From positions 1-49,370 of IMG/VR virus record IMGVR_UViG_3300025941_000035: 49,370 nucleotides of DNA; one strand, written 5' to 3'. This DNA is from a virus. A program made the position numbers and the translations under genes. The notes under the pieces are model-generated. The model saw only the letters and a list, made by a program, of their open reading frames with translations. It ran no database searches and was not told the DNA's origin. Shown here piece after piece: positions 1 through 49,370 of this stretch. Every line of letters begins with the position of its first letter. The first letter of the stretch is position 1.

Positions 1-63
1 ACCATGACCGCGCTGTCCCGCCTGCTATGCGTCCACCACCAACATCGTGGACCGGGTGCTGGG

Positions 64-144
64 ATGATCGAGGTCATGGTCTGGACGGCCATCTTCTACT
101 TCATCCTGGCTGGCACGCGCGACATCTTCTTCCGGAGGCCCTGA
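64..144 (+). CDS. small hydrophobic protein, start uncertain
   Basis: A 26-residue reading frame with one hydrophobic stretch (VWTAIFYFILAG) followed by a short basic tail, as in a single-pass membrane peptide. The frame is open back to the first base of the window and has an earlier ATG at position 4, so the gene may be longer or may begin outside the window. No convincing Shine-Dalgarno precedes the ATG at 64. Its TGA overlaps the ATG of the next frame. Function unknown. Confidence 0.4.
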   Translation: MIEVMVWTAIFYFILAGTRDIFFRRP

Positions 145-413
145 TGACCGAGGGGCACAAGCACCGGATCGTGAAGGTGCGCAGCCGATGGATGTGGTTG
201 GTGCGCCGGGTGTTGCGCAAACCACTGTGGCACTGCCGTGACATCGCCCGAGTAGATCGTTCGCCGTACCCGTATGGTCCCTGCCCACTGACGTCAGGGT
301 CCGAGCCGACCTGCTGGACGCTCAGCACCTTGGGTATCCTGCACCGATGGACCGGGCTGACGTTGGAGGTACCTGATGACGACGATGGACGATCTGGACG
401 ATCTGCTGCCTGA
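144..413 (+). CDS. hypothetical basic protein
   Basis: 89 residues, Arg/Trp-rich at the N-terminus. The ATG overlaps the preceding TGA and has a good GGAGG about 7 bases upstream. The 3' end overlaps the TerS start by 38 bases, more than is usual here, so the downstream half may be leader rather than coding sequence. Residues near 28-40 (PLWHCRDIARVD) resemble a segment near the end of the glycosyltransferase at 2955-3818 (ALWHCEDMARVN), with a shared 12-base stretch in the DNA. This could be a remnant of a duplicated gene end or coincidence. Function unknown. Confidence 0.4.
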   Translation: MTEGHKHRIVKVRSRWMWLVRRVLRKPLWHCRDIARVDRSPYPYGPCPLTSGSEPTCWTLSTLGILHRWTGLTLEVPDDDDGRSGRSAA

Positions 414-1062
414 CGACCTGCTCCCGTCCCCCAAGGGAGCAGCCAAGCCGCTGGCGCGGACCCAGAAGCAGATCGCCGCCGCTGCCGCGAAGGCGGAACG
501 TGACCGGTTGGACGCAGAGCGCACCGAGGCAGAGACCCGTGCTGAGGCGGCGGCGAAGCGGCTGGCACAGGTCGTGAACCTGACCATTGCGGGCTACTCC
601 TACGACGAGATCGGCGCTGCCATCGGGGCCACCGGCACCGAGGTCGAGCGGATGCTCAACAACGACGTGGAGCGGTTCGTCCGAAACCAGTCGAGCCTGC
701 GGGTGTGGGTGCGCAAGTTCGTCTCCGGCAAGTACCTCGGACTGCTGGACAGCGTGTACGACGAGGCCACCGACAAGAACAACAAGGACCAGTTGGAGTA
801 CCACGTCGCTGCCGTCCGGGTGCTGGAGCGGATGGCGAAGCTGCACGGTGCCGACATGCCCACCCAGTCCGAGGTCAAGGTCGAGGCCAAGCCCGAGGCC
901 GTGGAGGAACTGGTCAAGCAGTTGGCCGCTGGCCGGGGGCTGGGCTACGACGCGGGTGTGTTCGACGTGGTGCCCGGTGAGGTCATCCACAAGGCCGCAC
1001 AGGAAGCACCTGCGGCGCTGGAGCGCGCTGAGCGCGACATGGACAATGACCGCTCTGCGTGA
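376..1062 (+). CDS. terS: terminase small subunit (putative)
   Basis: 228 residues, with GGAGG 6 bases before the ATG. An Ala/Arg/Glu-rich helical region (about 35-68) is followed by a helix-turn-helix-like segment (about 69-98, LTIAGYSYDEIGAAIGATG), the usual DNA-recognition element of small terminases. The call rests on the HTH, the size and the position two genes before the large terminase. It would recognise the packaging site and load TerL. The C-terminus is acidic, typical of a portal/TerL contact region. Some other DNA-binding protein is possible. Confidence 0.65.
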   Translation: MTTMDDLDDLLPDDLLPSPKGAAKPLARTQKQIAAAAAKAERDRLDAERTEAETRAEAAAKRLAQVVNLTIAGYSYDEIGAAIGATGTEVERMLNNDVERFVRNQSSLRVWVRKFVSGKYLGLLDSVYDEATDKNNKDQLEYHVAAVRVLERMAKLHGADMPTQSEVKVEAKPEAVEELVKQLAAGRGLGYDAGVFDVVPGEVIHKAAQEAPAALERAERDMDNDRSA

Positions 1063-1213
1063 GTCGCGGCTGCTTCTGGGCACCGCCGCTGCCCTGGCTC
1101 ATGCGGAGGCAGCCCTGGAGCGCATCGAGGCGCAGTGCGTCGAGTGGGACAGGATCACCAAGGGTGAGAGCCCCACGACCGCTGCGATTCGGAAGGCTCG
1201 GGACGGCGCATGA
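1046..1213 (+). CDS. small hypothetical protein between terminase genes
   Basis: 55 residues, mostly helical (ALAHAEAALERIEAQC). It starts inside the end of terS (17-base overlap) and ends with ATGA overlap into terL, so it is translationally coupled on both sides. No domain recognised. It could assist terminase assembly, but only its position suggests that. Confidence 0.55.
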   Translation: MTALRESRLLLGTAAALAHAEAALERIEAQCVEWDRITKGESPTTAAIRKARDGA

Positions 1214-2904
1214 CCGTTTCCAGAAACCCCGACCCGCTGGTCGACTTCGCCAAGCTCTCACCGGCCGAGCAGACGGCGGTGGCCGAACGGCTCATCAAGA
1301 TCGAGGAGAGCGGCTGGAAGCCGTTCTGGTGCCCGGACCCGCACTGTGACGGGATGCCCCACGTCGTGCTCGATGACGACGGGGAGGAGATGCTCGTCGG
1401 CCATGACGTAGCTGCTGGCCCCAACGGTGAGCCCGTCTCGGATCTGGTCTATGAGACGCCGGACGGCGAGTGGTTCCTCTCGTCCGAGTACGACAAGGCT
1501 GGCCCCGACGACACCCCTGTGGGGCGTCTGGTGTACGAGCCACAGTGGGCGCACAACCATGCACGCGAGGACCAGCGCCTGCTGCCGTGGAGCGAGCCTT
1601 GGATCTTGTTCATCATGTCTGGGCGTGGCGCGGGCAAGACCCGTACCGGCATCGAGTTCGTCACGCTGTGCGCCCGCAAGGGGTTGGACGGGGCCATCGT
1701 CGGTCGTCGTGGCACGGAGCTTGTCAACACCCACGTCGCCGAGATCATCAAGTTCGCCCACCCCGAGTTCAAGCCTGAGCACTTCGCGTCCAAGGACATC
1801 CTTGTCTGGCCCAACGGCGCGATCACCTACCTGTTCTCCGCCGAGAGGCCCGAGAACATCCGGTCGGTCAACCTGTCCTACTGCTGGTTCGATGAGGCAG
1901 CCTGGATGGACGAGATCGAGTCGGCTTGGGACAACGCCAAGTTCGCCACCCGCGTCAAGTCACCGGGTAACCCGATCCACTTCCTCATCACCTCCACCCC
2001 GACCGGCACCCCGTGGGTTCAAGAGATGGAGGACGACCCGGACGTCACCGTTCGGCGTGTGTCCACCTACGCCAACAAGGCGAACCTGGACCCCGACTAC
2101 ATCGCTGAGCTTCGCAAGAAGTACGAGGGTACCCGCAAGGGTCGCCAGGAGCTTCACGGCGAGGTGCTGCGCGACGTCGAGGGGGCGATGTGGAACGACG
2201 AGATGTTCAAGCAGCGCCGCCTGGACCCGGTTGGGTTCCACTTCCTGTTGTTCGATCAGGATGACCGGGTTATCGCCGTCGACCCTGCGGGCTCCAAGGG
2301 CAAGCGCAGCGACGCCACCGGCATCATCGGCGTGGGCGTGCAGCACAACGACGAGGAGGGCGAGCCGCTGCCGGTCTCCCGGTATTCGGTGCTGCTGGAC
2401 GCCACCCTCAAGGGCACGCCGACCGAGTGGGCCTGCCAGACGTTCAAGGCCGCGAGACTCATCCACGCCACCCGGATCATCGCCGAGAAGAACTACGGCG
2501 GCGAGATGGTGCTCCAGACTCTCAAGGACTACGCGAAACTCCACCCAGATGAGTGCAAGAACGCGGACGGCGAGCAGTTCAAGATCGAACTGGTCCACGC
2601 CGCCGAGTCCAAGGAGACCCGAGCCGAGCCCACGGTCGGCAAGTACGAGCAGGGGCTGGTCACCCACATCACCTCGGAACTGGTTATCGGGAGCACAGTG
2701 GTCGGGGACCTGTCGCAACTGGAGAAGGAACAAGTCACGTGGGTGCCGAAGTCCCGTGGTGGTCGACTCCCCTCCCCGAACCGTGTCGACGCGCTGGTCT
2801 GGGCGATCCGCGCCTGCGAGAGCGCGCTCAAGTACAAGGCCCAGACCGCCAACAGTCGTGACGTGCTGCGCATGCTGCGCCGTCGTGGCCGGGGTGCTGC
2901 CTAG
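1210..2904 (+). CDS. terL: terminase large subunit
   Basis: 564 residues, the packaging motor ATPase plus nuclease that cuts concatemers and pumps DNA through the portal. Walker A is SGRGAGKT (about 137-144), Walker B CWFDEAAW (about 223-230), and the C-terminal RNase H-like nuclease begins at VDPAGS (D about 358) with a later acidic residue in RVDALVWA (about 525). The first 100 residues carry a cysteine/histidine pair (WCPDPHCDG), an N-terminal extension before the ATPase. The start ATG overlaps the previous TGA. Codons 3-6 (VSRN) are one of the dispersed palindromes. Length is normal for the family. Confidence 0.95.
   Translation: MTVSRNPDPLVDFAKLSPAEQTAVAERLIKIEESGWKPFWCPDPHCDGMPHVVLDDDGEEMLVGHDVAAGPNGEPVSDLVYETPDGEWFLSSEYDKAGPDDTPVGRLVYEPQWAHNHAREDQRLLPWSEPWILFIMSGRGAGKTRTGIEFVTLCARKGLDGAIVGRRGTELVNTHVAEIIKFAHPEFKPEHFASKDILVWPNGAITYLFSAERPENIRSVNLSYCWFDEAAWMDEIESAWDNAKFATRVKSPGNPIHFLITSTPTGTPWVQEMEDDPDVTVRRVSTYANKANLDPDYIAELRKKYEGTRKGRQELHGEVLRDVEGAMWNDEMFKQRRLDPVGFHFLLFDQDDRVIAVDPAGSKGKRSDATGIIGVGVQHNDEEGEPLPVSRYSVLLDATLKGTPTEWACQTFKAARLIHATRIIAEKNYGGEMVLQTLKDYAKLHPDECKNADGEQFKIELVHAAESKETRAEPTVGKYEQGLVTHITSELVIGSTVVGDLSQLEKEQVTWVPKSRGGRLPSPNRVDALVWAIRACESALKYKAQTANSRDVLRMLRRRGRGAA
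1216..1227. repeat. dispersed palindrome site 1
   Basis: GTTTCCAGAAAC, codons 3-6 of terL (VSRN). Confidence 0.9.
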
Positions 2905-2917
2905 CTCACAGGTCAGC

Positions 2918-2946
2918 GGTTTCTGGAAACCGTGTTGTGATACGGT
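2918..2946 (+). promoter_or_regulatory. putative promoter overlapped by palindrome site 2
   Basis: TACGGT (2941-2946, a TANNNT-type -10 preceded by TG-A) lies 17 bases after GGTTTC (2918-2923), the left half of the palindrome, which would take the -35 position. A protein on the palindrome would block RNA polymerase. It would serve the glycosyltransferase and downstream genes. Confidence 0.35.
2919..2930. repeat. dispersed palindrome site 2
   Basis: GTTTCTGGAAAC with flanking CG...CG arms, between terL and the glycosyltransferase; part of a promoter-like region. Confidence 0.92.
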
Positions 2947-2954
2947 ACGACGCT

Positions 2955-3818
2955 ATGAGCGGAGTAGCGGTAGCGATCAGCACCACCGGCCACGGTCACC
3001 GCATGTGGCTGCTGCGGAACTGCGTCGAGGCGTGGAAGGCCGCGCTGGAGCCCACCGACCACTTGTTCGTCACGGTCGACGGCGATCAGGGCGCTGTGGA
3101 TCGAGTGGCGCACGAGGTCAGGCGACTGACCCGGTTCGTCTACCGGGTCGGGCAGCCGGAGTACGTCACCTACGGCCCGACCGTGATCCCTGACCATCTC
3201 GGCGTGGCCGCGAACAAGAACACCGGCCTGGAACTGATGATGGAGACCGAAGCCCCACGGCTGTGGCTCTCCGACGACGACTCCTGGCCGCTGTCCCCGG
3301 CCAGCTTGGTGGCTCACTACAACCTCGGTATCGCCCACAGCATGGTCTGCTGGGGCAGGCACCGTCGCGCGTTCCCGGTCGCGGCCGACGAGGGGCCGGG
3401 TTACGCCGTGTGGGAGTGGCCCCGGGGCTCGGTCCTGTACGTGGACCGTGGTGTGGTGCTGGCGGTCGGCGGGATGGTCGAGGAGTTCGGGGTCGGGGGC
3501 CACGAGCACGTCGAGTGGAGCAACCGCATCCATAACGCCCGTCTGACCCCGGCAGCCCACGTGACTCCGCTGTCCTACATGGGCGACCGCTCGATGGGCG
3601 CTCGCGCCCTGTGGCACTGCGAGGACATGGCCCGGGTCAACGAGACCACCTCCTCGCTCATCAGTCGTCGCCGCCATCTGACCACCGTGGTGCGCACCCC
3701 CGAGGAGACGGCCAAGCAGGACGCCTTGATGGAGTCCATGAAGGACAGCGCGGCCTACGTTCCCTACGACGCGGAGGCCAATGGAAGGTCGTCCGCTACC
3801 ATGTCCTCCACCGTGTAG
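2955..3818 (+). CDS. GT-A fold glycosyltransferase (GT2-like)
   Basis: 287 residues from ATG 2955; an in-frame GTG at 2937 would add six residues. The N-terminal strand VAVAISTTG, the motif ANKNTGLELM and the metal-binding SDDDSWP (D about 107-109) fit a GT2-type nucleotide-sugar transferase. It lies between terL and a membrane protein, within the virion gene block, where such enzymes in other actinophages have been linked to glycosylation of capsid or tail proteins. Acceptor and sugar are unknown. A dispersed palindrome and a promoter-like sequence lie just upstream. Confidence 0.65.
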   Translation: MSGVAVAISTTGHGHRMWLLRNCVEAWKAALEPTDHLFVTVDGDQGAVDRVAHEVRRLTRFVYRVGQPEYVTYGPTVIPDHLGVAANKNTGLELMMETEAPRLWLSDDDSWPLSPASLVAHYNLGIAHSMVCWGRHRRAFPVAADEGPGYAVWEWPRGSVLYVDRGVVLAVGGMVEEFGVGGHEHVEWSNRIHNARLTPAAHVTPLSYMGDRSMGARALWHCEDMARVNETTSSLISRRRHLTTVVRTPEETAKQDALMESMKDSAAYVPYDAEANGRSSATMSSTV

Positions 3819-3857
3819 GTGCCGAAGCGCCCTACACTCTCTGCGCCGAGGAGCCAG

Positions 3858-4211
3858 ATGAGTACCGAGTTCTACCTGGTGGCCGTGGTACTGGTCACGA
3901 TCATCGCGGCAGCCCGGATCACCCGGCTCGCCGTCTACGACGACTTCCCGCCTGTCAAGTGGCTACGCGACAAGTACGCCGAGGCCACCGACCCGAGCCA
4001 GTGGCAGCTTCTCGCCATCTGCGGCTACTGCTTCTCCTACTGGGGGACCTGGCTGGTGTTCGGCTCCGGCCTGCTCTGCCACGTCTACGGACACCCGCCC
4101 GACGACCTGGCCTCTCGTGTCTGGTGGATCGTGACCGCATCGCTCGCCCTGTCCTACCTCGCTGCGTGGTTCGTCGCCAACGACGGCGACAAGACCCAGG
4201 GTCGTGGCTGA
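3858..4211 (+). CDS. membrane protein, DUF1360-like
   Basis: 117 residues with about three hydrophobic segments (N-terminal FYLVAVVLVTIIAAA, a middle YWGTWLVFGSGLLC, a C-terminal VTASLALSYLAAWFV). The first is followed by RITRLAVYDDFP and there is a CGYCFSYW motif near residue 57, an arrangement reminiscent of DUF1360 proteins. GAGGAG precedes the ATG; an upstream in-frame GTG at 3819 is less likely. The stop overlaps the portal start by one base. Role unknown. Confidence 0.6.
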   Translation: MSTEFYLVAVVLVTIIAAARITRLAVYDDFPPVKWLRDKYAEATDPSQWQLLAICGYCFSYWGTWLVFGSGLLCHVYGHPPDDLASRVWWIVTASLALSYLAAWFVANDGDKTQGRG

Positions 4212-6229
4212 TGGTCGCCACTCCGTCCAAGACCCAGGCCCCGATGCAGGTCGAGTTGGTTTCTGGAAACCCCGCCGCGCTCACGGCCGCCTCGTTCGCC
4301 GCCCCGGCCCAGGTGTTCAAGTTCGGCGCCAAGCGCAACCCGAGCGAGGACCGCAACGAGATTTGCAAGGCTTGGCAGCGGGAGGCGTACCGCCACGTCA
4401 ACATCTGTGGTGAGGCGCGCTACGCCGCCTCCCTGTTCGCGTCCATGGCCGGACGTGCCGAGCTTGGCATCGGAGAGCCGCAGTCCCTGCGCAACAAGGC
4501 GAAGTGGATCAGCACCGGCCCCGAGGTGGACGTGCTGGCAGAACTCGTGCCCACAGTGCGCGACCGGACCAAGATGATCCGTGACTACATGCTGCACCGG
4601 ACCATCGCCGGTGAGTGCTACCTGATCGCCAGGGACCGGACCCCGAGCGACCCCGGGTACATCCCGCCGCCCGACCCGGACATGACATGGGATGAGTGGA
4701 TCAAGTCCCGCGTCAAGTCGGGCATCGACGCACTGACCTACGACCCCGAAAGCGAGAACGCGAAGGAGGACGCGAACCCCAACGAGGAGTTGTGGGAGAT
4801 CGTCGCGGTCACCGAGATCCGTCGTCTCGGCAGCGGCGACTGGGAGGTCCGCCACGACAACGGCAACTGGCTCAAGCTCGCCAAGGACAACCCCGTCATC
4901 CGGATGTGGAGCCCGGACCCGGAGAACCGCCGCGAGGCGTGGAGCCCGTTCCGGTCGATGCTGCCCACCCTTCGTGAGATCGAGTGGCTGACCAAGCACA
5001 TCTTCACCCAGGTCAAGTCGCGGCTCATGAGCGCGGGCGTGTGGTTCCTGCCGGAGAACATGGTGTTCAAGCGGCCCCCGGACGATGCCGTCGAAGGCGG
5101 TGCCGAGGCCATCGCCAAGATGAACGAGGCCGAGCAGTTCATGGTCTCGCTCGCCTCCTCCTCGATGGAGGAGTTGTCCGACGATGAGGTGGCGTTCCCC
5201 TCGGTGGTCATGGTCGACGCGGCCGCTCTGGCTCAGATCGACCAGAAGAAGCTGATCCAGTTCTGGTCGGAGATCGATGACAAGGCGATGTTGATGCGCA
5301 GCGACGCCATCCGTCGCTTCGCTCTCGGCTTCGACATGCCCCCCGAGCAGGCGTTCGGGGCGGCTGCCGTCAGCAGGGCCGAGGGAGGCGGCTCGGGCGG
5401 GGCCACGAACCATTGGGGTGAGTGGGCCAAGGAGGAGCAGACCATCCAGAACCACATCGAGCCCGCGCTCGATGACTTCGTGGGTGTCCTGACGTATGCC
5501 GTCCTTCGTGCTGCCATCCCCGAGACCAAGTACATCGTCGCCTACGACACCTCGGGGTTGCGCGCGAAGCAGGACCGGAGCAAGGAGGCCCTGGAACTCA
5601 ACGCTCGGGGTATCCTGAACAACGCCCGGACCCTGCGCGAGATCGGGTTCGACCCCGAGAACGACATGATGGACGACGAGGAGTTCAAGCGGTGGGTCCT
5701 GGTCAAGATGATCGGCGGCTCACCGACCCCGGAGCAGGTCGCGGAGGCCGTCAAGCTGCTCACCGGCCTGTTCATGCCCGCCGATACGTCCTCGGGCGAG
5801 CCTGTCAAGGGGCTTCCGGGGCGGCATCGCCCCGGTAGCACCGACGACATCGAGGTGCAAGGCCCCCCGGAGGACGACCATGAGCACCAGCCCGCCCCCT
5901 ACAGCGCCGATGTGAGCCCCAAGGTGGCCGCGTGCGAGGTTCTGGTACTCAGAGCCCTTGAAAGGGCCGGGAACAAGCTGGTCAACGACCGCAAGCGGGG
6001 CAAGGACCGGGACCGGAGCATCCCGCTGCACCTCGTTCACGTCGGCCACGAGCGCACCAAGACCTACATGGCGTCCGAGTTCGACTTCGGGCTCGCCTCG
6101 ACCGCCCTGATGGACCTTCCGGGGGTCACCTTCTCCGCCGATCTCGTCAAGATGGGCATGTTCTGCGCCGATCTGTACAACACCGGGACCGAGTACACCC
6201 GCGAGGGTCTCGTCAAGGCGCTTGGGTAG
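4211..6229 (+). CDS. portal protein
   Basis: 672 residues, the dodecameric portal at the capsid vertex through which DNA passes. Identified by length, position after TerL and before the protease/capsid, and portal-type features: a long helical segment (WLTKHIFTQVKSRLMSAG), a region ending FALGFDMPPEQAFG, and an acidic/helical C-terminal part. The ATG overlaps the preceding TGA (TGATG); the same frame is open far upstream but lacks a better start. Codons 17-20 (VSGN) are a dispersed palindrome. The last 130 residues look like an extra domain. Confidence 0.85.
   Translation: MVATPSKTQAPMQVELVSGNPAALTAASFAAPAQVFKFGAKRNPSEDRNEICKAWQREAYRHVNICGEARYAASLFASMAGRAELGIGEPQSLRNKAKWISTGPEVDVLAELVPTVRDRTKMIRDYMLHRTIAGECYLIARDRTPSDPGYIPPPDPDMTWDEWIKSRVKSGIDALTYDPESENAKEDANPNEELWEIVAVTEIRRLGSGDWEVRHDNGNWLKLAKDNPVIRMWSPDPENRREAWSPFRSMLPTLREIEWLTKHIFTQVKSRLMSAGVWFLPENMVFKRPPDDAVEGGAEAIAKMNEAEQFMVSLASSSMEELSDDEVAFPSVVMVDAAALAQIDQKKLIQFWSEIDDKAMLMRSDAIRRFALGFDMPPEQAFGAAAVSRAEGGGSGGATNHWGEWAKEEQTIQNHIEPALDDFVGVLTYAVLRAAIPETKYIVAYDTSGLRAKQDRSKEALELNARGILNNARTLREIGFDPENDMMDDEEFKRWVLVKMIGGSPTPEQVAEAVKLLTGLFMPADTSSGEPVKGLPGRHRPGSTDDIEVQGPPEDDHEHQPAPYSADVSPKVAACEVLVLRALERAGNKLVNDRKRGKDRDRSIPLHLVHVGHERTKTYMASEFDFGLASTALMDLPGVTFSADLVKMGMFCADLYNTGTEYTREGLVKALG
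4259..4270. repeat. dispersed palindrome site 3
   Basis: GTTTCTGGAAAC, near the start of the portal gene (VSGN). Confidence 0.9.
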
Positions 6230-6232
6230 GTC

Positions 6233-8413
6233 ATGAGCATGGGGTTTCTGGAAACCGTGATGGATGAGTACAACCTCATGCGCTCCCGGTCGTTCGCCGG
6301 GGGGTACGAGGGCGTCACACACGCCGGAATCGCCCTTGTTGCCGCTGATACCGGGCGTGTGTTCCTCACCAAGCGGGCAGACGACCCCACAGACGCACCG
6401 GACGTGCGCGAGACGTGGGAGTTCCCCGGTGGGGGGCTCAAAGACGGGGAGGAGCCCTATCCGGGGGCCGTTCGGGAGACCATCGAGGAGACGGGCTGGG
6501 GTTTGCCCGACGATTCCATGGTCGTGAGCGGCTGGCGGTCCCCGGATGGGGTGTATCAGGGCTTCGTGGTCAGTACAGCGGCCGAATTCCCGGTCGACGG
6601 GTGGTCACCTACCACGGAAGTGTCCGATATCGGGTGGTACGACTACAATGCCGTCCAGGCGCTGGCCGAGACCGGGGCGCTACGGCCCGAGATGGCCGAT
6701 ATGGACTGGTCACTGGTGTTTCCAGAAACAGAGGACGACATGACGGACCCGGCCGACGAGGCAGCGCAGTACGCGGCAATCGTTCCCCATCCGATCCCGG
6801 TTCATGGGGTCGTTGCGCCTGAGGAGACCCAGACCGGGGACCGTCGAGGGTTCAGCAAGGGCTCGATGACACGTCGGCCGCTGCGCCTGCCGCTGCGCGA
6901 CACAGCTACCGACATGGGCGGGCACGACGGAGCCATGGTGGCGGGTTCGGTCGACCGGCTGATGCGCGCCAACAACGTCGTGCACTTCGAGGGCGCGCTC
7001 ATGCCCGGTCCGGCCGAGGCACTGATCGAGAAGATGGAGTTCTTCGGCGGGCAGTATGGCGTGTCCGTCGATGGCGACAAGGGCTCGCTCGACATGCAGC
7101 GCACCGAGGCCGAGAACACGCTGTGGTTCGACTCCATCAGGGCGTCCGGCCTGACCGCTGTCGACATCCCTGCCTTCCACGAGGCGTACGTCGCCTTCGG
7201 ATGCCACCCGGAGATGCCCGACGACACGCTGGCCGCGTCCGCCTACGAGGCCGGAGACCTCATCGGAGGGCGAGTCACCTTCGACCGTGGCCCCGGTTGG
7301 GTCACCGACCCCAAGGCGACCAAGAACATCCACGACTACTGGACTAAGAAGGGCGAGGAGGGCTACGCCAAGATCGCGTGGGGCACGCCCGGAGACTTCC
7401 GTCGTGCCAAGGCGCTGATCGGGGCGAAGATCGCACAGCACTCGCCCGACAAGATGCGGTACCTCAACCAGATCATCGCGCAGTGGCACTTCGACGCACT
7501 GGGCTACTGGCCCGGTGACCTCGGCAAGCCGGGGAACGCACCCGACACCCCGGAGAACCGGCGTCGCGCGGCGGAGCACGCGGCCACTGAGCGCACGGCC
7601 CACCTCGCCGTGGTGAAGGACGCCGTGGCCGAGCGCGAGGACATCGTTCCGGTGACGGACTCCGCAGACGCGGCGACCGAGTGGGAGGCGGTGCTCGTCT
7701 CCTCGGCTGCTAGCCGGGTGCGCCCGCCGCTGGCCTACTTCCACGAGCCGGACACCGAGGACGGAGCGACTCACATTGACGAGCCTGACGCCGATGGCTT
7801 CCGTCACACCTACGGCTACGCCGCCGAGTGGGGTGTCTGCCACATCGGGATGAACGGCAAGTGCGTCGAGCCGCCCCGCACGTACAGCAACGACTACCCG
7901 GGCTTCCACAAGGGGCGCACCAAGACGACTGAGGGCTACGTGCACACGGGCGTACTCACCTACGGGGTGGGCCACCGTGACGCCCAGACGATCCTGAGCG
8001 AGTCCGCCGACGAGGCGTTCTTCGACAACCTCAAGAACGCATGGGCGGCGGTACGTGTCGGGGAGAACGAGCGGGGTATCTGGTTCTCCGGCGTCGTCCT
8101 GCCGACCGTTCCCGAGGACGACATCATCGCCATCGAGGCGTCGGGTCAGGTCAGTGGTGAGTGGCTGCATGGCGAGATGCGCGCGTGCCTCACAGTCAAC
8201 GTCCGGGGCTTCGAGGTCCAGCGCCCGAGCGCGGAGTACGACGAGTACGGCAACGTCGTAGCTCTCGCCGCGTCCGCGTTCAACGCCATCTCGCCCAATG
8301 GCGGCAAGTGTCCTCCGACCCCTGCCGAGCGCATGGAGGCGCTGCGCCTGATCGACGCCGAGGAGCGGTTCAACGCACTCAAGGCGCAGTTCCTGGCGGA
8401 GCGGAGCGCCTGA
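6233..8413 (+). CDS. NUDIX hydrolase-capsid maturation protease fusion
   Basis: 726 residues. Residues about 25-165 form a NUDIX hydrolase domain with a near-complete Nudix box (GGLKDGEEPYPGAVRETIEE, then TG, about 65-88). The rest resembles actinophage capsid maturation proteases: a barrel-like start (VVHFEGALMPG, about 250) and a conserved C-terminal block (YVHTGVLTYGVGH, then ERGIWFSGVVLP, then SGEWLHGEM and VNVRGFEV, about 570-665), with the His near 583 a candidate catalytic residue. It follows the portal by 3 bases. Two dispersed palindromes lie in the NUDIX part (codons 5-8 FLET; about 163-166 FPET). The substrate of the NUDIX part is unknown. Confidence 0.75.
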   Translation: MSMGFLETVMDEYNLMRSRSFAGGYEGVTHAGIALVAADTGRVFLTKRADDPTDAPDVRETWEFPGGGLKDGEEPYPGAVRETIEETGWGLPDDSMVVSGWRSPDGVYQGFVVSTAAEFPVDGWSPTTEVSDIGWYDYNAVQALAETGALRPEMADMDWSLVFPETEDDMTDPADEAAQYAAIVPHPIPVHGVVAPEETQTGDRRGFSKGSMTRRPLRLPLRDTATDMGGHDGAMVAGSVDRLMRANNVVHFEGALMPGPAEALIEKMEFFGGQYGVSVDGDKGSLDMQRTEAENTLWFDSIRASGLTAVDIPAFHEAYVAFGCHPEMPDDTLAASAYEAGDLIGGRVTFDRGPGWVTDPKATKNIHDYWTKKGEEGYAKIAWGTPGDFRRAKALIGAKIAQHSPDKMRYLNQIIAQWHFDALGYWPGDLGKPGNAPDTPENRRRAAEHAATERTAHLAVVKDAVAEREDIVPVTDSADAATEWEAVLVSSAASRVRPPLAYFHEPDTEDGATHIDEPDADGFRHTYGYAAEWGVCHIGMNGKCVEPPRTYSNDYPGFHKGRTKTTEGYVHTGVLTYGVGHRDAQTILSESADEAFFDNLKNAWAAVRVGENERGIWFSGVVLPTVPEDDIIAIEASGQVSGEWLHGEMRACLTVNVRGFEVQRPSAEYDEYGNVVALAASAFNAISPNGGKCPPTPAERMEALRLIDAEERFNALKAQFLAERSA
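6244..6255. repeat. dispersed palindrome site 4
   Basis: GTTTCTGGAAAC, codons 4-8 of the NUDIX-protease gene (GFLET). Confidence 0.9.
6718..6729. repeat. dispersed palindrome site 5
   Basis: GTTTCCAGAAAC, just after the NUDIX domain (FPET). Only 474 bp from site 4, the shortest spacing found. Confidence 0.9.
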
Positions 8414-8604
8414 TGGCCTGCGGTTGCAGGCCGCTCACCAACGAGGAGTTCCTGTGGGTTCCTCCGGGCGAGTCGGCCGAGAGCGACAACACGAAGCTCT
8501 ACCCCTCGGAGATCCAGGCCCGTGCCAAGGTCATGCGCAAGGGTGGGTCCTACATCCCCCTCGTGAAGCAGCCGAACGGCACCCACATTGTCAGGCGTGA
8601 CTGA
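8413..8604 (+). CDS. small conserved capsid-locus protein
   Basis: 63 residues beginning MACGCRPLTNEEFLW and ending with a basic segment. Similar short proteins starting with a CGCR motif are common beside the capsid gene in actinophages; their role is not established. The start overlaps the protease stop (TGATG). The CxC pair could bind metal. Confidence 0.6.
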   Translation: MACGCRPLTNEEFLWVPPGESAESDNTKLYPSEIQARAKVMRKGGSYIPLVKQPNGTHIVRRD

Positions 8605-8631
8605 GTTTCCAGAAACCACTTGTGCTACATT
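8603..8631 (+). promoter_or_regulatory. putative capsid promoter with palindrome site 6
   Basis: TACATT (8626-8631) with an extended TG-C just upstream, about 16-17 bases after the left arm of the palindrome. The 105-base leader to the capsid ATG holds nothing else recognisable except AGAAGGGA before the start. Confidence 0.4.
8605..8616. repeat. dispersed palindrome site 6
   Basis: GTTTCCAGAAAC directly after the TGA at 8604, at the head of the capsid leader. Confidence 0.92.
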
Positions 8632-8709
8632 CTGTGCTCGTAGGTAGCCGAGGTGCCCTATCTCTGATCCATCTCCAGTCCACAACGGTCAGTCAGAAGG
8701 GACACCATC

Positions 8710-10566
8710 ATGGACTTCTCCACACTCGTCACCCTCTCCGGTGAGGCGCTGACCGAGGCGCTGGCGCTGGACGTCAAGAGCCTCAACAACGACGCTCTGG
8801 ACGCCGCGCTCACCGAGCGCAAGGCGTACGTCGCCGCCGCCATCGCCAAGGACGCCCCGACCGTGGCCGAGGTCAACGCCGCCGAGGCGGTGTTCACCAC
8901 GATCCGCGAGATCGAGACCGAGCAGGGTGTCCGCGAGCAGGCCGTCAAGGACGCCGGAGACCGCTTCGCCGCGCTCCGCACCCAGTTCTCCGGCACCGAC
9001 GCGGACGCCGGGGACGACACCGACGACGGTGACGACGCGGACGCCGATTCCGGGGACGACGCGAGCGACACCGCCGACGCCGACGCCGGAGACGCCGACG
9101 CCGACGCCGGGGACGGCGGAGACGGCGGAGACGCGGGCGACGGCGGGGATGCGGGTGACGGTGGCGATGCCACCCTCGCCGCTGCGGCCGTGGACCACAC
9201 CCGCAACTCGGCCGTCAAGACCAGCGCGGCCAAGAAGGTCGGCAAGCGGACGGCTCGTCCGGACGCGGCCTCCACCCGCCCGGTCACCATGACGGCCGCT
9301 GCCGACGTGCAGGGCTTCTCGGCGGGCCAGGTGCTCGACGGCATGGAGCAGGTCGCCAAGGCTGTCATGAACCGGGTCAAGGGCTTCCCGGCGTACAACG
9401 AGCAGGCTGCCAAGAGCATCCGTTCGCACAACGGCGGTCAGTCGCGCATCGAGAAGTTCGGGTCGGCCTCGTTCGGGCTGTCGTTCCCTGACACCCTCGT
9501 CGCCTCGGGCACGCCCGCCGCCGAGCACAATGCCATGAAGTTCGCCATCGAGCAGCACCAGAAGGCGATGCTCAAGGTGCTGGAGCAGGGGCAGACCCTC
9601 ACGGCCGGTGCTCTGACGGCTGCCGGGTGGTGCGCCCCGAGCCCCATCGGCTACTCCTACATCGCGGACTACGTGGTCGACGGCCTGCTGTCGACCCCGG
9701 AGGTCAACGCCCCGCGTGGTGGTCTGATGACCACCACGGGTCCGGCGCGATCCTCGCAGGGCCAGGCGCTCACGGACTTCGGCTGGACCCAGACGGAGGC
9801 GCAGGCCAACGCCCGGACCCCCAAGAAGTTCGAGACCATCGTCTGCCCCGCGTTCACCGACCACCGCAACGACGCCATCGGCTACGGGGTCACCATCCCG
9901 ATCCTGACCGAGAAGGCGTACCCGGAGCTTGTCGCGGACACGCTCAAGTTCGCCTCGGTGCTGTGGGCGCACAAGGTCAACGCCCGGAAGATCAACGACA
10001 TCCTGGCGCTGTCGACCGCCGTCACCTTCAACGGCTACGGCCCGTCGTTCACCGACGCGCTGGAGGCGCTGAGCATCATCGCCGTGAAGGAGCGCCGCAA
10101 GTGGAACATCGGCGTCAACGCGGTGATGGAGGTCAAGCTCCCGGTCTGGGCGCAGGAGGTGTTCCGGGCCGACATGAGCCGTCGCGCCGCCGTCGCCTTC
10201 GACTCGGTGTCGGACGGCATGATCGCCAAGCACTTCGCGGACCGGCACCTCGCCGTCGAGTACATCTCCGACTTCCAGGAGATCCTCGACGCCAACGTGG
10301 TCCTGCCCGGGTCGTTCACGGCGATCATCTACCCGAGCGGCACCTTCGTGACGGTCCTCGATGACGTCATCAACCTGTCGGCCACCTACGACGCCGCGAG
10401 CCTCACGGTCAACGAGTACCTCGGGGTGTTCTTCGAGCAGGCGTACCAGACCTTCAAGGCGGGCTACGGCGCGTCGAAGGTCGCCATCCCGGTCAACACG
10501 GCCGGTGAGATGGGCGCGCTGACCCTCGGCGGCATCGGTGACCACCACGGCAACAGCTCGTTCTGA
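8710..10566 (+). CDS. major capsid protein with fused scaffold-like N-terminus
   Basis: 618 residues. Residues 1-95 are helical and charged (a scaffold-like delta domain), 96-155 are a low-complexity Asp/Gly/Ala tract, 156-190 a basic linker, and from about 190 on the sequence reads as an HK97-fold shell protein (TPKKFETIVCPAFTDHRN; the C-terminal half matches phage capsids in character). The upstream protease would be expected to remove the N-terminal part. AGAAGGGA precedes the ATG. The gene has its own leader with a dispersed palindrome and a promoter-like TACATT, consistent with strong late expression. Confidence 0.8.
   Translation: MDFSTLVTLSGEALTEALALDVKSLNNDALDAALTERKAYVAAAIAKDAPTVAEVNAAEAVFTTIREIETEQGVREQAVKDAGDRFAALRTQFSGTDADAGDDTDDGDDADADSGDDASDTADADAGDADADAGDGGDGGDAGDGGDAGDGGDATLAAAAVDHTRNSAVKTSAAKKVGKRTARPDAASTRPVTMTAAADVQGFSAGQVLDGMEQVAKAVMNRVKGFPAYNEQAAKSIRSHNGGQSRIEKFGSASFGLSFPDTLVASGTPAAEHNAMKFAIEQHQKAMLKVLEQGQTLTAGALTAAGWCAPSPIGYSYIADYVVDGLLSTPEVNAPRGGLMTTTGPARSSQGQALTDFGWTQTEAQANARTPKKFETIVCPAFTDHRNDAIGYGVTIPILTEKAYPELVADTLKFASVLWAHKVNARKINDILALSTAVTFNGYGPSFTDALEALSIIAVKERRKWNIGVNAVMEVKLPVWAQEVFRADMSRRAAVAFDSVSDGMIAKHFADRHLAVEYISDFQEILDANVVLPGSFTAIIYPSGTFVTVLDDVINLSATYDAASLTVNEYLGVFFEQAYQTFKAGYGASKVAIPVNTAGEMGALTLGGIGDHHGNSSF
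8997..9174 (+). repeat. Asp/Gly/Ala low-complexity tract in capsid gene
   Basis: GAC/GCC/GGN-rich, imperfectly periodic run encoding an acidic linker (about residues 96-155) between the scaffold-like segment and the shell domain. Recombination-prone and probably removed on maturation. Confidence 0.75.
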
Positions 10567-10573
10567 TCCTGAC

Positions 10574-10622
10574 GGGGCAGGGTTTCTGGAAACGCCTCTA
10601 ACGTGACCAGCAACCCTGCCCC
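10574..10622 (+). terminator. inverted repeat enclosing palindrome site 7
   Basis: GGGGCAGGG (10574-10582) and CCCTGCCCC (10614-10622) flank a 31-base loop that holds most of the palindrome. It could be a terminator after the capsid gene whose folding or protein binding is linked. Confidence 0.4.
10582..10593. repeat. dispersed palindrome site 7
   Basis: GTTTCTGGAAAC after the capsid gene, at the start of the loop of a GGGGCAGGG/CCCTGCCCC inverted repeat. Confidence 0.9.
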
Positions 10623-10658
10623 TCCGGGCCTGATACGAACTGAGGAGGAGACAGGAAG

Positions 10659-11582
10659 ATGACAACCAAGCTGATCCAGGGTCGTCAGGTGATGCGGCCT
10701 GAGACGTCCCCGCTCACGTCCTCGATCCTCGACCACGCCACGGTGGGGCCGGACGTGCCCGGTTTCGGCTGGCAGAACAACACCGGCCTGTGGCCCTCGT
10801 ACAACTGCCTCAACACCCTGGTGTCCACGCACCTGTGTCCCGACCCGCTGGCTGCCAAGCCGGTCAAGTCCTTCGCGTTCGGCGGATGGGTCCCGGCCTT
10901 CGAGTTTGCCGTCTACGGGGCTGTCCAGTGCAGCAACGTCGGGCTGGACGAGGAGGACATGCGCTCCGAGTTGAAGCGTGTGTTCGCGCTCAACGAGGGC
11001 AAGGGCATCGAGGCCGCGCTCAAGGCCACCCGCTTCGTCGCGCAGGCCGCGTCCGGCGACCCGACCGACCGGCTCAAGAACGTCGCGTGGGACGCGCCGG
11101 TCGACCTGACTCCGGGCACGACCCCCTCGATGGTCGTCGCCCTCGCGCTGCTGGAGGGCTACGCCGCCTCGGTGTATGCCGGGGTGCCCACCATCCATAT
11201 GCCTCGCGCGGCTGGCACGGTGCTGGAGGGCCACGGCCTGATCGTGTGGCAGGGCAACAAGGCGTTCACCAAGAACGGCTCCAAGGTCGCCATGGGTGGC
11301 GGCTACGACACCCTGGACGAGATGCTCTCGGGCATCCTCCCGATGTACGCCACCGGCGAGGTGTACGTCGAGAAGTCCGAGGAGGTGGACGTCAACGCCT
11401 ACGTCCTGCACGGCGACGGCCTCGTGACCGAGACGGCCTCCGGCAACAACTTCACCGACAACAGCCAGCTTGCCCTGGCGGAGCGGATGTTCCGGGTCGC
11501 CGTCGACTGCTTCACCGCCAAGGCCACCGGCAGCATCGCGTCTGCCGGTGCCGAGGGCGGCGGCGGAGGGTTCGGTATCTGA
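10659..11582 (+). CDS. virion structural protein, capsid-associated (unknown)
   Basis: 307 residues with several spaced cysteines (NCLNTLVSTHLC), an aromatic motif GGWVPAFEFAVYG, and a Gly/Ala-rich C-terminus ending GGGGGFGI. GAGGAGGAG lies upstream. It sits directly after the capsid and is coupled to the next gene, so it is probably a shell, decoration or connector protein. The sequence does not let me choose among these. Confidence 0.5.
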   Translation: MTTKLIQGRQVMRPETSPLTSSILDHATVGPDVPGFGWQNNTGLWPSYNCLNTLVSTHLCPDPLAAKPVKSFAFGGWVPAFEFAVYGAVQCSNVGLDEEDMRSELKRVFALNEGKGIEAALKATRFVAQAASGDPTDRLKNVAWDAPVDLTPGTTPSMVVALALLEGYAASVYAGVPTIHMPRAAGTVLEGHGLIVWQGNKAFTKNGSKVAMGGGYDTLDEMLSGILPMYATGEVYVEKSEEVDVNAYVLHGDGLVTETASGNNFTDNSQLALAERMFRVAVDCFTAKATGSIASAGAEGGGGGFGI

Positions 11583-11920
11583 TGGGCGGCAGGAAGCCGG
11601 GTCCCCAGATGCCCGCAGACCTCGCGTACAGCCACCCGGAACTCGACGTCTACGTGCCTCCGGGGGACAGCGGTCAGGAGATCGCGGTCCTGCTCACCGG
11701 AACCGCCGAGGAGTTCGGCATCCCCCAGAGTCACATCCGGTCGGACGGCCGTGGTGGCTTCTGGATCAGTGACGACCTGGCTGACATCGTGTACGCCGAC
11801 GTCGAGGACGCTGCCATCAAGGACGCCGACGAGGGCGACGATCCCACCCAGACCCCGGACTCTCCCGAGACCGGCAGCACCACCACCAAGACCGTCACAC
11901 AGAAGGGGAAAACCAAGTGA
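11582..11920 (+). CDS. hypothetical structural-locus protein
   Basis: 112 residues. A compact N-terminal part (about 1-75) is followed by an acidic then Thr/Lys-rich, probably disordered tail. ATG overlaps the upstream TGA, and its own TGA overlaps the GTG of the following gene. It may be a small head or head-tail joining protein; only position supports this. Confidence 0.55.
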   Translation: MGGRKPGPQMPADLAYSHPELDVYVPPGDSGQEIAVLLTGTAEEFGIPQSHIRSDGRGGFWISDDLADIVYADVEDAAIKDADEGDDPTQTPDSPETGSTTTKTVTQKGKTK

Positions 11921-12615
11921 CGACCAAGTGCTACTCGCAGGTCCGGGGAAGCGTCATCCGCGTGACCAAGCTCGACTCCTGCGGCATTCCCGACCCCGGC
12001 CAGTCGGCCGTGGTCGTGTCCAAGAGGGTGTCCACGGTCACCATCAACGAGGTCACCGACGACGGCACCAACGTCCGTGAGCGCAACTTCGCGGACGAGC
12101 TTGTCATCGTGGACGATGCGTTCACCACGATCATCGGCTACACGGCCGACACCGCGTACTGCGGCGTCGACCCGGCCCTGATCTCCCTGATGACCGCTCA
12201 GCCGGTCGTCGCGGACGCGGCCGGGAACATCGTCGGCTTCGACGCCAACACCGGCATCAACCTCGACACCTTCGCCTACGCACTGGAGGTCTGGTCCCGC
12301 ATCGCCAACTCGGCGTGCGACCCGTCCGGTCACCGGCTCTGGGGCTACACCGTGTTCCCGTTCCTCAAGGGTGGTCGACTCGGCGGCTTCTCCTTCCAGA
12401 ACGGTGCGGTGCAGTTCTCCTCGCAGGGCGCTCAGACCCGCGACGGCAACGCCTGGGGCACCGGCCCCTACGACGTGACCCGGAACGCGGCCGGGACCCC
12501 GGCTCCGCTCGCCACGGCGCTTCTCCCGAACACGCACTTCCGCAACATCCTGGTCAACCTCGACCCGCCTGTCGCTGCGTGCGGCGCGTTCGCTCTCGCG
12601 GCCGGTTCCTTCTGA
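11917..12615 (+). CDS. major tail (tube) protein, putative
   Basis: 232 residues, GTG start overlapping the previous stop, with AAGGGG upstream. The pattern VRGSVIRVTKLDSCG at the N-terminus, FAYALEVWSRIANSAC in the middle and WGTGPYDV near the end resembles tail-tube proteins of other actinophages. No other tube candidate lies between the connectors and the tape measure, which supports the call. It is followed by a strong hairpin (12621-12652), as expected for a highly expressed gene. Confidence 0.55.
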   Translation: MTTKCYSQVRGSVIRVTKLDSCGIPDPGQSAVVVSKRVSTVTINEVTDDGTNVRERNFADELVIVDDAFTTIIGYTADTAYCGVDPALISLMTAQPVVADAAGNIVGFDANTGINLDTFAYALEVWSRIANSACDPSGHRLWGYTVFPFLKGGRLGGFSFQNGAVQFSSQGAQTRDGNAWGTGPYDVTRNAAGTPAPLATALLPNTHFRNILVNLDPPVAACGAFALAAGSF

Positions 12616-12620
12616 GCCAC

Positions 12621-12652
12621 CGGGCCGGGGGTCCCGCTCAGCCCCCGGCCCG
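12621..12652 (+). terminator. hairpin after tail-tube gene
   Basis: CGGGCCGGGGG pairs with CCCCCGGCCCG, a very stable 11-12 bp GC stem with a short loop, without a clear T-run. Likely a terminator or 3' stability element. Confidence 0.6.
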
Positions 12653-12665
12653 TGCTCCACCCGTA

Positions 12666-12677
12666 GTTTCCAGAAAC
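12666..12677. repeat. dispersed palindrome site 8
   Basis: GTTTCCAGAAAC between the tail-tube candidate and the tailspike, 14 bases after a strong hairpin. Confidence 0.92.
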
Positions 12678-12696
12678 CTCAGAAAGGCCGACCGCG

Positions 12697-15009
12697 ATGC
12701 CCGTCACCTACCCGACTCACGGACTCTCTCCGTGGGACACGGCCCTCAAGGCATACCTGGACGCTCGGGAGACCGCTGTCATCGCCGCCTCGGTCGGCCA
12801 GGTCGCCACGGACCTCGATGACCCGTCCAGCAGCACGGGTGCCGTGCTGTTTGCGCTGCTGCACCCGCTCCTCGGCGTCACGCCCGAGGAGTACGGAGCG
12901 GTCGGTGACAACGTGGCCGACGACCACACGGCGCTGGCGAACGCTTTCGCTGACGCTGTGTCCAAGGGCGTCCCCCTGCTCATCAAGCACGGCAAGACGT
13001 ACCGTTCGGCCTCGCAACTGAACCCCCTCGACAACCTCAACATGTACCTCGGTGGGCGGATCGAGTCCGACCACAACGGAGTGGCGTGGAAGAACGCGGT
13101 CGACGGGACCAAGGTCAACAACATCCGCGTCTGGGGTCCGGGCTCCCTCGGTCGTCGCATCAACAGCCAGACGGGCGTCATCTGGCAGGTCTACGGCGAC
13201 CGCCAGATCATCGACGACATCACCATCGACAAGTGGGGTGGCGGGGTCGCCATGCTCCCCGCAGGCGACTTCCTCCGGTACAACAAGATCCGGCTGACCA
13301 ACACCTACTCCGAGGCTCGCGGCCGGATCATCTATGACGCCGTGTTCAACAGCACCACGACCATGACGTCTGCAACGGCCAACTTCACCAGCGCCGACGT
13401 GGGCATGACGGTCGAGATGAACACCGGCAACACCCCGATCAACAGCGCGGTGACCAAGCCCACGATCGTCTCGGTCACCAACTCCACCACCGTCGTCATG
13501 TCGGCTGCTGCTGTGGCGACCGCTTCCAACCAGACGGTGCTGATCGCCTCGGGTGTCGGCGACGGCGGCTTCCGCTACTGCGGTGGCCGGGGCTCCCGCT
13601 TCTACGGCCTTCGTGGGACGGCCGGTGATGACTTCATCCAGGCGGTCCCGCTGGCGGGCACTTCCGGTATGGCGATGCTCGACATCACCGACTGCGTGTA
13701 CACCAACTGCTACGGCAAGTCGACCTTCGCCCGTATCGCTGCGGTCGCCAACGTCGACACCAACGGCACCGGGGCGATGACCTGCAACATCCGGGGCGTC
13801 ACCTTCCGTGACTGCGGCGGTGAGGCTGGCGACCGGGCGTTCGTGGTCCAGTCGAGCACCGCCTCGGGCGGTACCAACACCGGGGTCGTGGAGGGCATCA
13901 GGTTCATCGGGTGCCGCGCCGACATGCAGTACGCCAACGCGACCCACACCGAGGACATTCAGGTCACCTCCTCCACGGGCGGCTACCTCATCAAGAACGT
14001 CTCGTTCGAGGGCGTCACCATCATCAACTCCAAGGCCACCTCGCGGGTGGTTACGGTCCAGGGTGCGAATTGCAGCAACATTCAGTTCGACAAGGTGGAC
14101 CTCGGTGCCTCCTACCGTCAGGTGACGGACGGCGCGATCAACTCCAACACCAACCTGACCTCTGCGACGGCTGCGTTCACCCAGGCCGACGTCGGGCAGG
14201 CCATCGCGGGCACCAACATCCCGGCGAACACCCTGATCGCTGCGGTCACCAACTCCACCACGGTGGTGCTGTCGCAGGCAGCTACGGCCACCACGACCGG
14301 GGTGACACTGACCATCGGCTCCGCTGCCAGCGTGTTCCTGGTCAACGCCGCCACCGGGTTCCGGTGCCGCAACAGCGACATCCGCAACTCCGGGTCGAAC
14401 GCATCCTTCCTCTCCACCGGCTCCCCCTCGGACGCAGTGGTCGAGGGCAACAACATCTGGGACATCCAGAGCGGCTCGTACTTCGCCAACCTGATCGGAT
14501 GGACCGGCTTCAAGGCGCGGCGGAACACGCTCTACCCGCTCGCCGGTCAGGCGGCGAACGCCAAGGGTGTCCGCATCGCCTCGGACTCTCCGTACGCGGT
14601 GTTCGAGCAGAACGACTTCACCGCCATCACCAACACCCTGGCGAACAAGATGAACAACCTGTTCGTCACGGCGGCTGGCGCGGCGATCATCCGCAACAAC
14701 CCGGGCCTCAACCCGCGCAACATGGGGTCGACCACTGGCGGTGTCACATCTCCGTCAGTTCCGTCCTCCGGCATCAACACCACCAACATCACCGGCTACG
14801 ACTGCGAGGTGTACGTCAGTTGTGGAGCGGGCGTCACAGTGTCGGCCATCAAGAAGGGCGGAAACGACGGCGCGTCCACCTCGGGCACGGCCACGGGACT
14901 CACGATCGCTGCCAACACAATCGCGTTCGTCGGGGTCGTGGAGGCTGGTCAGACCATCGCCCTGACCTACGGGGGCGGCACCCCGTCTTGGACGTGGATC
15001 GGGCTGTAA
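12697..15009 (+). CDS. tailspike with pectate-lyase-type beta-helix
   Basis: 770 residues. A 60-residue N-terminal helical segment could be the virion anchor. It is followed by EYGAVGDNVADDHTAL (about 64-79), the usual opening of pectate lyase 3/tailspike beta-helices, and a long Gly/Asn-rich repetitive body. Two related modules of about 65 residues are inserted in the body (about 215-288 and 478-541), sharing SATANFTSADVG/SATAAFTQADVG and VTNSTTVV. The last 80 residues look like a small beta domain for trimerisation or sugar binding. It probably binds or degrades a host surface glycan. Its position before the lysin is unusual. Confidence 0.75.
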   Translation: MPVTYPTHGLSPWDTALKAYLDARETAVIAASVGQVATDLDDPSSSTGAVLFALLHPLLGVTPEEYGAVGDNVADDHTALANAFADAVSKGVPLLIKHGKTYRSASQLNPLDNLNMYLGGRIESDHNGVAWKNAVDGTKVNNIRVWGPGSLGRRINSQTGVIWQVYGDRQIIDDITIDKWGGGVAMLPAGDFLRYNKIRLTNTYSEARGRIIYDAVFNSTTTMTSATANFTSADVGMTVEMNTGNTPINSAVTKPTIVSVTNSTTVVMSAAAVATASNQTVLIASGVGDGGFRYCGGRGSRFYGLRGTAGDDFIQAVPLAGTSGMAMLDITDCVYTNCYGKSTFARIAAVANVDTNGTGAMTCNIRGVTFRDCGGEAGDRAFVVQSSTASGGTNTGVVEGIRFIGCRADMQYANATHTEDIQVTSSTGGYLIKNVSFEGVTIINSKATSRVVTVQGANCSNIQFDKVDLGASYRQVTDGAINSNTNLTSATAAFTQADVGQAIAGTNIPANTLIAAVTNSTTVVLSQAATATTTGVTLTIGSAASVFLVNAATGFRCRNSDIRNSGSNASFLSTGSPSDAVVEGNNIWDIQSGSYFANLIGWTGFKARRNTLYPLAGQAANAKGVRIASDSPYAVFEQNDFTAITNTLANKMNNLFVTAAGAAIIRNNPGLNPRNMGSTTGGVTSPSVPSSGINTTNITGYDCEVYVSCGAGVTVSAIKKGGNDGASTSGTATGLTIAANTIAFVGVVEAGQTIALTYGGGTPSWTWIGL

Positions 15010-15021
15010 GCTCTACAAGGC

Positions 15022-15069
15022 CATACCCCGTCAGCCGATACCCCCCAGTGCCCCGGCTGGCGGGGTATG
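15022..15069 (+). terminator. hairpin after tailspike gene
   Basis: CATACCCCGTCAGCCG pairs with CGGCTGGCGGGGTATG across a 16-base loop (16-bp stem with one G-T wobble). No T-run. Terminator or mRNA-processing structure ahead of the lysis genes. Confidence 0.6.
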
Positions 15070-15083
15070 CTGTGTCACGATAG

Positions 15084-15095
15084 GTTTCTGGAAAC
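15084..15095. repeat. dispersed palindrome site 9
   Basis: GTTTCTGGAAAC between tailspike and endolysin, 15 bases after a 16-bp-stem hairpin. Confidence 0.92.
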
Positions 15096-15110
15096 CTGAA
15101 AGGATCGAAG

Positions 15111-16445
15111 ATGCCGAAGCTCCCGAATAACACCCCGTCCCTGCTCCGTGCGGCAGGGCTCAACGTCGTAGAGATCGACGGCTGGGAGACGCGCTCCCGC
15201 CCGCCAGAGACCGGGGGGTTCTACCCCGTAGGGGTGCTTAACCATCACCGGGGCAGCCCGGACTACGACGGCAACCTCGCGGACGACCTCGCCTACGCCA
15301 AGTGGCTGGCTACCGTGGGCAGGCCGGACCTCCCACCCCCTCTATCGCAGTTCGGTCTGTCGCACGAGGGCACCGTCTACATGCAGGCGGCTGGCCGGTC
15401 CAACCACGCGGGTGTCGCCAAGCCGTCCGGCTCGGTGACCGGGGGTGACGGCAACGCGCTCTACGTCGGGATCGAGTGGTTCCTTTCGGGCACTCAGCCG
15501 ATCCCCGACAAGATGTACCAGGCCGGGGTCACCCTCAACGCGGTCCTGCTGCACATCCTCGGCTCATCCGAGCAGGCCGTCTCGTGCCACTACCAGACCA
15601 GCGTCACTGGCAAGTGGGACATCGGGGACCCGGACGGCATCCCGTTCGAGGACCACAAGGTGCTGGACGTGGACGAGTTCCGGGTCAACGTCAAGGCCGC
15701 GTCGGACAAGCTCTACCAGAAGGGAAGCAATGTGCCCGTACCAGTCCAGGTCGTTAAGACCGTCGTCCTTCCGGGGACCATCGACGGGCACAAGCCCCTG
15801 CTCGTCACCTTCCGCATCCACGGCCCCAACGGGTGGTTCCGTGTCCACGTCATCACTGTCAACTGGGGACGTGGCTACGCACCCGGAGAGTTCAAGCGCA
15901 ACGTTCTTGCCGTGCTCGATGCGGTGAACGAGAAGCAGTACGTCGTCCTGCTCATGCAGGAGATCGATGAGGCCGACGCCGCACACGAGCACAAGGTGAT
16001 CGCGGCCGAGATGGAGCCCGGGACCACGCTTGTGTGCTGGGAGACCCGCGAGCCCATCGCCGTCTCCCCTGGCGTTCCCGTGCACCGCGAGCACAAGGTC
16101 ATGACCATGGACGCCGGTCAGGCCATCGGTGCCCCTGCGGGTACCGGTCCTCGGCGGTTCTTCACCTCCTGCCTCACCACGATGGGCGGCTTGCAGATCG
16201 GCTTCGGCAACCAGCATCCGCACCGGGTCGACCCGGACTGGTCGCACCAGGAGCAGAAGGTCGTCCTGAACGCTCGCGCCCAGGGCGAGCAGGTCACCCG
16301 TGACGAGGTAGCCAAGCTGGTCCAGCGGTGCGACCTGACCATCTACGGCGGCGATATGAACGACCCGCACTACCCGCCCGCCCACCACCGCGAGAAGGTC
16401 GCCATCACCCACGGCCTCGACACGATCCGGTACGTCGTCGGCTGA
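15111..16445 (+). CDS. lysA: endolysin: amidase plus EEP-family domain
   Basis: 444 residues. Residues 30-180 resemble an N-acetylmuramoyl-L-alanine amidase (amidase_2 type): LNHHRG (H45/H46), SNHAG (H99), and H160 followed by K168 and D170 in GKWDIGDPDG, fitting the zinc ligands and catalytic lysine of T7-like amidases. Residues about 225-444 look like an endonuclease/exonuclease/phosphatase (EEP) domain: VITVNWG (N251), LLMQEID (E284), FGNQHPHR (N367, H369), YGGDMND (D415, N417), THGLDTIR (H434). The first domain would cut peptidoglycan; the second would hydrolyse a phosphodiester (DNA, teichoic acid or lipid). Followed by the holin. Confidence 0.7.
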   Translation: MPKLPNNTPSLLRAAGLNVVEIDGWETRSRPPETGGFYPVGVLNHHRGSPDYDGNLADDLAYAKWLATVGRPDLPPPLSQFGLSHEGTVYMQAAGRSNHAGVAKPSGSVTGGDGNALYVGIEWFLSGTQPIPDKMYQAGVTLNAVLLHILGSSEQAVSCHYQTSVTGKWDIGDPDGIPFEDHKVLDVDEFRVNVKAASDKLYQKGSNVPVPVQVVKTVVLPGTIDGHKPLLVTFRIHGPNGWFRVHVITVNWGRGYAPGEFKRNVLAVLDAVNEKQYVVLLMQEIDEADAAHEHKVIAAEMEPGTTLVCWETREPIAVSPGVPVHREHKVMTMDAGQAIGAPAGTGPRRFFTSCLTTMGGLQIGFGNQHPHRVDPDWSHQEQKVVLNARAQGEQVTRDEVAKLVQRCDLTIYGGDMNDPHYPPAHHREKVAITHGLDTIRYVVG

Positions 16446-16472
16446 CGGCTGACTCAACAAGAGGAGAGCACC

Positions 16473-16685
16473 ATGAGAACCGTACTGACCGACCTCATCC
16501 CGGCCAAGGCGCGCAAGTACGTCTACGGGGTCCTGTTCCTCGTGGCCTTCGGCTACGGGCTCTGGCAGGCCAACGACGGCGACTGGAAGCAGGTCGTCGC
16601 CGCTGCCCTTCCGGTCCTGGTCGGCGCGCTGGCCGTGTCCAACACGGACGTCCAGCCCCCGCCGCCCCCTCCGGCTGCGGACTGA
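16473..16685 (+). CDS. holin
   Basis: 70 residues with two hydrophobic segments (YVYGVLFLVAFGYGLW and VVAAALPVLVGALAV) separated by a short polar turn and followed by a poly-proline tail. The N-terminal IPAKARKYVY resembles r1t-type holins. AGAGGAGAG is upstream. Its place right after the endolysin supports a role in timing membrane permeabilisation. Confidence 0.75.
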   Translation: MRTVLTDLIPAKARKYVYGVLFLVAFGYGLWQANDGDWKQVVAAALPVLVGALAVSNTDVQPPPPPPAAD

Positions 16686-16702
16686 ACGGTCCGCTAGACT
16701 CG

Positions 16703-16714
16703 GTTTCCAGAAAC
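16703..16714. repeat. dispersed palindrome site 10
   Basis: GTTTCCAGAAAC between the holin and the adaptor gene; a TAGACT lies just upstream. Confidence 0.92.
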
Positions 16715-16727
16715 GGATGGTGATGGG

Positions 16728-17501
16728 ATGACCTGTCAGTGGGAGTTCGACTCCTCGTGCATCGGTGGTGACGCCGCCGTTGCCGCCATCGACCCCGCCT
16801 TGTGGGATCGGTCGCTGACGCTGGCTACCTCCACGCTCCAGATGCTCACCAAGTACCGCGTGGGCCTCTGTCCCATCACCATACGCCCTGTCTACGAGCC
16901 GATGCTGTGCGGCTGTACCTTCAATCCTCACCTGGAGTCGGACGGCCTCTGGTACAACTCGTGCGTGCACCGACCCGGGTGGCTCACACCGCTGGGGTCC
17001 ATCGACATCCCCGGCCCGGTCGGCAAGATCGTCCAGTTCACCATCTCCGGTGAGGACGTCGACCTCAACGACGGCAACTGGGGGTTCGTGGATGGGCACA
17101 TCCTCATGTGGCAGGGAGACGGTCCGAGCCCGGTACCCGCCACCCAGGACATCAACCAGCCCATCGACGCCCCTGGTTCGTGGGCCATCACCTACTCGCA
17201 GTCCTACCCGGTGCAGGTGGACGGCCAGGTCGCTGTGGCCCTGCTGGCGCTGGAGTACGTCGAGGCGTGCAAGCCTCGTGGTAAGTGCAGGCTGCCCCGT
17301 GGCGTGACCAACGTCGTGCGCAACGGCGTCACGTTCACAGTGGACGCCGGTCTGTTCATCAACGGGCTGACCGGCATCGAGATCGTGGACGCCTTCATCA
17401 CCAAGTGGGCACCGGCCGACTCACCGGCCGTGAGCGCCACGGTGTTCAACCCTCGCGGCGTGAACCGTAACCGCGTCGTCGGCCAGATGCCGTTCTCATG
17501 A
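16728..17501 (+). CDS. head-to-tail adaptor (putative)
   Basis: 257 residues. The segment RLPRGVTNVVRNGVTFTVD followed by GLTGIEIVDAFI and a C-terminal VFNPRGVNR is a pattern seen in actinophage head-to-tail adaptor proteins, which dock on the portal. Many cysteines lie in the N-terminal half. It starts 13 bases after a dispersed palindrome and is ATGA-coupled to the next gene. Confidence 0.55.
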   Translation: MTCQWEFDSSCIGGDAAVAAIDPALWDRSLTLATSTLQMLTKYRVGLCPITIRPVYEPMLCGCTFNPHLESDGLWYNSCVHRPGWLTPLGSIDIPGPVGKIVQFTISGEDVDLNDGNWGFVDGHILMWQGDGPSPVPATQDINQPIDAPGSWAITYSQSYPVQVDGQVAVALLALEYVEACKPRGKCRLPRGVTNVVRNGVTFTVDAGLFINGLTGIEIVDAFITKWAPADSPAVSATVFNPRGVNRNRVVGQMPFS

Positions 17502-18031
17502 CACTGAGCAGCGACGAGCAGTTCGATCCGGACGACGGCCTGATCGACGCCATCATCACCTTCACCGGCTGTATCGGCAACGCCCTGGAGGACGTCTGCT
17601 CCTATGGCTGGACCATCGGTGAGTCCTACGTCCCCTTCGATGAGGACGAGGAGAACGAGGACCCGGACGACCCGTGCGACGTGGCCTGCACCCAGGCGTG
17701 GGTCCGCGTCATGAGCATCACCCCCTCGTCCGTGGACCCAACCTCCATGGACGGCAACGACTGCGCCATGATGCTGAACCTCCAACTGGAGGTGGGCATC
17801 CTGCGGTGCATCGAGCTACGCCAGGGAGGCGAGGCACCGACCGCCACCGAGGTGCTGGGCTACGCGATCCAGAGCGTCAACGACTCACGAGCGATCCTGC
17901 GGGCTGCGATGAACTGCGAGGTATGGGACTCCATCACGGCCGGGGAATGGCTGCCACAGGGGCCGCTAGGCGGTCAGTACGGCGGTACCTGGACGTTCAC
18001 CGTGACGGTCGACTCCGGCGTCGACTGCTAG
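17498..18031 (+). CDS. head-tail connector/tail terminator-like protein
   Basis: 177 residues, acidic and cysteine-rich, ending in GPLGGQYGGTWTFTVTV, an ending common in actinophage tail-terminator-like proteins. The central region MMLNLQLEVGILRC is beta-like. It lies between the adaptor and the HK97 gp10-like protein, where a stopper or terminator is expected. The exact assignment is uncertain. Confidence 0.5.
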   Translation: MTLSSDEQFDPDDGLIDAIITFTGCIGNALEDVCSYGWTIGESYVPFDEDEENEDPDDPCDVACTQAWVRVMSITPSSVDPTSMDGNDCAMMLNLQLEVGILRCIELRQGGEAPTATEVLGYAIQSVNDSRAILRAAMNCEVWDSITAGEWLPQGPLGGQYGGTWTFTVTVDSGVDC

Positions 18032-18043
18032 GTTTCCAGAAAC
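18032..18043. repeat. dispersed palindrome site 11
   Basis: GTTTCCAGAAAC in the 13-base gap between the connector stop and the gp10-like ATG, where it replaces any Shine-Dalgarno. Confidence 0.92.
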
Positions 18044-18044
18044 C

Positions 18045-19037
18045 ATGTCCATCGCCAGCCGGACCATCTTCAAGCGAGGCGCGAACGTCTCCGTCCTCGC
18101 GTACGGCCAAGCCCTGTTCGCCCCTGGCACTGAGGTGTCTCGGTGGAAGAACCGTTTCAGCCAGCGCATCCTGGCCGGAACCATTGCGGCGGCACCGACG
18201 AACCAGCGTCCTCGCTGGGCGCACTACGGCAAGCCGCTGAAAACCACCTTCACTGCGAACACCCGAACGAGGATCACGCATGGCGGCGGGTTCTTCTACG
18301 TAGCTGTGGGCTCGACGTCGCCGCACGCCTACTACGTCGACCAGGGCACGGGCATCTACGCCGGTAGCAGCGCCTACCCGGCCAAGATCCTCCCGCCCTG
18401 GCAGCACGGCGGTGCCAGCCTGTACGAGCACACGTGGAAGCCCGGTGGGCCTCAGGGCCGCACAGTGCCTCCGGTGATGATCCGAGGCCAGAAGCCCCAG
18501 GGGTTCTTCGACAAGGGGCTCAGGCGCGGGTTCGAGTCGATGCGGCTGCGGTCGTTCCAGGTACCCGGCGAGGGAGTCAGCGGCCTTGCCTCTGGCATGG
18601 CTACCTTCCCCGAGGGGCTCGCCAACTTCGTCGGTAACACCCCTGCCGACGCCGGGTTCATTGCGCAGTTGGAGGAGTGGCGCGCATGGCGTGATCGAGC
18701 GTTCGCCAAGCACGAGGGTCTCGGACGTGGCGGCGGCATCGGGAGCAGGGCGCACGTCAGGGCACTCACCAAGAACCGTCGTCCACGCCCCAACAAGCCC
18801 AAGCCGCCGAGCCGACCGAGCGACGCGCAGATCCACGCGATGCTGCTCCAGGCCATCCAGCGCGAGCGGACCGCCCTGCTTCACCAGGCGCGAGCCAAGT
18901 ACGTTGGCGACAAGGTGACTGTCAGCGGTCGGCTCAAGCACGACGGGGTGTACTCGTTCAAGGTCACGGTCACCCGCAACGGCCGGTCGGTCGAGTTCTG
19001 GGTGCCCAGCAACTATCAGGCCGCGCTGTCCCTGTGA
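18045..19037 (+). CDS. HK97 gp10-like tail completion protein
   Basis: 330 residues. The stretch HAYYVDQGTGIYAG, then ILPPWQHGG and a block ending FFDKGLRRGFESM is characteristic of HK97 gp10-like neck proteins. The usual family length is nearer 120-170 residues, so the C-terminal half, including a basic Pro/Lys/Arg linker (about 244-265) and a small beta-like ending, is an extension. It starts one base after a dispersed palindrome (18032-18043). Confidence 0.65.
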   Translation: MSIASRTIFKRGANVSVLAYGQALFAPGTEVSRWKNRFSQRILAGTIAAAPTNQRPRWAHYGKPLKTTFTANTRTRITHGGGFFYVAVGSTSPHAYYVDQGTGIYAGSSAYPAKILPPWQHGGASLYEHTWKPGGPQGRTVPPVMIRGQKPQGFFDKGLRRGFESMRLRSFQVPGEGVSGLASGMATFPEGLANFVGNTPADAGFIAQLEEWRAWRDRAFAKHEGLGRGGGIGSRAHVRALTKNRRPRPNKPKPPSRPSDAQIHAMLLQAIQRERTALLHQARAKYVGDKVTVSGRLKHDGVYSFKVTVTRNGRSVEFWVPSNYQAALSL

Positions 19038-19039
19038 GC

Positions 19040-19068
19040 GGTTTCTGGAAACCGTGATACCGTATTAC
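19040..19068 (+). promoter_or_regulatory. putative chaperone/tape-measure promoter with palindrome site 12
   Basis: Two -10 candidates: TACCGT (19058-19063) and TATTAC (19063-19068). The latter lies 17 bases after GGTTTC (19040-19045) of the palindrome. GTGATAC-C-GTATTAC is itself a near-palindrome. Confidence 0.4.
19041..19052. repeat. dispersed palindrome site 12
   Basis: GTTTCTGGAAAC flanked CG/CG, in the chaperone leader, followed by TGATACCGTATTACC. Confidence 0.92.
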
Positions 19069-19115
19069 CACACAGACGTGCACAGCCGACAGCACTAGAG
19101 ACAAGAGGAGCAGAC

Positions 19116-19514
19116 GTGAAGGAGTTCGTCACAGCGGTACAGGAGGCGGAGGCAGAAGCCGACCGCGAGGCCAAGATCGCTGCGCTCATCGAGCAGGGCA
19201 AGACTCAGGCAGAGGCGGAGCAGGAGGTTGACGGGTTCATCCCGTTCAAGATCGACGGCCGTGAACTACGGGCCTACCCCCTGCTGCCGGGGCAACTCGC
19301 GTTCATGATGGCGGCGCTCGGTCGTGGGCAGACCGCCGACACTCGGTTCGCGGCCATCATCAACATCATGATGTCGTCCCTGCGTGATGACGACCAGGAC
19401 TACTTCGAGTCTCGGCTCCTGACCCAGGACCCCAAGAAGTTGCTGCCCCTGGAGCAGGTCGAGGAGATTTTCGAGTTCCTCGCCGGGGAGTGGTTCGCCC
19501 GCCCTACCCAGTAG
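19116..19514 (+). CDS. tail assembly chaperone (gpG-like)
   Basis: 132 residues, GTG start with AAGAGGAG upstream, acidic, helical, lying two frames before the tape measure. Such proteins coat the tape measure during tail assembly. Its 3' end overlaps an open -1 frame (19490-19777), the standard arrangement for a programmed frameshift that makes a longer gpGT form. Its leader (19038-19115) holds a dispersed palindrome and a promoter-like sequence. Confidence 0.8.
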   Translation: MKEFVTAVQEAEAEADREAKIAALIEQGKTQAEAEQEVDGFIPFKIDGRELRAYPLLPGQLAFMMAALGRGQTADTRFAAIINIMMSSLRDDDQDYFESRLLTQDPKKLLPLEQVEEIFEFLAGEWFARPTQ

Positions 19515-19777
19515 CAGTCCGACTCTGCATAATCCTGTCGGAGCGGTGGCCTGAGATCGAAGCGGCGTACCACGCCAGCCCCAGGCCGCTGCTGAGGCTC
19601 AGCCCGCCGTCGATCCTGAACTACGTCTACACGTGGTGCATCGAGCGTGTACCACACGACGACCTCGATCAGTGGCTTGAGGATCTGGTGGACCTGCTAC
19701 CGTGGCAGGACTCGACCAGTGCCGCCGCCGAGGCGGTAGAATCAGCGTCGTTCTTCGCCATGCAGGCGAGACAGTGA
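19490..19777 (+). CDS. tail assembly chaperone extension (gpT-like, -1 frame)
   Basis: A 95-residue frame in -1 relative to the preceding chaperone, overlapping its last 25 bases and open further upstream to at least 19430. The local start would be a GTG with no Shine-Dalgarno, which favours expression as a frameshift fusion starting at 19116. No textbook heptamer is evident; the C-rich run near 19496-19509 is the most likely slip region. Helical, with WLEDLVDLLPW near the middle. Confidence 0.7.
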   Translation: MVRPPYPVAVRLCIILSERWPEIEAAYHASPRPLLRLSPPSILNYVYTWCIERVPHDDLDQWLEDLVDLLPWQDSTSAAAEAVESASFFAMQARQ

Positions 19778-19787
19778 GGCGGTCGGC

Positions 19788-22700
19788 ATGAAGCGAGGGA
19801 CGCGCGTAGGCCAGGCGTACGTCGCTCTCACGGTCGACGGCTCCGGAATCAACGAGGACATCCGCGATTCTGTCAACGAGTCTGAGGACGAGCTAGGCGA
19901 CTCCGGCGAGCGGGGCGGCGGACGGTGGCGGGACAGGTTCAGCCGCGAGGCGTTCGGCAAGAAGTGGGACGACATCCGCGAGCGGGCCGGTGGCAAACTC
20001 CGTGAGAGCCTCGGTGAGGCTGGCGACGACGCGGCCAAGGACTTCACGAAGAAGTTCGGCAACAATATTGACGGCGACATACTGGAGCGGATCGGTGACC
20101 GGCTCGGGGCCAACTTCGCTGGGCACATGCTGGACGCTCTCAACCACGCCTTCGGTGACGCGGACACCAACCACCTCGGAGCGCTGTTCGAGAAGCTGAT
20201 GACCGAGGCCGAGACCGCAGGCACCAGGGGTGGCCGATCGGTTTCTGGAAACAAGGGTCTCGGTGACCGACTGTTCGGCGGCACCTACCGGAACAACGCG
20301 ATCAACCTCCTGGCTAAGTCTCTGGCCGGACTCACCAACCTGACCGAGAGCGCGGTCAACGGGATCACAGGTCTGTTCAAGTCTGTCGCGGAGGGGGCGG
20401 CGGAGGGTGAGCAGGGCGCGACCTTCATGGAGAAGCTCAGCGCAGGCGCGAGCGAACTCGCTGCGTCAGGCCCTGCTGCCGCCGCAGCGATCGTGGCTGT
20501 CGGTGTCGCCATGACCTTCCTCGTCAGCATCGCCAATGCCCTGCTCGCCATCGTCGTTGCGCTCGCTGCCACTATCACTTCGGCCCTGGTCGGCGCGCTG
20601 GCTGTTGGCGCTGCCGGACTCACCGCCGTCGCCGCTGCCGCTGGGCTGGGCGTGCTCGCGTTCATGTCCATGACGGACGCGCAGAAGCACCTGCTCTCCG
20701 AGGGGTTCAAGCCTCTGCACGAGGAGGCCATCGGGCTCGGGCAGGTAATGCTCCACGACCTGATTCCCGCCTTCGACACGTGGTCTCGTAACCTCCAGAT
20801 CGCGCTTGCCTACGCCAAGCCGCTGGCCGACGTGATGGGTGGCGCGCTGGCAGAGGCAGGGAGTGTGTTCTCCGCTTCGCTGTCAGGACCCGGGGTGCAA
20901 CTGTTCATCACGTCGCTGTCGACGGTTCTCCTCCCCCTGCTGTTCAACCTGTCCGCGGCGATGGGCGGGTTCCTCAATGGCACCCTCGCGCTGTTCGCTG
21001 CCGTCCTGCCGATGGTGCTGAGGTTCTCGATCTACCTCAACAAGGTGGCTACGTCGTTCTCTGCGTGGGCGACCAGCGCCAAGGGCCAGAACGCCATCAC
21101 CGACTTCGTGAACCGTGCGCTCGACTCGCTCAACTCCCTGTGGAACTTCATCAAGGCCATCGGCGGGCTGATCGCTGCCGTCCTGTTCAGCCCGTCCGGG
21201 CAGCAGACCGGCAACAACATCTTCGACCGGATGACCAAGGCGGTCCAGCGGTTCACGAACTATCTCCAGCAGGACGACCGGCTGGACAAGTGGTTCAAGC
21301 AGGGCGAGGAGTTCGCCATCGCCCTGGGCAACGCCATCAAGCTGATCGGGAAGATCCTCCAGTCGCTCAACCAGTCCGGTGTGATCGACGGCATCTCGCG
21401 TCTGGTCGACATCGCGGTCAGTTCGTATGACGCCTTCAAGAAACTGCCTCGCGTCATCGAGGATCTCGTGTTCCCGCTCCAGGGAGTGTCCGACCTCATC
21501 GGCTACATCGGAGACGGGATCAGCGGACTGAGCAACCTGATGGACGAACTCACCGGTAAGTCGGTCAACGTCCTCGAACTCATCCGCCAGACCATCGCCG
21601 ACGCCACGAACCAGAGCGCTCTGGACACACTCCTCAACCCGGGGGGCGCGTACACCCAGCCGGACGCCACCGCCCCGACGACCACGGCCACGGCCACGGC
21701 GACTCCCACCCTGCAAGACCTCATGGACCAGTTGCAGCACTCCGGTGCCGACGCCCTGGCACAGACCAACCTCCCTCCCAAGGGGCAGTTGTCGGATGCG
21801 CAGTTGGCGCAGTACCAGGCGCTGGCCGACTCGCTCATCAAGAACGGCCCGACCGTCGTTCAGCAGATCAAGCAGGCGCTGGCGAACATCGGCAAGACGA
21901 TCACCAAGGTGGTCTCGGATGCGAACGCCAGCCTCGCTGCCGGACTGGAGACCGCTGCTCAGAGCCTCGATGCCGGGGAGGTGGCGTCCTCGTTGCAGGG
22001 TCTGATCGACTCGCAGACCTCCACCTTGCAGAGCACTATCCAGAAGCTCAAGTCCAACGGAGCCGCCCTCGTGACGGCTGCGCAGGACTCGCTGAACGCC
22101 GCTGCTCAGAACCTCGCCTCGGCCACCACGCAGAAGGAGGCGAACGCCGCGCTCGCTGCCATCGCCAAGGCCGAGAAGCAGTTGAAGAAGGCTCGCAAGG
22201 CGCAGGCCCAGATCAACGTGGAGGCGCAGGCGCTACAGGACTCGATCAATGCGGGCACCAAGATCGTCAAGGCGCAGGAGGTGTTCACCCAGGCGAACGC
22301 CGACCTGCTGGCGAACGGGTTCGCCGCCGTGAACGCCACGCTGGCTGACTACGCCGACGCCCGCGCTCAGGTGGCGAAGAAGCTGGAGGACGCGAACACC
22401 GCGCTGGACGCGGCCATCTCCCTGCGTGACACCTACAAGCAGTCGATCTCCAGCGCCGTCGAGTCGTTCGCCGCGCTCACCACGGCGCAGGCGCAGACGA
22501 TCAACGGTGTGGCCCAGGCACTCACGTCCAACGACATCACCACCAACCTCCAGACCAAGCTCGACCAGATCAAGACGTTCCAGGCGAACCTGAACACGCT
22601 ACTAGCCAGGGGGCTGAGCCAGAACGCCTACAAGCAGTTGCTCGACGCGGGTGTGGAGCAGGGTGGTGCGTACGCCGCTGCACTCGTTGGTGGCGGGAGC

Positions 22701-23201
22701 GGTGCGGTCCAGTCGGTCAACTCCCTGACCCAGCAGATCAGCGACACTGCTGCGGCGCTGGGGCTCCAGGCTTCCAACCGTCTCTACCAGGCCGGTGTGG
22801 ACGCCGCACAGGGGCTTGTGGACGGGCTCACCAGCCTGTCGGCGGAACTGGACAGCGCGGCCACTAAGCTCGGGGAGTCCATTGCCGCCGCCCTCAAGGA
22901 CGCGCTCGGCATCCACTCCCCGTCCACGGTCATGTTCGACGCCATGTACACCGGGGTGGGTGACGGACTGGTGGGCGGTCTCGACGCCACGCACAGCAAG
23001 GTCGGGCACGCGGTCGGCCGACTGTCCGACAAGATCGCGGTCAGTCCGGAGGTGGCCGCGTGGGCTGCCTCGCAGGGCCGTAGCCCGGTTTCTGGAAACC
23101 AGGACCCGAGGTTCCGCGACCTGATCGTGAACACGCCCACTGAGGACCCCGAGGCCGTGGCGTACGAGGTTCTCAACGAGGTCACTGGAAGGCTGCCCTG
23201 A
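19788..23201 (+). CDS. tape measure protein
   Basis: 1137 residues, the longest protein in the window, setting tail length and ejected with DNA. An N-terminal charged region is followed by a long hydrophobic Ala/Val-rich stretch (about 220-300), helical and coiled-coil segments (about 640-920, Ala/Gln/Lys-rich) and a C-terminal GIHSPSTVMFDAMYTGVGDG motif typical of tape measures. Two dispersed palindromes encode VSGN at about 152-155 and 1101-1104. Its stop overlaps the next ATG. By the usual 1.5 angstrom per residue rule a tail near 170 nm is expected. Confidence 0.92.
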   Translation: MKRGTRVGQAYVALTVDGSGINEDIRDSVNESEDELGDSGERGGGRWRDRFSREAFGKKWDDIRERAGGKLRESLGEAGDDAAKDFTKKFGNNIDGDILERIGDRLGANFAGHMLDALNHAFGDADTNHLGALFEKLMTEAETAGTRGGRSVSGNKGLGDRLFGGTYRNNAINLLAKSLAGLTNLTESAVNGITGLFKSVAEGAAEGEQGATFMEKLSAGASELAASGPAAAAAIVAVGVAMTFLVSIANALLAIVVALAATITSALVGALAVGAAGLTAVAAAAGLGVLAFMSMTDAQKHLLSEGFKPLHEEAIGLGQVMLHDLIPAFDTWSRNLQIALAYAKPLADVMGGALAEAGSVFSASLSGPGVQLFITSLSTVLLPLLFNLSAAMGGFLNGTLALFAAVLPMVLRFSIYLNKVATSFSAWATSAKGQNAITDFVNRALDSLNSLWNFIKAIGGLIAAVLFSPSGQQTGNNIFDRMTKAVQRFTNYLQQDDRLDKWFKQGEEFAIALGNAIKLIGKILQSLNQSGVIDGISRLVDIAVSSYDAFKKLPRVIEDLVFPLQGVSDLIGYIGDGISGLSNLMDELTGKSVNVLELIRQTIADATNQSALDTLLNPGGAYTQPDATAPTTTATATATPTLQDLMDQLQHSGADALAQTNLPPKGQLSDAQLAQYQALADSLIKNGPTVVQQIKQALANIGKTITKVVSDANASLAAGLETAAQSLDAGEVASSLQGLIDSQTSTLQSTIQKLKSNGAALVTAAQDSLNAAAQNLASATTQKEANAALAAIAKAEKQLKKARKAQAQINVEAQALQDSINAGTKIVKAQEVFTQANADLLANGFAAVNATLADYADARAQVAKKLEDANTALDAAISLRDTYKQSISSAVESFAALTTAQAQTINGVAQALTSNDITTNLQTKLDQIKTFQANLNTLLARGLSQNAYKQLLDAGVEQGGAYAAALVGGGSGAVQSVNSLTQQISDTAAALGLQASNRLYQAGVDAAQGLVDGLTSLSAELDSAATKLGESIAAALKDALGIHSPSTVMFDAMYTGVGDGLVGGLDATHSKVGHAVGRLSDKIAVSPEVAAWAASQGRSPVSGNQDPRFRDLIVNTPTEDPEAVAYEVLNEVTGRLP
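20241..20252. repeat. dispersed palindrome site 13
   Basis: GTTTCTGGAAAC in the tape measure gene (VSGN). Confidence 0.9.
23088..23099. repeat. dispersed palindrome site 14
   Basis: GTTTCTGGAAAC near the 3' end of the tape measure gene (VSGN). The gap from site 13, 2847 bp, is the largest. Confidence 0.9.
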
Positions 23202-24490
23202 TGGCGTACGACGGCTGGATGGAGTTCAACGGGCAGGAGTTCATCAACGTCGCCCGTACGGCTCGACTGGCTCGGGCCATCGGGCTCGACACCGTGCGCA
23301 TCCGCGAGGAGTTGGTGGCGACACTGGAGGGCATCACCATCGGATCGGGCTTCGGCACCGGGATGTTCGGCTTCGGCCCGTTCGGTGAGGCTGCCGACTC
23401 GACCTTCTACTCCGACATCACCTTGGCCCCGTGGTACGACGCGGGGGTTCCGGCCAGCATGGAGTTCGCTGGTATCGTCCCTCTGTCCTTCCGGGGGCTG
23501 GACGACTCGACGCTGACCCGGGAGGTCACCGAGTACGTCACCGATGGCGGGAACACGGGCAGGGCCAGGAACGCGACCCTGCCCATCGTCGCCAGCGTGG
23601 CTCTCGTAGCCACCACCGAGCGTGGCGCTGAGTACGGCAAGCGGTGGATGGACAGGGTGCTGCGCAACACCGGCTCGGCGTCGTTCTGCCGGGGTGCGGA
23701 TCTCTACTACTTCCGCTACCTGGGCGACGACGCCCCTCTGGTTCACCGCCGTGACGTCAGCCTGACCCGCGGGTCCTCGATCACCCGCAAGAAGATCAGC
23801 GCCTGCTCGTCCACCTGGCTCGCTACCTTCACGCTGACGGCTGGTGACTCGTACGAGTATGGGCAGGCACTCGATCAGGTCGATGACCTCGGCGGCACCG
23901 TCGAGGGGGAGGGACTGGCGACCAGCGGCTCACTGACCCTGACTCAGGTCGACTGTCCCGTCTACGACTACACGCCGATCTACGACCCCCTGCACCCCGC
24001 TCTGATCCCCTCGCCCACCGCTCCGGACTTCCTGCCTGCCGGGTGGGCCATCGACGCGGGCATGTCCTTCACCCGCTACTGGGCGAGGCTGAACCCGGTG
24101 GAGCCCAGCGACTTCTTCCTGGTCCCCAAGGTGGTGCTGTCCACAGCTACCGAGGCACGCATGGTGCGCATCGGGGTCTGGTCCTCCGACGCCGACCCGT
24201 CCGACCAGTGCGGCCCGCTGTGGAGTGTCGTCGTCTCCTACCTGCCGCCCGACCTCAACTTCTACATCGACGGCGAGCAGCAGGCGTCCTACGCATGGGA
24301 CGGCACCACGCCGGTCGTGCGCCGGACCGACAGCCTCACCTACTCGCCGGACGCTCGGCCTGTACAGTGGGCGGCGTTCAACGATTCCGTCGGCCTGATG
24401 GTGACGCTGGACCTGTTCGCGGACAGCAGTGGGATCGAGGGTGACGGTGATGTCCGTATGGCCCTGTCGCTGATCCCCAAGTCCGACTAG
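23201..24490 (+). CDS. minor tail protein (distal tail-like)
   Basis: 429 residues, translationally coupled to the tape measure (TGATG). The position immediately after the tape measure and the beta-rich content fit a distal-tail/baseplate hub protein of the Dit type with a C-terminal beta domain (about 270-429). Its TAG stop shares its last base with a dispersed palindrome. Sugar binding by the C-terminal part is possible but not shown. Confidence 0.7.
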   Translation: MAYDGWMEFNGQEFINVARTARLARAIGLDTVRIREELVATLEGITIGSGFGTGMFGFGPFGEAADSTFYSDITLAPWYDAGVPASMEFAGIVPLSFRGLDDSTLTREVTEYVTDGGNTGRARNATLPIVASVALVATTERGAEYGKRWMDRVLRNTGSASFCRGADLYYFRYLGDDAPLVHRRDVSLTRGSSITRKKISACSSTWLATFTLTAGDSYEYGQALDQVDDLGGTVEGEGLATSGSLTLTQVDCPVYDYTPIYDPLHPALIPSPTAPDFLPAGWAIDAGMSFTRYWARLNPVEPSDFFLVPKVVLSTATEARMVRIGVWSSDADPSDQCGPLWSVVVSYLPPDLNFYIDGEQQASYAWDGTTPVVRRTDSLTYSPDARPVQWAAFNDSVGLMVTLDLFADSSGIEGDGDVRMALSLIPKSD

Positions 24491-24501
24491 TTTCCAGAAA
24501 C
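24490..24501. repeat. dispersed palindrome site 15
   Basis: GTTTCCAGAAAC; its first G is the last base of the TAG stop of the minor tail gene. Confidence 0.92.
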
Positions 24502-24519
24502 CGATAGGGGGTAGAGCGC

Positions 24520-27500
24520 GTGGTCTCATGGGCGCAGGACGGCATCATCTCCGGCACGATCCGTGATGCCCTCAAGACGACGCCGGGATCGACGGGCTCG
24601 CGGACCAAGGTCCTCAACATCGCTGACGCCGCCATCGACAGCCTTGGTACCTCCTACGCCGGACTGTTCACCATCAACGGGAGCGTGGATGCGGAGATCA
24701 CCACCCGTGTCCAGTATCACGTGCCCCACAACCAGTCGTCCGGTGGCGGTGGGTGGGAGGGCAGGTACGCCCGACTCAACAGCGATGTCGTCATCAGCGG
24801 GGTGTTCAACTGGACCTCTGGTGACGTGACCGCCGCTACCACCGCATCGCAGGGCATGGTCGCCACCGTGTTCCTGGTGCCCGACACCGTGGATGGGGTC
24901 CGCCAGTTCACCGACGTGCCCAGCCCCACCCGCCTGCTGGCCGTGGGAGCCGACCCGCTGAGCGGCTCGCAGGTGTTCCGCTCCCCGGACAACGCCAGCG
25001 TCGCAGGCAACAACGCCTTCGAGATCACCATTCCCAGCATCAACCTCGCGCCGAACACCAAGTACTGGGCGCTGTTGGCCCCCTGTTTCTTCAACCCGTT
25101 CACAACGCCGAGCTTCACCAACGACATCCCTCGGACCCCGGTGGACACCAAGTGTCGTGCGCTCTCGTTCTGGACCAACCGGACCCCGCTGGCCCCTACG
25201 ATCACCTCGCCTGACAACGGCACGCTGGTCACGGCCGGTGAGGAGATCACGTTCTCGTTCACCCCCAACGATCCCGATGCCCTTCCGGACGCACCCGACG
25301 AGCAGTTCAACTGGTCGTTCGCGGACCTGGCTGGTGTGCAGGTCCAGTACGCGGCTCAGCCCACCGAGGACGACCCGACCCCGACATGGACCGATCTGCC
25401 CATCGTCACGATGAGCGGGGACATGACGGTAGGCGACGGGTGGTTCATCGAGAACTCGGACAGCACCCTGCCGCAGGACGGGGCCGAGGCCCTCCGCAAC
25501 AACCGGACCATGAAGATCATCTGTGGCAGCAGTCTGTTGAAGGTGGGTCAGGGCAACCTCCCCTCCGGGCAGTGGCAGCTACGGGTGCGCACCTTCGACT
25601 ACGGCCACTCGATGACGACCGTCCGACAGGACGACGTGTCCGTCCCGCCCAACCAGTACGCGGTGCACGGCTATGGCCCGCTCGGGACCAGAGGTCCGCT
25701 CGGTCCGGTGACTGCGGCCATGGGTCCGTTCCCAGCCACGAACTACACACCCGACACGTTCCCCGCCGAGAACACCTCGCCCTGGTCCGAGCCCGTAAAC
25801 CTCACGATTGCGACCCAGGTCCCGCCGCCGACGCTGACGAGCCCTATCAACCGCAATGCGATCCCGGTCAACGTGCCTGTCACGCTGCGCTGGAAGTACC
25901 GGAACACGCACCGGCCTCCCAACCCGCAGGCGAAGCGGGAGGTTCAGATCCGCAAGGTCGGGGACCTGGCGTGGACGACCTTGGTTTCTGGAAACCAGAC
26001 CGACGAGTTCTACGACATCGCCACCCCCGCCGCCAACCTGGCGGACCCGCCCGCTTACCCCACGCCGGTCGAGTACTTCGCTGACGGCGGCTTCGAGGGT
26101 GGCACCCTCGATGGGTGGCAGACCACTTCGGTCAACGGTCTGACCAACCACAACTACACCGGTTCCGGGCAGCCACCGCACTCGGGGAACAGGGCGCTCG
26201 TCCTGAACCCGGTGAGCGCTATTGCCCCGGTGATCTACCACTACTTCGACTTCGTGTTCCCCCCTGCCTTCTACACTCTTGAGGGTTGGGTCACGAACGG
26301 CAACGCCGGGTGGGTGATCGTTCAGTTCATGTTCACCAACCTGTCGCAGGAGGCGTTTCCTCCTGAGACTGGCCGAGTGGTCATGATCGACGGGTCGCCT
26401 GGATGGCAGCGGGTCCTGTTTGAGAACGTACCGGTTCCGCTCGGTGCCACACAGGCATTGATCTCCGTTAACGCCGTGGAGAACGTGGACGCGCCGGACC
26501 CCGCGACCGACGTGTCGGAAGTCTGGCTCGATGACTGGTCGCTCCGGGGCTCTCTGTCCAACCCCGTCGACCCCCCGGTGTACCCGGCCGACGTCATCGT
26601 GGACCAGGCCCCGATCACCTACACGCTGGAGGCGTCGTTCGAGTACGAGTGGAGGGTGCGCGTAGCTGACTCGGCGCACGTCACCTCCGAGTGGAGCGAC
26701 CCGTCCCGGTTCTGGATAGTCCCCCAGGGCTCCGAGTCCCTGGTCCCTGCCGGGACCATCGACGGTGGGACGCTGGGCTGTGGCACGCACCGGGTGGAAA
26801 TCTACCGGCGAGGCGGACTTACTCGCGTAGGAGAGATCACGCAGGTCTCCTACGTCGACTGGTCCCGTGTACGCGATGACATCAGTGATGCCAAGATCGT
26901 CGTCTCCGGCTGGGACGTGGACTGCGGTGAGCTGCTCAAGGACCTACAGACGTGGGCCTATGAGGTGGTCATCTTCCGCGACAACGGCATCAGTGTCGAC
27001 CGGGTGTGGGAGGGTCCTATCACCCTGCTCTCGTACGAGAACAACCAGGTCACGATCAACGCCAAGGACGTGATGGCCTACGTCTATCGCAGGATCATCA
27101 AGCAGGCCATGAACGACTCGGGTGCTGTCGGCGGCGACACGGTGACCAACCGCGCAACGCGCATCCTCCAGAACGTGCTCGCCCCCGACGACCCGAACCT
27201 GCTCCGGTACCTGACCACGGTCTACGGCGTGGACGACGCGACCGAGTACCGCAACCTGCCGCCCTACTCCCGAACCGCGTTCGAGGAGATTGACGACATG
27301 GCCGCGAACGCCGGTCTGGACTACGCGGCGGTCGGCAGGGCGATCCTGGTGTGGGGCACCAAGAACCCACTCGGGGTACTGCCCGAGTTCCGTGACGAGA
27401 ACCTCGGCTCCTCGCCCATCGTCAGCGAGTACGGCATGAGCATGGCGAACCTCTACTCCGTCTCGGACGGCAACGGGGTGCACGGCGAGGCCAACCGGCT

Positions 27501-27900
27501 GGACGCCGATGGAGAGGACCCCAGCTACGGGCTGGTCGAGATGCTGTCCTCCTCGTGGGCCTCGGACTCCCAGTCGGACACCGGCACCTATACACAGGCC
27601 GGACTGGCTACGGTCGAGGCATCCTTCGCTGAGTTCGCCGAGCGCAGCATCGCCAGTCGCTACCCGCCTCCCGTGATCGTCCGTATCCCTGACAACACCA
27701 CTGTGCACCCGAACACGGTGATCTCGATTCAGCACCTCGTACCCGGCGTCGTCGTCCCGCTCCGGTCCACCAGCACCCTGCGCACGGTGACCGGCAACCA
27801 GAAGCTGGACTCGGTGAAGGTCGTGGAGGTCAAGGGCGTAGAGACCGTCTCGATCACGCTGTCTCCGTTCAACCACGAGTTGGAGGTGGACGGGCCATGA
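24520..27900 (+). CDS. large minor tail protein, Gp37-like with binding modules
   Basis: 1126 residues, GTG start. Beta-rich Ig/FN3-like segments occur around TSPDNGTLVTAGEEITF (about 225-245) and TSPINRNAIPVNVPVTL (about 445-462). A jelly-roll carbohydrate-binding-like module (about 520-676) starts with GGFEGGTLDGWQ. From about 745 the sequence resembles phage Gp37-like baseplate/tail proteins (GWDVDCGELLKDLQTW and VTINAKDVMAYVYRR). A dispersed palindrome encodes VSGN at about 489-492. It is probably a baseplate protein that displays glycan-binding domains. ATGA-coupled to the next gene. Confidence 0.7.
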   Translation: MVSWAQDGIISGTIRDALKTTPGSTGSRTKVLNIADAAIDSLGTSYAGLFTINGSVDAEITTRVQYHVPHNQSSGGGGWEGRYARLNSDVVISGVFNWTSGDVTAATTASQGMVATVFLVPDTVDGVRQFTDVPSPTRLLAVGADPLSGSQVFRSPDNASVAGNNAFEITIPSINLAPNTKYWALLAPCFFNPFTTPSFTNDIPRTPVDTKCRALSFWTNRTPLAPTITSPDNGTLVTAGEEITFSFTPNDPDALPDAPDEQFNWSFADLAGVQVQYAAQPTEDDPTPTWTDLPIVTMSGDMTVGDGWFIENSDSTLPQDGAEALRNNRTMKIICGSSLLKVGQGNLPSGQWQLRVRTFDYGHSMTTVRQDDVSVPPNQYAVHGYGPLGTRGPLGPVTAAMGPFPATNYTPDTFPAENTSPWSEPVNLTIATQVPPPTLTSPINRNAIPVNVPVTLRWKYRNTHRPPNPQAKREVQIRKVGDLAWTTLVSGNQTDEFYDIATPAANLADPPAYPTPVEYFADGGFEGGTLDGWQTTSVNGLTNHNYTGSGQPPHSGNRALVLNPVSAIAPVIYHYFDFVFPPAFYTLEGWVTNGNAGWVIVQFMFTNLSQEAFPPETGRVVMIDGSPGWQRVLFENVPVPLGATQALISVNAVENVDAPDPATDVSEVWLDDWSLRGSLSNPVDPPVYPADVIVDQAPITYTLEASFEYEWRVRVADSAHVTSEWSDPSRFWIVPQGSESLVPAGTIDGGTLGCGTHRVEIYRRGGLTRVGEITQVSYVDWSRVRDDISDAKIVVSGWDVDCGELLKDLQTWAYEVVIFRDNGISVDRVWEGPITLLSYENNQVTINAKDVMAYVYRRIIKQAMNDSGAVGGDTVTNRATRILQNVLAPDDPNLLRYLTTVYGVDDATEYRNLPPYSRTAFEEIDDMAANAGLDYAAVGRAILVWGTKNPLGVLPEFRDENLGSSPIVSEYGMSMANLYSVSDGNGVHGEANRLDADGEDPSYGLVEMLSSSWASDSQSDTGTYTQAGLATVEASFAEFAERSIASRYPPPVIVRIPDNTTVHPNTVISIQHLVPGVVVPLRSTSTLRTVTGNQKLDSVKVVEVKGVETVSITLSPFNHELEVDGP
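25984..25995. repeat. dispersed palindrome site 16
   Basis: GTTTCTGGAAAC inside the large minor tail gene (VSGN), between Ig-like and jelly-roll parts. Confidence 0.9.
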
Positions 27901-28697
27901 GCCAGGACTGGCGCGTCGGCACGAACTCCGACGACTACTTCCGCCACCGGGACAAGAGGATCGCCACCGAGGAGCGGCGTCCGGTCGTGCGCAAGGCGTC
28001 CGATCTGGTCGGTCCAGGCATCAACTCCTCGGCCACCAGGATCACCGACTTCAACGACACCCTCGCCACCTTCAACGGGTACTACTCCGCTGACGTGGGA
28101 GCGGCGTACGCACCGAACGCCACCGACCCGTTCATCGGCTTCGTCTCCATGGATGAGTCGCTCGGTGGCCGTCAGGTGTTCACGAGTCTGGTTTCTGGAA
28201 ACGAGTACACCCGGGTGTTCTTGCGCAACCCGGCCGACGAGAGTTCAATCTCCTGGGGGCTGTGGCACAGCGGAGACGAGGGGCTGGCCCCGGCCACCGT
28301 GTACGCCACGACGATGATCTCCACCCTGCTGCCGGACACGGACGCGACCCACCTCGTCATGCCGGTGGTGGAGTTCAGCGGAGAGGGCAGCACGTTCGCT
28401 CGCGCCAGCGACAAGATGAATGTCCTGCGCCCCGGCGTCTACACCGGGTACGTGTGGGTGCATACTGTCGAGAACATCACTGTGGATGACGTGCAGGTCG
28501 AGCACCCGAACGGAGACGTGCAGACGTACGACATCCTCTACGCCATCAGTGGATCGACCGGGGTCATGGTGCCTCTGCACTTCATTGCAACTGATGGCCT
28601 TGGCTACGTGCGGGTCACGATCACTCAGTCCAGCGGTAGCACAGCGACCGGGCAGTTCCTCCGGATGAACCTGACCCGGATCGGTGACGTCAGCTAG
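27897..28697 (+). CDS. minor tail protein, receptor-binding candidate
   Basis: 266 residues, ATG overlapping the previous stop. It has a charged N-terminal 35 residues and a beta-rich body ending in a jelly-roll-like C-terminus (about 150-266). It is the last rightward gene of the tail block, a common place for receptor-binding proteins. A palindrome encodes VSGN at about 99-102. Its stop overlaps the convergent gene by 8 bases. Confidence 0.55.
   Translation: MSQDWRVGTNSDDYFRHRDKRIATEERRPVVRKASDLVGPGINSSATRITDFNDTLATFNGYYSADVGAAYAPNATDPFIGFVSMDESLGGRQVFTSLVSGNEYTRVFLRNPADESSISWGLWHSGDEGLAPATVYATTMISTLLPDTDATHLVMPVVEFSGEGSTFARASDKMNVLRPGVYTGYVWVHTVENITVDDVQVEHPNGDVQTYDILYAISGSTGVMVPLHFIATDGLGYVRVTITQSSGSTATGQFLRMNLTRIGDVS
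28191..28202. repeat. dispersed palindrome site 17
   Basis: GTTTCTGGAAAC in the last rightward gene (VSGN). Confidence 0.9.
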
Positions 28698-29409
28698 GCT
28701 GCTGCTGCTGCTCCCACCGCGACGGCTTCGGGAAACGCTGTTGGAGCATGAGCCCGTACTTGCGCCAGGAGATGTCGGAGGTGCTGACCCACGGGGCGTG
28801 TTGGTTGCCCTCGGCCACGCCCAGCTTGACGTCGGCCACCGGCACCGCTTCGACCTCGTTGAGAACCCCGTAGATGGTGCGCCACTGTGGGATGTCCCCC
28901 TCCAGGTCTCCGTCCCACTTGGTCAGGGCCGAGAGCATGGCTTGAGGCTTGCACAGGAGCGGCCTGTGGACGTCGTAGGACAGCGGTGAGGGGTAACCCT
29001 GGTTGGTCAGCCACAGGCCCGTCAGATCGAGGCTTCGCACGAACCACATGTCGTCGCGCTGGGGGAACATGGCGAGGTGCTGGGCCAGGGTCCGGTTGCG
29101 CCGGTACACAGGCAGTGCCACCACCGGGTCGGTGCAGAAGAAGTCGTCGTTCATGTAGACGGCTTCGTCGTACCCGTTAGCGAATGCCCACTGCGCTCCG
29201 ATGATGACGTTGGTCCACACGTTGGCCTGCGCGCTCTGGTACAGGTTGCCCTGTACGAAGGCGTCGGGCTCCAGCCAGGACGGGTGGTCGCCCACCACGA
29301 GCAGGTACAGTCCATCCGGCAGGAGCAGATGCTCCTCCCACGAGCGCAGCGCGTAGCGGAGTTCCTCGTTGTCCTCGCCCGCTCGGAGCGGGAGGATGAG
29401 TAGCGTCAT
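28690..29409 (-). CDS. glycosyltransferase-like protein (DDF motif)
   Basis: 239 residues. MTLLILPLRA at the N-terminus, a nucleotide-binding-like first half and the acidic motif VYMNDDFF (about 85-91) fit a GT-A glycosyltransferase, perhaps near the Stealth/capsular type. It is the most distal gene of the leftward operon and ATGA-coupled to the gene before it. GT-type genes at 30861, 31798 and 2955 suggest one glycosylation function. Near its C-terminus a GCTTCGGGAAAC stretch on the plus strand is a two-mismatch relative of the palindrome. Confidence 0.55.
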   Translation of the reverse strand: MTLLILPLRAGEDNEELRYALRSWEEHLLLPDGLYLLVVGDHPSWLEPDAFVQGNLYQSAQANVWTNVIIGAQWAFANGYDEAVYMNDDFFCTDPVVALPVYRRNRTLAQHLAMFPQRDDMWFVRSLDLTGLWLTNQGYPSPLSYDVHRPLLCKPQAMLSALTKWDGDLEGDIPQWRTIYGVLNEVEAVPVADVKLGVAEGNQHAPWVSTSDISWRKYGLMLQQRFPKPSRWEQQQQPS

Positions 29410-29543
29410 GGCTTGTCCACGTATTCGACAGCGGTCGGAACTGTCCCGTGGTCAAGGCAGTAGATCGTGCCCGGAACCACTTCATCTCCGCAAGCTTCCG
29501 TGTCGAACATACCGATGATTGACTGGCATCCACTCACAGCCAT
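29406..29543 (-). CDS. small hypothetical protein
   Basis: 45 residues with three cysteines and a CLDH motif. Starts inside the end of the upstream gene (10-base overlap) and ends in ATGA overlap with the glycosyltransferase-like gene. Function unknown; it may bind a metal. Confidence 0.55.
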   Translation of the reverse strand: MAVSGCQSIIGMFDTEACGDEVVPGTIYCLDHGTVPTAVEYVDKP

Positions 29544-29749
29544 ATCGCCTGCCCTCCGTGCTTCTCGTTGACGTGCTTGTCGGCCTGCGTCTCGACCACC
29601 TTACGGCGACGGTGGTACTTCTTGGTGCCGCAGTTGCAGTGAAACCCGAACCCGCCGTCTCCGCTCACCATCCGCAGGAAGGCGATGTTGACCTTGCCGC
29701 TCTGGGACTTGATGGGTTTCTGGAAACCCTTGGTCTCGGGGCGGGTCAC
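29534..29749 (-). CDS. small zinc-finger-like protein
   Basis: 71 residues, basic, with FHCNCGTKKYHRRRKV and a later HVNEKH, which could form a Cys2His2-like zinc site. GTG start overlapping the upstream stop. Codons 8-12 (GFQKP) are a dispersed palindrome. Probably nucleic acid-binding if the zinc site is real. Confidence 0.55.
   Translation of the reverse strand: MTRPETKGFQKPIKSQSGKVNIAFLRMVSGDGGFGFHCNCGTKKYHRRRKVVETQADKHVNEKHGGQAIWL
29716..29727. repeat. dispersed palindrome site 18
   Basis: GTTTCTGGAAAC on the plus strand; read GFQKP in the leftward 71-residue protein. Confidence 0.9.
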
Positions 29750-29973
29750 TGGCCTGCCTCCGCCTCACGTAGGTAGGCGGGGTCGCCCTTGTGCTTCGCC
29801 CCGCCCGACGCGGCCGACCGCTCTGCGTACTTGGTCGGCTGGTGCCGAGGGCAGGGCTCATGCCACTCGCGGGCCCCGTTGTAGACGATGTGAGCGCCGG
29901 TCTCTGGACGGCACCGGGCCAACGAGGACTCGACGGAACCGTCACAGGGCCGGTCGGGGTACTGGATCATCAT
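29746..29973 (-). CDS. hypothetical protein
   Basis: 75 residues with two Cys/His pairs (CRPETGAHIVYNGAREWHEPC, split here as CRPETGAH and HEPCPRH), possibly a zinc ribbon. Overlaps the neighbours at both ends by ATGA/GTGA. No family recognised. Confidence 0.55.
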   Translation of the reverse strand: MMIQYPDRPCDGSVESSLARCRPETGAHIVYNGAREWHEPCPRHQPTKYAERSAASGGAKHKGDPAYLREAEAGQ

Positions 29974-30116
29974 GGCATCCTCCCGTTCCGGATGGCGTCC
30001 GCGAGCAGGAAGAACCCACCCACCAGCACCCAGCAGATGTCATAGCGATATGCCGAGACGGCCATGCCGATCATGGTGACAACGATGAAGCCGAACCTCG
30101 CTCCACCCGGCGTCAT
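29970..30116 (-). CDS. small two-helix membrane protein
   Basis: 48 residues, almost all hydrophobic: FIVVTMIGMAVSAY and WVLVGGFFLLADAI separated by a short polar turn. Fits one or two membrane helices. ATGA-coupled on both sides. Confidence 0.6.
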   Translation of the reverse strand: MTPGGARFGFIVVTMIGMAVSAYRYDICWVLVGGFFLLADAIRNGRMP

Positions 30117-30460
30117 GACGCCACCTCGTGCGTCTTGTCGAGGATGGCCTCGGCCCGCTCACGCAACCACAGGCTCGGGACGTTCGGCCCGTTCTCCACC
30201 CAGATAGTGTTGGCGATGCGGGCTAGCTCGGCCTGCCCGTCCATGCCGGACAGAGCATCAGCGGCAGCCATCAGGACCCGGGCGGCGAACGCGTCGCCGA
30301 CGAATGCGGCCACCATCGACAAGCACTTGGCGTGCTCGGCGTCCTGCTCGACCATCTCGTTGTCGAACATGCGGCGGATGTCGAAACTGACGTAGATCAG
30401 GCACACTGACACGAACGCCAGCAGGCAGCACAGCACGTAGATAACCACGCTCTGCGTCAT
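30113..30460 (-). CDS. single-pass membrane protein
   Basis: 115 residues: an N-terminal transmembrane helix (VVIYVLCCLLAFVSVCLIYV, residues 5-24) and a helical soluble part of about 90 residues. The ATG overlaps the upstream TGA. Could anchor another protein of the module. No family recognised. Confidence 0.6.
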   Translation of the reverse strand: MTQSVVIYVLCCLLAFVSVCLIYVSFDIRRMFDNEMVEQDAEHAKCLSMVAAFVGDAFAARVLMAAADALSGMDGQAELARIANTIWVENGPNVPSLWLRERAEAILDKTHEVAS

Positions 30461-30864
30461 GACTCCTCCCCGCTCAGCACGGACCACGCCTCGGCCAGCC
30501 CGAACGGGCTCCGGTCGTCCATGGTGTGGGGGTTGGTGCGGAAGGACACGAGTACGCCGTCACTGCCCGGAATGACGTACTCGATGCGTGGGTCGGTGTT
30601 GTACGCCGGGTCTCCGAGCAACTCCAGCAACAGCCGGAAGTCCGGGTCGGTTCCATCGGCAGGCACGAACGTCACGTCGAACGCCACGCCCCGGGGGTTG
30701 CGGCTGCTCACCTCATAGATGACGCCGGGGAACAGTTGCTCGACCTCGGAGATCAATTGCTCCATCGCGTAGCAGTTTCGGTCGTTCGGCTTGTACATGG
30801 CGGGCGCGTCCCCCTCCGCCGCGCCAGCATCCATCGGAACTGGCGCGTTGTCCTTCTTGGTCAT
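30457..30864 (-). CDS. hypothetical protein
   Basis: 135 residues, soluble, alpha/beta, with an N-terminal 30-residue low-complexity part. GGAGGTAAGG before the ATG is among the best ribosome sites of the leftward arm and decides the start over an upstream in-frame ATG at 30894. ATGA-coupled at both ends. Function unknown. Confidence 0.6.
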   Translation of the reverse strand: MTKKDNAPVPMDAGAAEGDAPAMYKPNDRNCYAMEQLISEVEQLFPGVIYEVSSRNPRGVAFDVTFVPADGTDPDFRLLLELLGDPAYNTDPRIEYVIPGSDGVLVSFRTNPHTMDDRSPFGLAEAWSVLSGEES

Positions 30865-31631
30865 GCCCTTACCTCCATCAGTCGTCTTGCCCATTCTCTG
30901 TCTCCCGTGCTCACCCTGTGCCGCAGTGCGGCGAGGAGTCCCTTGTTGTGCTCGGTAGCTCTCCTGTCTGCGTCCGTCAGGTGGTCGCCCTTGTGACCCG
31001 GAAGGTGGTACAGATGCACGGCGGGGCCGGTCACGTACCGTGTCGTCTGTCCGGTGAGGAAGGCGAACGCCTCCTCGATGATGTTGTCGTCGTACCAGTT
31101 GCCGGACGTCGCCTCGGTGAACCCACCTGTCAGGTCGAGCGTCTCGCGGGACACGACGTTGATGGCACCGATGCTGCGGCCGTTGTCCATGACGTACTCC
31201 GGCGTCAGGCCGAAGATGGACTGCGGGTCGCTCGGGGACTTGACCCACCAGCGAGCCGACCACGGCACGCCTCTGTCGTTGTACACCTCGCGGATGATCT
31301 CGGTGGTGGAGTCGGACAGGTAGCGGTACTGCATGAACGGGACCACCAGCCCCGGTCGCTCCTGTGCTAGCTCGACCGCACTGACCACCTGGGACGGAGG
31401 AACCAGCATGTCGGCCTCGGTGAATACGAACATGTCGACGGTGGGGTTTCTGGAAACCGCCAGGTTGTACGCCTTGTGCCGATTGAACTGCTGACTGCCC
31501 GACAGTCCGTCGTCCACGATCTGCGCTTCCAGTCCGTGGGCGAACCACCAGGCTTGCACGACCTCCAGATTGGCGTGCCTGCGAGGGTCGATGCCCCGGT
31601 CACGGAACGGGATGATGACTGCGATGTTCAC
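30861..31631 (-). CDS. GT2-family glycosyltransferase
   Basis: 256 residues. The N-terminal NIAVIIPFRDRG, the strand ending QIVDDG (about 37-42), the motif KAYNLAVS (about 53-60) and the acidic FTEADML (about 70-76) are the ordered marks of GT2/GT27-like enzymes using nucleotide-sugar donors. A palindrome encodes VSRN at 59-62. Later TGGF and YYDDNIIEE-like stretches fit the acceptor half. Probably adds a sugar to a virion protein or host component together with the neighbouring methyltransferase. Confidence 0.8.
   Translation of the reverse strand: MNIAVIIPFRDRGIDPRRHANLEVVQAWWFAHGLEAQIVDDGLSGSQQFNRHKAYNLAVSRNPTVDMFVFTEADMLVPPSQVVSAVELAQERPGLVVPFMQYRYLSDSTTEIIREVYNDRGVPWSARWWVKSPSDPQSIFGLTPEYVMDNGRSIGAINVVSRETLDLTGGFTEATSGNWYDDNIIEEAFAFLTGQTTRYVTGPAVHLYHLPGHKGDHLTDADRRATEHNKGLLAALRHRVSTGDREWARRLMEVRA
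31446..31457. repeat. dispersed palindrome site 19
   Basis: GTTTCTGGAAAC on the plus strand; read VSRN in the GT2 glycosyltransferase. Confidence 0.9.
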
Positions 31632-31801
31632 CCGCCCATCACCTTCTTGAATCGGTCGAGTTGCGCATCAGTCATGGTGCGTAGGCGCTTCTCGGTGGAC
31701 TCACTCGCAGTGATCCTGAACCCATCGACTTCGATGGTGTACTTGTCGACTCGAACGATCCGAGTCATCTCTGTCCTGCCCGCCGCTGTTTCTCCTGTCA
31801 T
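31628..31801 (-). CDS. small hypothetical protein
   Basis: 57 residues with a short beta-rich middle (RVDKYTIEVDGFRITAS) and a basic helical C-terminus. ATGA-coupled between two glycosyltransferase genes. Function unknown. Confidence 0.6.
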   Translation of the reverse strand: MTGETAAGRTEMTRIVRVDKYTIEVDGFRITASESTEKRLRTMTDAQLDRFKKVMGG

Positions 31802-32724
31802 CCTAGGTACTCCTTGCTCAGTAGCAGGTACTCGTCCCGCCACTTGTCCAGTTCGGCCGGAGGCATTCGCTTGTCTTGTGGACCGAAGGTCAGGTGCGCT
31901 GCGTGGAACGTGGTGCAGATCCATGGCAGCATCCGATCCACGGCACCCTCGTCCCCCAGCCGCGAGTCGTTGGCGAACCACGTAGCCAGGCGCTTCATGG
32001 TCTGGTGGCTGAAAGCGATGCAGTTGATCGACACCGCCTCACCGGGCCGGGTGCGCACGTAGGCAGGAGGGCTGTCCGGCGAGGTGCAGTGTCCCCGGGT
32101 CGGCCTAGCCAGGAACCGCTGATGGCACCAGCGGGCGAACTCGGGGTCCTCGTGCAGCGCCCACCACCGCCTGTCGTTGCGGGGGTAGTACGGGTCACCG
32201 ACTGAGAACTTGTTCGCCGTCAGCATGGAGTCGACCGAGTACTTGGCGCAGACCACGTTGTTCATGACGTTGGCCGAGACCACCCGCTCGGGGTGATCGA
32301 TCACCGGCTGGATCAGATCGGCGAACCGATCGGTTTCCAGAAACAGAACGTCGTCGTCCACCTTGACGTAGATGGTGTCGGGCGGGTTCTGGTCGAACGT
32401 GTCCGCCGCGTACCACTGGTAGGGCTTCTCGTATGGGGGCCGGTGGTTCATGCACGTGCACTGCGGGTGGCCCCGTCGCCGGGGAACCCCGTTCGGGTAC
32501 AGGCACATGATGGGGTGCCCGTCATGGAGGTGCCCCAGGACTTGCACACGGCCAAGGTGAGAGCCGTGCAGTCCTTGGACGTACAGTTGGTCCCCTGGAG
32601 TCCTGGTGAGGTCCCAGAGGTGCACCTCCAAATTCGTGAAACGCTCCAGCAGGCGGTAGAGGTAGGGCATCTGCACGACCATGTTCTTCTCGCGCCCGGC
32701 GAACATGAACAGGACGATCTTCAC
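31798..32724 (-). CDS. glycosyltransferase-like protein (DDD motif)
   Basis: 308 residues. VKVDDDVLF (D123-D125) fits the metal-binding DxD of GT-A enzymes in the galactosyltransferase/GT31 style. It also has a first strand KIVLFMFAGRE and a CTCMNH cysteine pair (about 89-94). A palindrome encodes FLET at 129-132, directly after the DDD motif. Coupled by ATGA to both neighbours. Acceptor unknown. Confidence 0.65.
   Translation of the reverse strand: MKIVLFMFAGREKNMVVQMPYLYRLLERFTNLEVHLWDLTRTPGDQLYVQGLHGSHLGRVQVLGHLHDGHPIMCLYPNGVPRRRGHPQCTCMNHRPPYEKPYQWYAADTFDQNPPDTIYVKVDDDVLFLETDRFADLIQPVIDHPERVVSANVMNNVVCAKYSVDSMLTANKFSVGDPYYPRNDRRWWALHEDPEFARWCHQRFLARPTRGHCTSPDSPPAYVRTRPGEAVSINCIAFSHQTMKRLATWFANDSRLGDEGAVDRMLPWICTTFHAAHLTFGPQDKRMPPAELDKWRDEYLLLSKEYLG
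32333..32344. repeat. dispersed palindrome site 20
   Basis: GTTTCCAGAAAC on the plus strand; read FLET beside the DDD motif of the 308-residue glycosyltransferase-like protein. Confidence 0.9.
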
Positions 32725-33113
32725 TCGGGCTCACTCCCCGAGTACGGCTCGACGTCGACTGAGCGGCGCTTGCACTTCGGGGCGTGCTCGACCAGAGGCA
32801 TCCCGGCGCACGCGGAGCAGTAGACGATCTCCTCGTTGGGCGACTGTGTGTCGCCGCTCAGGAACTCCATCGCCTGGCCCTTGATCCAGATGGGCCGGGT
32901 GGTCAGGTTCTCCTGCTCGATCAGCAAACGCATCTTGGTCTCTTGCTCCCGGCTGTGCTCGGCCAGGGATCGGACGAAGATAGGCAGTACAGCGGCGAGG
33001 GTGTTGATGCCGTTGTAGAACTCAGAGTTGCCCCGGTAGAGGTCGCCGTACTCTCCCGGCTCCTCCAGAGTGAGAGCCTTCCGTAGTGCGTCTCGCTGGA
33101 ATGAACTACTCAT
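32721..33113 (-). CDS. hypothetical zinc-binding-like protein
   Basis: 130 residues from ATG 33113; an in-frame GTG at 33122 would add three. A helical N-terminal part is followed by CSACAGMPLVEHAPKC, a possible CxxC...H...C zinc site near the C-terminus. Lies between the glycosyltransferase and the methyltransferase genes. Function unknown. Confidence 0.6.
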   Translation of the reverse strand: MSSSFQRDALRKALTLEEPGEYGDLYRGNSEFYNGINTLAAVLPIFVRSLAEHSREQETKMRLLIEQENLTTRPIWIKGQAMEFLSGDTQSPNEEIVYCSACAGMPLVEHAPKCKRRSVDVEPYSGSEPE

Positions 33114-33114
33114 G

Positions 33115-33744
33115 TCAGTCACTCACCTTGTGGATGCGGATGGCCCACTGCTCGCGGCCATGGCCGATGACGAACCACTCCAGCCAAGGCTCGGCGTAGT
33201 CACGAAATGCTTGCTGCTCCCCTGGCATGGTGCCGTGGAAGTCGTCGTCGTAGCCGTGGAACTCATCGAACACCAGGATGCAACCCGGCTTGATGTGCGG
33301 GCCGATGGAGGCCAGACACGTGATGGTCGAGGAGTACAGGTCGGCGTCGAAGTGGATCAGCGCGATCTTCTCGGGCCAGTCGTAACCGACCACGGTGTCC
33401 TTGAACCACCCCGGCACGATGGTCGCGTTCGGGATCTCGCGCATCTCCAACTCGGAGAAGGTCCCTGCCGGGAACCCTGGACGCCAGTTCTCGGGCAGCC
33501 CCTGGAACGAGTCGAACGAGATCACGGGCAGCACGTCCGCGATCATCTCCGTGGTGACACCAGCGCCAGTGCCGAACTCGACGGCGACCGACCCCTCCTC
33601 GAAGTAGCCCTCGCGCTGCTCCTCGCGGATGTCATCGAGGCAGAACGCCAGTAGTGATCTGTCCGGTCCCTCCGGCCCTCCGGTGAGGTCAAGCCCCAGG
33701 TCGTACAGGCCGGTGTAGAGATCGCGTCGGGACTGCTTGCTCAT
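33115..33744 (-). CDS. TylF/MycF-type SAM-dependent methyltransferase
   Basis: 209 residues. The SAM-binding motif is VAVEFGTGAGVTTEM (about 52-66), followed by FDSFQGLPENW and the metal-binding IHFDADLYSST, the marks of macrocin O-methyltransferase-like (TylF) enzymes that methylate sugar hydroxyls. Later FDEFHG fits the same family. Its place in a block of glycosyltransferases suggests O-methylation of the transferred sugar. Confidence 0.8.
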   Translation of the reverse strand: MSKQSRRDLYTGLYDLGLDLTGGPEGPDRSLLAFCLDDIREEQREGYFEEGSVAVEFGTGAGVTTEMIADVLPVISFDSFQGLPENWRPGFPAGTFSELEMREIPNATIVPGWFKDTVVGYDWPEKIALIHFDADLYSSTITCLASIGPHIKPGCILVFDEFHGYDDDFHGTMPGEQQAFRDYAEPWLEWFVIGHGREQWAIRIHKVSD

Positions 33745-34061
33745 CGCTCCAACCCCCTCTGGATATTGAGCGCCTGCCTGTCCAGCTTGGCTGCCTCGTT
33801 GCGGAGCCGGTCTATCTCCTCGATCTTGGCGAGCCGCTCTTGGACGAACCTCTCCTCCGTCACTACCAAGCCGTCGCTCGACAGGGCGCGAGCGTCGACC
33901 TTGATGACGGACACCCCGGCTGCGTTGACGAGGAACTCGACCAGCGGGTTGAACTTGTAGTCCACCAGCCAAGTGTGGGTGCCGAAGTGTGTGCGTTCAC
34001 CATCGATGAACAGCGCGGCCTTCTCACCCGCCACGTAGAGGGTCAGCTTCGGCTCGCTCAT
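33741..34061 (-). CDS. hypothetical protein with C-terminal coiled coil
   Basis: 106 residues: a beta-rich N-terminal half (LTLYVAGEKAALFIDGE) and a charged helical C-terminal third with heptad-like spacing (ERLAKIEEIDRLRNEAAKL). ATGA-coupled to the methyltransferase. No family recognised. Confidence 0.6.
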   Translation of the reverse strand: MSEPKLTLYVAGEKAALFIDGERTHFGTHTWLVDYKFNPLVEFLVNAAGVSVIKVDARALSSDGLVVTEERFVQERLAKIEEIDRLRNEAAKLDRQALNIQRGLER

Positions 34062-34312
34062 TCGTCCACCGCCAGGATGAAGTCCACCCCGTCAGGACCG
34101 AGCGCCCACTCCAGGGCCTCCATCTCCAACTCGGCATGGACACCACCACCGCTGGAGTTGGGGTCGGCCATGCCACCCAACTCGGTGACCTTGGTTTCCA
34201 GAAACCGGAGGCGGCGCAGCAGGTACTGGGCACGCCTCCGCTCACGGCGAGAGAACTCGTCCCGCGTGCGGGGGTTCTCCTGGTATCGGCTCGTGGCCGC
34301 ATCCACCTTCAT
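34058..34312 (-). CDS. hypothetical basic helical protein
   Basis: 84 residues, Arg-rich first half (RRERRRAQYLLRRLR) followed by an acidic end. A palindrome encodes FLET at about 37-40. Coupled by overlapping stops and starts to both neighbours. Function unknown. Confidence 0.6.
   Translation of the reverse strand: MKVDAATSRYQENPRTRDEFSRRERRRAQYLLRRLRFLETKVTELGGMADPNSSGGGVHAELEMEALEWALGPDGVDFILAVDE
34194..34205. repeat. dispersed palindrome site 21
   Basis: GTTTCCAGAAAC on the plus strand; read FLET in the 84-residue protein. Confidence 0.9.
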
Positions 34313-35385
34313 AGTTCCTCATCCTCGTCGTCGTAACTATCGGTACTCAGGTCGGGTTCCTCATCCGCCTCCGGGAGATCCGGGAAAGCTGCGGCCGCTG
34401 CTGCCCCGGGCGGGAGGTTCATCCCCGCCAGGGTCATGCCACTCAGGTCCAACGAGACCAAGTGTGTCACACTATCAGGCTGGCTGAGCACTGCCGGTCC
34501 CATCATGTGGGTGAACTGCCCGGTCGTGACATCCCGGTGCTGGCGGTACTTACCCATCTCCAGTTGTCTCGCCCCGAGCGGACCCTGTGGCATCCACACG
34601 GTGACGATGCTGTCGGCCACGTCGATGTGGACCGTGCTTCCGCGTGGTTTCTTGGGCGACCCGTCCGTTGAGTGCGCGATGACCACCAGAGCGCGAGCGC
34701 CCACCTCGGTCAGCGCGAACAGCTTGAGGTCGCGGTAGTGGTGCATCGTGTTGGCCGAGTCGTTCTGGTCCTGCCCGAAGAACGAGGCTGAGAACGAGTC
34801 GATCAGCACCACCTCTACCTGCATGGCCCGCCACGCCGAGGCGATCCTCGCGCGCAGTGCGGGCACTCCGAGCGGGTGACCCTTGCGATGCGCGTTGACC
34901 ACGCTGACCTTGAGCGGATTGACGTTGGGGAACCCGTTCATCCAGTCCAGCATCAGCGAGCCGTCCATGTCGTAGGACATGGCACCGACCGAGCCATTGA
35001 TCTTCTGGACCTTCTGCCCCAACCAGTCGTCACCGGTCATCAGGGAGTGGAACATCTGGAGGGCGAGCGTCGACTTGCCGGACTGGGACGGGCCGAGCAC
35101 GATGCACAACCCGTTGTCCTTGACCACTCCCTCGATCAGGTCGGTGGGTGCGAGCGCAGGGGTGGACTGGTAGCTCGCCAGCGTCAGCATCTCCAACTCC
35201 GGCGTCAGGTCCGCGTCCACCTCCTGCTGGAACGTCAGCCCTGCCTCGTGTCTGATCCGTAGTCTCTCGATCTCCCTCTCCACCAGTGTCGCCCGCTCGA
35301 TGCGGGCCTTGACCTCTGCCTCTGCATTCGCTGCATCCGCGACTATCTTCCACTCTGTCTCTGCGGTTTCCGGAAACTGGACCAT
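34309..35385 (-). CDS. RecA-like ATPase (RepA/AAA_25 helicase-like)
   Basis: 358 residues. Start chosen at ATG 35385, preceded by GGAGGTGAG. A coiled N-terminal region (about 8-55) precedes a RecA fold: Walker A GPSQSGKST (98-106), LALQMFHSLMTGDDWLG, Walker B VEVVLIDSF (about 175-183) and a following AHSTDGS sensor-like segment. This matches replicative hexameric helicase/RepA-type ATPases. It follows a prim-pol gene, so the pair probably forms the phage primase-helicase. Codons 4-7 (FPET) are a GTTTCCGGAAAC site. Confidence 0.75.
   Translation of the reverse strand: MVQFPETAETEWKIVADAANAEAEVKARIERATLVEREIERLRIRHEAGLTFQQEVDADLTPELEMLTLASYQSTPALAPTDLIEGVVKDNGLCIVLGPSQSGKSTLALQMFHSLMTGDDWLGQKVQKINGSVGAMSYDMDGSLMLDWMNGFPNVNPLKVSVVNAHRKGHPLGVPALRARIASAWRAMQVEVVLIDSFSASFFGQDQNDSANTMHHYRDLKLFALTEVGARALVVIAHSTDGSPKKPRGSTVHIDVADSIVTVWMPQGPLGARQLEMGKYRQHRDVTTGQFTHMMGPAVLSQPDSVTHLVSLDLSGMTLAGMNLPPGAAAAAAFPDLPEADEEPDLSTDSYDDEDEEL
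34464..34475 (-). repeat. second repeat family, copy C
   Basis: ATAGTGTGACAC on the minus strand, identical to copy B, inside the RecA-like ATPase gene near its 3' end. Confidence 0.45.
35366..35377. repeat. dispersed palindrome site 22
   Basis: GTTTCCGGAAAC, fully palindromic, near the start of the RecA-like ATPase gene (FPET). Confidence 0.9.
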
Positions 35386-35416
35386 GTGCTCACCTCCTCT
35401 CTGGCCTCGGGTGTCG

Positions 35417-36301
35417 TCATGCCTCGTCGGGGAACAGCGCCTCAGCCTCACTCACCATGTCGGCGGTGGTCAGTCCGGCCCGCTTGAGGGCGGAGCCGAT
35501 GGTCGCCTTCACCTCGTCCTCCTCCAGCCCTGTCAGCAGCGCGGCCTCGATCAGTTCGTCCGGGTCGATCCCGTTGTCCACGCAGCGGGAGACGGCCCAG
35601 TGGAACCCGTTGTTGCGTTCGCCCTTGTTGAGGGTGGACACCCACTCGCGCAGGGCAGCGAGACTGGCACGGCGCTCAGAGGGCAGTAGCTGGATCGGCT
35701 TGTTGGTGTCGGTGTCGACCGGCGCGATGGTGGCTGCGATCAGGTCCCACCACAGTGGGTCGTCAGTGCTGTCCTCGGTCGGCCCGTGGTCCACGTAGGG
35801 GCCGGAGTAGATGGTGCCCTCGGCGTTGACGGCATCAGTCAGGTAGGACGGCGGGGCGATGACGTAGCCGCCCAGCCCGCGCACGTCCATGCCTAGCGTG
35901 GTGCCGCGTGCCTTGTTGGTCAGCCCCTTGGTCGAGGGGAAGTACAGGTGCCAGCCGCCCGAGGGTGTCTTGACGACACGCTTGCACCCGTTGAGCAGGC
36001 CGAGCCGATGCAGCATCGGGAGGTGCACCCGCCCGTCAGCCTGCTCCTTGATGTCCACGTCGAGCACGTCGTACAGGTGTCCGGTGGCGATGCCGATGGC
36101 TGCGTCACCACGAGCGCGCCACCAGCGGCGTATCTGAGAAACATCTGTGGTCGCCCCGTTGACACCGTTGTGGTTGAGCGGTGCCTTGGCCTTGGGGCCG
36201 GACGACTTACACGGGAACACGGGCTGGCCGGAGCGGGCGTAGGCGCAGGCTGCCCGGTAGAGGGTGTTGGGGTCGGGCTGCTCGTTTCCAGAAACCGTCA
36301 C
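35417..36301 (-). CDS. prim-pol domain primase/polymerase
   Basis: 294 residues, GTG start overlapping the previous stop. The first 200 residues match the bifunctional primase-polymerase N-terminal domain: an N-terminal GQPVFPCK, the catalytic pair in YDVLDVDIK (D81, D83), PSGGWHLYF (about 113-121) and GGYVIAPPS. The C-terminal 90 residues resemble a helical PriCT-like region. Codons 3-6 (VSGN) are a palindrome. It would prime replication forks with the adjacent ATPase. Confidence 0.85.
   Translation of the reverse strand: MTVSGNEQPDPNTLYRAACAYARSGQPVFPCKSSGPKAKAPLNHNGVNGATTDVSQIRRWWRARGDAAIGIATGHLYDVLDVDIKEQADGRVHLPMLHRLGLLNGCKRVVKTPSGGWHLYFPSTKGLTNKARGTTLGMDVRGLGGYVIAPPSYLTDAVNAEGTIYSGPYVDHGPTEDSTDDPLWWDLIAATIAPVDTDTNKPIQLLPSERRASLAALREWVSTLNKGERNNGFHWAVSRCVDNGIDPDELIEAALLTGLEEDEVKATIGSALKRAGLTTADMVSEAEALFPDEA
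36284..36295. repeat. dispersed palindrome site 23
   Basis: GTTTCCAGAAAC on the plus strand; codons 3-6 of the prim-pol gene (VSGN). Confidence 0.9.
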
Positions 36302-36828
36302 GACTCCCCCAACGCCTCAAGGATCGTGGCGTAGTCGTCGTAAACAGCGCGGCTGCCCTCTGCACTGGCGGTGTTCGCTGCCTGGTCGACCAACCTGTCG
36401 AGCGCCTCGCGCGCCAGGGTGAAGTCGGGTATCTCGATCACCCTACTGATGGTCTGCTCCCGCAGCGTGTCGCGCAGGTGCTTGCCCATGGGCAGGTACG
36501 CGAGCGGCGAGGTCAGGTCCATCTCGCTGGGATCTATCCCCAACAACTCGGCGTTCTCGGCCAGCGCCTTGGCAGCGGCGTTGGACAGGACCCGCTTGCC
36601 GTCACGGGGGTTGAGCCCGTACTCGCGCATCAGGATGCGGACCCGCTTGGTCGTCAGGCCGGAGTGGCGAGCCACCTCCTCGGGGCTCATGTAGTTGCGC
36701 ACGGCCTCGTGCAGCAGGAACCGGAGCGCCTCCATCAGCCCGGAGTTGAACTCGGTGTTGGCCTTCGACCACTGTGTGCGTGCCTCCCTCACGCTCTCCA
36801 GCGCGAGTTGCACGTTGAGTTTCTGCAT
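36298..36828 (-). CDS. helix-turn-helix DNA-binding protein
   Basis: 176 residues. A helical N-terminal arm (1-45) precedes a helix-turn-helix (about 46-72: YMSPEEVARHSGLTTKRVRI), then a conserved-looking basic GLNPRDGKRVLS and a helical C-terminal half that may dimerise. It stands between the prim-pol and the helicase operon parts. It could act as a replication-initiation or transcription factor, and it is a candidate reader of the dispersed palindromes, though nothing in the sequence proves this. The start overlaps the previous stop by one base. Confidence 0.7.
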   Translation of the reverse strand: MQKLNVQLALESVREARTQWSKANTEFNSGLMEALRFLLHEAVRNYMSPEEVARHSGLTTKRVRILMREYGLNPRDGKRVLSNAAAKALAENAELLGIDPSEMDLTSPLAYLPMGKHLRDTLREQTISRVIEIPDFTLAREALDRLVDQAANTASAEGSRAVYDDYATILEALGES

Positions 36829-37064
36829 CAGGTCTCCCTCTCGGCCTTGCATGATTCCGGACACGATGTCCAGTGGATCGGATTGGTGACCAATGAACTG
36901 CTCCCGGTCTTGGGATCGATGGTGAAGTGCCAGCACCGGCCACCCCACACGACTCGACCTTCGGCTTCGCTGCCCCGGATGTAGGCCCTGTCGAGAGACA
37001 GGCCGGTGAGGCTCGACAGCCTGCGGAGTTTGCGCTCTCCGAGAATGTGTCCTGCTATGCCCAT
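36828..37064 (-). CDS. small hypothetical protein
   Basis: 78 residues with a basic N-terminal helix (ERKLRRLSSLTGLSLDRAYI) and a CPESC pair near the C-terminus. It separates the HTH gene from the SNF2 helicase. Function unknown. Confidence 0.6.
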   Translation of the reverse strand: MGIAGHILGERKLRRLSSLTGLSLDRAYIRGSEAEGRVVWGGRCWHFTIDPKTGSSSLVTNPIHWTSCPESCKAERET

Positions 37065-37076
37065 CGTCTGTCCTGT

Positions 37077-38642
37077 CTACAGCCGCAACGAGTTGCGGAT
37101 GTGGTCGAGTAGTGCCTTCTCCAGGTTGCCCCGGTCCTTGTGCCTGTCGAGCATGACTTGATCTATCGAACCCGGCACGAACACGTTCCAGTGCGTTACC
37201 GGCTTTGTCTGTCCCTTGCGACGGAACCGTCCCCGAGCCTGCACCCAGTCGTTGCGCCTCTCCGAGTACGAGCCGTAGACCGCGTGCTGCGCAGTGACCA
37301 GTTCGTTGACCGAGACCGACATGGTGCGTGCTTGAGCCACGAGGATCATACGTCCCGGGTTTCTGGAAACGTCACCGAAACGCTGACGGATGTCAAGCCG
37401 GTCCTTGCCCGACGTCGCCCCGGTGATGACCTCGACGCACGTGCTCGGCTCCATCTGTGCCAACCGCTGCGCCAGCAGGGCGCACTCGGACTTGAAGTAG
37501 CCGAACAGTACGACGCGCTGTTCCCCGCCCAACTGGACCGTGGCGATCTCGCACATGGCCTTGCGCTTGGACGAGCCGATGACGTGGGTCACCTCGGTGT
37601 CGGTGTCGCGGATGAACCCGGCCGTGATCTGGCGGAGCTTCATGATCTTCGCCAGCGCGTTCGGTGCCTCGATCAACTCGCCCGAGGCGAGCAGCGCGGC
37701 CAGGTCGTTGTGCATCTCGGTGTACGCCTTGCGCTCACGCGGGCTCAGCGTCACGTGGATGTCCACGTCCTTCTCGGGCGGCAGGTCCATCGCGTCATCG
37801 AGCCGCATGACGTGGCTGCGCTCAGCGATCCGGGCTCGGAAGTCACCGTGCTCCAGGTAGCCGCGCACGTCCTTGCCTCGGTAGCCACCCTTGGTGGTGT
37901 ACCTGTCGCGGAACACACCGAACGACCAGGGCTTGATCGACTTGCGCCGCATGAGCGACATGCGCAGCGGCTGCTTGGTCCACGGCTTGCCGTAGTCGTC
38001 GCTGAACGTCCACGGTGCCAGGAACCGCCACTGCCCGTAGCAGTCGAGGATGCTGTGCGGGTTGACCGTGCCGGTGAGGATCATGCGGTGCGGTGCTAGC
38101 TGACCCATCTGGTACATGGCCTTGGAGATGTTGGCCTCCGCGCCCTTGATGATGTGGCTCTCGTCCACCACGATCAGGTGCGGCGCGTAGGCACGGACAG
38201 CGCGCAGCATCTTGATCGTCTTGGCCCGCTCGTCGCAGAACGAGGAGATCGCACCCGCCGACACGGACAGGATGGTCACTCGGGCATTGTGGTTCGCTCC
38301 ACGATGGTTGACGCCGATGGGTGCGTGCGGCACCATGGCCCAGTCGTGCGCCGCACGGATCTTGCCCATGATCGAGACGGTGCTGCCCTGGAGGAATCTC
38401 GCCTTGACCACCGAGTCCATGAAGTCCGGAGGCTGGAGCACCCACGTGTCGGCAGCGGTCAGCGGTGCTACAACTAGCACCCGCACTTCGCCGTAGCGAG
38501 GGGCGAGTTTCTGGTCCACCCACGCCAGCGTCGCCCCGGTCTTGCCCACGCCCGGGTCCCACAGCAGGGCACCGATGCCGTCGACGGTTTCCAGAAACTT
38601 GACACCCTCGACCTGGTGCTTCATCAGTGCGTACACAGTCAT
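37077..38642 (-). CDS. SNF2-family DEAD/DEAH helicase
   Basis: 521 residues. N-terminal KHQVEGVKFLE, Walker A DPGVGKTGAT (29-38), DEAH-box variant DESH (160-163), LTGTVNPHS (motif III-like) and a C-terminal half with VSVNELVTAQHAVYG and QARGRFRRKGQ (motifs V and VI). This is the two-RecA-domain layout of phage SNF2-like translocases, which often accompany family A polymerases and VRR-NUC nucleases. Two palindromes lie inside, FLET at 17-20 and VSRN at about 425-428. Confidence 0.9.
   Translation of the reverse strand: MTVYALMKHQVEGVKFLETVDGIGALLWDPGVGKTGATLAWVDQKLAPRYGEVRVLVVAPLTAADTWVLQPPDFMDSVVKARFLQGSTVSIMGKIRAAHDWAMVPHAPIGVNHRGANHNARVTILSVSAGAISSFCDERAKTIKMLRAVRAYAPHLIVVDESHIIKGAEANISKAMYQMGQLAPHRMILTGTVNPHSILDCYGQWRFLAPWTFSDDYGKPWTKQPLRMSLMRRKSIKPWSFGVFRDRYTTKGGYRGKDVRGYLEHGDFRARIAERSHVMRLDDAMDLPPEKDVDIHVTLSPRERKAYTEMHNDLAALLASGELIEAPNALAKIMKLRQITAGFIRDTDTEVTHVIGSSKRKAMCEIATVQLGGEQRVVLFGYFKSECALLAQRLAQMEPSTCVEVITGATSGKDRLDIRQRFGDVSRNPGRMILVAQARTMSVSVNELVTAQHAVYGSYSERRNDWVQARGRFRRKGQTKPVTHWNVFVPGSIDQVMLDRHKDRGNLEKALLDHIRNSLRL
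37359..37370. repeat. dispersed palindrome site 24
   Basis: GTTTCTGGAAAC on the plus strand; read VSRN in the SNF2 helicase C-terminal half. Confidence 0.9.
38587..38598. repeat. dispersed palindrome site 25
   Basis: GTTTCCAGAAAC on the plus strand; read FLET near the N-terminus of the SNF2 helicase. Confidence 0.9.
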
Positions 38643-38675
38643 TCCTCTCTGCCTCGTGGGCGGCGGTGGCTGGAT

Positions 38676-38795
38676 CTATGTGAACAGGACCAGCCCGAGC
38701 TTGATGGTGAGCATGACGGCGGCGGTCATCGAGCACAGCCAGAACACACGTCCGGTCCAGACGGCGAAGGGGGGCGTTGGCTTGTCGTCGCTCAT
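38676..38795 (-). CDS. very small membrane protein
   Basis: 39 residues with one hydrophobic helix (VFWLCSMTAAVMLTIKLGLV). ATG overlaps the previous TGA (ATGA). Likely a single-pass membrane peptide; unknown role. Confidence 0.55.
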   Translation of the reverse strand: MSDDKPTPPFAVWTGRVFWLCSMTAAVMLTIKLGLVLFT

Positions 38796-39142
38796 GCGCC
38801 GTCAGCCTGCTTCGGCATCTTCGGTGCGTTCTTCATGAGCCGGAGCAGCGCCTCCAGGTCGGCGTTCGTCGGAAACTTCGGCTCTGGCTTCTTGGAGGCA
38901 CGGGCCTCGTGCATCTTCTCCAGACGCCTGCCCAACTCCTGGGCCATCGCCTTCCTGCGCCTGCCGCCCTCGCGGTCGAGAGTGGTGACCACCATCAGCA
39001 CGCCGTAGCGCACCACGGCGGGCAGGTCGCCCCGCTTCGCCGCCTTGCGCAGGCCGTAGACGCGGAGGAAGCCGAACACGAGGGTGGCGCTGACCCCACC
39101 GACCAACTCGCTGGTGCTCATGTCCTTCGGTGACCTGCTCAT
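38792..39142 (-). CDS. hypothetical membrane-associated basic protein
   Basis: 116 residues. One moderately hydrophobic segment (SELVGGVSATLVFGFLRVYG) is followed by a strongly basic helical region. GGAGG lies only 4 bases before ATG 39142; a GTG three bases upstream is the alternative start. Coupled to both neighbours. Function unknown. Confidence 0.55.
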   Translation of the reverse strand: MSRSPKDMSTSELVGGVSATLVFGFLRVYGLRKAAKRGDLPAVVRYGVLMVVTTLDREGGRRRKAMAQELGRRLEKMHEARASKKPEPKFPTNADLEALLRLMKNAPKMPKQADGA

Positions 39143-39378
39143 CACGCCTCCTGACCGGCCATGCGACGGGCCGCACGGCGTGCGTCACGACGGGCCTTGC
39201 CGCGCAACGTGCGGTCGCGGTCCTTCTCGTAGGGCTTGACCACCCGGTTGAGCACGCGGGTCCACCGTCCGGTCAACTCGTCCTTGGGGAACGTCTTGCG
39301 GAACAGGGCCTTCTCGCGGGAGAACTCCCGCATCTTCTCGGTGATGTTGGTGTACTTGACCTTCTTCGTTCGCGTCAC
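39142..39378 (-). CDS. small basic protein
   Basis: 78 residues, very rich in Arg and Lys, with an Arg/Ala-rich C-terminus (KARRDARRAARRMAG) likely to bind nucleic acid or be disordered. GTG start overlapping the polymerase stop. It immediately follows the polymerase gene. Confidence 0.6.
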   Translation of the reverse strand: MTRTKKVKYTNITEKMREFSREKALFRKTFPKDELTGRWTRVLNRVVKPYEKDRDRTLRGKARRDARRAARRMAGQEA

Positions 39379-41522
39379 TTCTTGTACCTCTCCATGATTG
39401 CGCCCTCGCCCTTGACGACGAGAGACGGAGCCCATGACGGCGGGTTCGCCATCATGCCTAGCGTGTCTGCCAGCACCTGATCCGCATGGCGCTTGTGCAC
39501 CTCCAACACTACCTCATCGTGCACGTGGAGAACGAGGCGGGCAGGCCAGCCGGAGGCTGTCTCCGCTTCGATCTTCATGATGAGGTCGAACAGCACGTCG
39601 CGGGCCACGGCCTGCGTCACGTTCTCGGTCAGCTTCCCGCCGTGCGTCTCAGTCCGGACGTGGCCGACGCCGCTCGACTTGCCCATGAACGTGCGCCGGT
39701 CGATGCGGTCGGGGTTGGTGTCGCTGGGCCACGAGCGAGCGAAGCGGTACCAGATGGACCGGCCACTGGGCAGGACCATCCGGTTGTGCCGTCCGTCACG
39801 GATCATCGCCACGACGTGGCCCTGTCCGAACCGTGCACCCCGGCCAGCACTGGCTACGTCGAACGCCTTGGCGCACAGTTTCCAGAAACGCACCGTCTCG
39901 GGGCTGGCCTCGCGGAACAGGTCTCGCATCCGGATGAGTTCGGGGTAGTTGTGCGAGTCCCGTTCCCACTCGTGGAACTTGCCCGGTCGGCCAGCCGCCA
40001 CCCACAGTGCGTGCAGGTCGGGGTAGTTGCCGACGTCGATGCCCGCCTCCTCGGCACCCATGGTCACCATCGCACCAGCACCGCCCGCGTACCCGAGCGC
40101 GAGGTTGGCGACCTTGGCCTTGGCCCGGGTCATGCACCATTGGCAGGTGCCGCACTTGTCGCACCGCTTGAGCGACTCGATCATCAGCGCCTTGTCGACG
40201 CCGAACATGGTGGCAGCGGTCGCCTCGTATATCTTGCCCTGCCCAGCGAACTCGACCTGCACCCACTTCTCGCCGGTCAGCCACCCGAGCACCCGTGCCT
40301 CGATGGCGTTGTAGTCCACCGTCACGAACAGGTGGTCACGGGCCGGGACCAGGCTGGCACGGACCGCACCCTTGGCGATCTCGGGTGCGTTGCGTCCAGC
40401 GTTTCCAGAAACCAGCAGACGTAGCTCAGCCTTGGTCGCCTCCTTGCGGGGGAGGTTCTGCGGCTGGATGCCACGCCCAGCCTCGCGGCCAGTGTGCGCT
40501 CCGTAGTAGCGGAGGCTGCCACGGATACGCCCGTCCTTGCAGCGGGTGTCGAGTGCGGCCTTGTGCTTGCTCACCGAGGACAGGCTCGCCTTACCCTTGA
40601 GGATCAGCGCCTCGCGCACCTCGTCGGGGATCAGGTCGTCGCGCAACGCCTCCTCGCGGTGGTCCTTGTCGAGTGACTGCATCGGGTAGCCCTGCGACTC
40701 CAACCAGGTGTGGAACTGCGGGCCGGAGTTTGGGTTGTCGAGCAGGGTCATCTGCTTGAGCACGCCCATCAGCCGGTCCTTCTCGATCTCGACCTGCCGC
40801 ATGGCCTGCTCGGACAGCGCCCGGAAGTGACGGATGCCCCGGTCGTTGATGCGCTGGTCGGCCTCGTACTCGGCCTGCAAGGCGGGCAGCATAGGCGGGA
40901 AGTTGTTGGCGACCACGGCCTCGGTCAGCACGTCGTTGATGCAGTACCGTTTGAAGTGATCGAAGTCTGCGCTGTGGTCGATGCCACACCAGCACAGGGG
41001 CTTGTACCCCAGCCGCGCTGACTCTTGGCACGTGTCGTGGAACCGACCGCCCTGCTTCTTGTCCGGAACTGAGAACAGCTTGATGAGGCGTCGACCCTCG
41101 GGGTCCTTGCGGATGGTGGCACGCACGGCGCGGGCCACCTCATCGAGGGTGCCGAACACGCCATTGACGTTCGCCAGCACGGCGCTGCACCACCAGTTCT
41201 CGGGATCGAGGTAGGTACCGTCCGGCATACCGAGCCACTTGCTGGAGACGATGCGCTCGAAGTTCGCGTTGAAGGCGTGTTTCTGGAAACGAGGATCGGT
41301 GAGGATGCGGGTGAACTGAGCCACCTCGACGGGATCATTCTGATCCAAGACCCGGGGCCTGCCGTACTTGGTGGCACCACCGGGGTACTGACGGATGGGG
41401 GTGTACGCCGCGACCAGCAGTCCGAACTCGGGGTCCTCGCAGTAGCGGTACGCACCGTACTTGATGTCGGTGGCGGAGCGGGTCTCGTAGTCGAGCCGGA
41501 TGCCGATGGTCTTGGCGGTCAT
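39375..41522 (-). CDS. family A DNA polymerase
   Basis: 715 residues from ATG 41522. The N-terminal 3'-5' exonuclease begins with LDYETRS (D11, E13). The polymerase core has motif A VTVDYNAIEARV (D about 402), motif B in the fingers (AKAKVANLALGYAGG, about 466-480) and motif C LHVHDEVVLEV (D about 668). A four-cysteine cluster (RCDKCGTCQWC, about 452-462) sits just before motif B. Three palindromes lie inside (FQK about 79, VSGN about 371, FWK about 545). This is the replicative polymerase of the phage. Confidence 0.93.
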   Translation of the reverse strand: MTAKTIGIRLDYETRSATDIKYGAYRYCEDPEFGLLVAAYTPIRQYPGGATKYGRPRVLDQNDPVEVAQFTRILTDPRFQKHAFNANFERIVSSKWLGMPDGTYLDPENWWCSAVLANVNGVFGTLDEVARAVRATIRKDPEGRRLIKLFSVPDKKQGGRFHDTCQESARLGYKPLCWCGIDHSADFDHFKRYCINDVLTEAVVANNFPPMLPALQAEYEADQRINDRGIRHFRALSEQAMRQVEIEKDRLMGVLKQMTLLDNPNSGPQFHTWLESQGYPMQSLDKDHREEALRDDLIPDEVREALILKGKASLSSVSKHKAALDTRCKDGRIRGSLRYYGAHTGREAGRGIQPQNLPRKEATKAELRLLVSGNAGRNAPEIAKGAVRASLVPARDHLFVTVDYNAIEARVLGWLTGEKWVQVEFAGQGKIYEATAATMFGVDKALMIESLKRCDKCGTCQWCMTRAKAKVANLALGYAGGAGAMVTMGAEEAGIDVGNYPDLHALWVAAGRPGKFHEWERDSHNYPELIRMRDLFREASPETVRFWKLCAKAFDVASAGRGARFGQGHVVAMIRDGRHNRMVLPSGRSIWYRFARSWPSDTNPDRIDRRTFMGKSSGVGHVRTETHGGKLTENVTQAVARDVLFDLIMKIEAETASGWPARLVLHVHDEVVLEVHKRHADQVLADTLGMMANPPSWAPSLVVKGEGAIMERYKK
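39878..39889. repeat. dispersed palindrome site 26
   Basis: GTTTCCAGAAAC on the plus strand; read RFWK in the polymerase palm/fingers part. Confidence 0.9.
40401..40412. repeat. dispersed palindrome site 27
   Basis: GTTTCCAGAAAC on the plus strand; read VSGN ahead of polymerase motif A. Confidence 0.9.
41279..41290. repeat. dispersed palindrome site 28
   Basis: GTTTCTGGAAAC on the plus strand; read RFQK in the polymerase exonuclease part. Confidence 0.9.
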
Positions 41523-41740
41523 ACGTGGATACCCCACAGCAGCATCGCGGTGTTCGACTCACGCAGCCTTATGCGCCGAACGTGCTCGGCCACGTAGGGA
41601 GCGATGACGCTCGGGTAGGCCAGACCGTCACGCACCTGGCTAGCGAAGTCAGCGAACTGGACCTTGACGAACTCTCGCTTGACGATGGCCTCGGCCAGAC
41701 GGACGGGACCTGTAACGGCGTCGTCGGCGAACCTGCTCAT
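41519..41740 (-). CDS. small hypothetical protein
   Basis: 73 residues, helical and mildly basic, coupled by ATGA to the polymerase. It is the first gene after the hairpin at 41783-41813. No family recognised. Confidence 0.6.
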   Translation of the reverse strand: MSRFADDAVTGPVRLAEAIVKREFVKVQFADFASQVRDGLAYPSVIAPYVAEHVRRIRLRESNTAMLLWGIHV

Positions 41741-41768
41741 GTCCCCTCCTCGCTCTGTCTGTTGGGTG

Positions 41769-41780
41769 GTTTCTGGAAAC
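41769..41780. repeat. dispersed palindrome site 29
   Basis: GTTTCTGGAAAC in the gap downstream of the SSB gene, 2 bases from a CCCCGCTCTCT hairpin. Confidence 0.92.
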
Positions 41781-41782
41781 GA

Positions 41783-41813
41783 CCCCGCTCTCTCCCATGT
41801 AAAGAGAGCGGGG
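41783..41813 (-). terminator. hairpin after SSB gene
   Basis: CCCCGCTCTCT pairs with AGAGAGCGGGG over a 9-base loop in the gap downstream of the SSB gene, followed on the minus strand directly by the palindrome. Likely attenuates transcription from the SSB gene into the polymerase gene. Confidence 0.6.
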
Positions 41814-41830
41814 CCGCGCCCCAGGGAAGG

Positions 41831-42640
41831 TCAGGCGTCCTCGTCGTCCAGGTCGGCGTAGAGGTCGTCGTCCTCGTCGGCCTCGTCCAGGTCCACGAGG
41901 TCGTCCTCCTCGGCGGGCGGCGGAGCAGCCGCCTTCTTCGCCGCCGCCTTCTTGGCAGCGGTGGAGGAAGCAGCCTTCTTCGCCGCCGCACGCTTGGCCG
42001 GGGGCGGAGCGGGCTCCGCCTCGGGCTCGTCGTCCAGCAGGTCCTCGCCCTCGTCCAGGCCCAGGTCCTCGTCGTCGTCCAGCATGTCGAACATCGACTC
42101 GACGGCGGGCTTGCCGCCACCTCCGATGGCCTCGCCGTCAGCGATCTTCTGCACGCCGTTCAAGCCGCAGCCGACGCCGTGGTTGCCCTCGGTGGAGTAG
42201 CCGTAGAACTCGACGGCGATCTTGGCCTTGACCCCGGCGTAGATCGCACCCGGGTCGGTGATCGGGACGCGGTGCCGGTCGACCACGGCGACGGGCTTGG
42301 TGCTGCGCGCGTTGATGAACCAGCAGCCGAGACGCTCGGGGTACTTCTCGCCCTTGGTCGTGGTGCCGTCGTCGGTGAGCTGGTCCTTCTCCTTGTCGCC
42401 GTCGCGCAGTGGGTTCTTCAACTGCTTCCAGCGGTCACCCGCCTTGGCCTCGCCGACCTTCTTGATGGCGAGGAGGATGGCTCGCGCCGTCTCCTTGTCC
42501 GACTTCGGGATCAGGAACTGGACGTCGTAGATGTCCGTTCCCTTGGTCTTGTGCTTCCCCTTCGTGGACTCGAACACACGGGGGAACGAGAGGGTTCCGA
42601 TCCCGGTAGTGAGGTGAACTGTGATCTTTTCTCCGGCCAT
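41831..42640 (-). CDS. DUF2815-type single-stranded DNA-binding protein
   Basis: 269 residues from ATG 42640, the probable start although no clear Shine-Dalgarno precedes it; an in-frame ATG at 42654 is the alternative. The folded part (about 1-185) begins with HLTTGIGTLSFPRVFE and resembles the DUF2815/T7 gp2.5 SSB group. It is followed by a long disordered tail with alternating acidic blocks and Lys/Ala runs (KRAAAKKAASS), ending in the acidic LYADLDDEDA expected of an SSB that recruits replication partners. The Lys/Ala runs resemble histone-H1-like tails. Confidence 0.8.
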   Translation of the reverse strand: MAGEKITVHLTTGIGTLSFPRVFESTKGKHKTKGTDIYDVQFLIPKSDKETARAILLAIKKVGEAKAGDRWKQLKNPLRDGDKEKDQLTDDGTTTKGEKYPERLGCWFINARSTKPVAVVDRHRVPITDPGAIYAGVKAKIAVEFYGYSTEGNHGVGCGLNGVQKIADGEAIGGGGKPAVESMFDMLDDDEDLGLDEGEDLLDDEPEAEPAPPPAKRAAAKKAASSTAAKKAAAKKAAAPPPAEEDDLVDLDEADEDDDLYADLDDEDA

Positions 42641-42694
42641 GGTGGCTGGTCTCATTTCTGTGAGTTGCCCTTGAGGGGCTGGGAGGTGATGCAG

Positions 42695-42706
42695 GTTTCC
42701 GGAAAC
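42695..42706. repeat. dispersed palindrome site 30
   Basis: GTTTCCGGAAAC, fully palindromic, in the leader of the SSB gene. Confidence 0.92.
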
Positions 42707-42821
42707 CGTCCGGTTCGGTACTGCTGTGTTGCGCACGGGGTACCAAGTCTCCCGCTCCCGGTCCCACTAATCACACCTACGGGTTGCCCCGCTAACCGGC
42801 CCTTACATCAACACGCACAGT

Positions 42822-42833
42822 GTATCACACTAT
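42822..42833 (-). repeat. second repeat family, copy A
   Basis: ATAGTGTGATAC on the minus strand, upstream of the SSB leader. Related copies at 46974-46985 and 34464-34475 differ by at most one base. Confidence 0.5.
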
Positions 42834-42841
42834 GTGATCCA

Positions 42842-43087
42842 CTAAGCCGCTTGGTAGCCCAGTCCCTTGCACTCGATGAGGAACGCCTTGAGGGTGGGCC
42901 GAGGGTGCTGCCTCGCGTACTCGTCTGTCTCTGTCTGGTAGCCCATCGCCACCGCTTCGCACTGTCTCTCCCACATGAGGGAGGCGTCCAGCAATAGTGC
43001 GCAGATGTGTTCTCGCCACCAGTTGCGGCCGATCCTGCGTCCTCGCTTGTCACGCCTTGTTTCTGAGGGTTCAGGCACGAGGTTCAT
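42842..43087 (-). CDS. hypothetical protein
   Basis: 81 residues, basic N-terminus, helical, with a few cysteines (HICALLLD, RQCEAV, ECKGLG). ATG overlaps the upstream TGA. Ends before the leader of the SSB gene. Function unknown. Confidence 0.55.
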   Translation of the reverse strand: MNLVPEPSETRRDKRGRRIGRNWWREHICALLLDASLMWERQCEAVAMGYQTETDEYARQHPRPTLKAFLIECKGLGYQAA

Positions 43088-43485
43088 TCTACCTCCAGGG
43101 TCTCCAGTAGCTCGTCCACGTCAGCCCCTGTGAGGGGCGTCCAGTCGGGTGCCGGACGCATGGGTCTGGGCGGTGGTGGCGAGGGCTCAGGGGTGGGTTC
43201 CTGTGAGTCTGGTGCTAGGTCTAGCACCGGCTTAGGCGGCACCCATCCTGACGGCGGCACGAATCTGTTGGCCCAGTAGTGGTTAGGCCGGGGCTTGACC
43301 TTGCGCCGCTTGCGCTTCCTTGGCTTCGGCTTGGGTTCGGGCAGGTCCGGGGTGAGTGTGTCCTCGCCCGTGCCTCGGTAGACGTACCGTTTGGTCAGTT
43401 CCTTGTCAGGCAGCAGTGACCCGGACCAGCCCATCGCCCCGACTCTGCCCCTCGACGTCGGTACGTCGGAGTAGTCGGGCCACAT
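43084..43485 (-). CDS. proline-rich basic hypothetical protein
   Basis: 133 residues: a short N-terminal domain, a Lys/Arg/Pro stretch (PKPKPRKRKRRKVKPRP, about 51-67), and proline-rich linkers before a small acidic helix at the C-terminus. Likely largely disordered, nucleic acid-binding in the middle. The same frame is open upstream, but MWPDYSDV at 43485 follows the preceding stop closely. Confidence 0.5.
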   Translation of the reverse strand: MWPDYSDVPTSRGRVGAMGWSGSLLPDKELTKRYVYRGTGEDTLTPDLPEPKPKPRKRKRRKVKPRPNHYWANRFVPPSGWVPPKPVLDLAPDSQEPTPEPSPPPPRPMRPAPDWTPLTGADVDELLETLEVE

Positions 43486-43487
43486 GG

Positions 43488-43739
43488 CTACAACCGCCGC
43501 TGGTTCAACCAGTGGAAGTAGTCTCGGAACTGCACCGACGTCCCGTCCAGATCGCTCCATGTGATGTTGGTCAGGATCAGCGAAGCCACCACTACGTCGC
43601 CGTCGTCGCGCTTCTGGAGTAGCACCAGGCGAGTGCCGATCTTGGCCTCGCACTGCGCCATTCCGAGTTTCTGGAAACGCTGGCACTCGGGGCAGTGGCG
43701 CTTGCGCCAGGTACGCCACCACTTCACGAGGCGCTTCAT
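43488..43739 (-). CDS. small cysteine-containing basic protein
   Basis: 83 residues; the N-terminus is strongly basic (KRLVKWWRTWRKRH) followed by CPEC and a later cysteine. A palindrome encodes RFQKL at about 22-26. ATGA-coupled to the upstream gene. Function unknown. Confidence 0.55.
   Translation of the reverse strand: MKRLVKWWRTWRKRHCPECQRFQKLGMAQCEAKIGTRLVLLQKRDDGDVVVASLILTNITWSDLDGTSVQFRDYFHWLNQRRL
43667..43678. repeat. dispersed palindrome site 31
   Basis: GTTTCTGGAAAC on the plus strand; read RFQK in the 83-residue protein. Confidence 0.9.
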
Positions 43740-43888
43740 CGGTACCACACCACGATCTCCAGACGAAGCACCTGCACGTACACAGAGTGGACAGGGCGGC
43801 GGTGCCGCCACCTCCAGTGCCTGCCGTCAGGTCGAGGCTCCGTCCAGTCGATGACCAAGTGCTTGCGATCCACCAGAGGCCGCTTCAT
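43736..43888 (-). CDS. small basic hypothetical protein
   Basis: 50 residues, Arg/His/Trp-rich with a hydrophobic C-terminal strand (VYVQVLRLEIVVWY). Overlaps both neighbours by ATGA. It is too short for a confident function. Confidence 0.5.
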   Translation of the reverse strand: MKRPLVDRKHLVIDWTEPRPDGRHWRWRHRRPVHSVYVQVLRLEIVVWYR

Positions 43889-44181
43889 GACGGACACTCA
43901 ATGGAGTAGATGTTGCCGTCCTCGTCCACGTGGGCGTACTGCGGGTCGCCGTCCTCGTCCGGCCCCAGGTGCGGAGCTTCGCGGATCAGGTAGCCACAGC
44001 CCGAGCAGTCGAAGTCCTCGGTACCCAGGTGATGAGCGCACGGGCAGATGTGGGTTTTGCCGGTGGACGGGGTGAACATGACCCCCGTGCACCGAGCATG
44101 GCTGGACTCGGGGTTCTTGGTGTCCGGGCACTGGCAGTGACCCGTCCAGATCAGGCTACCCACCACGATCACGTCAGCCAT
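43885..44181 (-). CDS. zinc-ribbon-like protein
   Basis: 98 residues with repeated Cys/His pairs: CQCPDTKNPESSHARC, CPCAHH and CSGCG. This spacing suggests two zinc-binding sites. The C-terminus is acidic. Coupled by overlap to both neighbours. Perhaps a small regulator or replication accessory protein. Confidence 0.6.
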   Translation of the reverse strand: MADVIVVGSLIWTGHCQCPDTKNPESSHARCTGVMFTPSTGKTHICPCAHHLGTEDFDCSGCGYLIREAPHLGPDEDGDPQYAHVDEDGNIYSIECPS

Positions 44182-44458
44182 CGGACTTGCCCTTGGTTAC
44201 CGAGGCAAAGAACCCGGCGACGATCCCTCGTGCCTGGTCCAGGTCGAAGCCGTCGGTCATCAGCCCTGCCACCATGGCACCGACCGTCTCACGGAGCGTA
44301 TCGGAGAGGTCGGCCACGACCGTGTAGTCCATGGTCGGCTTGCTCTTGGCGGCACCCAGGCCGTTGAGCCAGATGCACTCGTCCTCTGGACAGTACAGGT
44401 CCTTCTTTTTGCGGTGAAACTCCGCGTGGTCCACTGTCAGATGTGCTAGTGCTTTCAT
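44174..44458 (-). CDS. hypothetical protein
   Basis: 94 residues, helical, with a CPEDEC motif near residue 21. Lies one base after the DUF2800 gene stop and overlaps the next gene by 8 bases. No family recognised. Confidence 0.6.
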   Translation of the reverse strand: MKALAHLTVDHAEFHRKKKDLYCPEDECIWLNGLGAAKSKPTMDYTVVADLSDTLRETVGAMVAGLMTDGFDLDQARGIVAGFFASVTKGKSDG

Positions 44459-44459
44459 G

Positions 44460-46391
44460 TCAGTCCTCCTCGATGTCGAACATGTCCTCGGGTGCCTTGC
44501 CCTGCCACTTGCTGCGCCGGTCCCCCTCGGGTGCGATAACCGGACGCTTGTCGGGCTTGACGACCAGCCGCTCGACGCGGGCGAACGCCTCACCCAGCAC
44601 CTTCTCGGCCTGTGTCGGGGAGAGCAGCGACCGTTGCCACAGTTGTGCCGCCTGCTCCTCGGTGAGGATGCCGTGGTCCTTGTTACTCGGGTCCAGTTCC
44701 TCGGCAGCCTCCTCGGTCCAGTGCCGGGGCGGCTGGTAGTTGACCAGTCCGTAGCCGGGGATGGCGTCGCCCCGGTAGGCGCGGCGCTGTAGCTCGGCCT
44801 TGATCTCGTCGTGCAACTTCACCAGCCCACGGATCTGCGTGTAGTAGCGGGCCAGTTCGTCGTTGGTCAGGGTGATGGTTTCTGGAAACTCGTCGCCACC
44901 CATCTCGATCATCACGTCGAACAGTTCCGCCGCTGCCTCCTGGCGGTGGGCCAGCAGAGCAGGGCAGCCACCACGAGCGGGGCACCACTGACAGGTGGAG
45001 TCACCGGGGCTGAACGCCGCTCCGGCCTTGGCCCCGCCGAGCGCCTCGGTCAACTTGACCGAGAGCACGTTCTCCTGCCAGTCGAGCAGGTCATCAACCT
45101 TCTCGCGCCAGACCTTGATGCCACCCAGCCGGGGCTGCACGATCACGTACTCGACCCACTCCAGCCACTCGGGCAGGCCGTCGTACATCTCGACCACCTC
45201 AGCCAGCAGACCCAGCGCGTAGATGCGCACCTGCGGGTTGGCCTCGACGGAGACATCGACACCCTCGCCGTACTTGAGGTCGCCCACAACTAGGACTGGT
45301 GCCTCCGGCACCGGCATGACTCCGAGGTCGAGCGAGCCGGTCAGGTCGTAGGTGTCCTCCTCGCCGTTGGTGACAGACAGGAGAGGGATCGTGGCGGTGA
45401 CCCGTGACTCGATGCGCACGTCGCGCTGCTCGTCCACGTACTGGGCCACGAGTGCCACGTACTCGGAGACGTGGGTCTCCATCTCCTCGTCGTAGTCCTC
45501 GCCGTCCGGTGGGTGCACTGCGAGTTCCATCAGTGCGAGGTCGGCCTCCTCCGGAGTGATCTCCCCGAGCAGGACGCGGGCTTGTACTTCTGCGACCGAG
45601 TGCGCAGTGGTGCCCTGCCGTGCAGCCTGCGAGCCGGTGGCGTACTCGACCTGCTGGTTGGGGGTCAGGGTTTCCAGAAACGCGCGGCTCGCACCCAGGC
45701 TGGCGGTGCACTCCATCCACCGCTCGGCCGCTGACGGGCCGGTACCACGGTGGCCGTCGAAGATGTAGTCACGGGTGCCGGGCAGGCCGATGAACAACGC
45801 CTCGGTGAACTGGGGCTTGGACTTCACCTCGTCCGACATCGCGTCGAACTCGGCGGCGAGGTCGATGACGCCAGCGGACAGCACGATCTGGATGTCGTCG
45901 GGGTACAGGCTGGCGTCTTGGAATGCGTGGCCTGCGGGCTTGGGGTGCGCGGACTCGACCAGACCACAGCCACAGAGTGGCTCAGTGTCGGCGGTCATCT
46001 CCTCCAGGTCCGCGAGCAGTGCGTCGATGTCGTCATCGTCGTCGGTCACCTCGATACCACGGTCGTGCATCATCTCCTCGACCTCGCCTCGGGACAGGGA
46101 CATCTCTCCGATCAGCCGGTCGACGGCATCGGGGTCGTTGATGTCCAGCGGCTCCTCCCGGCTGAACACGTCAGCCCCGTGGCGGTCAGCGATGGACTGC
46201 GCCACCTCCGCCGCACGGCGGGCCTGCGCCACAGCGTCGATCTTCTCGGGCCAGGACAGGGCCTTGGCCTCGGTCTCGTCCCAATCGAACCGGGTGACCA
46301 ACTCAGCGATGAGTTGCTTCTCGCTCATGCCACCGGGTGCGGTCGGGTGGGCGTCGGGGAACGCGGGGTTCTTGGACTTGCGTGTGGTCAC
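44460..46391 (-). CDS. DUF2800/RecB-like PD-(D/E)XK nuclease
   Basis: 643 residues, GTG start. An N-terminal extension of about 210 residues is acidic and contains CGCGLVESAH. The nuclease part begins at SAAERWMECTASLG (about 220-233), continues with ARQGTTAHSVAE and the catalytic block TGSLDLGVM followed by VVGDLKYGEG (D, K pair about 370-380), and ends in CQWCPARGGC (about 465-474), which with the earlier Cys could hold an iron-sulfur cluster as in Cas4/AddB nucleases. Such proteins travel with DUF2815 SSB and PolA in phages. Palindromes encode FLET (about 238) and FPET (about 502). Confidence 0.8.
   Translation of the reverse strand: MTTRKSKNPAFPDAHPTAPGGMSEKQLIAELVTRFDWDETEAKALSWPEKIDAVAQARRAAEVAQSIADRHGADVFSREEPLDINDPDAVDRLIGEMSLSRGEVEEMMHDRGIEVTDDDDDIDALLADLEEMTADTEPLCGCGLVESAHPKPAGHAFQDASLYPDDIQIVLSAGVIDLAAEFDAMSDEVKSKPQFTEALFIGLPGTRDYIFDGHRGTGPSAAERWMECTASLGASRAFLETLTPNQQVEYATGSQAARQGTTAHSVAEVQARVLLGEITPEEADLALMELAVHPPDGEDYDEEMETHVSEYVALVAQYVDEQRDVRIESRVTATIPLLSVTNGEEDTYDLTGSLDLGVMPVPEAPVLVVGDLKYGEGVDVSVEANPQVRIYALGLLAEVVEMYDGLPEWLEWVEYVIVQPRLGGIKVWREKVDDLLDWQENVLSVKLTEALGGAKAGAAFSPGDSTCQWCPARGGCPALLAHRQEAAAELFDVMIEMGGDEFPETITLTNDELARYYTQIRGLVKLHDEIKAELQRRAYRGDAIPGYGLVNYQPPRHWTEEAAEELDPSNKDHGILTEEQAAQLWQRSLLSPTQAEKVLGEAFARVERLVVKPDKRPVIAPEGDRRSKWQGKAPEDMFDIEED
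44878..44889. repeat. dispersed palindrome site 32
   Basis: GTTTCTGGAAAC on the plus strand; read FPET in the DUF2800 protein after its cysteine cluster. Confidence 0.9.
45670..45681. repeat. dispersed palindrome site 33
   Basis: GTTTCCAGAAAC on the plus strand; read FLET in the DUF2800 protein near the first nuclease motif. Confidence 0.9.
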
Positions 46392-46936
46392 GATGTCTCC
46401 TGCCTCTCCAAGTCCTTCTCATACTGCTCGTGGGCCAGGTGGTAGGTGGACAACGGGATCGTCTCCCACTGCTCCCCCATCGGCGCGTCGTCGGTGCCCC
46501 ACAGGGCGTAGACCACGCTGTCCCAGATCCACACCTTCGCGTGGCCGAGGACCATCCGCTCCATGTCGACGTAGACGTGCATCCCGGGCAGTCCGGGGAG
46601 GTCGAGGCTGGGCACGGCGAGGGTGCTCAGTTCCTTCTCGAAGTCCTTGCCCGCTTTGCGTCGGAGGTTCGGGACCACCAGCCCGTTGTGCCCGCCTCGC
46701 TTGGACGACACGATCAAGCGGCCATCGTGCACGAGGTCGCCGTCCTGGTCGGTGTCCAGTCGGCCGAACCCGGTGACGTAGGTGTTGTACCCGGAGCCAC
46801 TGACCCACACCTCCCTCCCGAGTTCGTCGCCCAGGGCGATCCGCTTGATACGGGCATCAAGTGCGGTCGCCTTCCACGCCTCATACGCCTCCACCACAGC
46901 GGGGTCGCTGCTTCGATAGGCGGTGTCCTTGCTCAT
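46388..46936 (-). CDS. hypothetical protein, first gene after a leader
   Basis: 182 residues from MSKDTAYRS at 46936, preceded by GAGAGG. Alpha/beta mixed with an aromatic C-terminal part (KVWIWDSVVYALWG). It is the first gene downstream of a promoter-like region (TACAAT at 46964-46969, minus strand) that also has a palindrome. No family recognised. Confidence 0.6.
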   Translation of the reverse strand: MSKDTAYRSSDPAVVEAYEAWKATALDARIKRIALGDELGREVWVSGSGYNTYVTGFGRLDTDQDGDLVHDGRLIVSSKRGGHNGLVVPNLRRKAGKDFEKELSTLAVPSLDLPGLPGMHVYVDMERMVLGHAKVWIWDSVVYALWGTDDAPMGEQWETIPLSTYHLAHEQYEKDLERQETS

Positions 46937-46973
46937 GGCTGAACCTCTCTGTTGGGTCACTCGATTGTACCGC

Positions 46974-46985
46974 ATAGTGTGACAC
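46974..46985 (+). repeat. second repeat family, copy B
   Basis: ATAGTGTGACAC on the plus strand, 8 bases from palindrome site 34, within the leader of the 182-residue protein gene. Confidence 0.5.
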
Positions 46986-46992
46986 GGTATGG

Positions 46993-47004
46993 GTTTCCGG
47001 AAAC
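46993..47004. repeat. dispersed palindrome site 34
   Basis: GTTTCCGGAAAC, fully palindromic, in the leader of the 182-residue protein gene, beside ATAGTGTGACAC. Confidence 0.92.
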
Positions 47005-47005
47005 G

Positions 47006-47140
47006 TCAGCGGCTGAGCACCAGCCACAGGATCAGCAGGCCGAACAGCGACATCACCCCGATGCTGACGGGAGCCGCGACCAGGATTGCGTAGAACACAG
47101 CGTGCGATTCGGCGCGCTGCTGCCGGATCTGCTCGTCCAT
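47006..47140 (-). CDS. very small membrane protein
   Basis: 44 residues with a hydrophobic C-terminal part (FYAILVAAPVSIGVM and LFGLLILWLVL), likely two short helices or one long one. Starts by TGATG overlap with the upstream nuclease gene. Its stop is 2 bases beyond a palindrome. Confidence 0.55.
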   Translation of the reverse strand: MDEQIRQQRAESHAVFYAILVAAPVSIGVMSLFGLLILWLVLSR

Positions 47141-47544
47141 CACTCCTCCTCAAGGATGTTGTGGCCGGGGCACCTGAGAAACTCACCCTTCACGTCGTCG
47201 TACTCCCGGTAGTACGCATGCTCAAGGATCTCGTTGAACTGGTCGACCGTGACGGCGAACCCGGCACAGCCCCCGGCGTCGAGCACATGCTGGACGAAGG
47301 TGCGCTGGAGCAGGGTGGGCCCCTTGCGCAGGGCGCGCTCGACGGAGCCGCCGTAGTTCTTCTCGTGCTTGACCTCGATGGCGTAGTACACCCCGTCGAG
47401 GCAGCCGGTGAAGTCGCTGACCCCGGCACGGGAGAACTCGGAGCCGTGGTTCTTCACGATCACCAGCCGGTCGCCGTAGTCAGCGATGCCCCGTTTACGC
47501 ATGTCGTTGCAGCGCCGGGTCTCTGGTCCCTGCTTGCCCGCCAT
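47140..47544 (-). CDS. VRR-NUC nuclease
   Basis: 134 residues. GVSDFTGCLDGVYYAIEVKHE gives the PD-(D/E)XK core (D near 47, E near 58, K near 60) as in VRR-NUC/Holliday-junction-resolvase-like enzymes; a basic N-terminal and GPTLLQRTFVQHV helix follow. In phages with SNF2 helicase and PolA this nuclease is a frequent companion and may resolve branched replication intermediates. Start MAGKQG at 47544; an earlier in-frame start exists. Confidence 0.75.
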   Translation of the reverse strand: MAGKQGPETRRCNDMRKRGIADYGDRLVIVKNHGSEFSRAGVSDFTGCLDGVYYAIEVKHEKNYGGSVERALRKGPTLLQRTFVQHVLDAGGCAGFAVTVDQFNEILEHAYYREYDDVKGEFLRCPGHNILEEE

Positions 47545-47545
47545 G

Positions 47546-47779
47546 TCAGTGTCCTCTCGGGGGCTCGAAGATGAGTGCGGCTCGGTCACCCTCTATGACG
47601 GGCACGCCGAGTACGGTCGGCTCGGTCAATGGGACGGAGAGAAGCAGGGCCTTTGGGAGCATCACGGCGGTGGGGCGCAACCTCGTCATCTTGTCGATGG
47701 TGTCAGCCAGCGCCATCAGCGGAAGCACAGCCTCACGGATCGTCGCTAACTGTGCCTTGCTCAGGGATGGTGTTGCCAT
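47546..47779 (-). CDS. hypothetical protein
   Basis: 77 residues, alpha then beta, no cysteines. Separated from the VRR-NUC gene by one base. No recognisable family. Confidence 0.55.
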   Translation of the reverse strand: MATPSLSKAQLATIREAVLPLMALADTIDKMTRLRPTAVMLPKALLLSVPLTEPTVLGVPVIEGDRAALIFEPPRGH

Positions 47780-47964
47780 TACAAGTCCTCCTCATCTTCT
47801 AGGTCCAGCACCCATGGTGTGTCCTGTTCCCACAGTGGGCCGGTCTGGCGGTTTCTGGAAACGGTGCTAGCCCTAGCACCGGCCGGTGTTGCTCTGCGTC
47901 TGACCATCCTGTTGAGCAGCTTCACCCACAGCGGAGCGGTGACCAGCAGGAGGAGGATCAGCAC
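47779..47964 (-). CDS. small membrane protein
   Basis: 61 residues, GTG start with GAGGTGATCC upstream. An N-terminal transmembrane helix (MLILLLLVTAPLWVKLL) is followed by a short soluble acidic tail. VSRN at about 35-38 is the palindrome. Confidence 0.55.
   Translation of the reverse strand: MLILLLLVTAPLWVKLLNRMVRRRATPAGARASTVSRNRQTGPLWEQDTPWVLDLEDEEDL
47851..47862. repeat. dispersed palindrome site 35
   Basis: GTTTCTGGAAAC on the plus strand; read VSRN in the 61-residue membrane protein. Confidence 0.9.
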
Positions 47965-47968
47965 AGGA

Positions 47969-48508
47969 TCACCTCGCGCTCCACGCCATGAACTCCTCGT
48001 AGTTCATGTCGCCCAGGCTGTCGGCACCACAGGTGGAACAGCGCACACCGTCGTCGGTGCGCTCGGGCTTGTGTGCCAGCGACAGGACCAACTGCATCCA
48101 GTTGGGCAGCCGATACCAGACCGGTACCACCATCCCCCCTCTGACGTAGTAGTCACGGCACACGGCCACACCGAAGTCGTCCTTGACCCTGAGGATCATC
48201 GGGCACACCGACAGGGCGTAGCGGCAGCACTCGATGTGGAGTGGTGCCTCGCTGTACGTACCCAACTGGAAGCGGCCGGGGAAGCAGGCGAACTGGTCCT
48301 TGGCGATCCTCTTCCCGCACAGTTGGCACTTGCGGTTGGCGATCATGTCGATCACCTTGTCGTCATCGATCTGGCCGAACAGCGGCTTGGTGTGGTCGTT
48401 GTTCCACTTGACGTTGGCTGCGACGAACATGCCCTTGTAGTAGATCCGATCCTTCTTGCTCACCCGGTCGGGTAGCTCGGGCCGGTTTCTGGAAACCTCA
48501 GTCGTCAT
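47969..48508 (-). CDS. zinc-binding protein (treble-clef/HNH-like)
   Basis: 179 residues, with GGAGGAC before ATG 48508. Contains KCQLCGKRI (CxxC, about 69-77), FACFPGRF, HIECC (about 101) and a second pair CSTC near the C-terminus. Such a CxxC...HxxC arrangement resembles treble-clef fingers of HNH-type phage proteins, but the HNH catalytic pattern is not complete. VSRN at 5-8 is a palindrome. Possibly an endonuclease relative or regulator. Confidence 0.6.
   Translation of the reverse strand: MTTEVSRNRPELPDRVSKKDRIYYKGMFVAANVKWNNDHTKPLFGQIDDDKVIDMIANRKCQLCGKRIAKDQFACFPGRFQLGTYSEAPLHIECCRYALSVCPMILRVKDDFGVAVCRDYYVRGGMVVPVWYRLPNWMQLVLSLAHKPERTDDGVRCSTCGADSLGDMNYEEFMAWSAR
48485..48496. repeat. 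dispersed palindrome site 36
   Basis: GTTTCTGGAAAC on the plus strand; codons 5-8 (VSRN) of the zinc-binding protein. Confidence 0.9.
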
Positions 48509-48710
48509 CGCTGTCCTCCTCATCCAGCCAGCCGTCCTCCTCATCCAGCCAGCCGTCCACCTCGCGCTGGTCCTCTTGGTCCATCTCCTCCAGCACCGCG
48601 TCCACAAAGAACACAGCCAGCACCACCACGAGCAGAAGCAGCGGCACGATGATGGCCCAGCCAGGGACGAACTGTGTTTGAACGAGTGCCGTCACGGTCA
48701 GCGCAGTCAT
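48498..48710 (-). CDS. membrane protein with acidic tandem repeats
   Basis: 70 residues: an N-terminal hydrophobic helix (WAIIVPLLLLVVVLAVFFV, about 18-36) and an acidic tail with two tandem DGWLDEED units ending in DSDDD. The repeat is a 21-bp direct duplication (48513-48554). It overlaps the start of the next gene by 11 bases. Function unknown. Confidence 0.55.
   Translation of the reverse strand: MTALTVTALVQTQFVPGWAIIVPLLLLVVVLAVFFVDAVLEEMDQEDQREVDGWLDEEDGWLDEEDSDDD
48513..48554. repeat. 21-bp tandem duplication
   Basis: Two perfect 21-bp units in the 3' end of the membrane protein gene at 48498-48710. They encode two copies of an acidic DGWLDEE-type unit. Confidence 0.85.
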
Positions 48711-49033
48711 GAGCGCACCCCCGCAGGCAGAGCGGGACACTGGCCCCGGTCGTGGTTGTCGGCGTAGCCACAGCCGGGGCAGACCACGTGCTCGCTCCGG
48801 ACTGGTGCGTCGTAGACCAGCACCATGTTGCGCTCGCGGAGCATCTGCTCCCACGTGTACCGGTACTTGCCCCGGTGCCACAGCCCGTCCGAGAAGTACC
48901 GCTGCCAGGCGTCGCCGTAGATGCCGTTGACCAGCACCACCGAGGCAGGCTCCGGTTCCGGGCACCGACCAGTACGGTAGTAGATGACCCGTCCGTGGGT
49001 GTTGGTGATGTGCACCCCTCTCTGCTCGGTCAT
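48707..49033 (-). CDS. zinc-binding hypothetical protein
   Basis: 108 residues. CPGCGYADNHDRGQCP near the C-terminus gives a CxxC...H...C zinc site. The rest is alpha/beta with aromatic residues. ATGA-coupled at both ends. No family recognised. Confidence 0.6.
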   Translation of the reverse strand: MTEQRGVHITNTHGRVIYYRTGRCPEPEPASVVLVNGIYGDAWQRYFSDGLWHRGKYRYTWEQMLRERNMVLVYDAPVRSEHVVCPGCGYADNHDRGQCPALPAGVRS

Positions 49034-49170
49034 CGCTGCACCTTCACGTCCGTGATGGTGTAGCCCTGGCCCATGTCACCGTTTCCAAACGTGCGCTCGG
49101 CGTCGGCGAGGAAGTTCTCCACTCCCTCGGTCCTGGTCACGTCGAGCGTGATCACCACTTGTACCTTCAT
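49030..49170 (-). CDS. small hypothetical protein
   Basis: 46 residues, GGAGGACATG start. VVITLDVTRTEGV and TITDVKVQ suggest a small alpha/beta fold. It carries GTTTGGAAAC (plus strand GTTTCCAAAC, 49081-49090), a two-base-shorter relative of the palindrome, encoding TFGN. Confidence 0.55.
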   Translation of the reverse strand: MKVQVVITLDVTRTEGVENFLADAERTFGNGDMGQGYTITDVKVQR

Positions 49171-49184
49171 GTCCTGTCCTCCTG

Positions 49185-49196
49185 GTTTCTAGAAAC
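49185..49196. repeat. dispersed palindrome site 37
   Basis: GTTTCTAGAAAC, the only TA-centred copy; the TAG is the stop of the truncated XRE-like gene. Confidence 0.85.
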
Positions 49197-49370
49197 TGCC
49201 GGGGTTGTTGATATCGAGCAACTGGGCGGCGACCTGCCACACCTGCTCGGGCCGACCCTTCTCGTACTTCATGAGTTGGGTCTTGCCCCGCTGGATGCGG
49301 CACTGGTGCAGGAGGTCGGGCAGCTTGGTGCGACGGGTGCTGTACCCGGCCGGAACAACCAACAAAATGT
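49189..49370 (-). CDS. truncated XRE-like HTH protein (C-terminus)
   Basis: A frame open at the right edge of the window; 59 or so residues of the C-terminal end are visible. LPDLLHQCRIQRGKTQ, KYEKGRPEQ and VAAQLLDI resemble the helix-rich core of XRE/Cro-type repressors (the KYEKG motif is typical), but the spacing between helices is short, so this is tentative. The gene begins outside the window. Its TAG stop (49189-49191) lies inside the last palindrome (49185-49196) and explains that copy's unique TA centre. It is a candidate for the repressor that reads the palindromes. Confidence 0.35.
   Translation of the reverse strand, partial: ILLVVPAGYSTRRTKLPDLLHQCRIQRGKTQLMKYEKGRPEQVWQVAAQLLDINNPGSF

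Follow-up and report, generated by a model that had tools for sequence, protein, structure and literature searches.

Temperate phages and plasmids are known to use dispersed operators to silence a resident genome. The stoperators of cluster A phages are 13 bp long, asymmetric, bound by a monomer, oriented relative to transcription and located in short intergenic regions (PMC9283540); they comprise invariant and variable positions, their consensus differs between subclusters and their locations vary (PMC5559632). KorB can exert its effect up to ~1.5 kb from its site (PMC11790492). The temperate Bacillus phage SPbeta carries approximately ten 15-bp SPBRE elements in promoter regions, and its MrpR is a recombinase-fold repressor (PMC10516654). 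Omega-type RHH dimers bind 7-bp units, including units in inverted arrangement (PMC9499535).

The window analyzed here is a 49,370-nucleotide stretch of DNA from an uncultured virus of actinobacteria (IMG/VR record IMGVR_UViG_3300025941_000035) in which perfect copies of the 12-bp palindrome GTTTC-YR-GAAAC recur from end to end. As in the cluster A phages L5 and TipsytheTRex, tens of short sites are dispersed over a 50–60 kb actinophage genome, some at promoters and the rest in transcribed DNA. The set shares with cluster A a count of more than 20 dispersed sites per genome but has neither the oriented site, the placement in short gaps nor the temperate genes; unlike in those temperate phages, the site is a perfect palindrome, unoriented, invariant over the clade and often wholly inside genes (150 of 263 sites, 57%), and lysogeny genes are absent. 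The original prediction was right to contrast the site with oriented stoperators (PMC9283540). The KorB operators (OB) of plasmid RK2 are also symmetric and scattered over a replicon of ~60 kb, where they serve a global regulator, and the reach of KorB is close to the spacing found here; however, KorB is a ParB-family CTPase with a longer, different site, and no ParB_N domain is encoded by these phages. The likeness to SPBRE and MrpR is that a single phage protein would read an element repeated many times over in the phage's own genome. When extended by its flanks, the site resembles the Omega heptads of pSM19035 in being composed of two inverted 7-bp units, but Omega occupies 7–10 contiguous heptads at few promoters, whereas isolated pairs occur genome-wide here and RHH binding is putative. 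The GTTTC and GAAAC arms also resemble the inner arms of parS/Noc sites, but the center is a 2-bp YR instead of ACGT, neighboring sites are separated by about a kilobase throughout the genome, and there is no ParB.

Number, form and spacing of the sites in the window

A recount returned 37 perfect copies between 1216 and 49196, as originally claimed, and the reported plus-strand centers (TG 19, CA 14, CG 3, TA 1) were exact. No copy occurred in 100 dinucleotide shuffles of the window, so that the motif passed the first of the two refutation checks proposed with it, and the Markov expectation for GTTTC-NN-GAAAC was 0.013, in agreement with the claim of fewer than 0.1 copies by chance. One-mismatch copies were at background level (1 found, 0.55 expected). 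The predicted symmetry was also borne out: the palindrome is perfect and CA and TG centers are mixed, which argues for a symmetric reader. Flanking preference was limited to an outer G/C, weakly favored at 52% per side across 275 tallied sites, which extends the site to the inverted 7-bp half-sites GGTTTCY/RGAAACC.

Sites recur approximately every 1.3 kb along the whole genome, and none lie in tandem or clustered within 25 bp. Their spacing is strongly even (CV 0.42 versus 0.96 for random placement, with none of 20,000 simulations as even), a feature beyond the earlier description. Site centers are non-coding in 12 of 37 cases against 1.4 expected, and the leftward early/replication arm is more densely populated (20 in 20.7 kb) than the structural arm (17 in 28.7 kb). 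Most sites are away from promoters. Among promoter-like TGTGNTACNGTA elements, 9 of 21 have a site 0–17 nt upstream and none has one just downstream, although the element was identified after the fact and many of its instances are orthologs of one another, which makes 9/21 an overstatement of independence. The features of the window are listed below; sites have no strand, and letters denote related phages.

1216..1227, site, center CA: codons 3–6 of terminase gene; no counterpart at this column in relatives
2919..2930, site, center TG: intergenic; promoter-like element 2936 follows after 5 nt
2936..2947, plus strand: promoter-like element TGTGATACGGTA, just downstream of site
4259..4270, site, center TG: portal gene start; column common to B, C
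6244..6255, site, center TG: start of NUDIX/capsid-morphogenesis-type gene; column common to B, E, H
6718..6729, site, center CA: intragenic; 4 alignment columns off a site common to B, C, E, F, H
8605..8616, site, center CA: right after stop codon, before capsid gene; gap also has a site in C, at 35187
10582..10593, site, center TG: intergenic, past capsid gene; same gap in A, B, C
12666..12677, site, center CA: intergenic; after orthologous gene in A, B, C
15084..15095, site, center TG: intergenic, ahead of amidase (lysin) gene; same gap in A at 51314
16703..16714, site, center CA: intergenic; same gap in A at 49560
18032..18043, site, center CA: right after stop codon; next ATG 1 nt on
19041..19052, site, center TG: intergenic, abuts promoter-like element 19053; same arrangement of site and element in A, B, H
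19053..19064, plus strand: promoter-like element CGTGATACCGTA, abuts site
20241..20252, site, center TG: tape-measure gene; same column in A in pairwise alignment, 10 columns off in multiple alignment
23088..23099, site, center TG: end of tape-measure gene; column common to A, B, F, H
24490..24501, site, center CA: overlaps stop codon between tail genes; gap also has a site in A, B, H
25984..25995, site, center TG: intragenic, minor tail gene; not shared
28191..28202, site, center TG: intragenic; column common to H
29716..29727, site, center TG: intragenic, leftward gene; column common to A
31446..31457, site, center TG: intragenic; column common to B
32333..32344, site, center CA: intragenic, gene without RBH ortholog
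34194..34205, site, center CA: intragenic; not shared
35366..35377, site, center CG: start of AAA/RecA-like gene; same column in 6/6 large phages
36284..36295, site, center CA: start of Prim-Pol gene; not shared
37359..37370, site, center TG: SNF2-type helicase gene; same column in 6/6, encoding VSGN or VSRN by phage
38587..38598, site, center CA: start of SNF2-type helicase gene; column common to F
39878..39889, site, center CA: DNA polymerase A gene; same column in 6/6
40401..40412, site, center CA: DNA polymerase A gene; not shared
41279..41290, site, center TG: DNA polymerase A gene; column common to A, B, H
41769..41780, site, center TG: intergenic, downstream of ssDNA-binding-protein gene; gap also has a site in A (26712), H (28018)
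42695..42706, site, center CG: intergenic, upstream of ssDNA-binding-protein gene; gap also has a site in A, B, H
43667..43678, site, center TG: intragenic; not shared
44878..44889, site, center TG: DUF2800/PD-(D/E)XK gene; column common to A, B
45670..45681, site, center CA: DUF2800/PD-(D/E)XK gene; same column in 6/6
46993..47004, site, center CG: intergenic
47851..47862, site, center TG: intragenic, second palindrome directly after; same gene, nearby columns in B, H
48485..48496, site, center TG: start of leftward gene
49185..49196, site, center TA: stop codon of A34-type gene; only TA among 275 tallied

Conservation in the lineage and selection on DNA

The palindrome occurs in every close relative found. 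Fourteen records of related phages, whose terminases, where present, are at least 56% identical, together contain 321 perfect sites. Every one of them (321/321) has a 2-bp YR center, and the canonical parS core GTTTCACGTGAAAC is absent. Large genomes carry 37–53 sites each (window 37, A 53, B 50, F 37, H 48), at intervals of ~1.1–1.8 kb within and between genes, and spacing is even in all six (CV 0.33–0.62 versus ~0.96 for random). Perfect sites outnumber one-mismatch sites by 263 to 6, with ~4 of the latter expected by chance. Sites are kept at the same positions in relatives, which passes the second check proposed with the motif, on conservation; in the orthologs of the A34-type gene in A, B, C, F and H, for example, a site falls at or just past the stop codon.

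More distant phages (terminase ≤40%) showed no enrichment, nor did 394 Actinomycetes genomes, which had 0–3 copies each; a host-chromosome motif (Chi, nucleoid or partition) was rejected on the latter result. In an Aeromicrobium MAG that includes phage contigs, 12 of 13 copies sit on the phage contigs. A first guess at the hosts of the lineage is Aeromicrobium/Nocardioidaceae. A near-match DNA search of window positions 1–24000 against cultured phages gave no match, the terminase, capsid and PolA have only distant kin in cultured phages, and the first 50 kb of Kithara and of OneinaGillian contain 0 sites. Literature searches with the exact 12-mers returned only unrelated papers. The site set is genome-wide, perfect and specific to this phage lineage.

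Intragenic sites are conserved as DNA. In orthologous genes, 90 of 131 intragenic sites match another phage in exact alignment column and codon phase, giving 147 site pairs common to two phages where 0.54 would be random. All VS[GR]N peptides in these proteomes (80/80) are encoded by a site, and therefore selection acts on the DNA; the same holds for 49 of 51 F[LP]ET and 21 of 27 F[QW]K peptides, and the residue switches between VSGN and VSRN from phage to phage while the DNA site stays. Essential genes retain their sites and pay for them in amino acid choice. An RNA hairpin or terminator was rejected: folding is weak (−1.9 kcal/mol), the arms are invariant without compensatory changes, and terminator-like matches in 1–20 kb were no more frequent than chance.

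Candidate binding proteins

Judged from sequence, the most likely role of the site is to dock a protein made by the virus, one that controls or organizes its whole genome. The leading candidate binder is a ribbon-helix-helix (RHH) protein (motif M[ASG]WPTT..P[RK]..F[VI]T[LV]R[LF]), whose gene closely precedes the terminase genes. It was found in A, B, C, F, H, L128, L129 and L134, which include all complete members; in A (record L011) it spans 7833–8087. By synteny with relative A, the window is ~10 kb short of a full genome, and the position of the RHH gene falls in the missing part. No Pfam domain of transcription-factor type other than RHH_1 occurs among the 73 proteins of A, which looks complete. 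The few sites that lie directly upstream of a conserved promoter-like element include one at the RHH gene. A site starts 45–57 nt before the RHH ATG in four of the eight phages (C, F, L128 and L134); in the other four, the nearest site is 163–377 nt upstream. OneinaGillian also has RHH genes near its terminase, yet it lacks sites in the part examined.

Two other families were considered. One is a helix-turn-helix (HTH) protein present in 6/6 large phages:

36298..36828, minus strand: clade-specific helix-turn-helix protein, weaker candidate binder; weak MerR_1 and phrog_686 matches

Its recognition helix varies, whereas the putative DNA-contacting strand of the RHH protein is conserved. The other is the clade-specific A29 family of A (L011, 13289–14242), B, C, F and H, modeled as a confident helical N-domain followed by a disordered basic tail rich in lysine, proline and alanine. 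Homologs of the A29, HTH and RHH proteins were not found in cultured phages, and neither the A29-type nor the HTH model gave a significant match in fold searches of the PDB.

Possible functions of the site set

We tentatively favor, at a little short of an even chance, an explanation in which the sites are operators and bidirectional roadblocks for a phage-encoded dimeric protein, with the RHH protein as leading candidate. In this lineage of apparently virulent actinophages, a homodimeric DNA-binding protein made by the phage would recognize GTTTC-YR-GAAAC and control the whole genome; the RHH protein would bind as two dimers, on the GGTTTCY/RGAAACC half-sites. At a few promoters, among them in several members the one of the binder's own probable gene, a site at the −35 position would be the operator, and at the remaining sites bound protein would form a direction-independent roadblock or a silencing anchor. 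The dimeric DNA-binding protein of the original prediction fares well in part: symmetric, genome-wide sites acting as DNA are strongly supported and a protein is their most economical reader, but the partition/centromere version is not supported, with neither ParB_N nor a ParA-type ATPase in six phages and no central ACGT as in parS. Between its "repressor" and "organizer", the promoter-linked sites favor a role in transcription, which we infer, and the even spacing and intragenic sites favor whole-genome coverage. Operators alone would need neither even spacing nor sites in the middle of DNA polymerase and tape-measure genes, and the near-absence of one-mismatch sites is stricter than is usual for operators.

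Whole-genome coverage is what an architectural array would provide, in which the sites would seed or bridge a phage nucleoprotein complex for compaction, protection or packaging preparation of the replicating genome and effects on transcription are secondary. The even spacing and the many sites in long genes fit this idea, and its organizer could be the RHH protein or the A29 family, whose domain structure and absence from cultured phages count in its favor. We consider it doubtful: no solved structure resembles the A29 model, nothing links A29 to the site, the promoter-proximal subset is not predicted, and the leftward arm has the higher density. The all-or-none exactness of the sites might instead reflect an enzyme or a replication/recombination process, with the palindrome as a Chi-like hotspot, a place for priming the lagging strand or a target of modification. 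The spacing is on the order of Okazaki fragments, and Prim-Pol, PolA, SNF2-type and PD-(D/E)XK proteins are encoded by the phages, but this is unlikely: the known sites of Chi and primase are short and have an orientation, the hairpin is weak and its stems never covary, and promoter-linked sites are left unexplained. A Pfam scan of the 73 proteins of A found no methyltransferase, on which grounds a restriction or methylation site was rejected, and PADLOC matches on A were limited to SNF2-type helicase similarity.

Invariance of the site over strongly diverged phages would be expected of a conserved host factor, recruited or titrated by the phage, and the phage-borne HTH candidate varies. A host protein is nevertheless quite improbable, given the 0–3 copies in Actinomycetes genomes and the confinement of the Aeromicrobium MAG copies almost entirely to phage contigs, and titration would not need even spacing. 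Prophage immunity through stoperators, or a plasmid-like partition system in a temperate phage, has in its favor a number and dispersal of sites like those of cluster A stoperators and KorB operators (PMC9283540, PMC11790492). We regard it as very unlikely: a domain search for integrases and ParA/ParB (PF00589, PF00239, PF02195 and PF13614) found none in six phages, of which four appear complete, and the lack of a tyrosine or serine integrase weakens the predicted repressor as an immunity function. The contigs were seen only as phage-like and unintegrated, and the site lacks the divergence between phages that immunity sites show.

It is possible, although less than probable, that this virulent lineage has a site-specific chromatin-like system, in which a protein anchored at 40–50 evenly spaced, invariant sites spans the full genome and organizes, insulates or protects it during lytic growth. 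Such use of dispersed sites would be undescribed in phages that lack genes for lysogeny or partition; the set here is symmetric, invariant and even in phages with no detectable genes of either kind. The question raised is why a lytic genome would need a protein every kilobase, and it can be approached through one small candidate protein. The site is also a simple marker for spotting the lineage in metagenomes.

Exactness and lineage range of the site

The window, an IMG/VR virus record of 49,370 bases and 65% G+C, has two arms, with the terminase, portal, capsid and tail genes on the plus strand and the replication genes on the minus strand. It contains 37 copies of the palindrome GTTTCYRGAAAC, compared with none in any of 100 shuffled sequences, and on recount the site coordinates and YR center counts of the original prediction were exact. 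Allowing two mismatches in the window gave 7 extra matches against 10 expected from shuffles, and over the window and its relatives together one-mismatch sites were at chance level (6 against approximately 4.2 expected). In all six large genomes, the window (W) included, the sites are spaced more evenly than random (CV 0.33–0.62 versus approximately 0.96), and they favor non-coding DNA and gene ends, a preference that may reflect cost instead of function.

No close cultured relative of the window was found, and its terminase is less than 40% identical to those of cultured phages. IMG/VR holds large relatives and fragments, and one more member of the lineage was recovered as a pair of contigs in the bin of an Aeromicrobium MAG.

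Sites in the window and related records
W: 37 sites
A (L011): IMG/VR 3300037119_001810; 60,930 b; 53 sites
B: IMG/VR 3300031228_000005; 62,091 b; 50 sites
C: IMG/VR 3300017685_000007; 41,160 b; 29 sites
F: IMG/VR 3300050821_000708; 64,945 b; 37 sites
H: IMG/VR 3300032004_000004; 63,954 b; 48 sites
Fragments in IMG/VR: D (L005), 3; E (L094), 6; L128, 11; L129, 10; L131, 5; L133, 5; L134, 15
Aeromicrobium MAG contigs: L123, 9; C96, 3

The conservation expected of the site was borne out: it is present in every related record found, with a YR center in all 321 copies over the 14 records, among which one phage may account for several fragments. Possession of the site has a sharp lineage limit by terminase identity, with one site per 1.1–1.8 kb at identities of at least 56% and none in 21 records at 40% or below; approximately 77 other PolA-bearing contigs also had none. 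The ends of F overlap by 82 bases and gene order is continuous across the contig ends of A, B and H, so these four genomes look complete.

Conservation of intragenic sites

Gene calls come from a home-made caller based on codon usage, and gene starts are approximate. Within ortholog groups, 90 of 131 intragenic sites fall in an alignment column, and in a codon phase, where another phage also has the site; such pairs number 147, whereas 1000 random trials averaged 0.54 and never exceeded 4. At five positions the site occurs in every member of its ortholog group, four of them in all six large phages. The site encodes 80 of 80 VS[GR]N, 49 of 51 F[LP]ET and 21 of 27 F[QW]K peptides; phages lacking the site at a position mostly have different residues there too, and in the helicase gene VSGN and VSRN switch between phages with the DNA site retained. 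The target of selection is the DNA.

Candidate binding proteins and proposed function

The symmetry of the site and its mixed CA/TG center point to a symmetric reader, with specificity limited to the 12 bp plus weak outer G/C. Reading by a host protein is disfavored, since 394 actinobacterial genomes carried only 0–3 copies each and 12 of 13 copies in the Aeromicrobium MAG lie on phage contigs. The host of the lineage is a guess from this one MAG, into which the lineage contigs L123 and L124 are binned, a possible lead.

Three clade proteins could bind the site. The ribbon-helix-helix (RHH) protein matches PF01402 at cut-off and the phrog_876 repressor; its gene lies near the terminase genes in A, B, C, F, H, L128, L129 and L134, its conserved strand is F[VI][TS][LV]R[LF] (LISLRL in C), and a scan of 73 proteins of A gave no transcription-factor-type Pfam domain other than RHH_1. 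The HTH protein (window 36298–36828, minus strand) occurs in all six large phages with a variable recognition helix. The clade-specific A29 family (L011:13289–14242; orthologs in B, C, F and H) has a well-predicted helical N-domain and a basic, disordered tail, rich in lysine, proline and alanine, that resembles histone H1 or HupB; C has an additional tail-less paralog. The approximately 10 kb missing from the window includes the place of the RHH and A29 genes in relatives.

A conserved TGTGKTACSGTA-like element precedes the RHH gene, and in C, F, L128 and L134 a site starts 45–57 nt before the RHH ATG, upstream of this element. Across all members, a site lies 0–17 nt upstream of 9 of 21 such elements and just downstream of none, for a promoter-like element picked by eye whose instances are partly orthologous. 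The gene at window 19116 is preceded by an identical arrangement in W, A, B and H. An operator overlapping the −35 region would show such a layout; activation is possible too.

The best single account from sequence, held tentatively, is that a phage-encoded dimer, with RHH as first candidate, would run an operator-plus-roadblock network through the sites. The extended site can be read as two inverted 7-bp units, a layout also known for the RHH protein Omega (PMC9499535). Genome-wide coverage better explains the even spacing and the sites deep within long genes, which makes an architectural role a near competitor, if a less probable one; the two readings are mutually compatible. Cluster A stoperators and KorB operators work similarly, but the site set belongs to neither: the former are asymmetric, oriented, short-intergenic and found in temperate phages (PMC9283540, PMC5559632), and KorB is of the ParB family (PMC11790492). 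Tyrosine or serine integrases, ParB_N and ParA-type ATPases were found in none of the six large phages, where divergent or short versions could escape detection. Among openly available papers, the exact 12-mers appeared only in unrelated ones.

Other palindromes and neighboring genes

A second palindrome, GGTGCTA-N4-TAGCACC (core TGCTANNNNTAGCA; strong hairpin, −9.3 kcal/mol), occurs at window positions 38466, 43213 and 47865. A has 17 copies and B has 13, clustered in the early region of each (9.9–17.5 kb in A); the window has 3, C has 1, and F and H have none. Once each in W, A and B it starts exactly 14 nt past a GTTTC-site start. Two further palindromes are phage-specific: TGCGAC-N-GTCGCA, with seven copies in F, and GTTCAGTGCACTGAAC, with six in phage Kithara (PQ868964).

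Sugar-related genes (Stealth CR2-like, TylF/Methyltransf_24) lie in the minus-strand stretch at window 28690–34061, and for several of them A has no ortholog. The capsid-morphogenesis-type gene at window 6239–8413 has an N-terminal NUDIX domain; Kithara annotates an RNA ligase at the matching place. In all complete members the gene of an AAA_5 (MoxR-type) ATPase (L011:14763–15740) lies three genes ahead of that of a conserved protein of approximately 700 aa (L011:16312–18462) with no Pfam or PHROG match.
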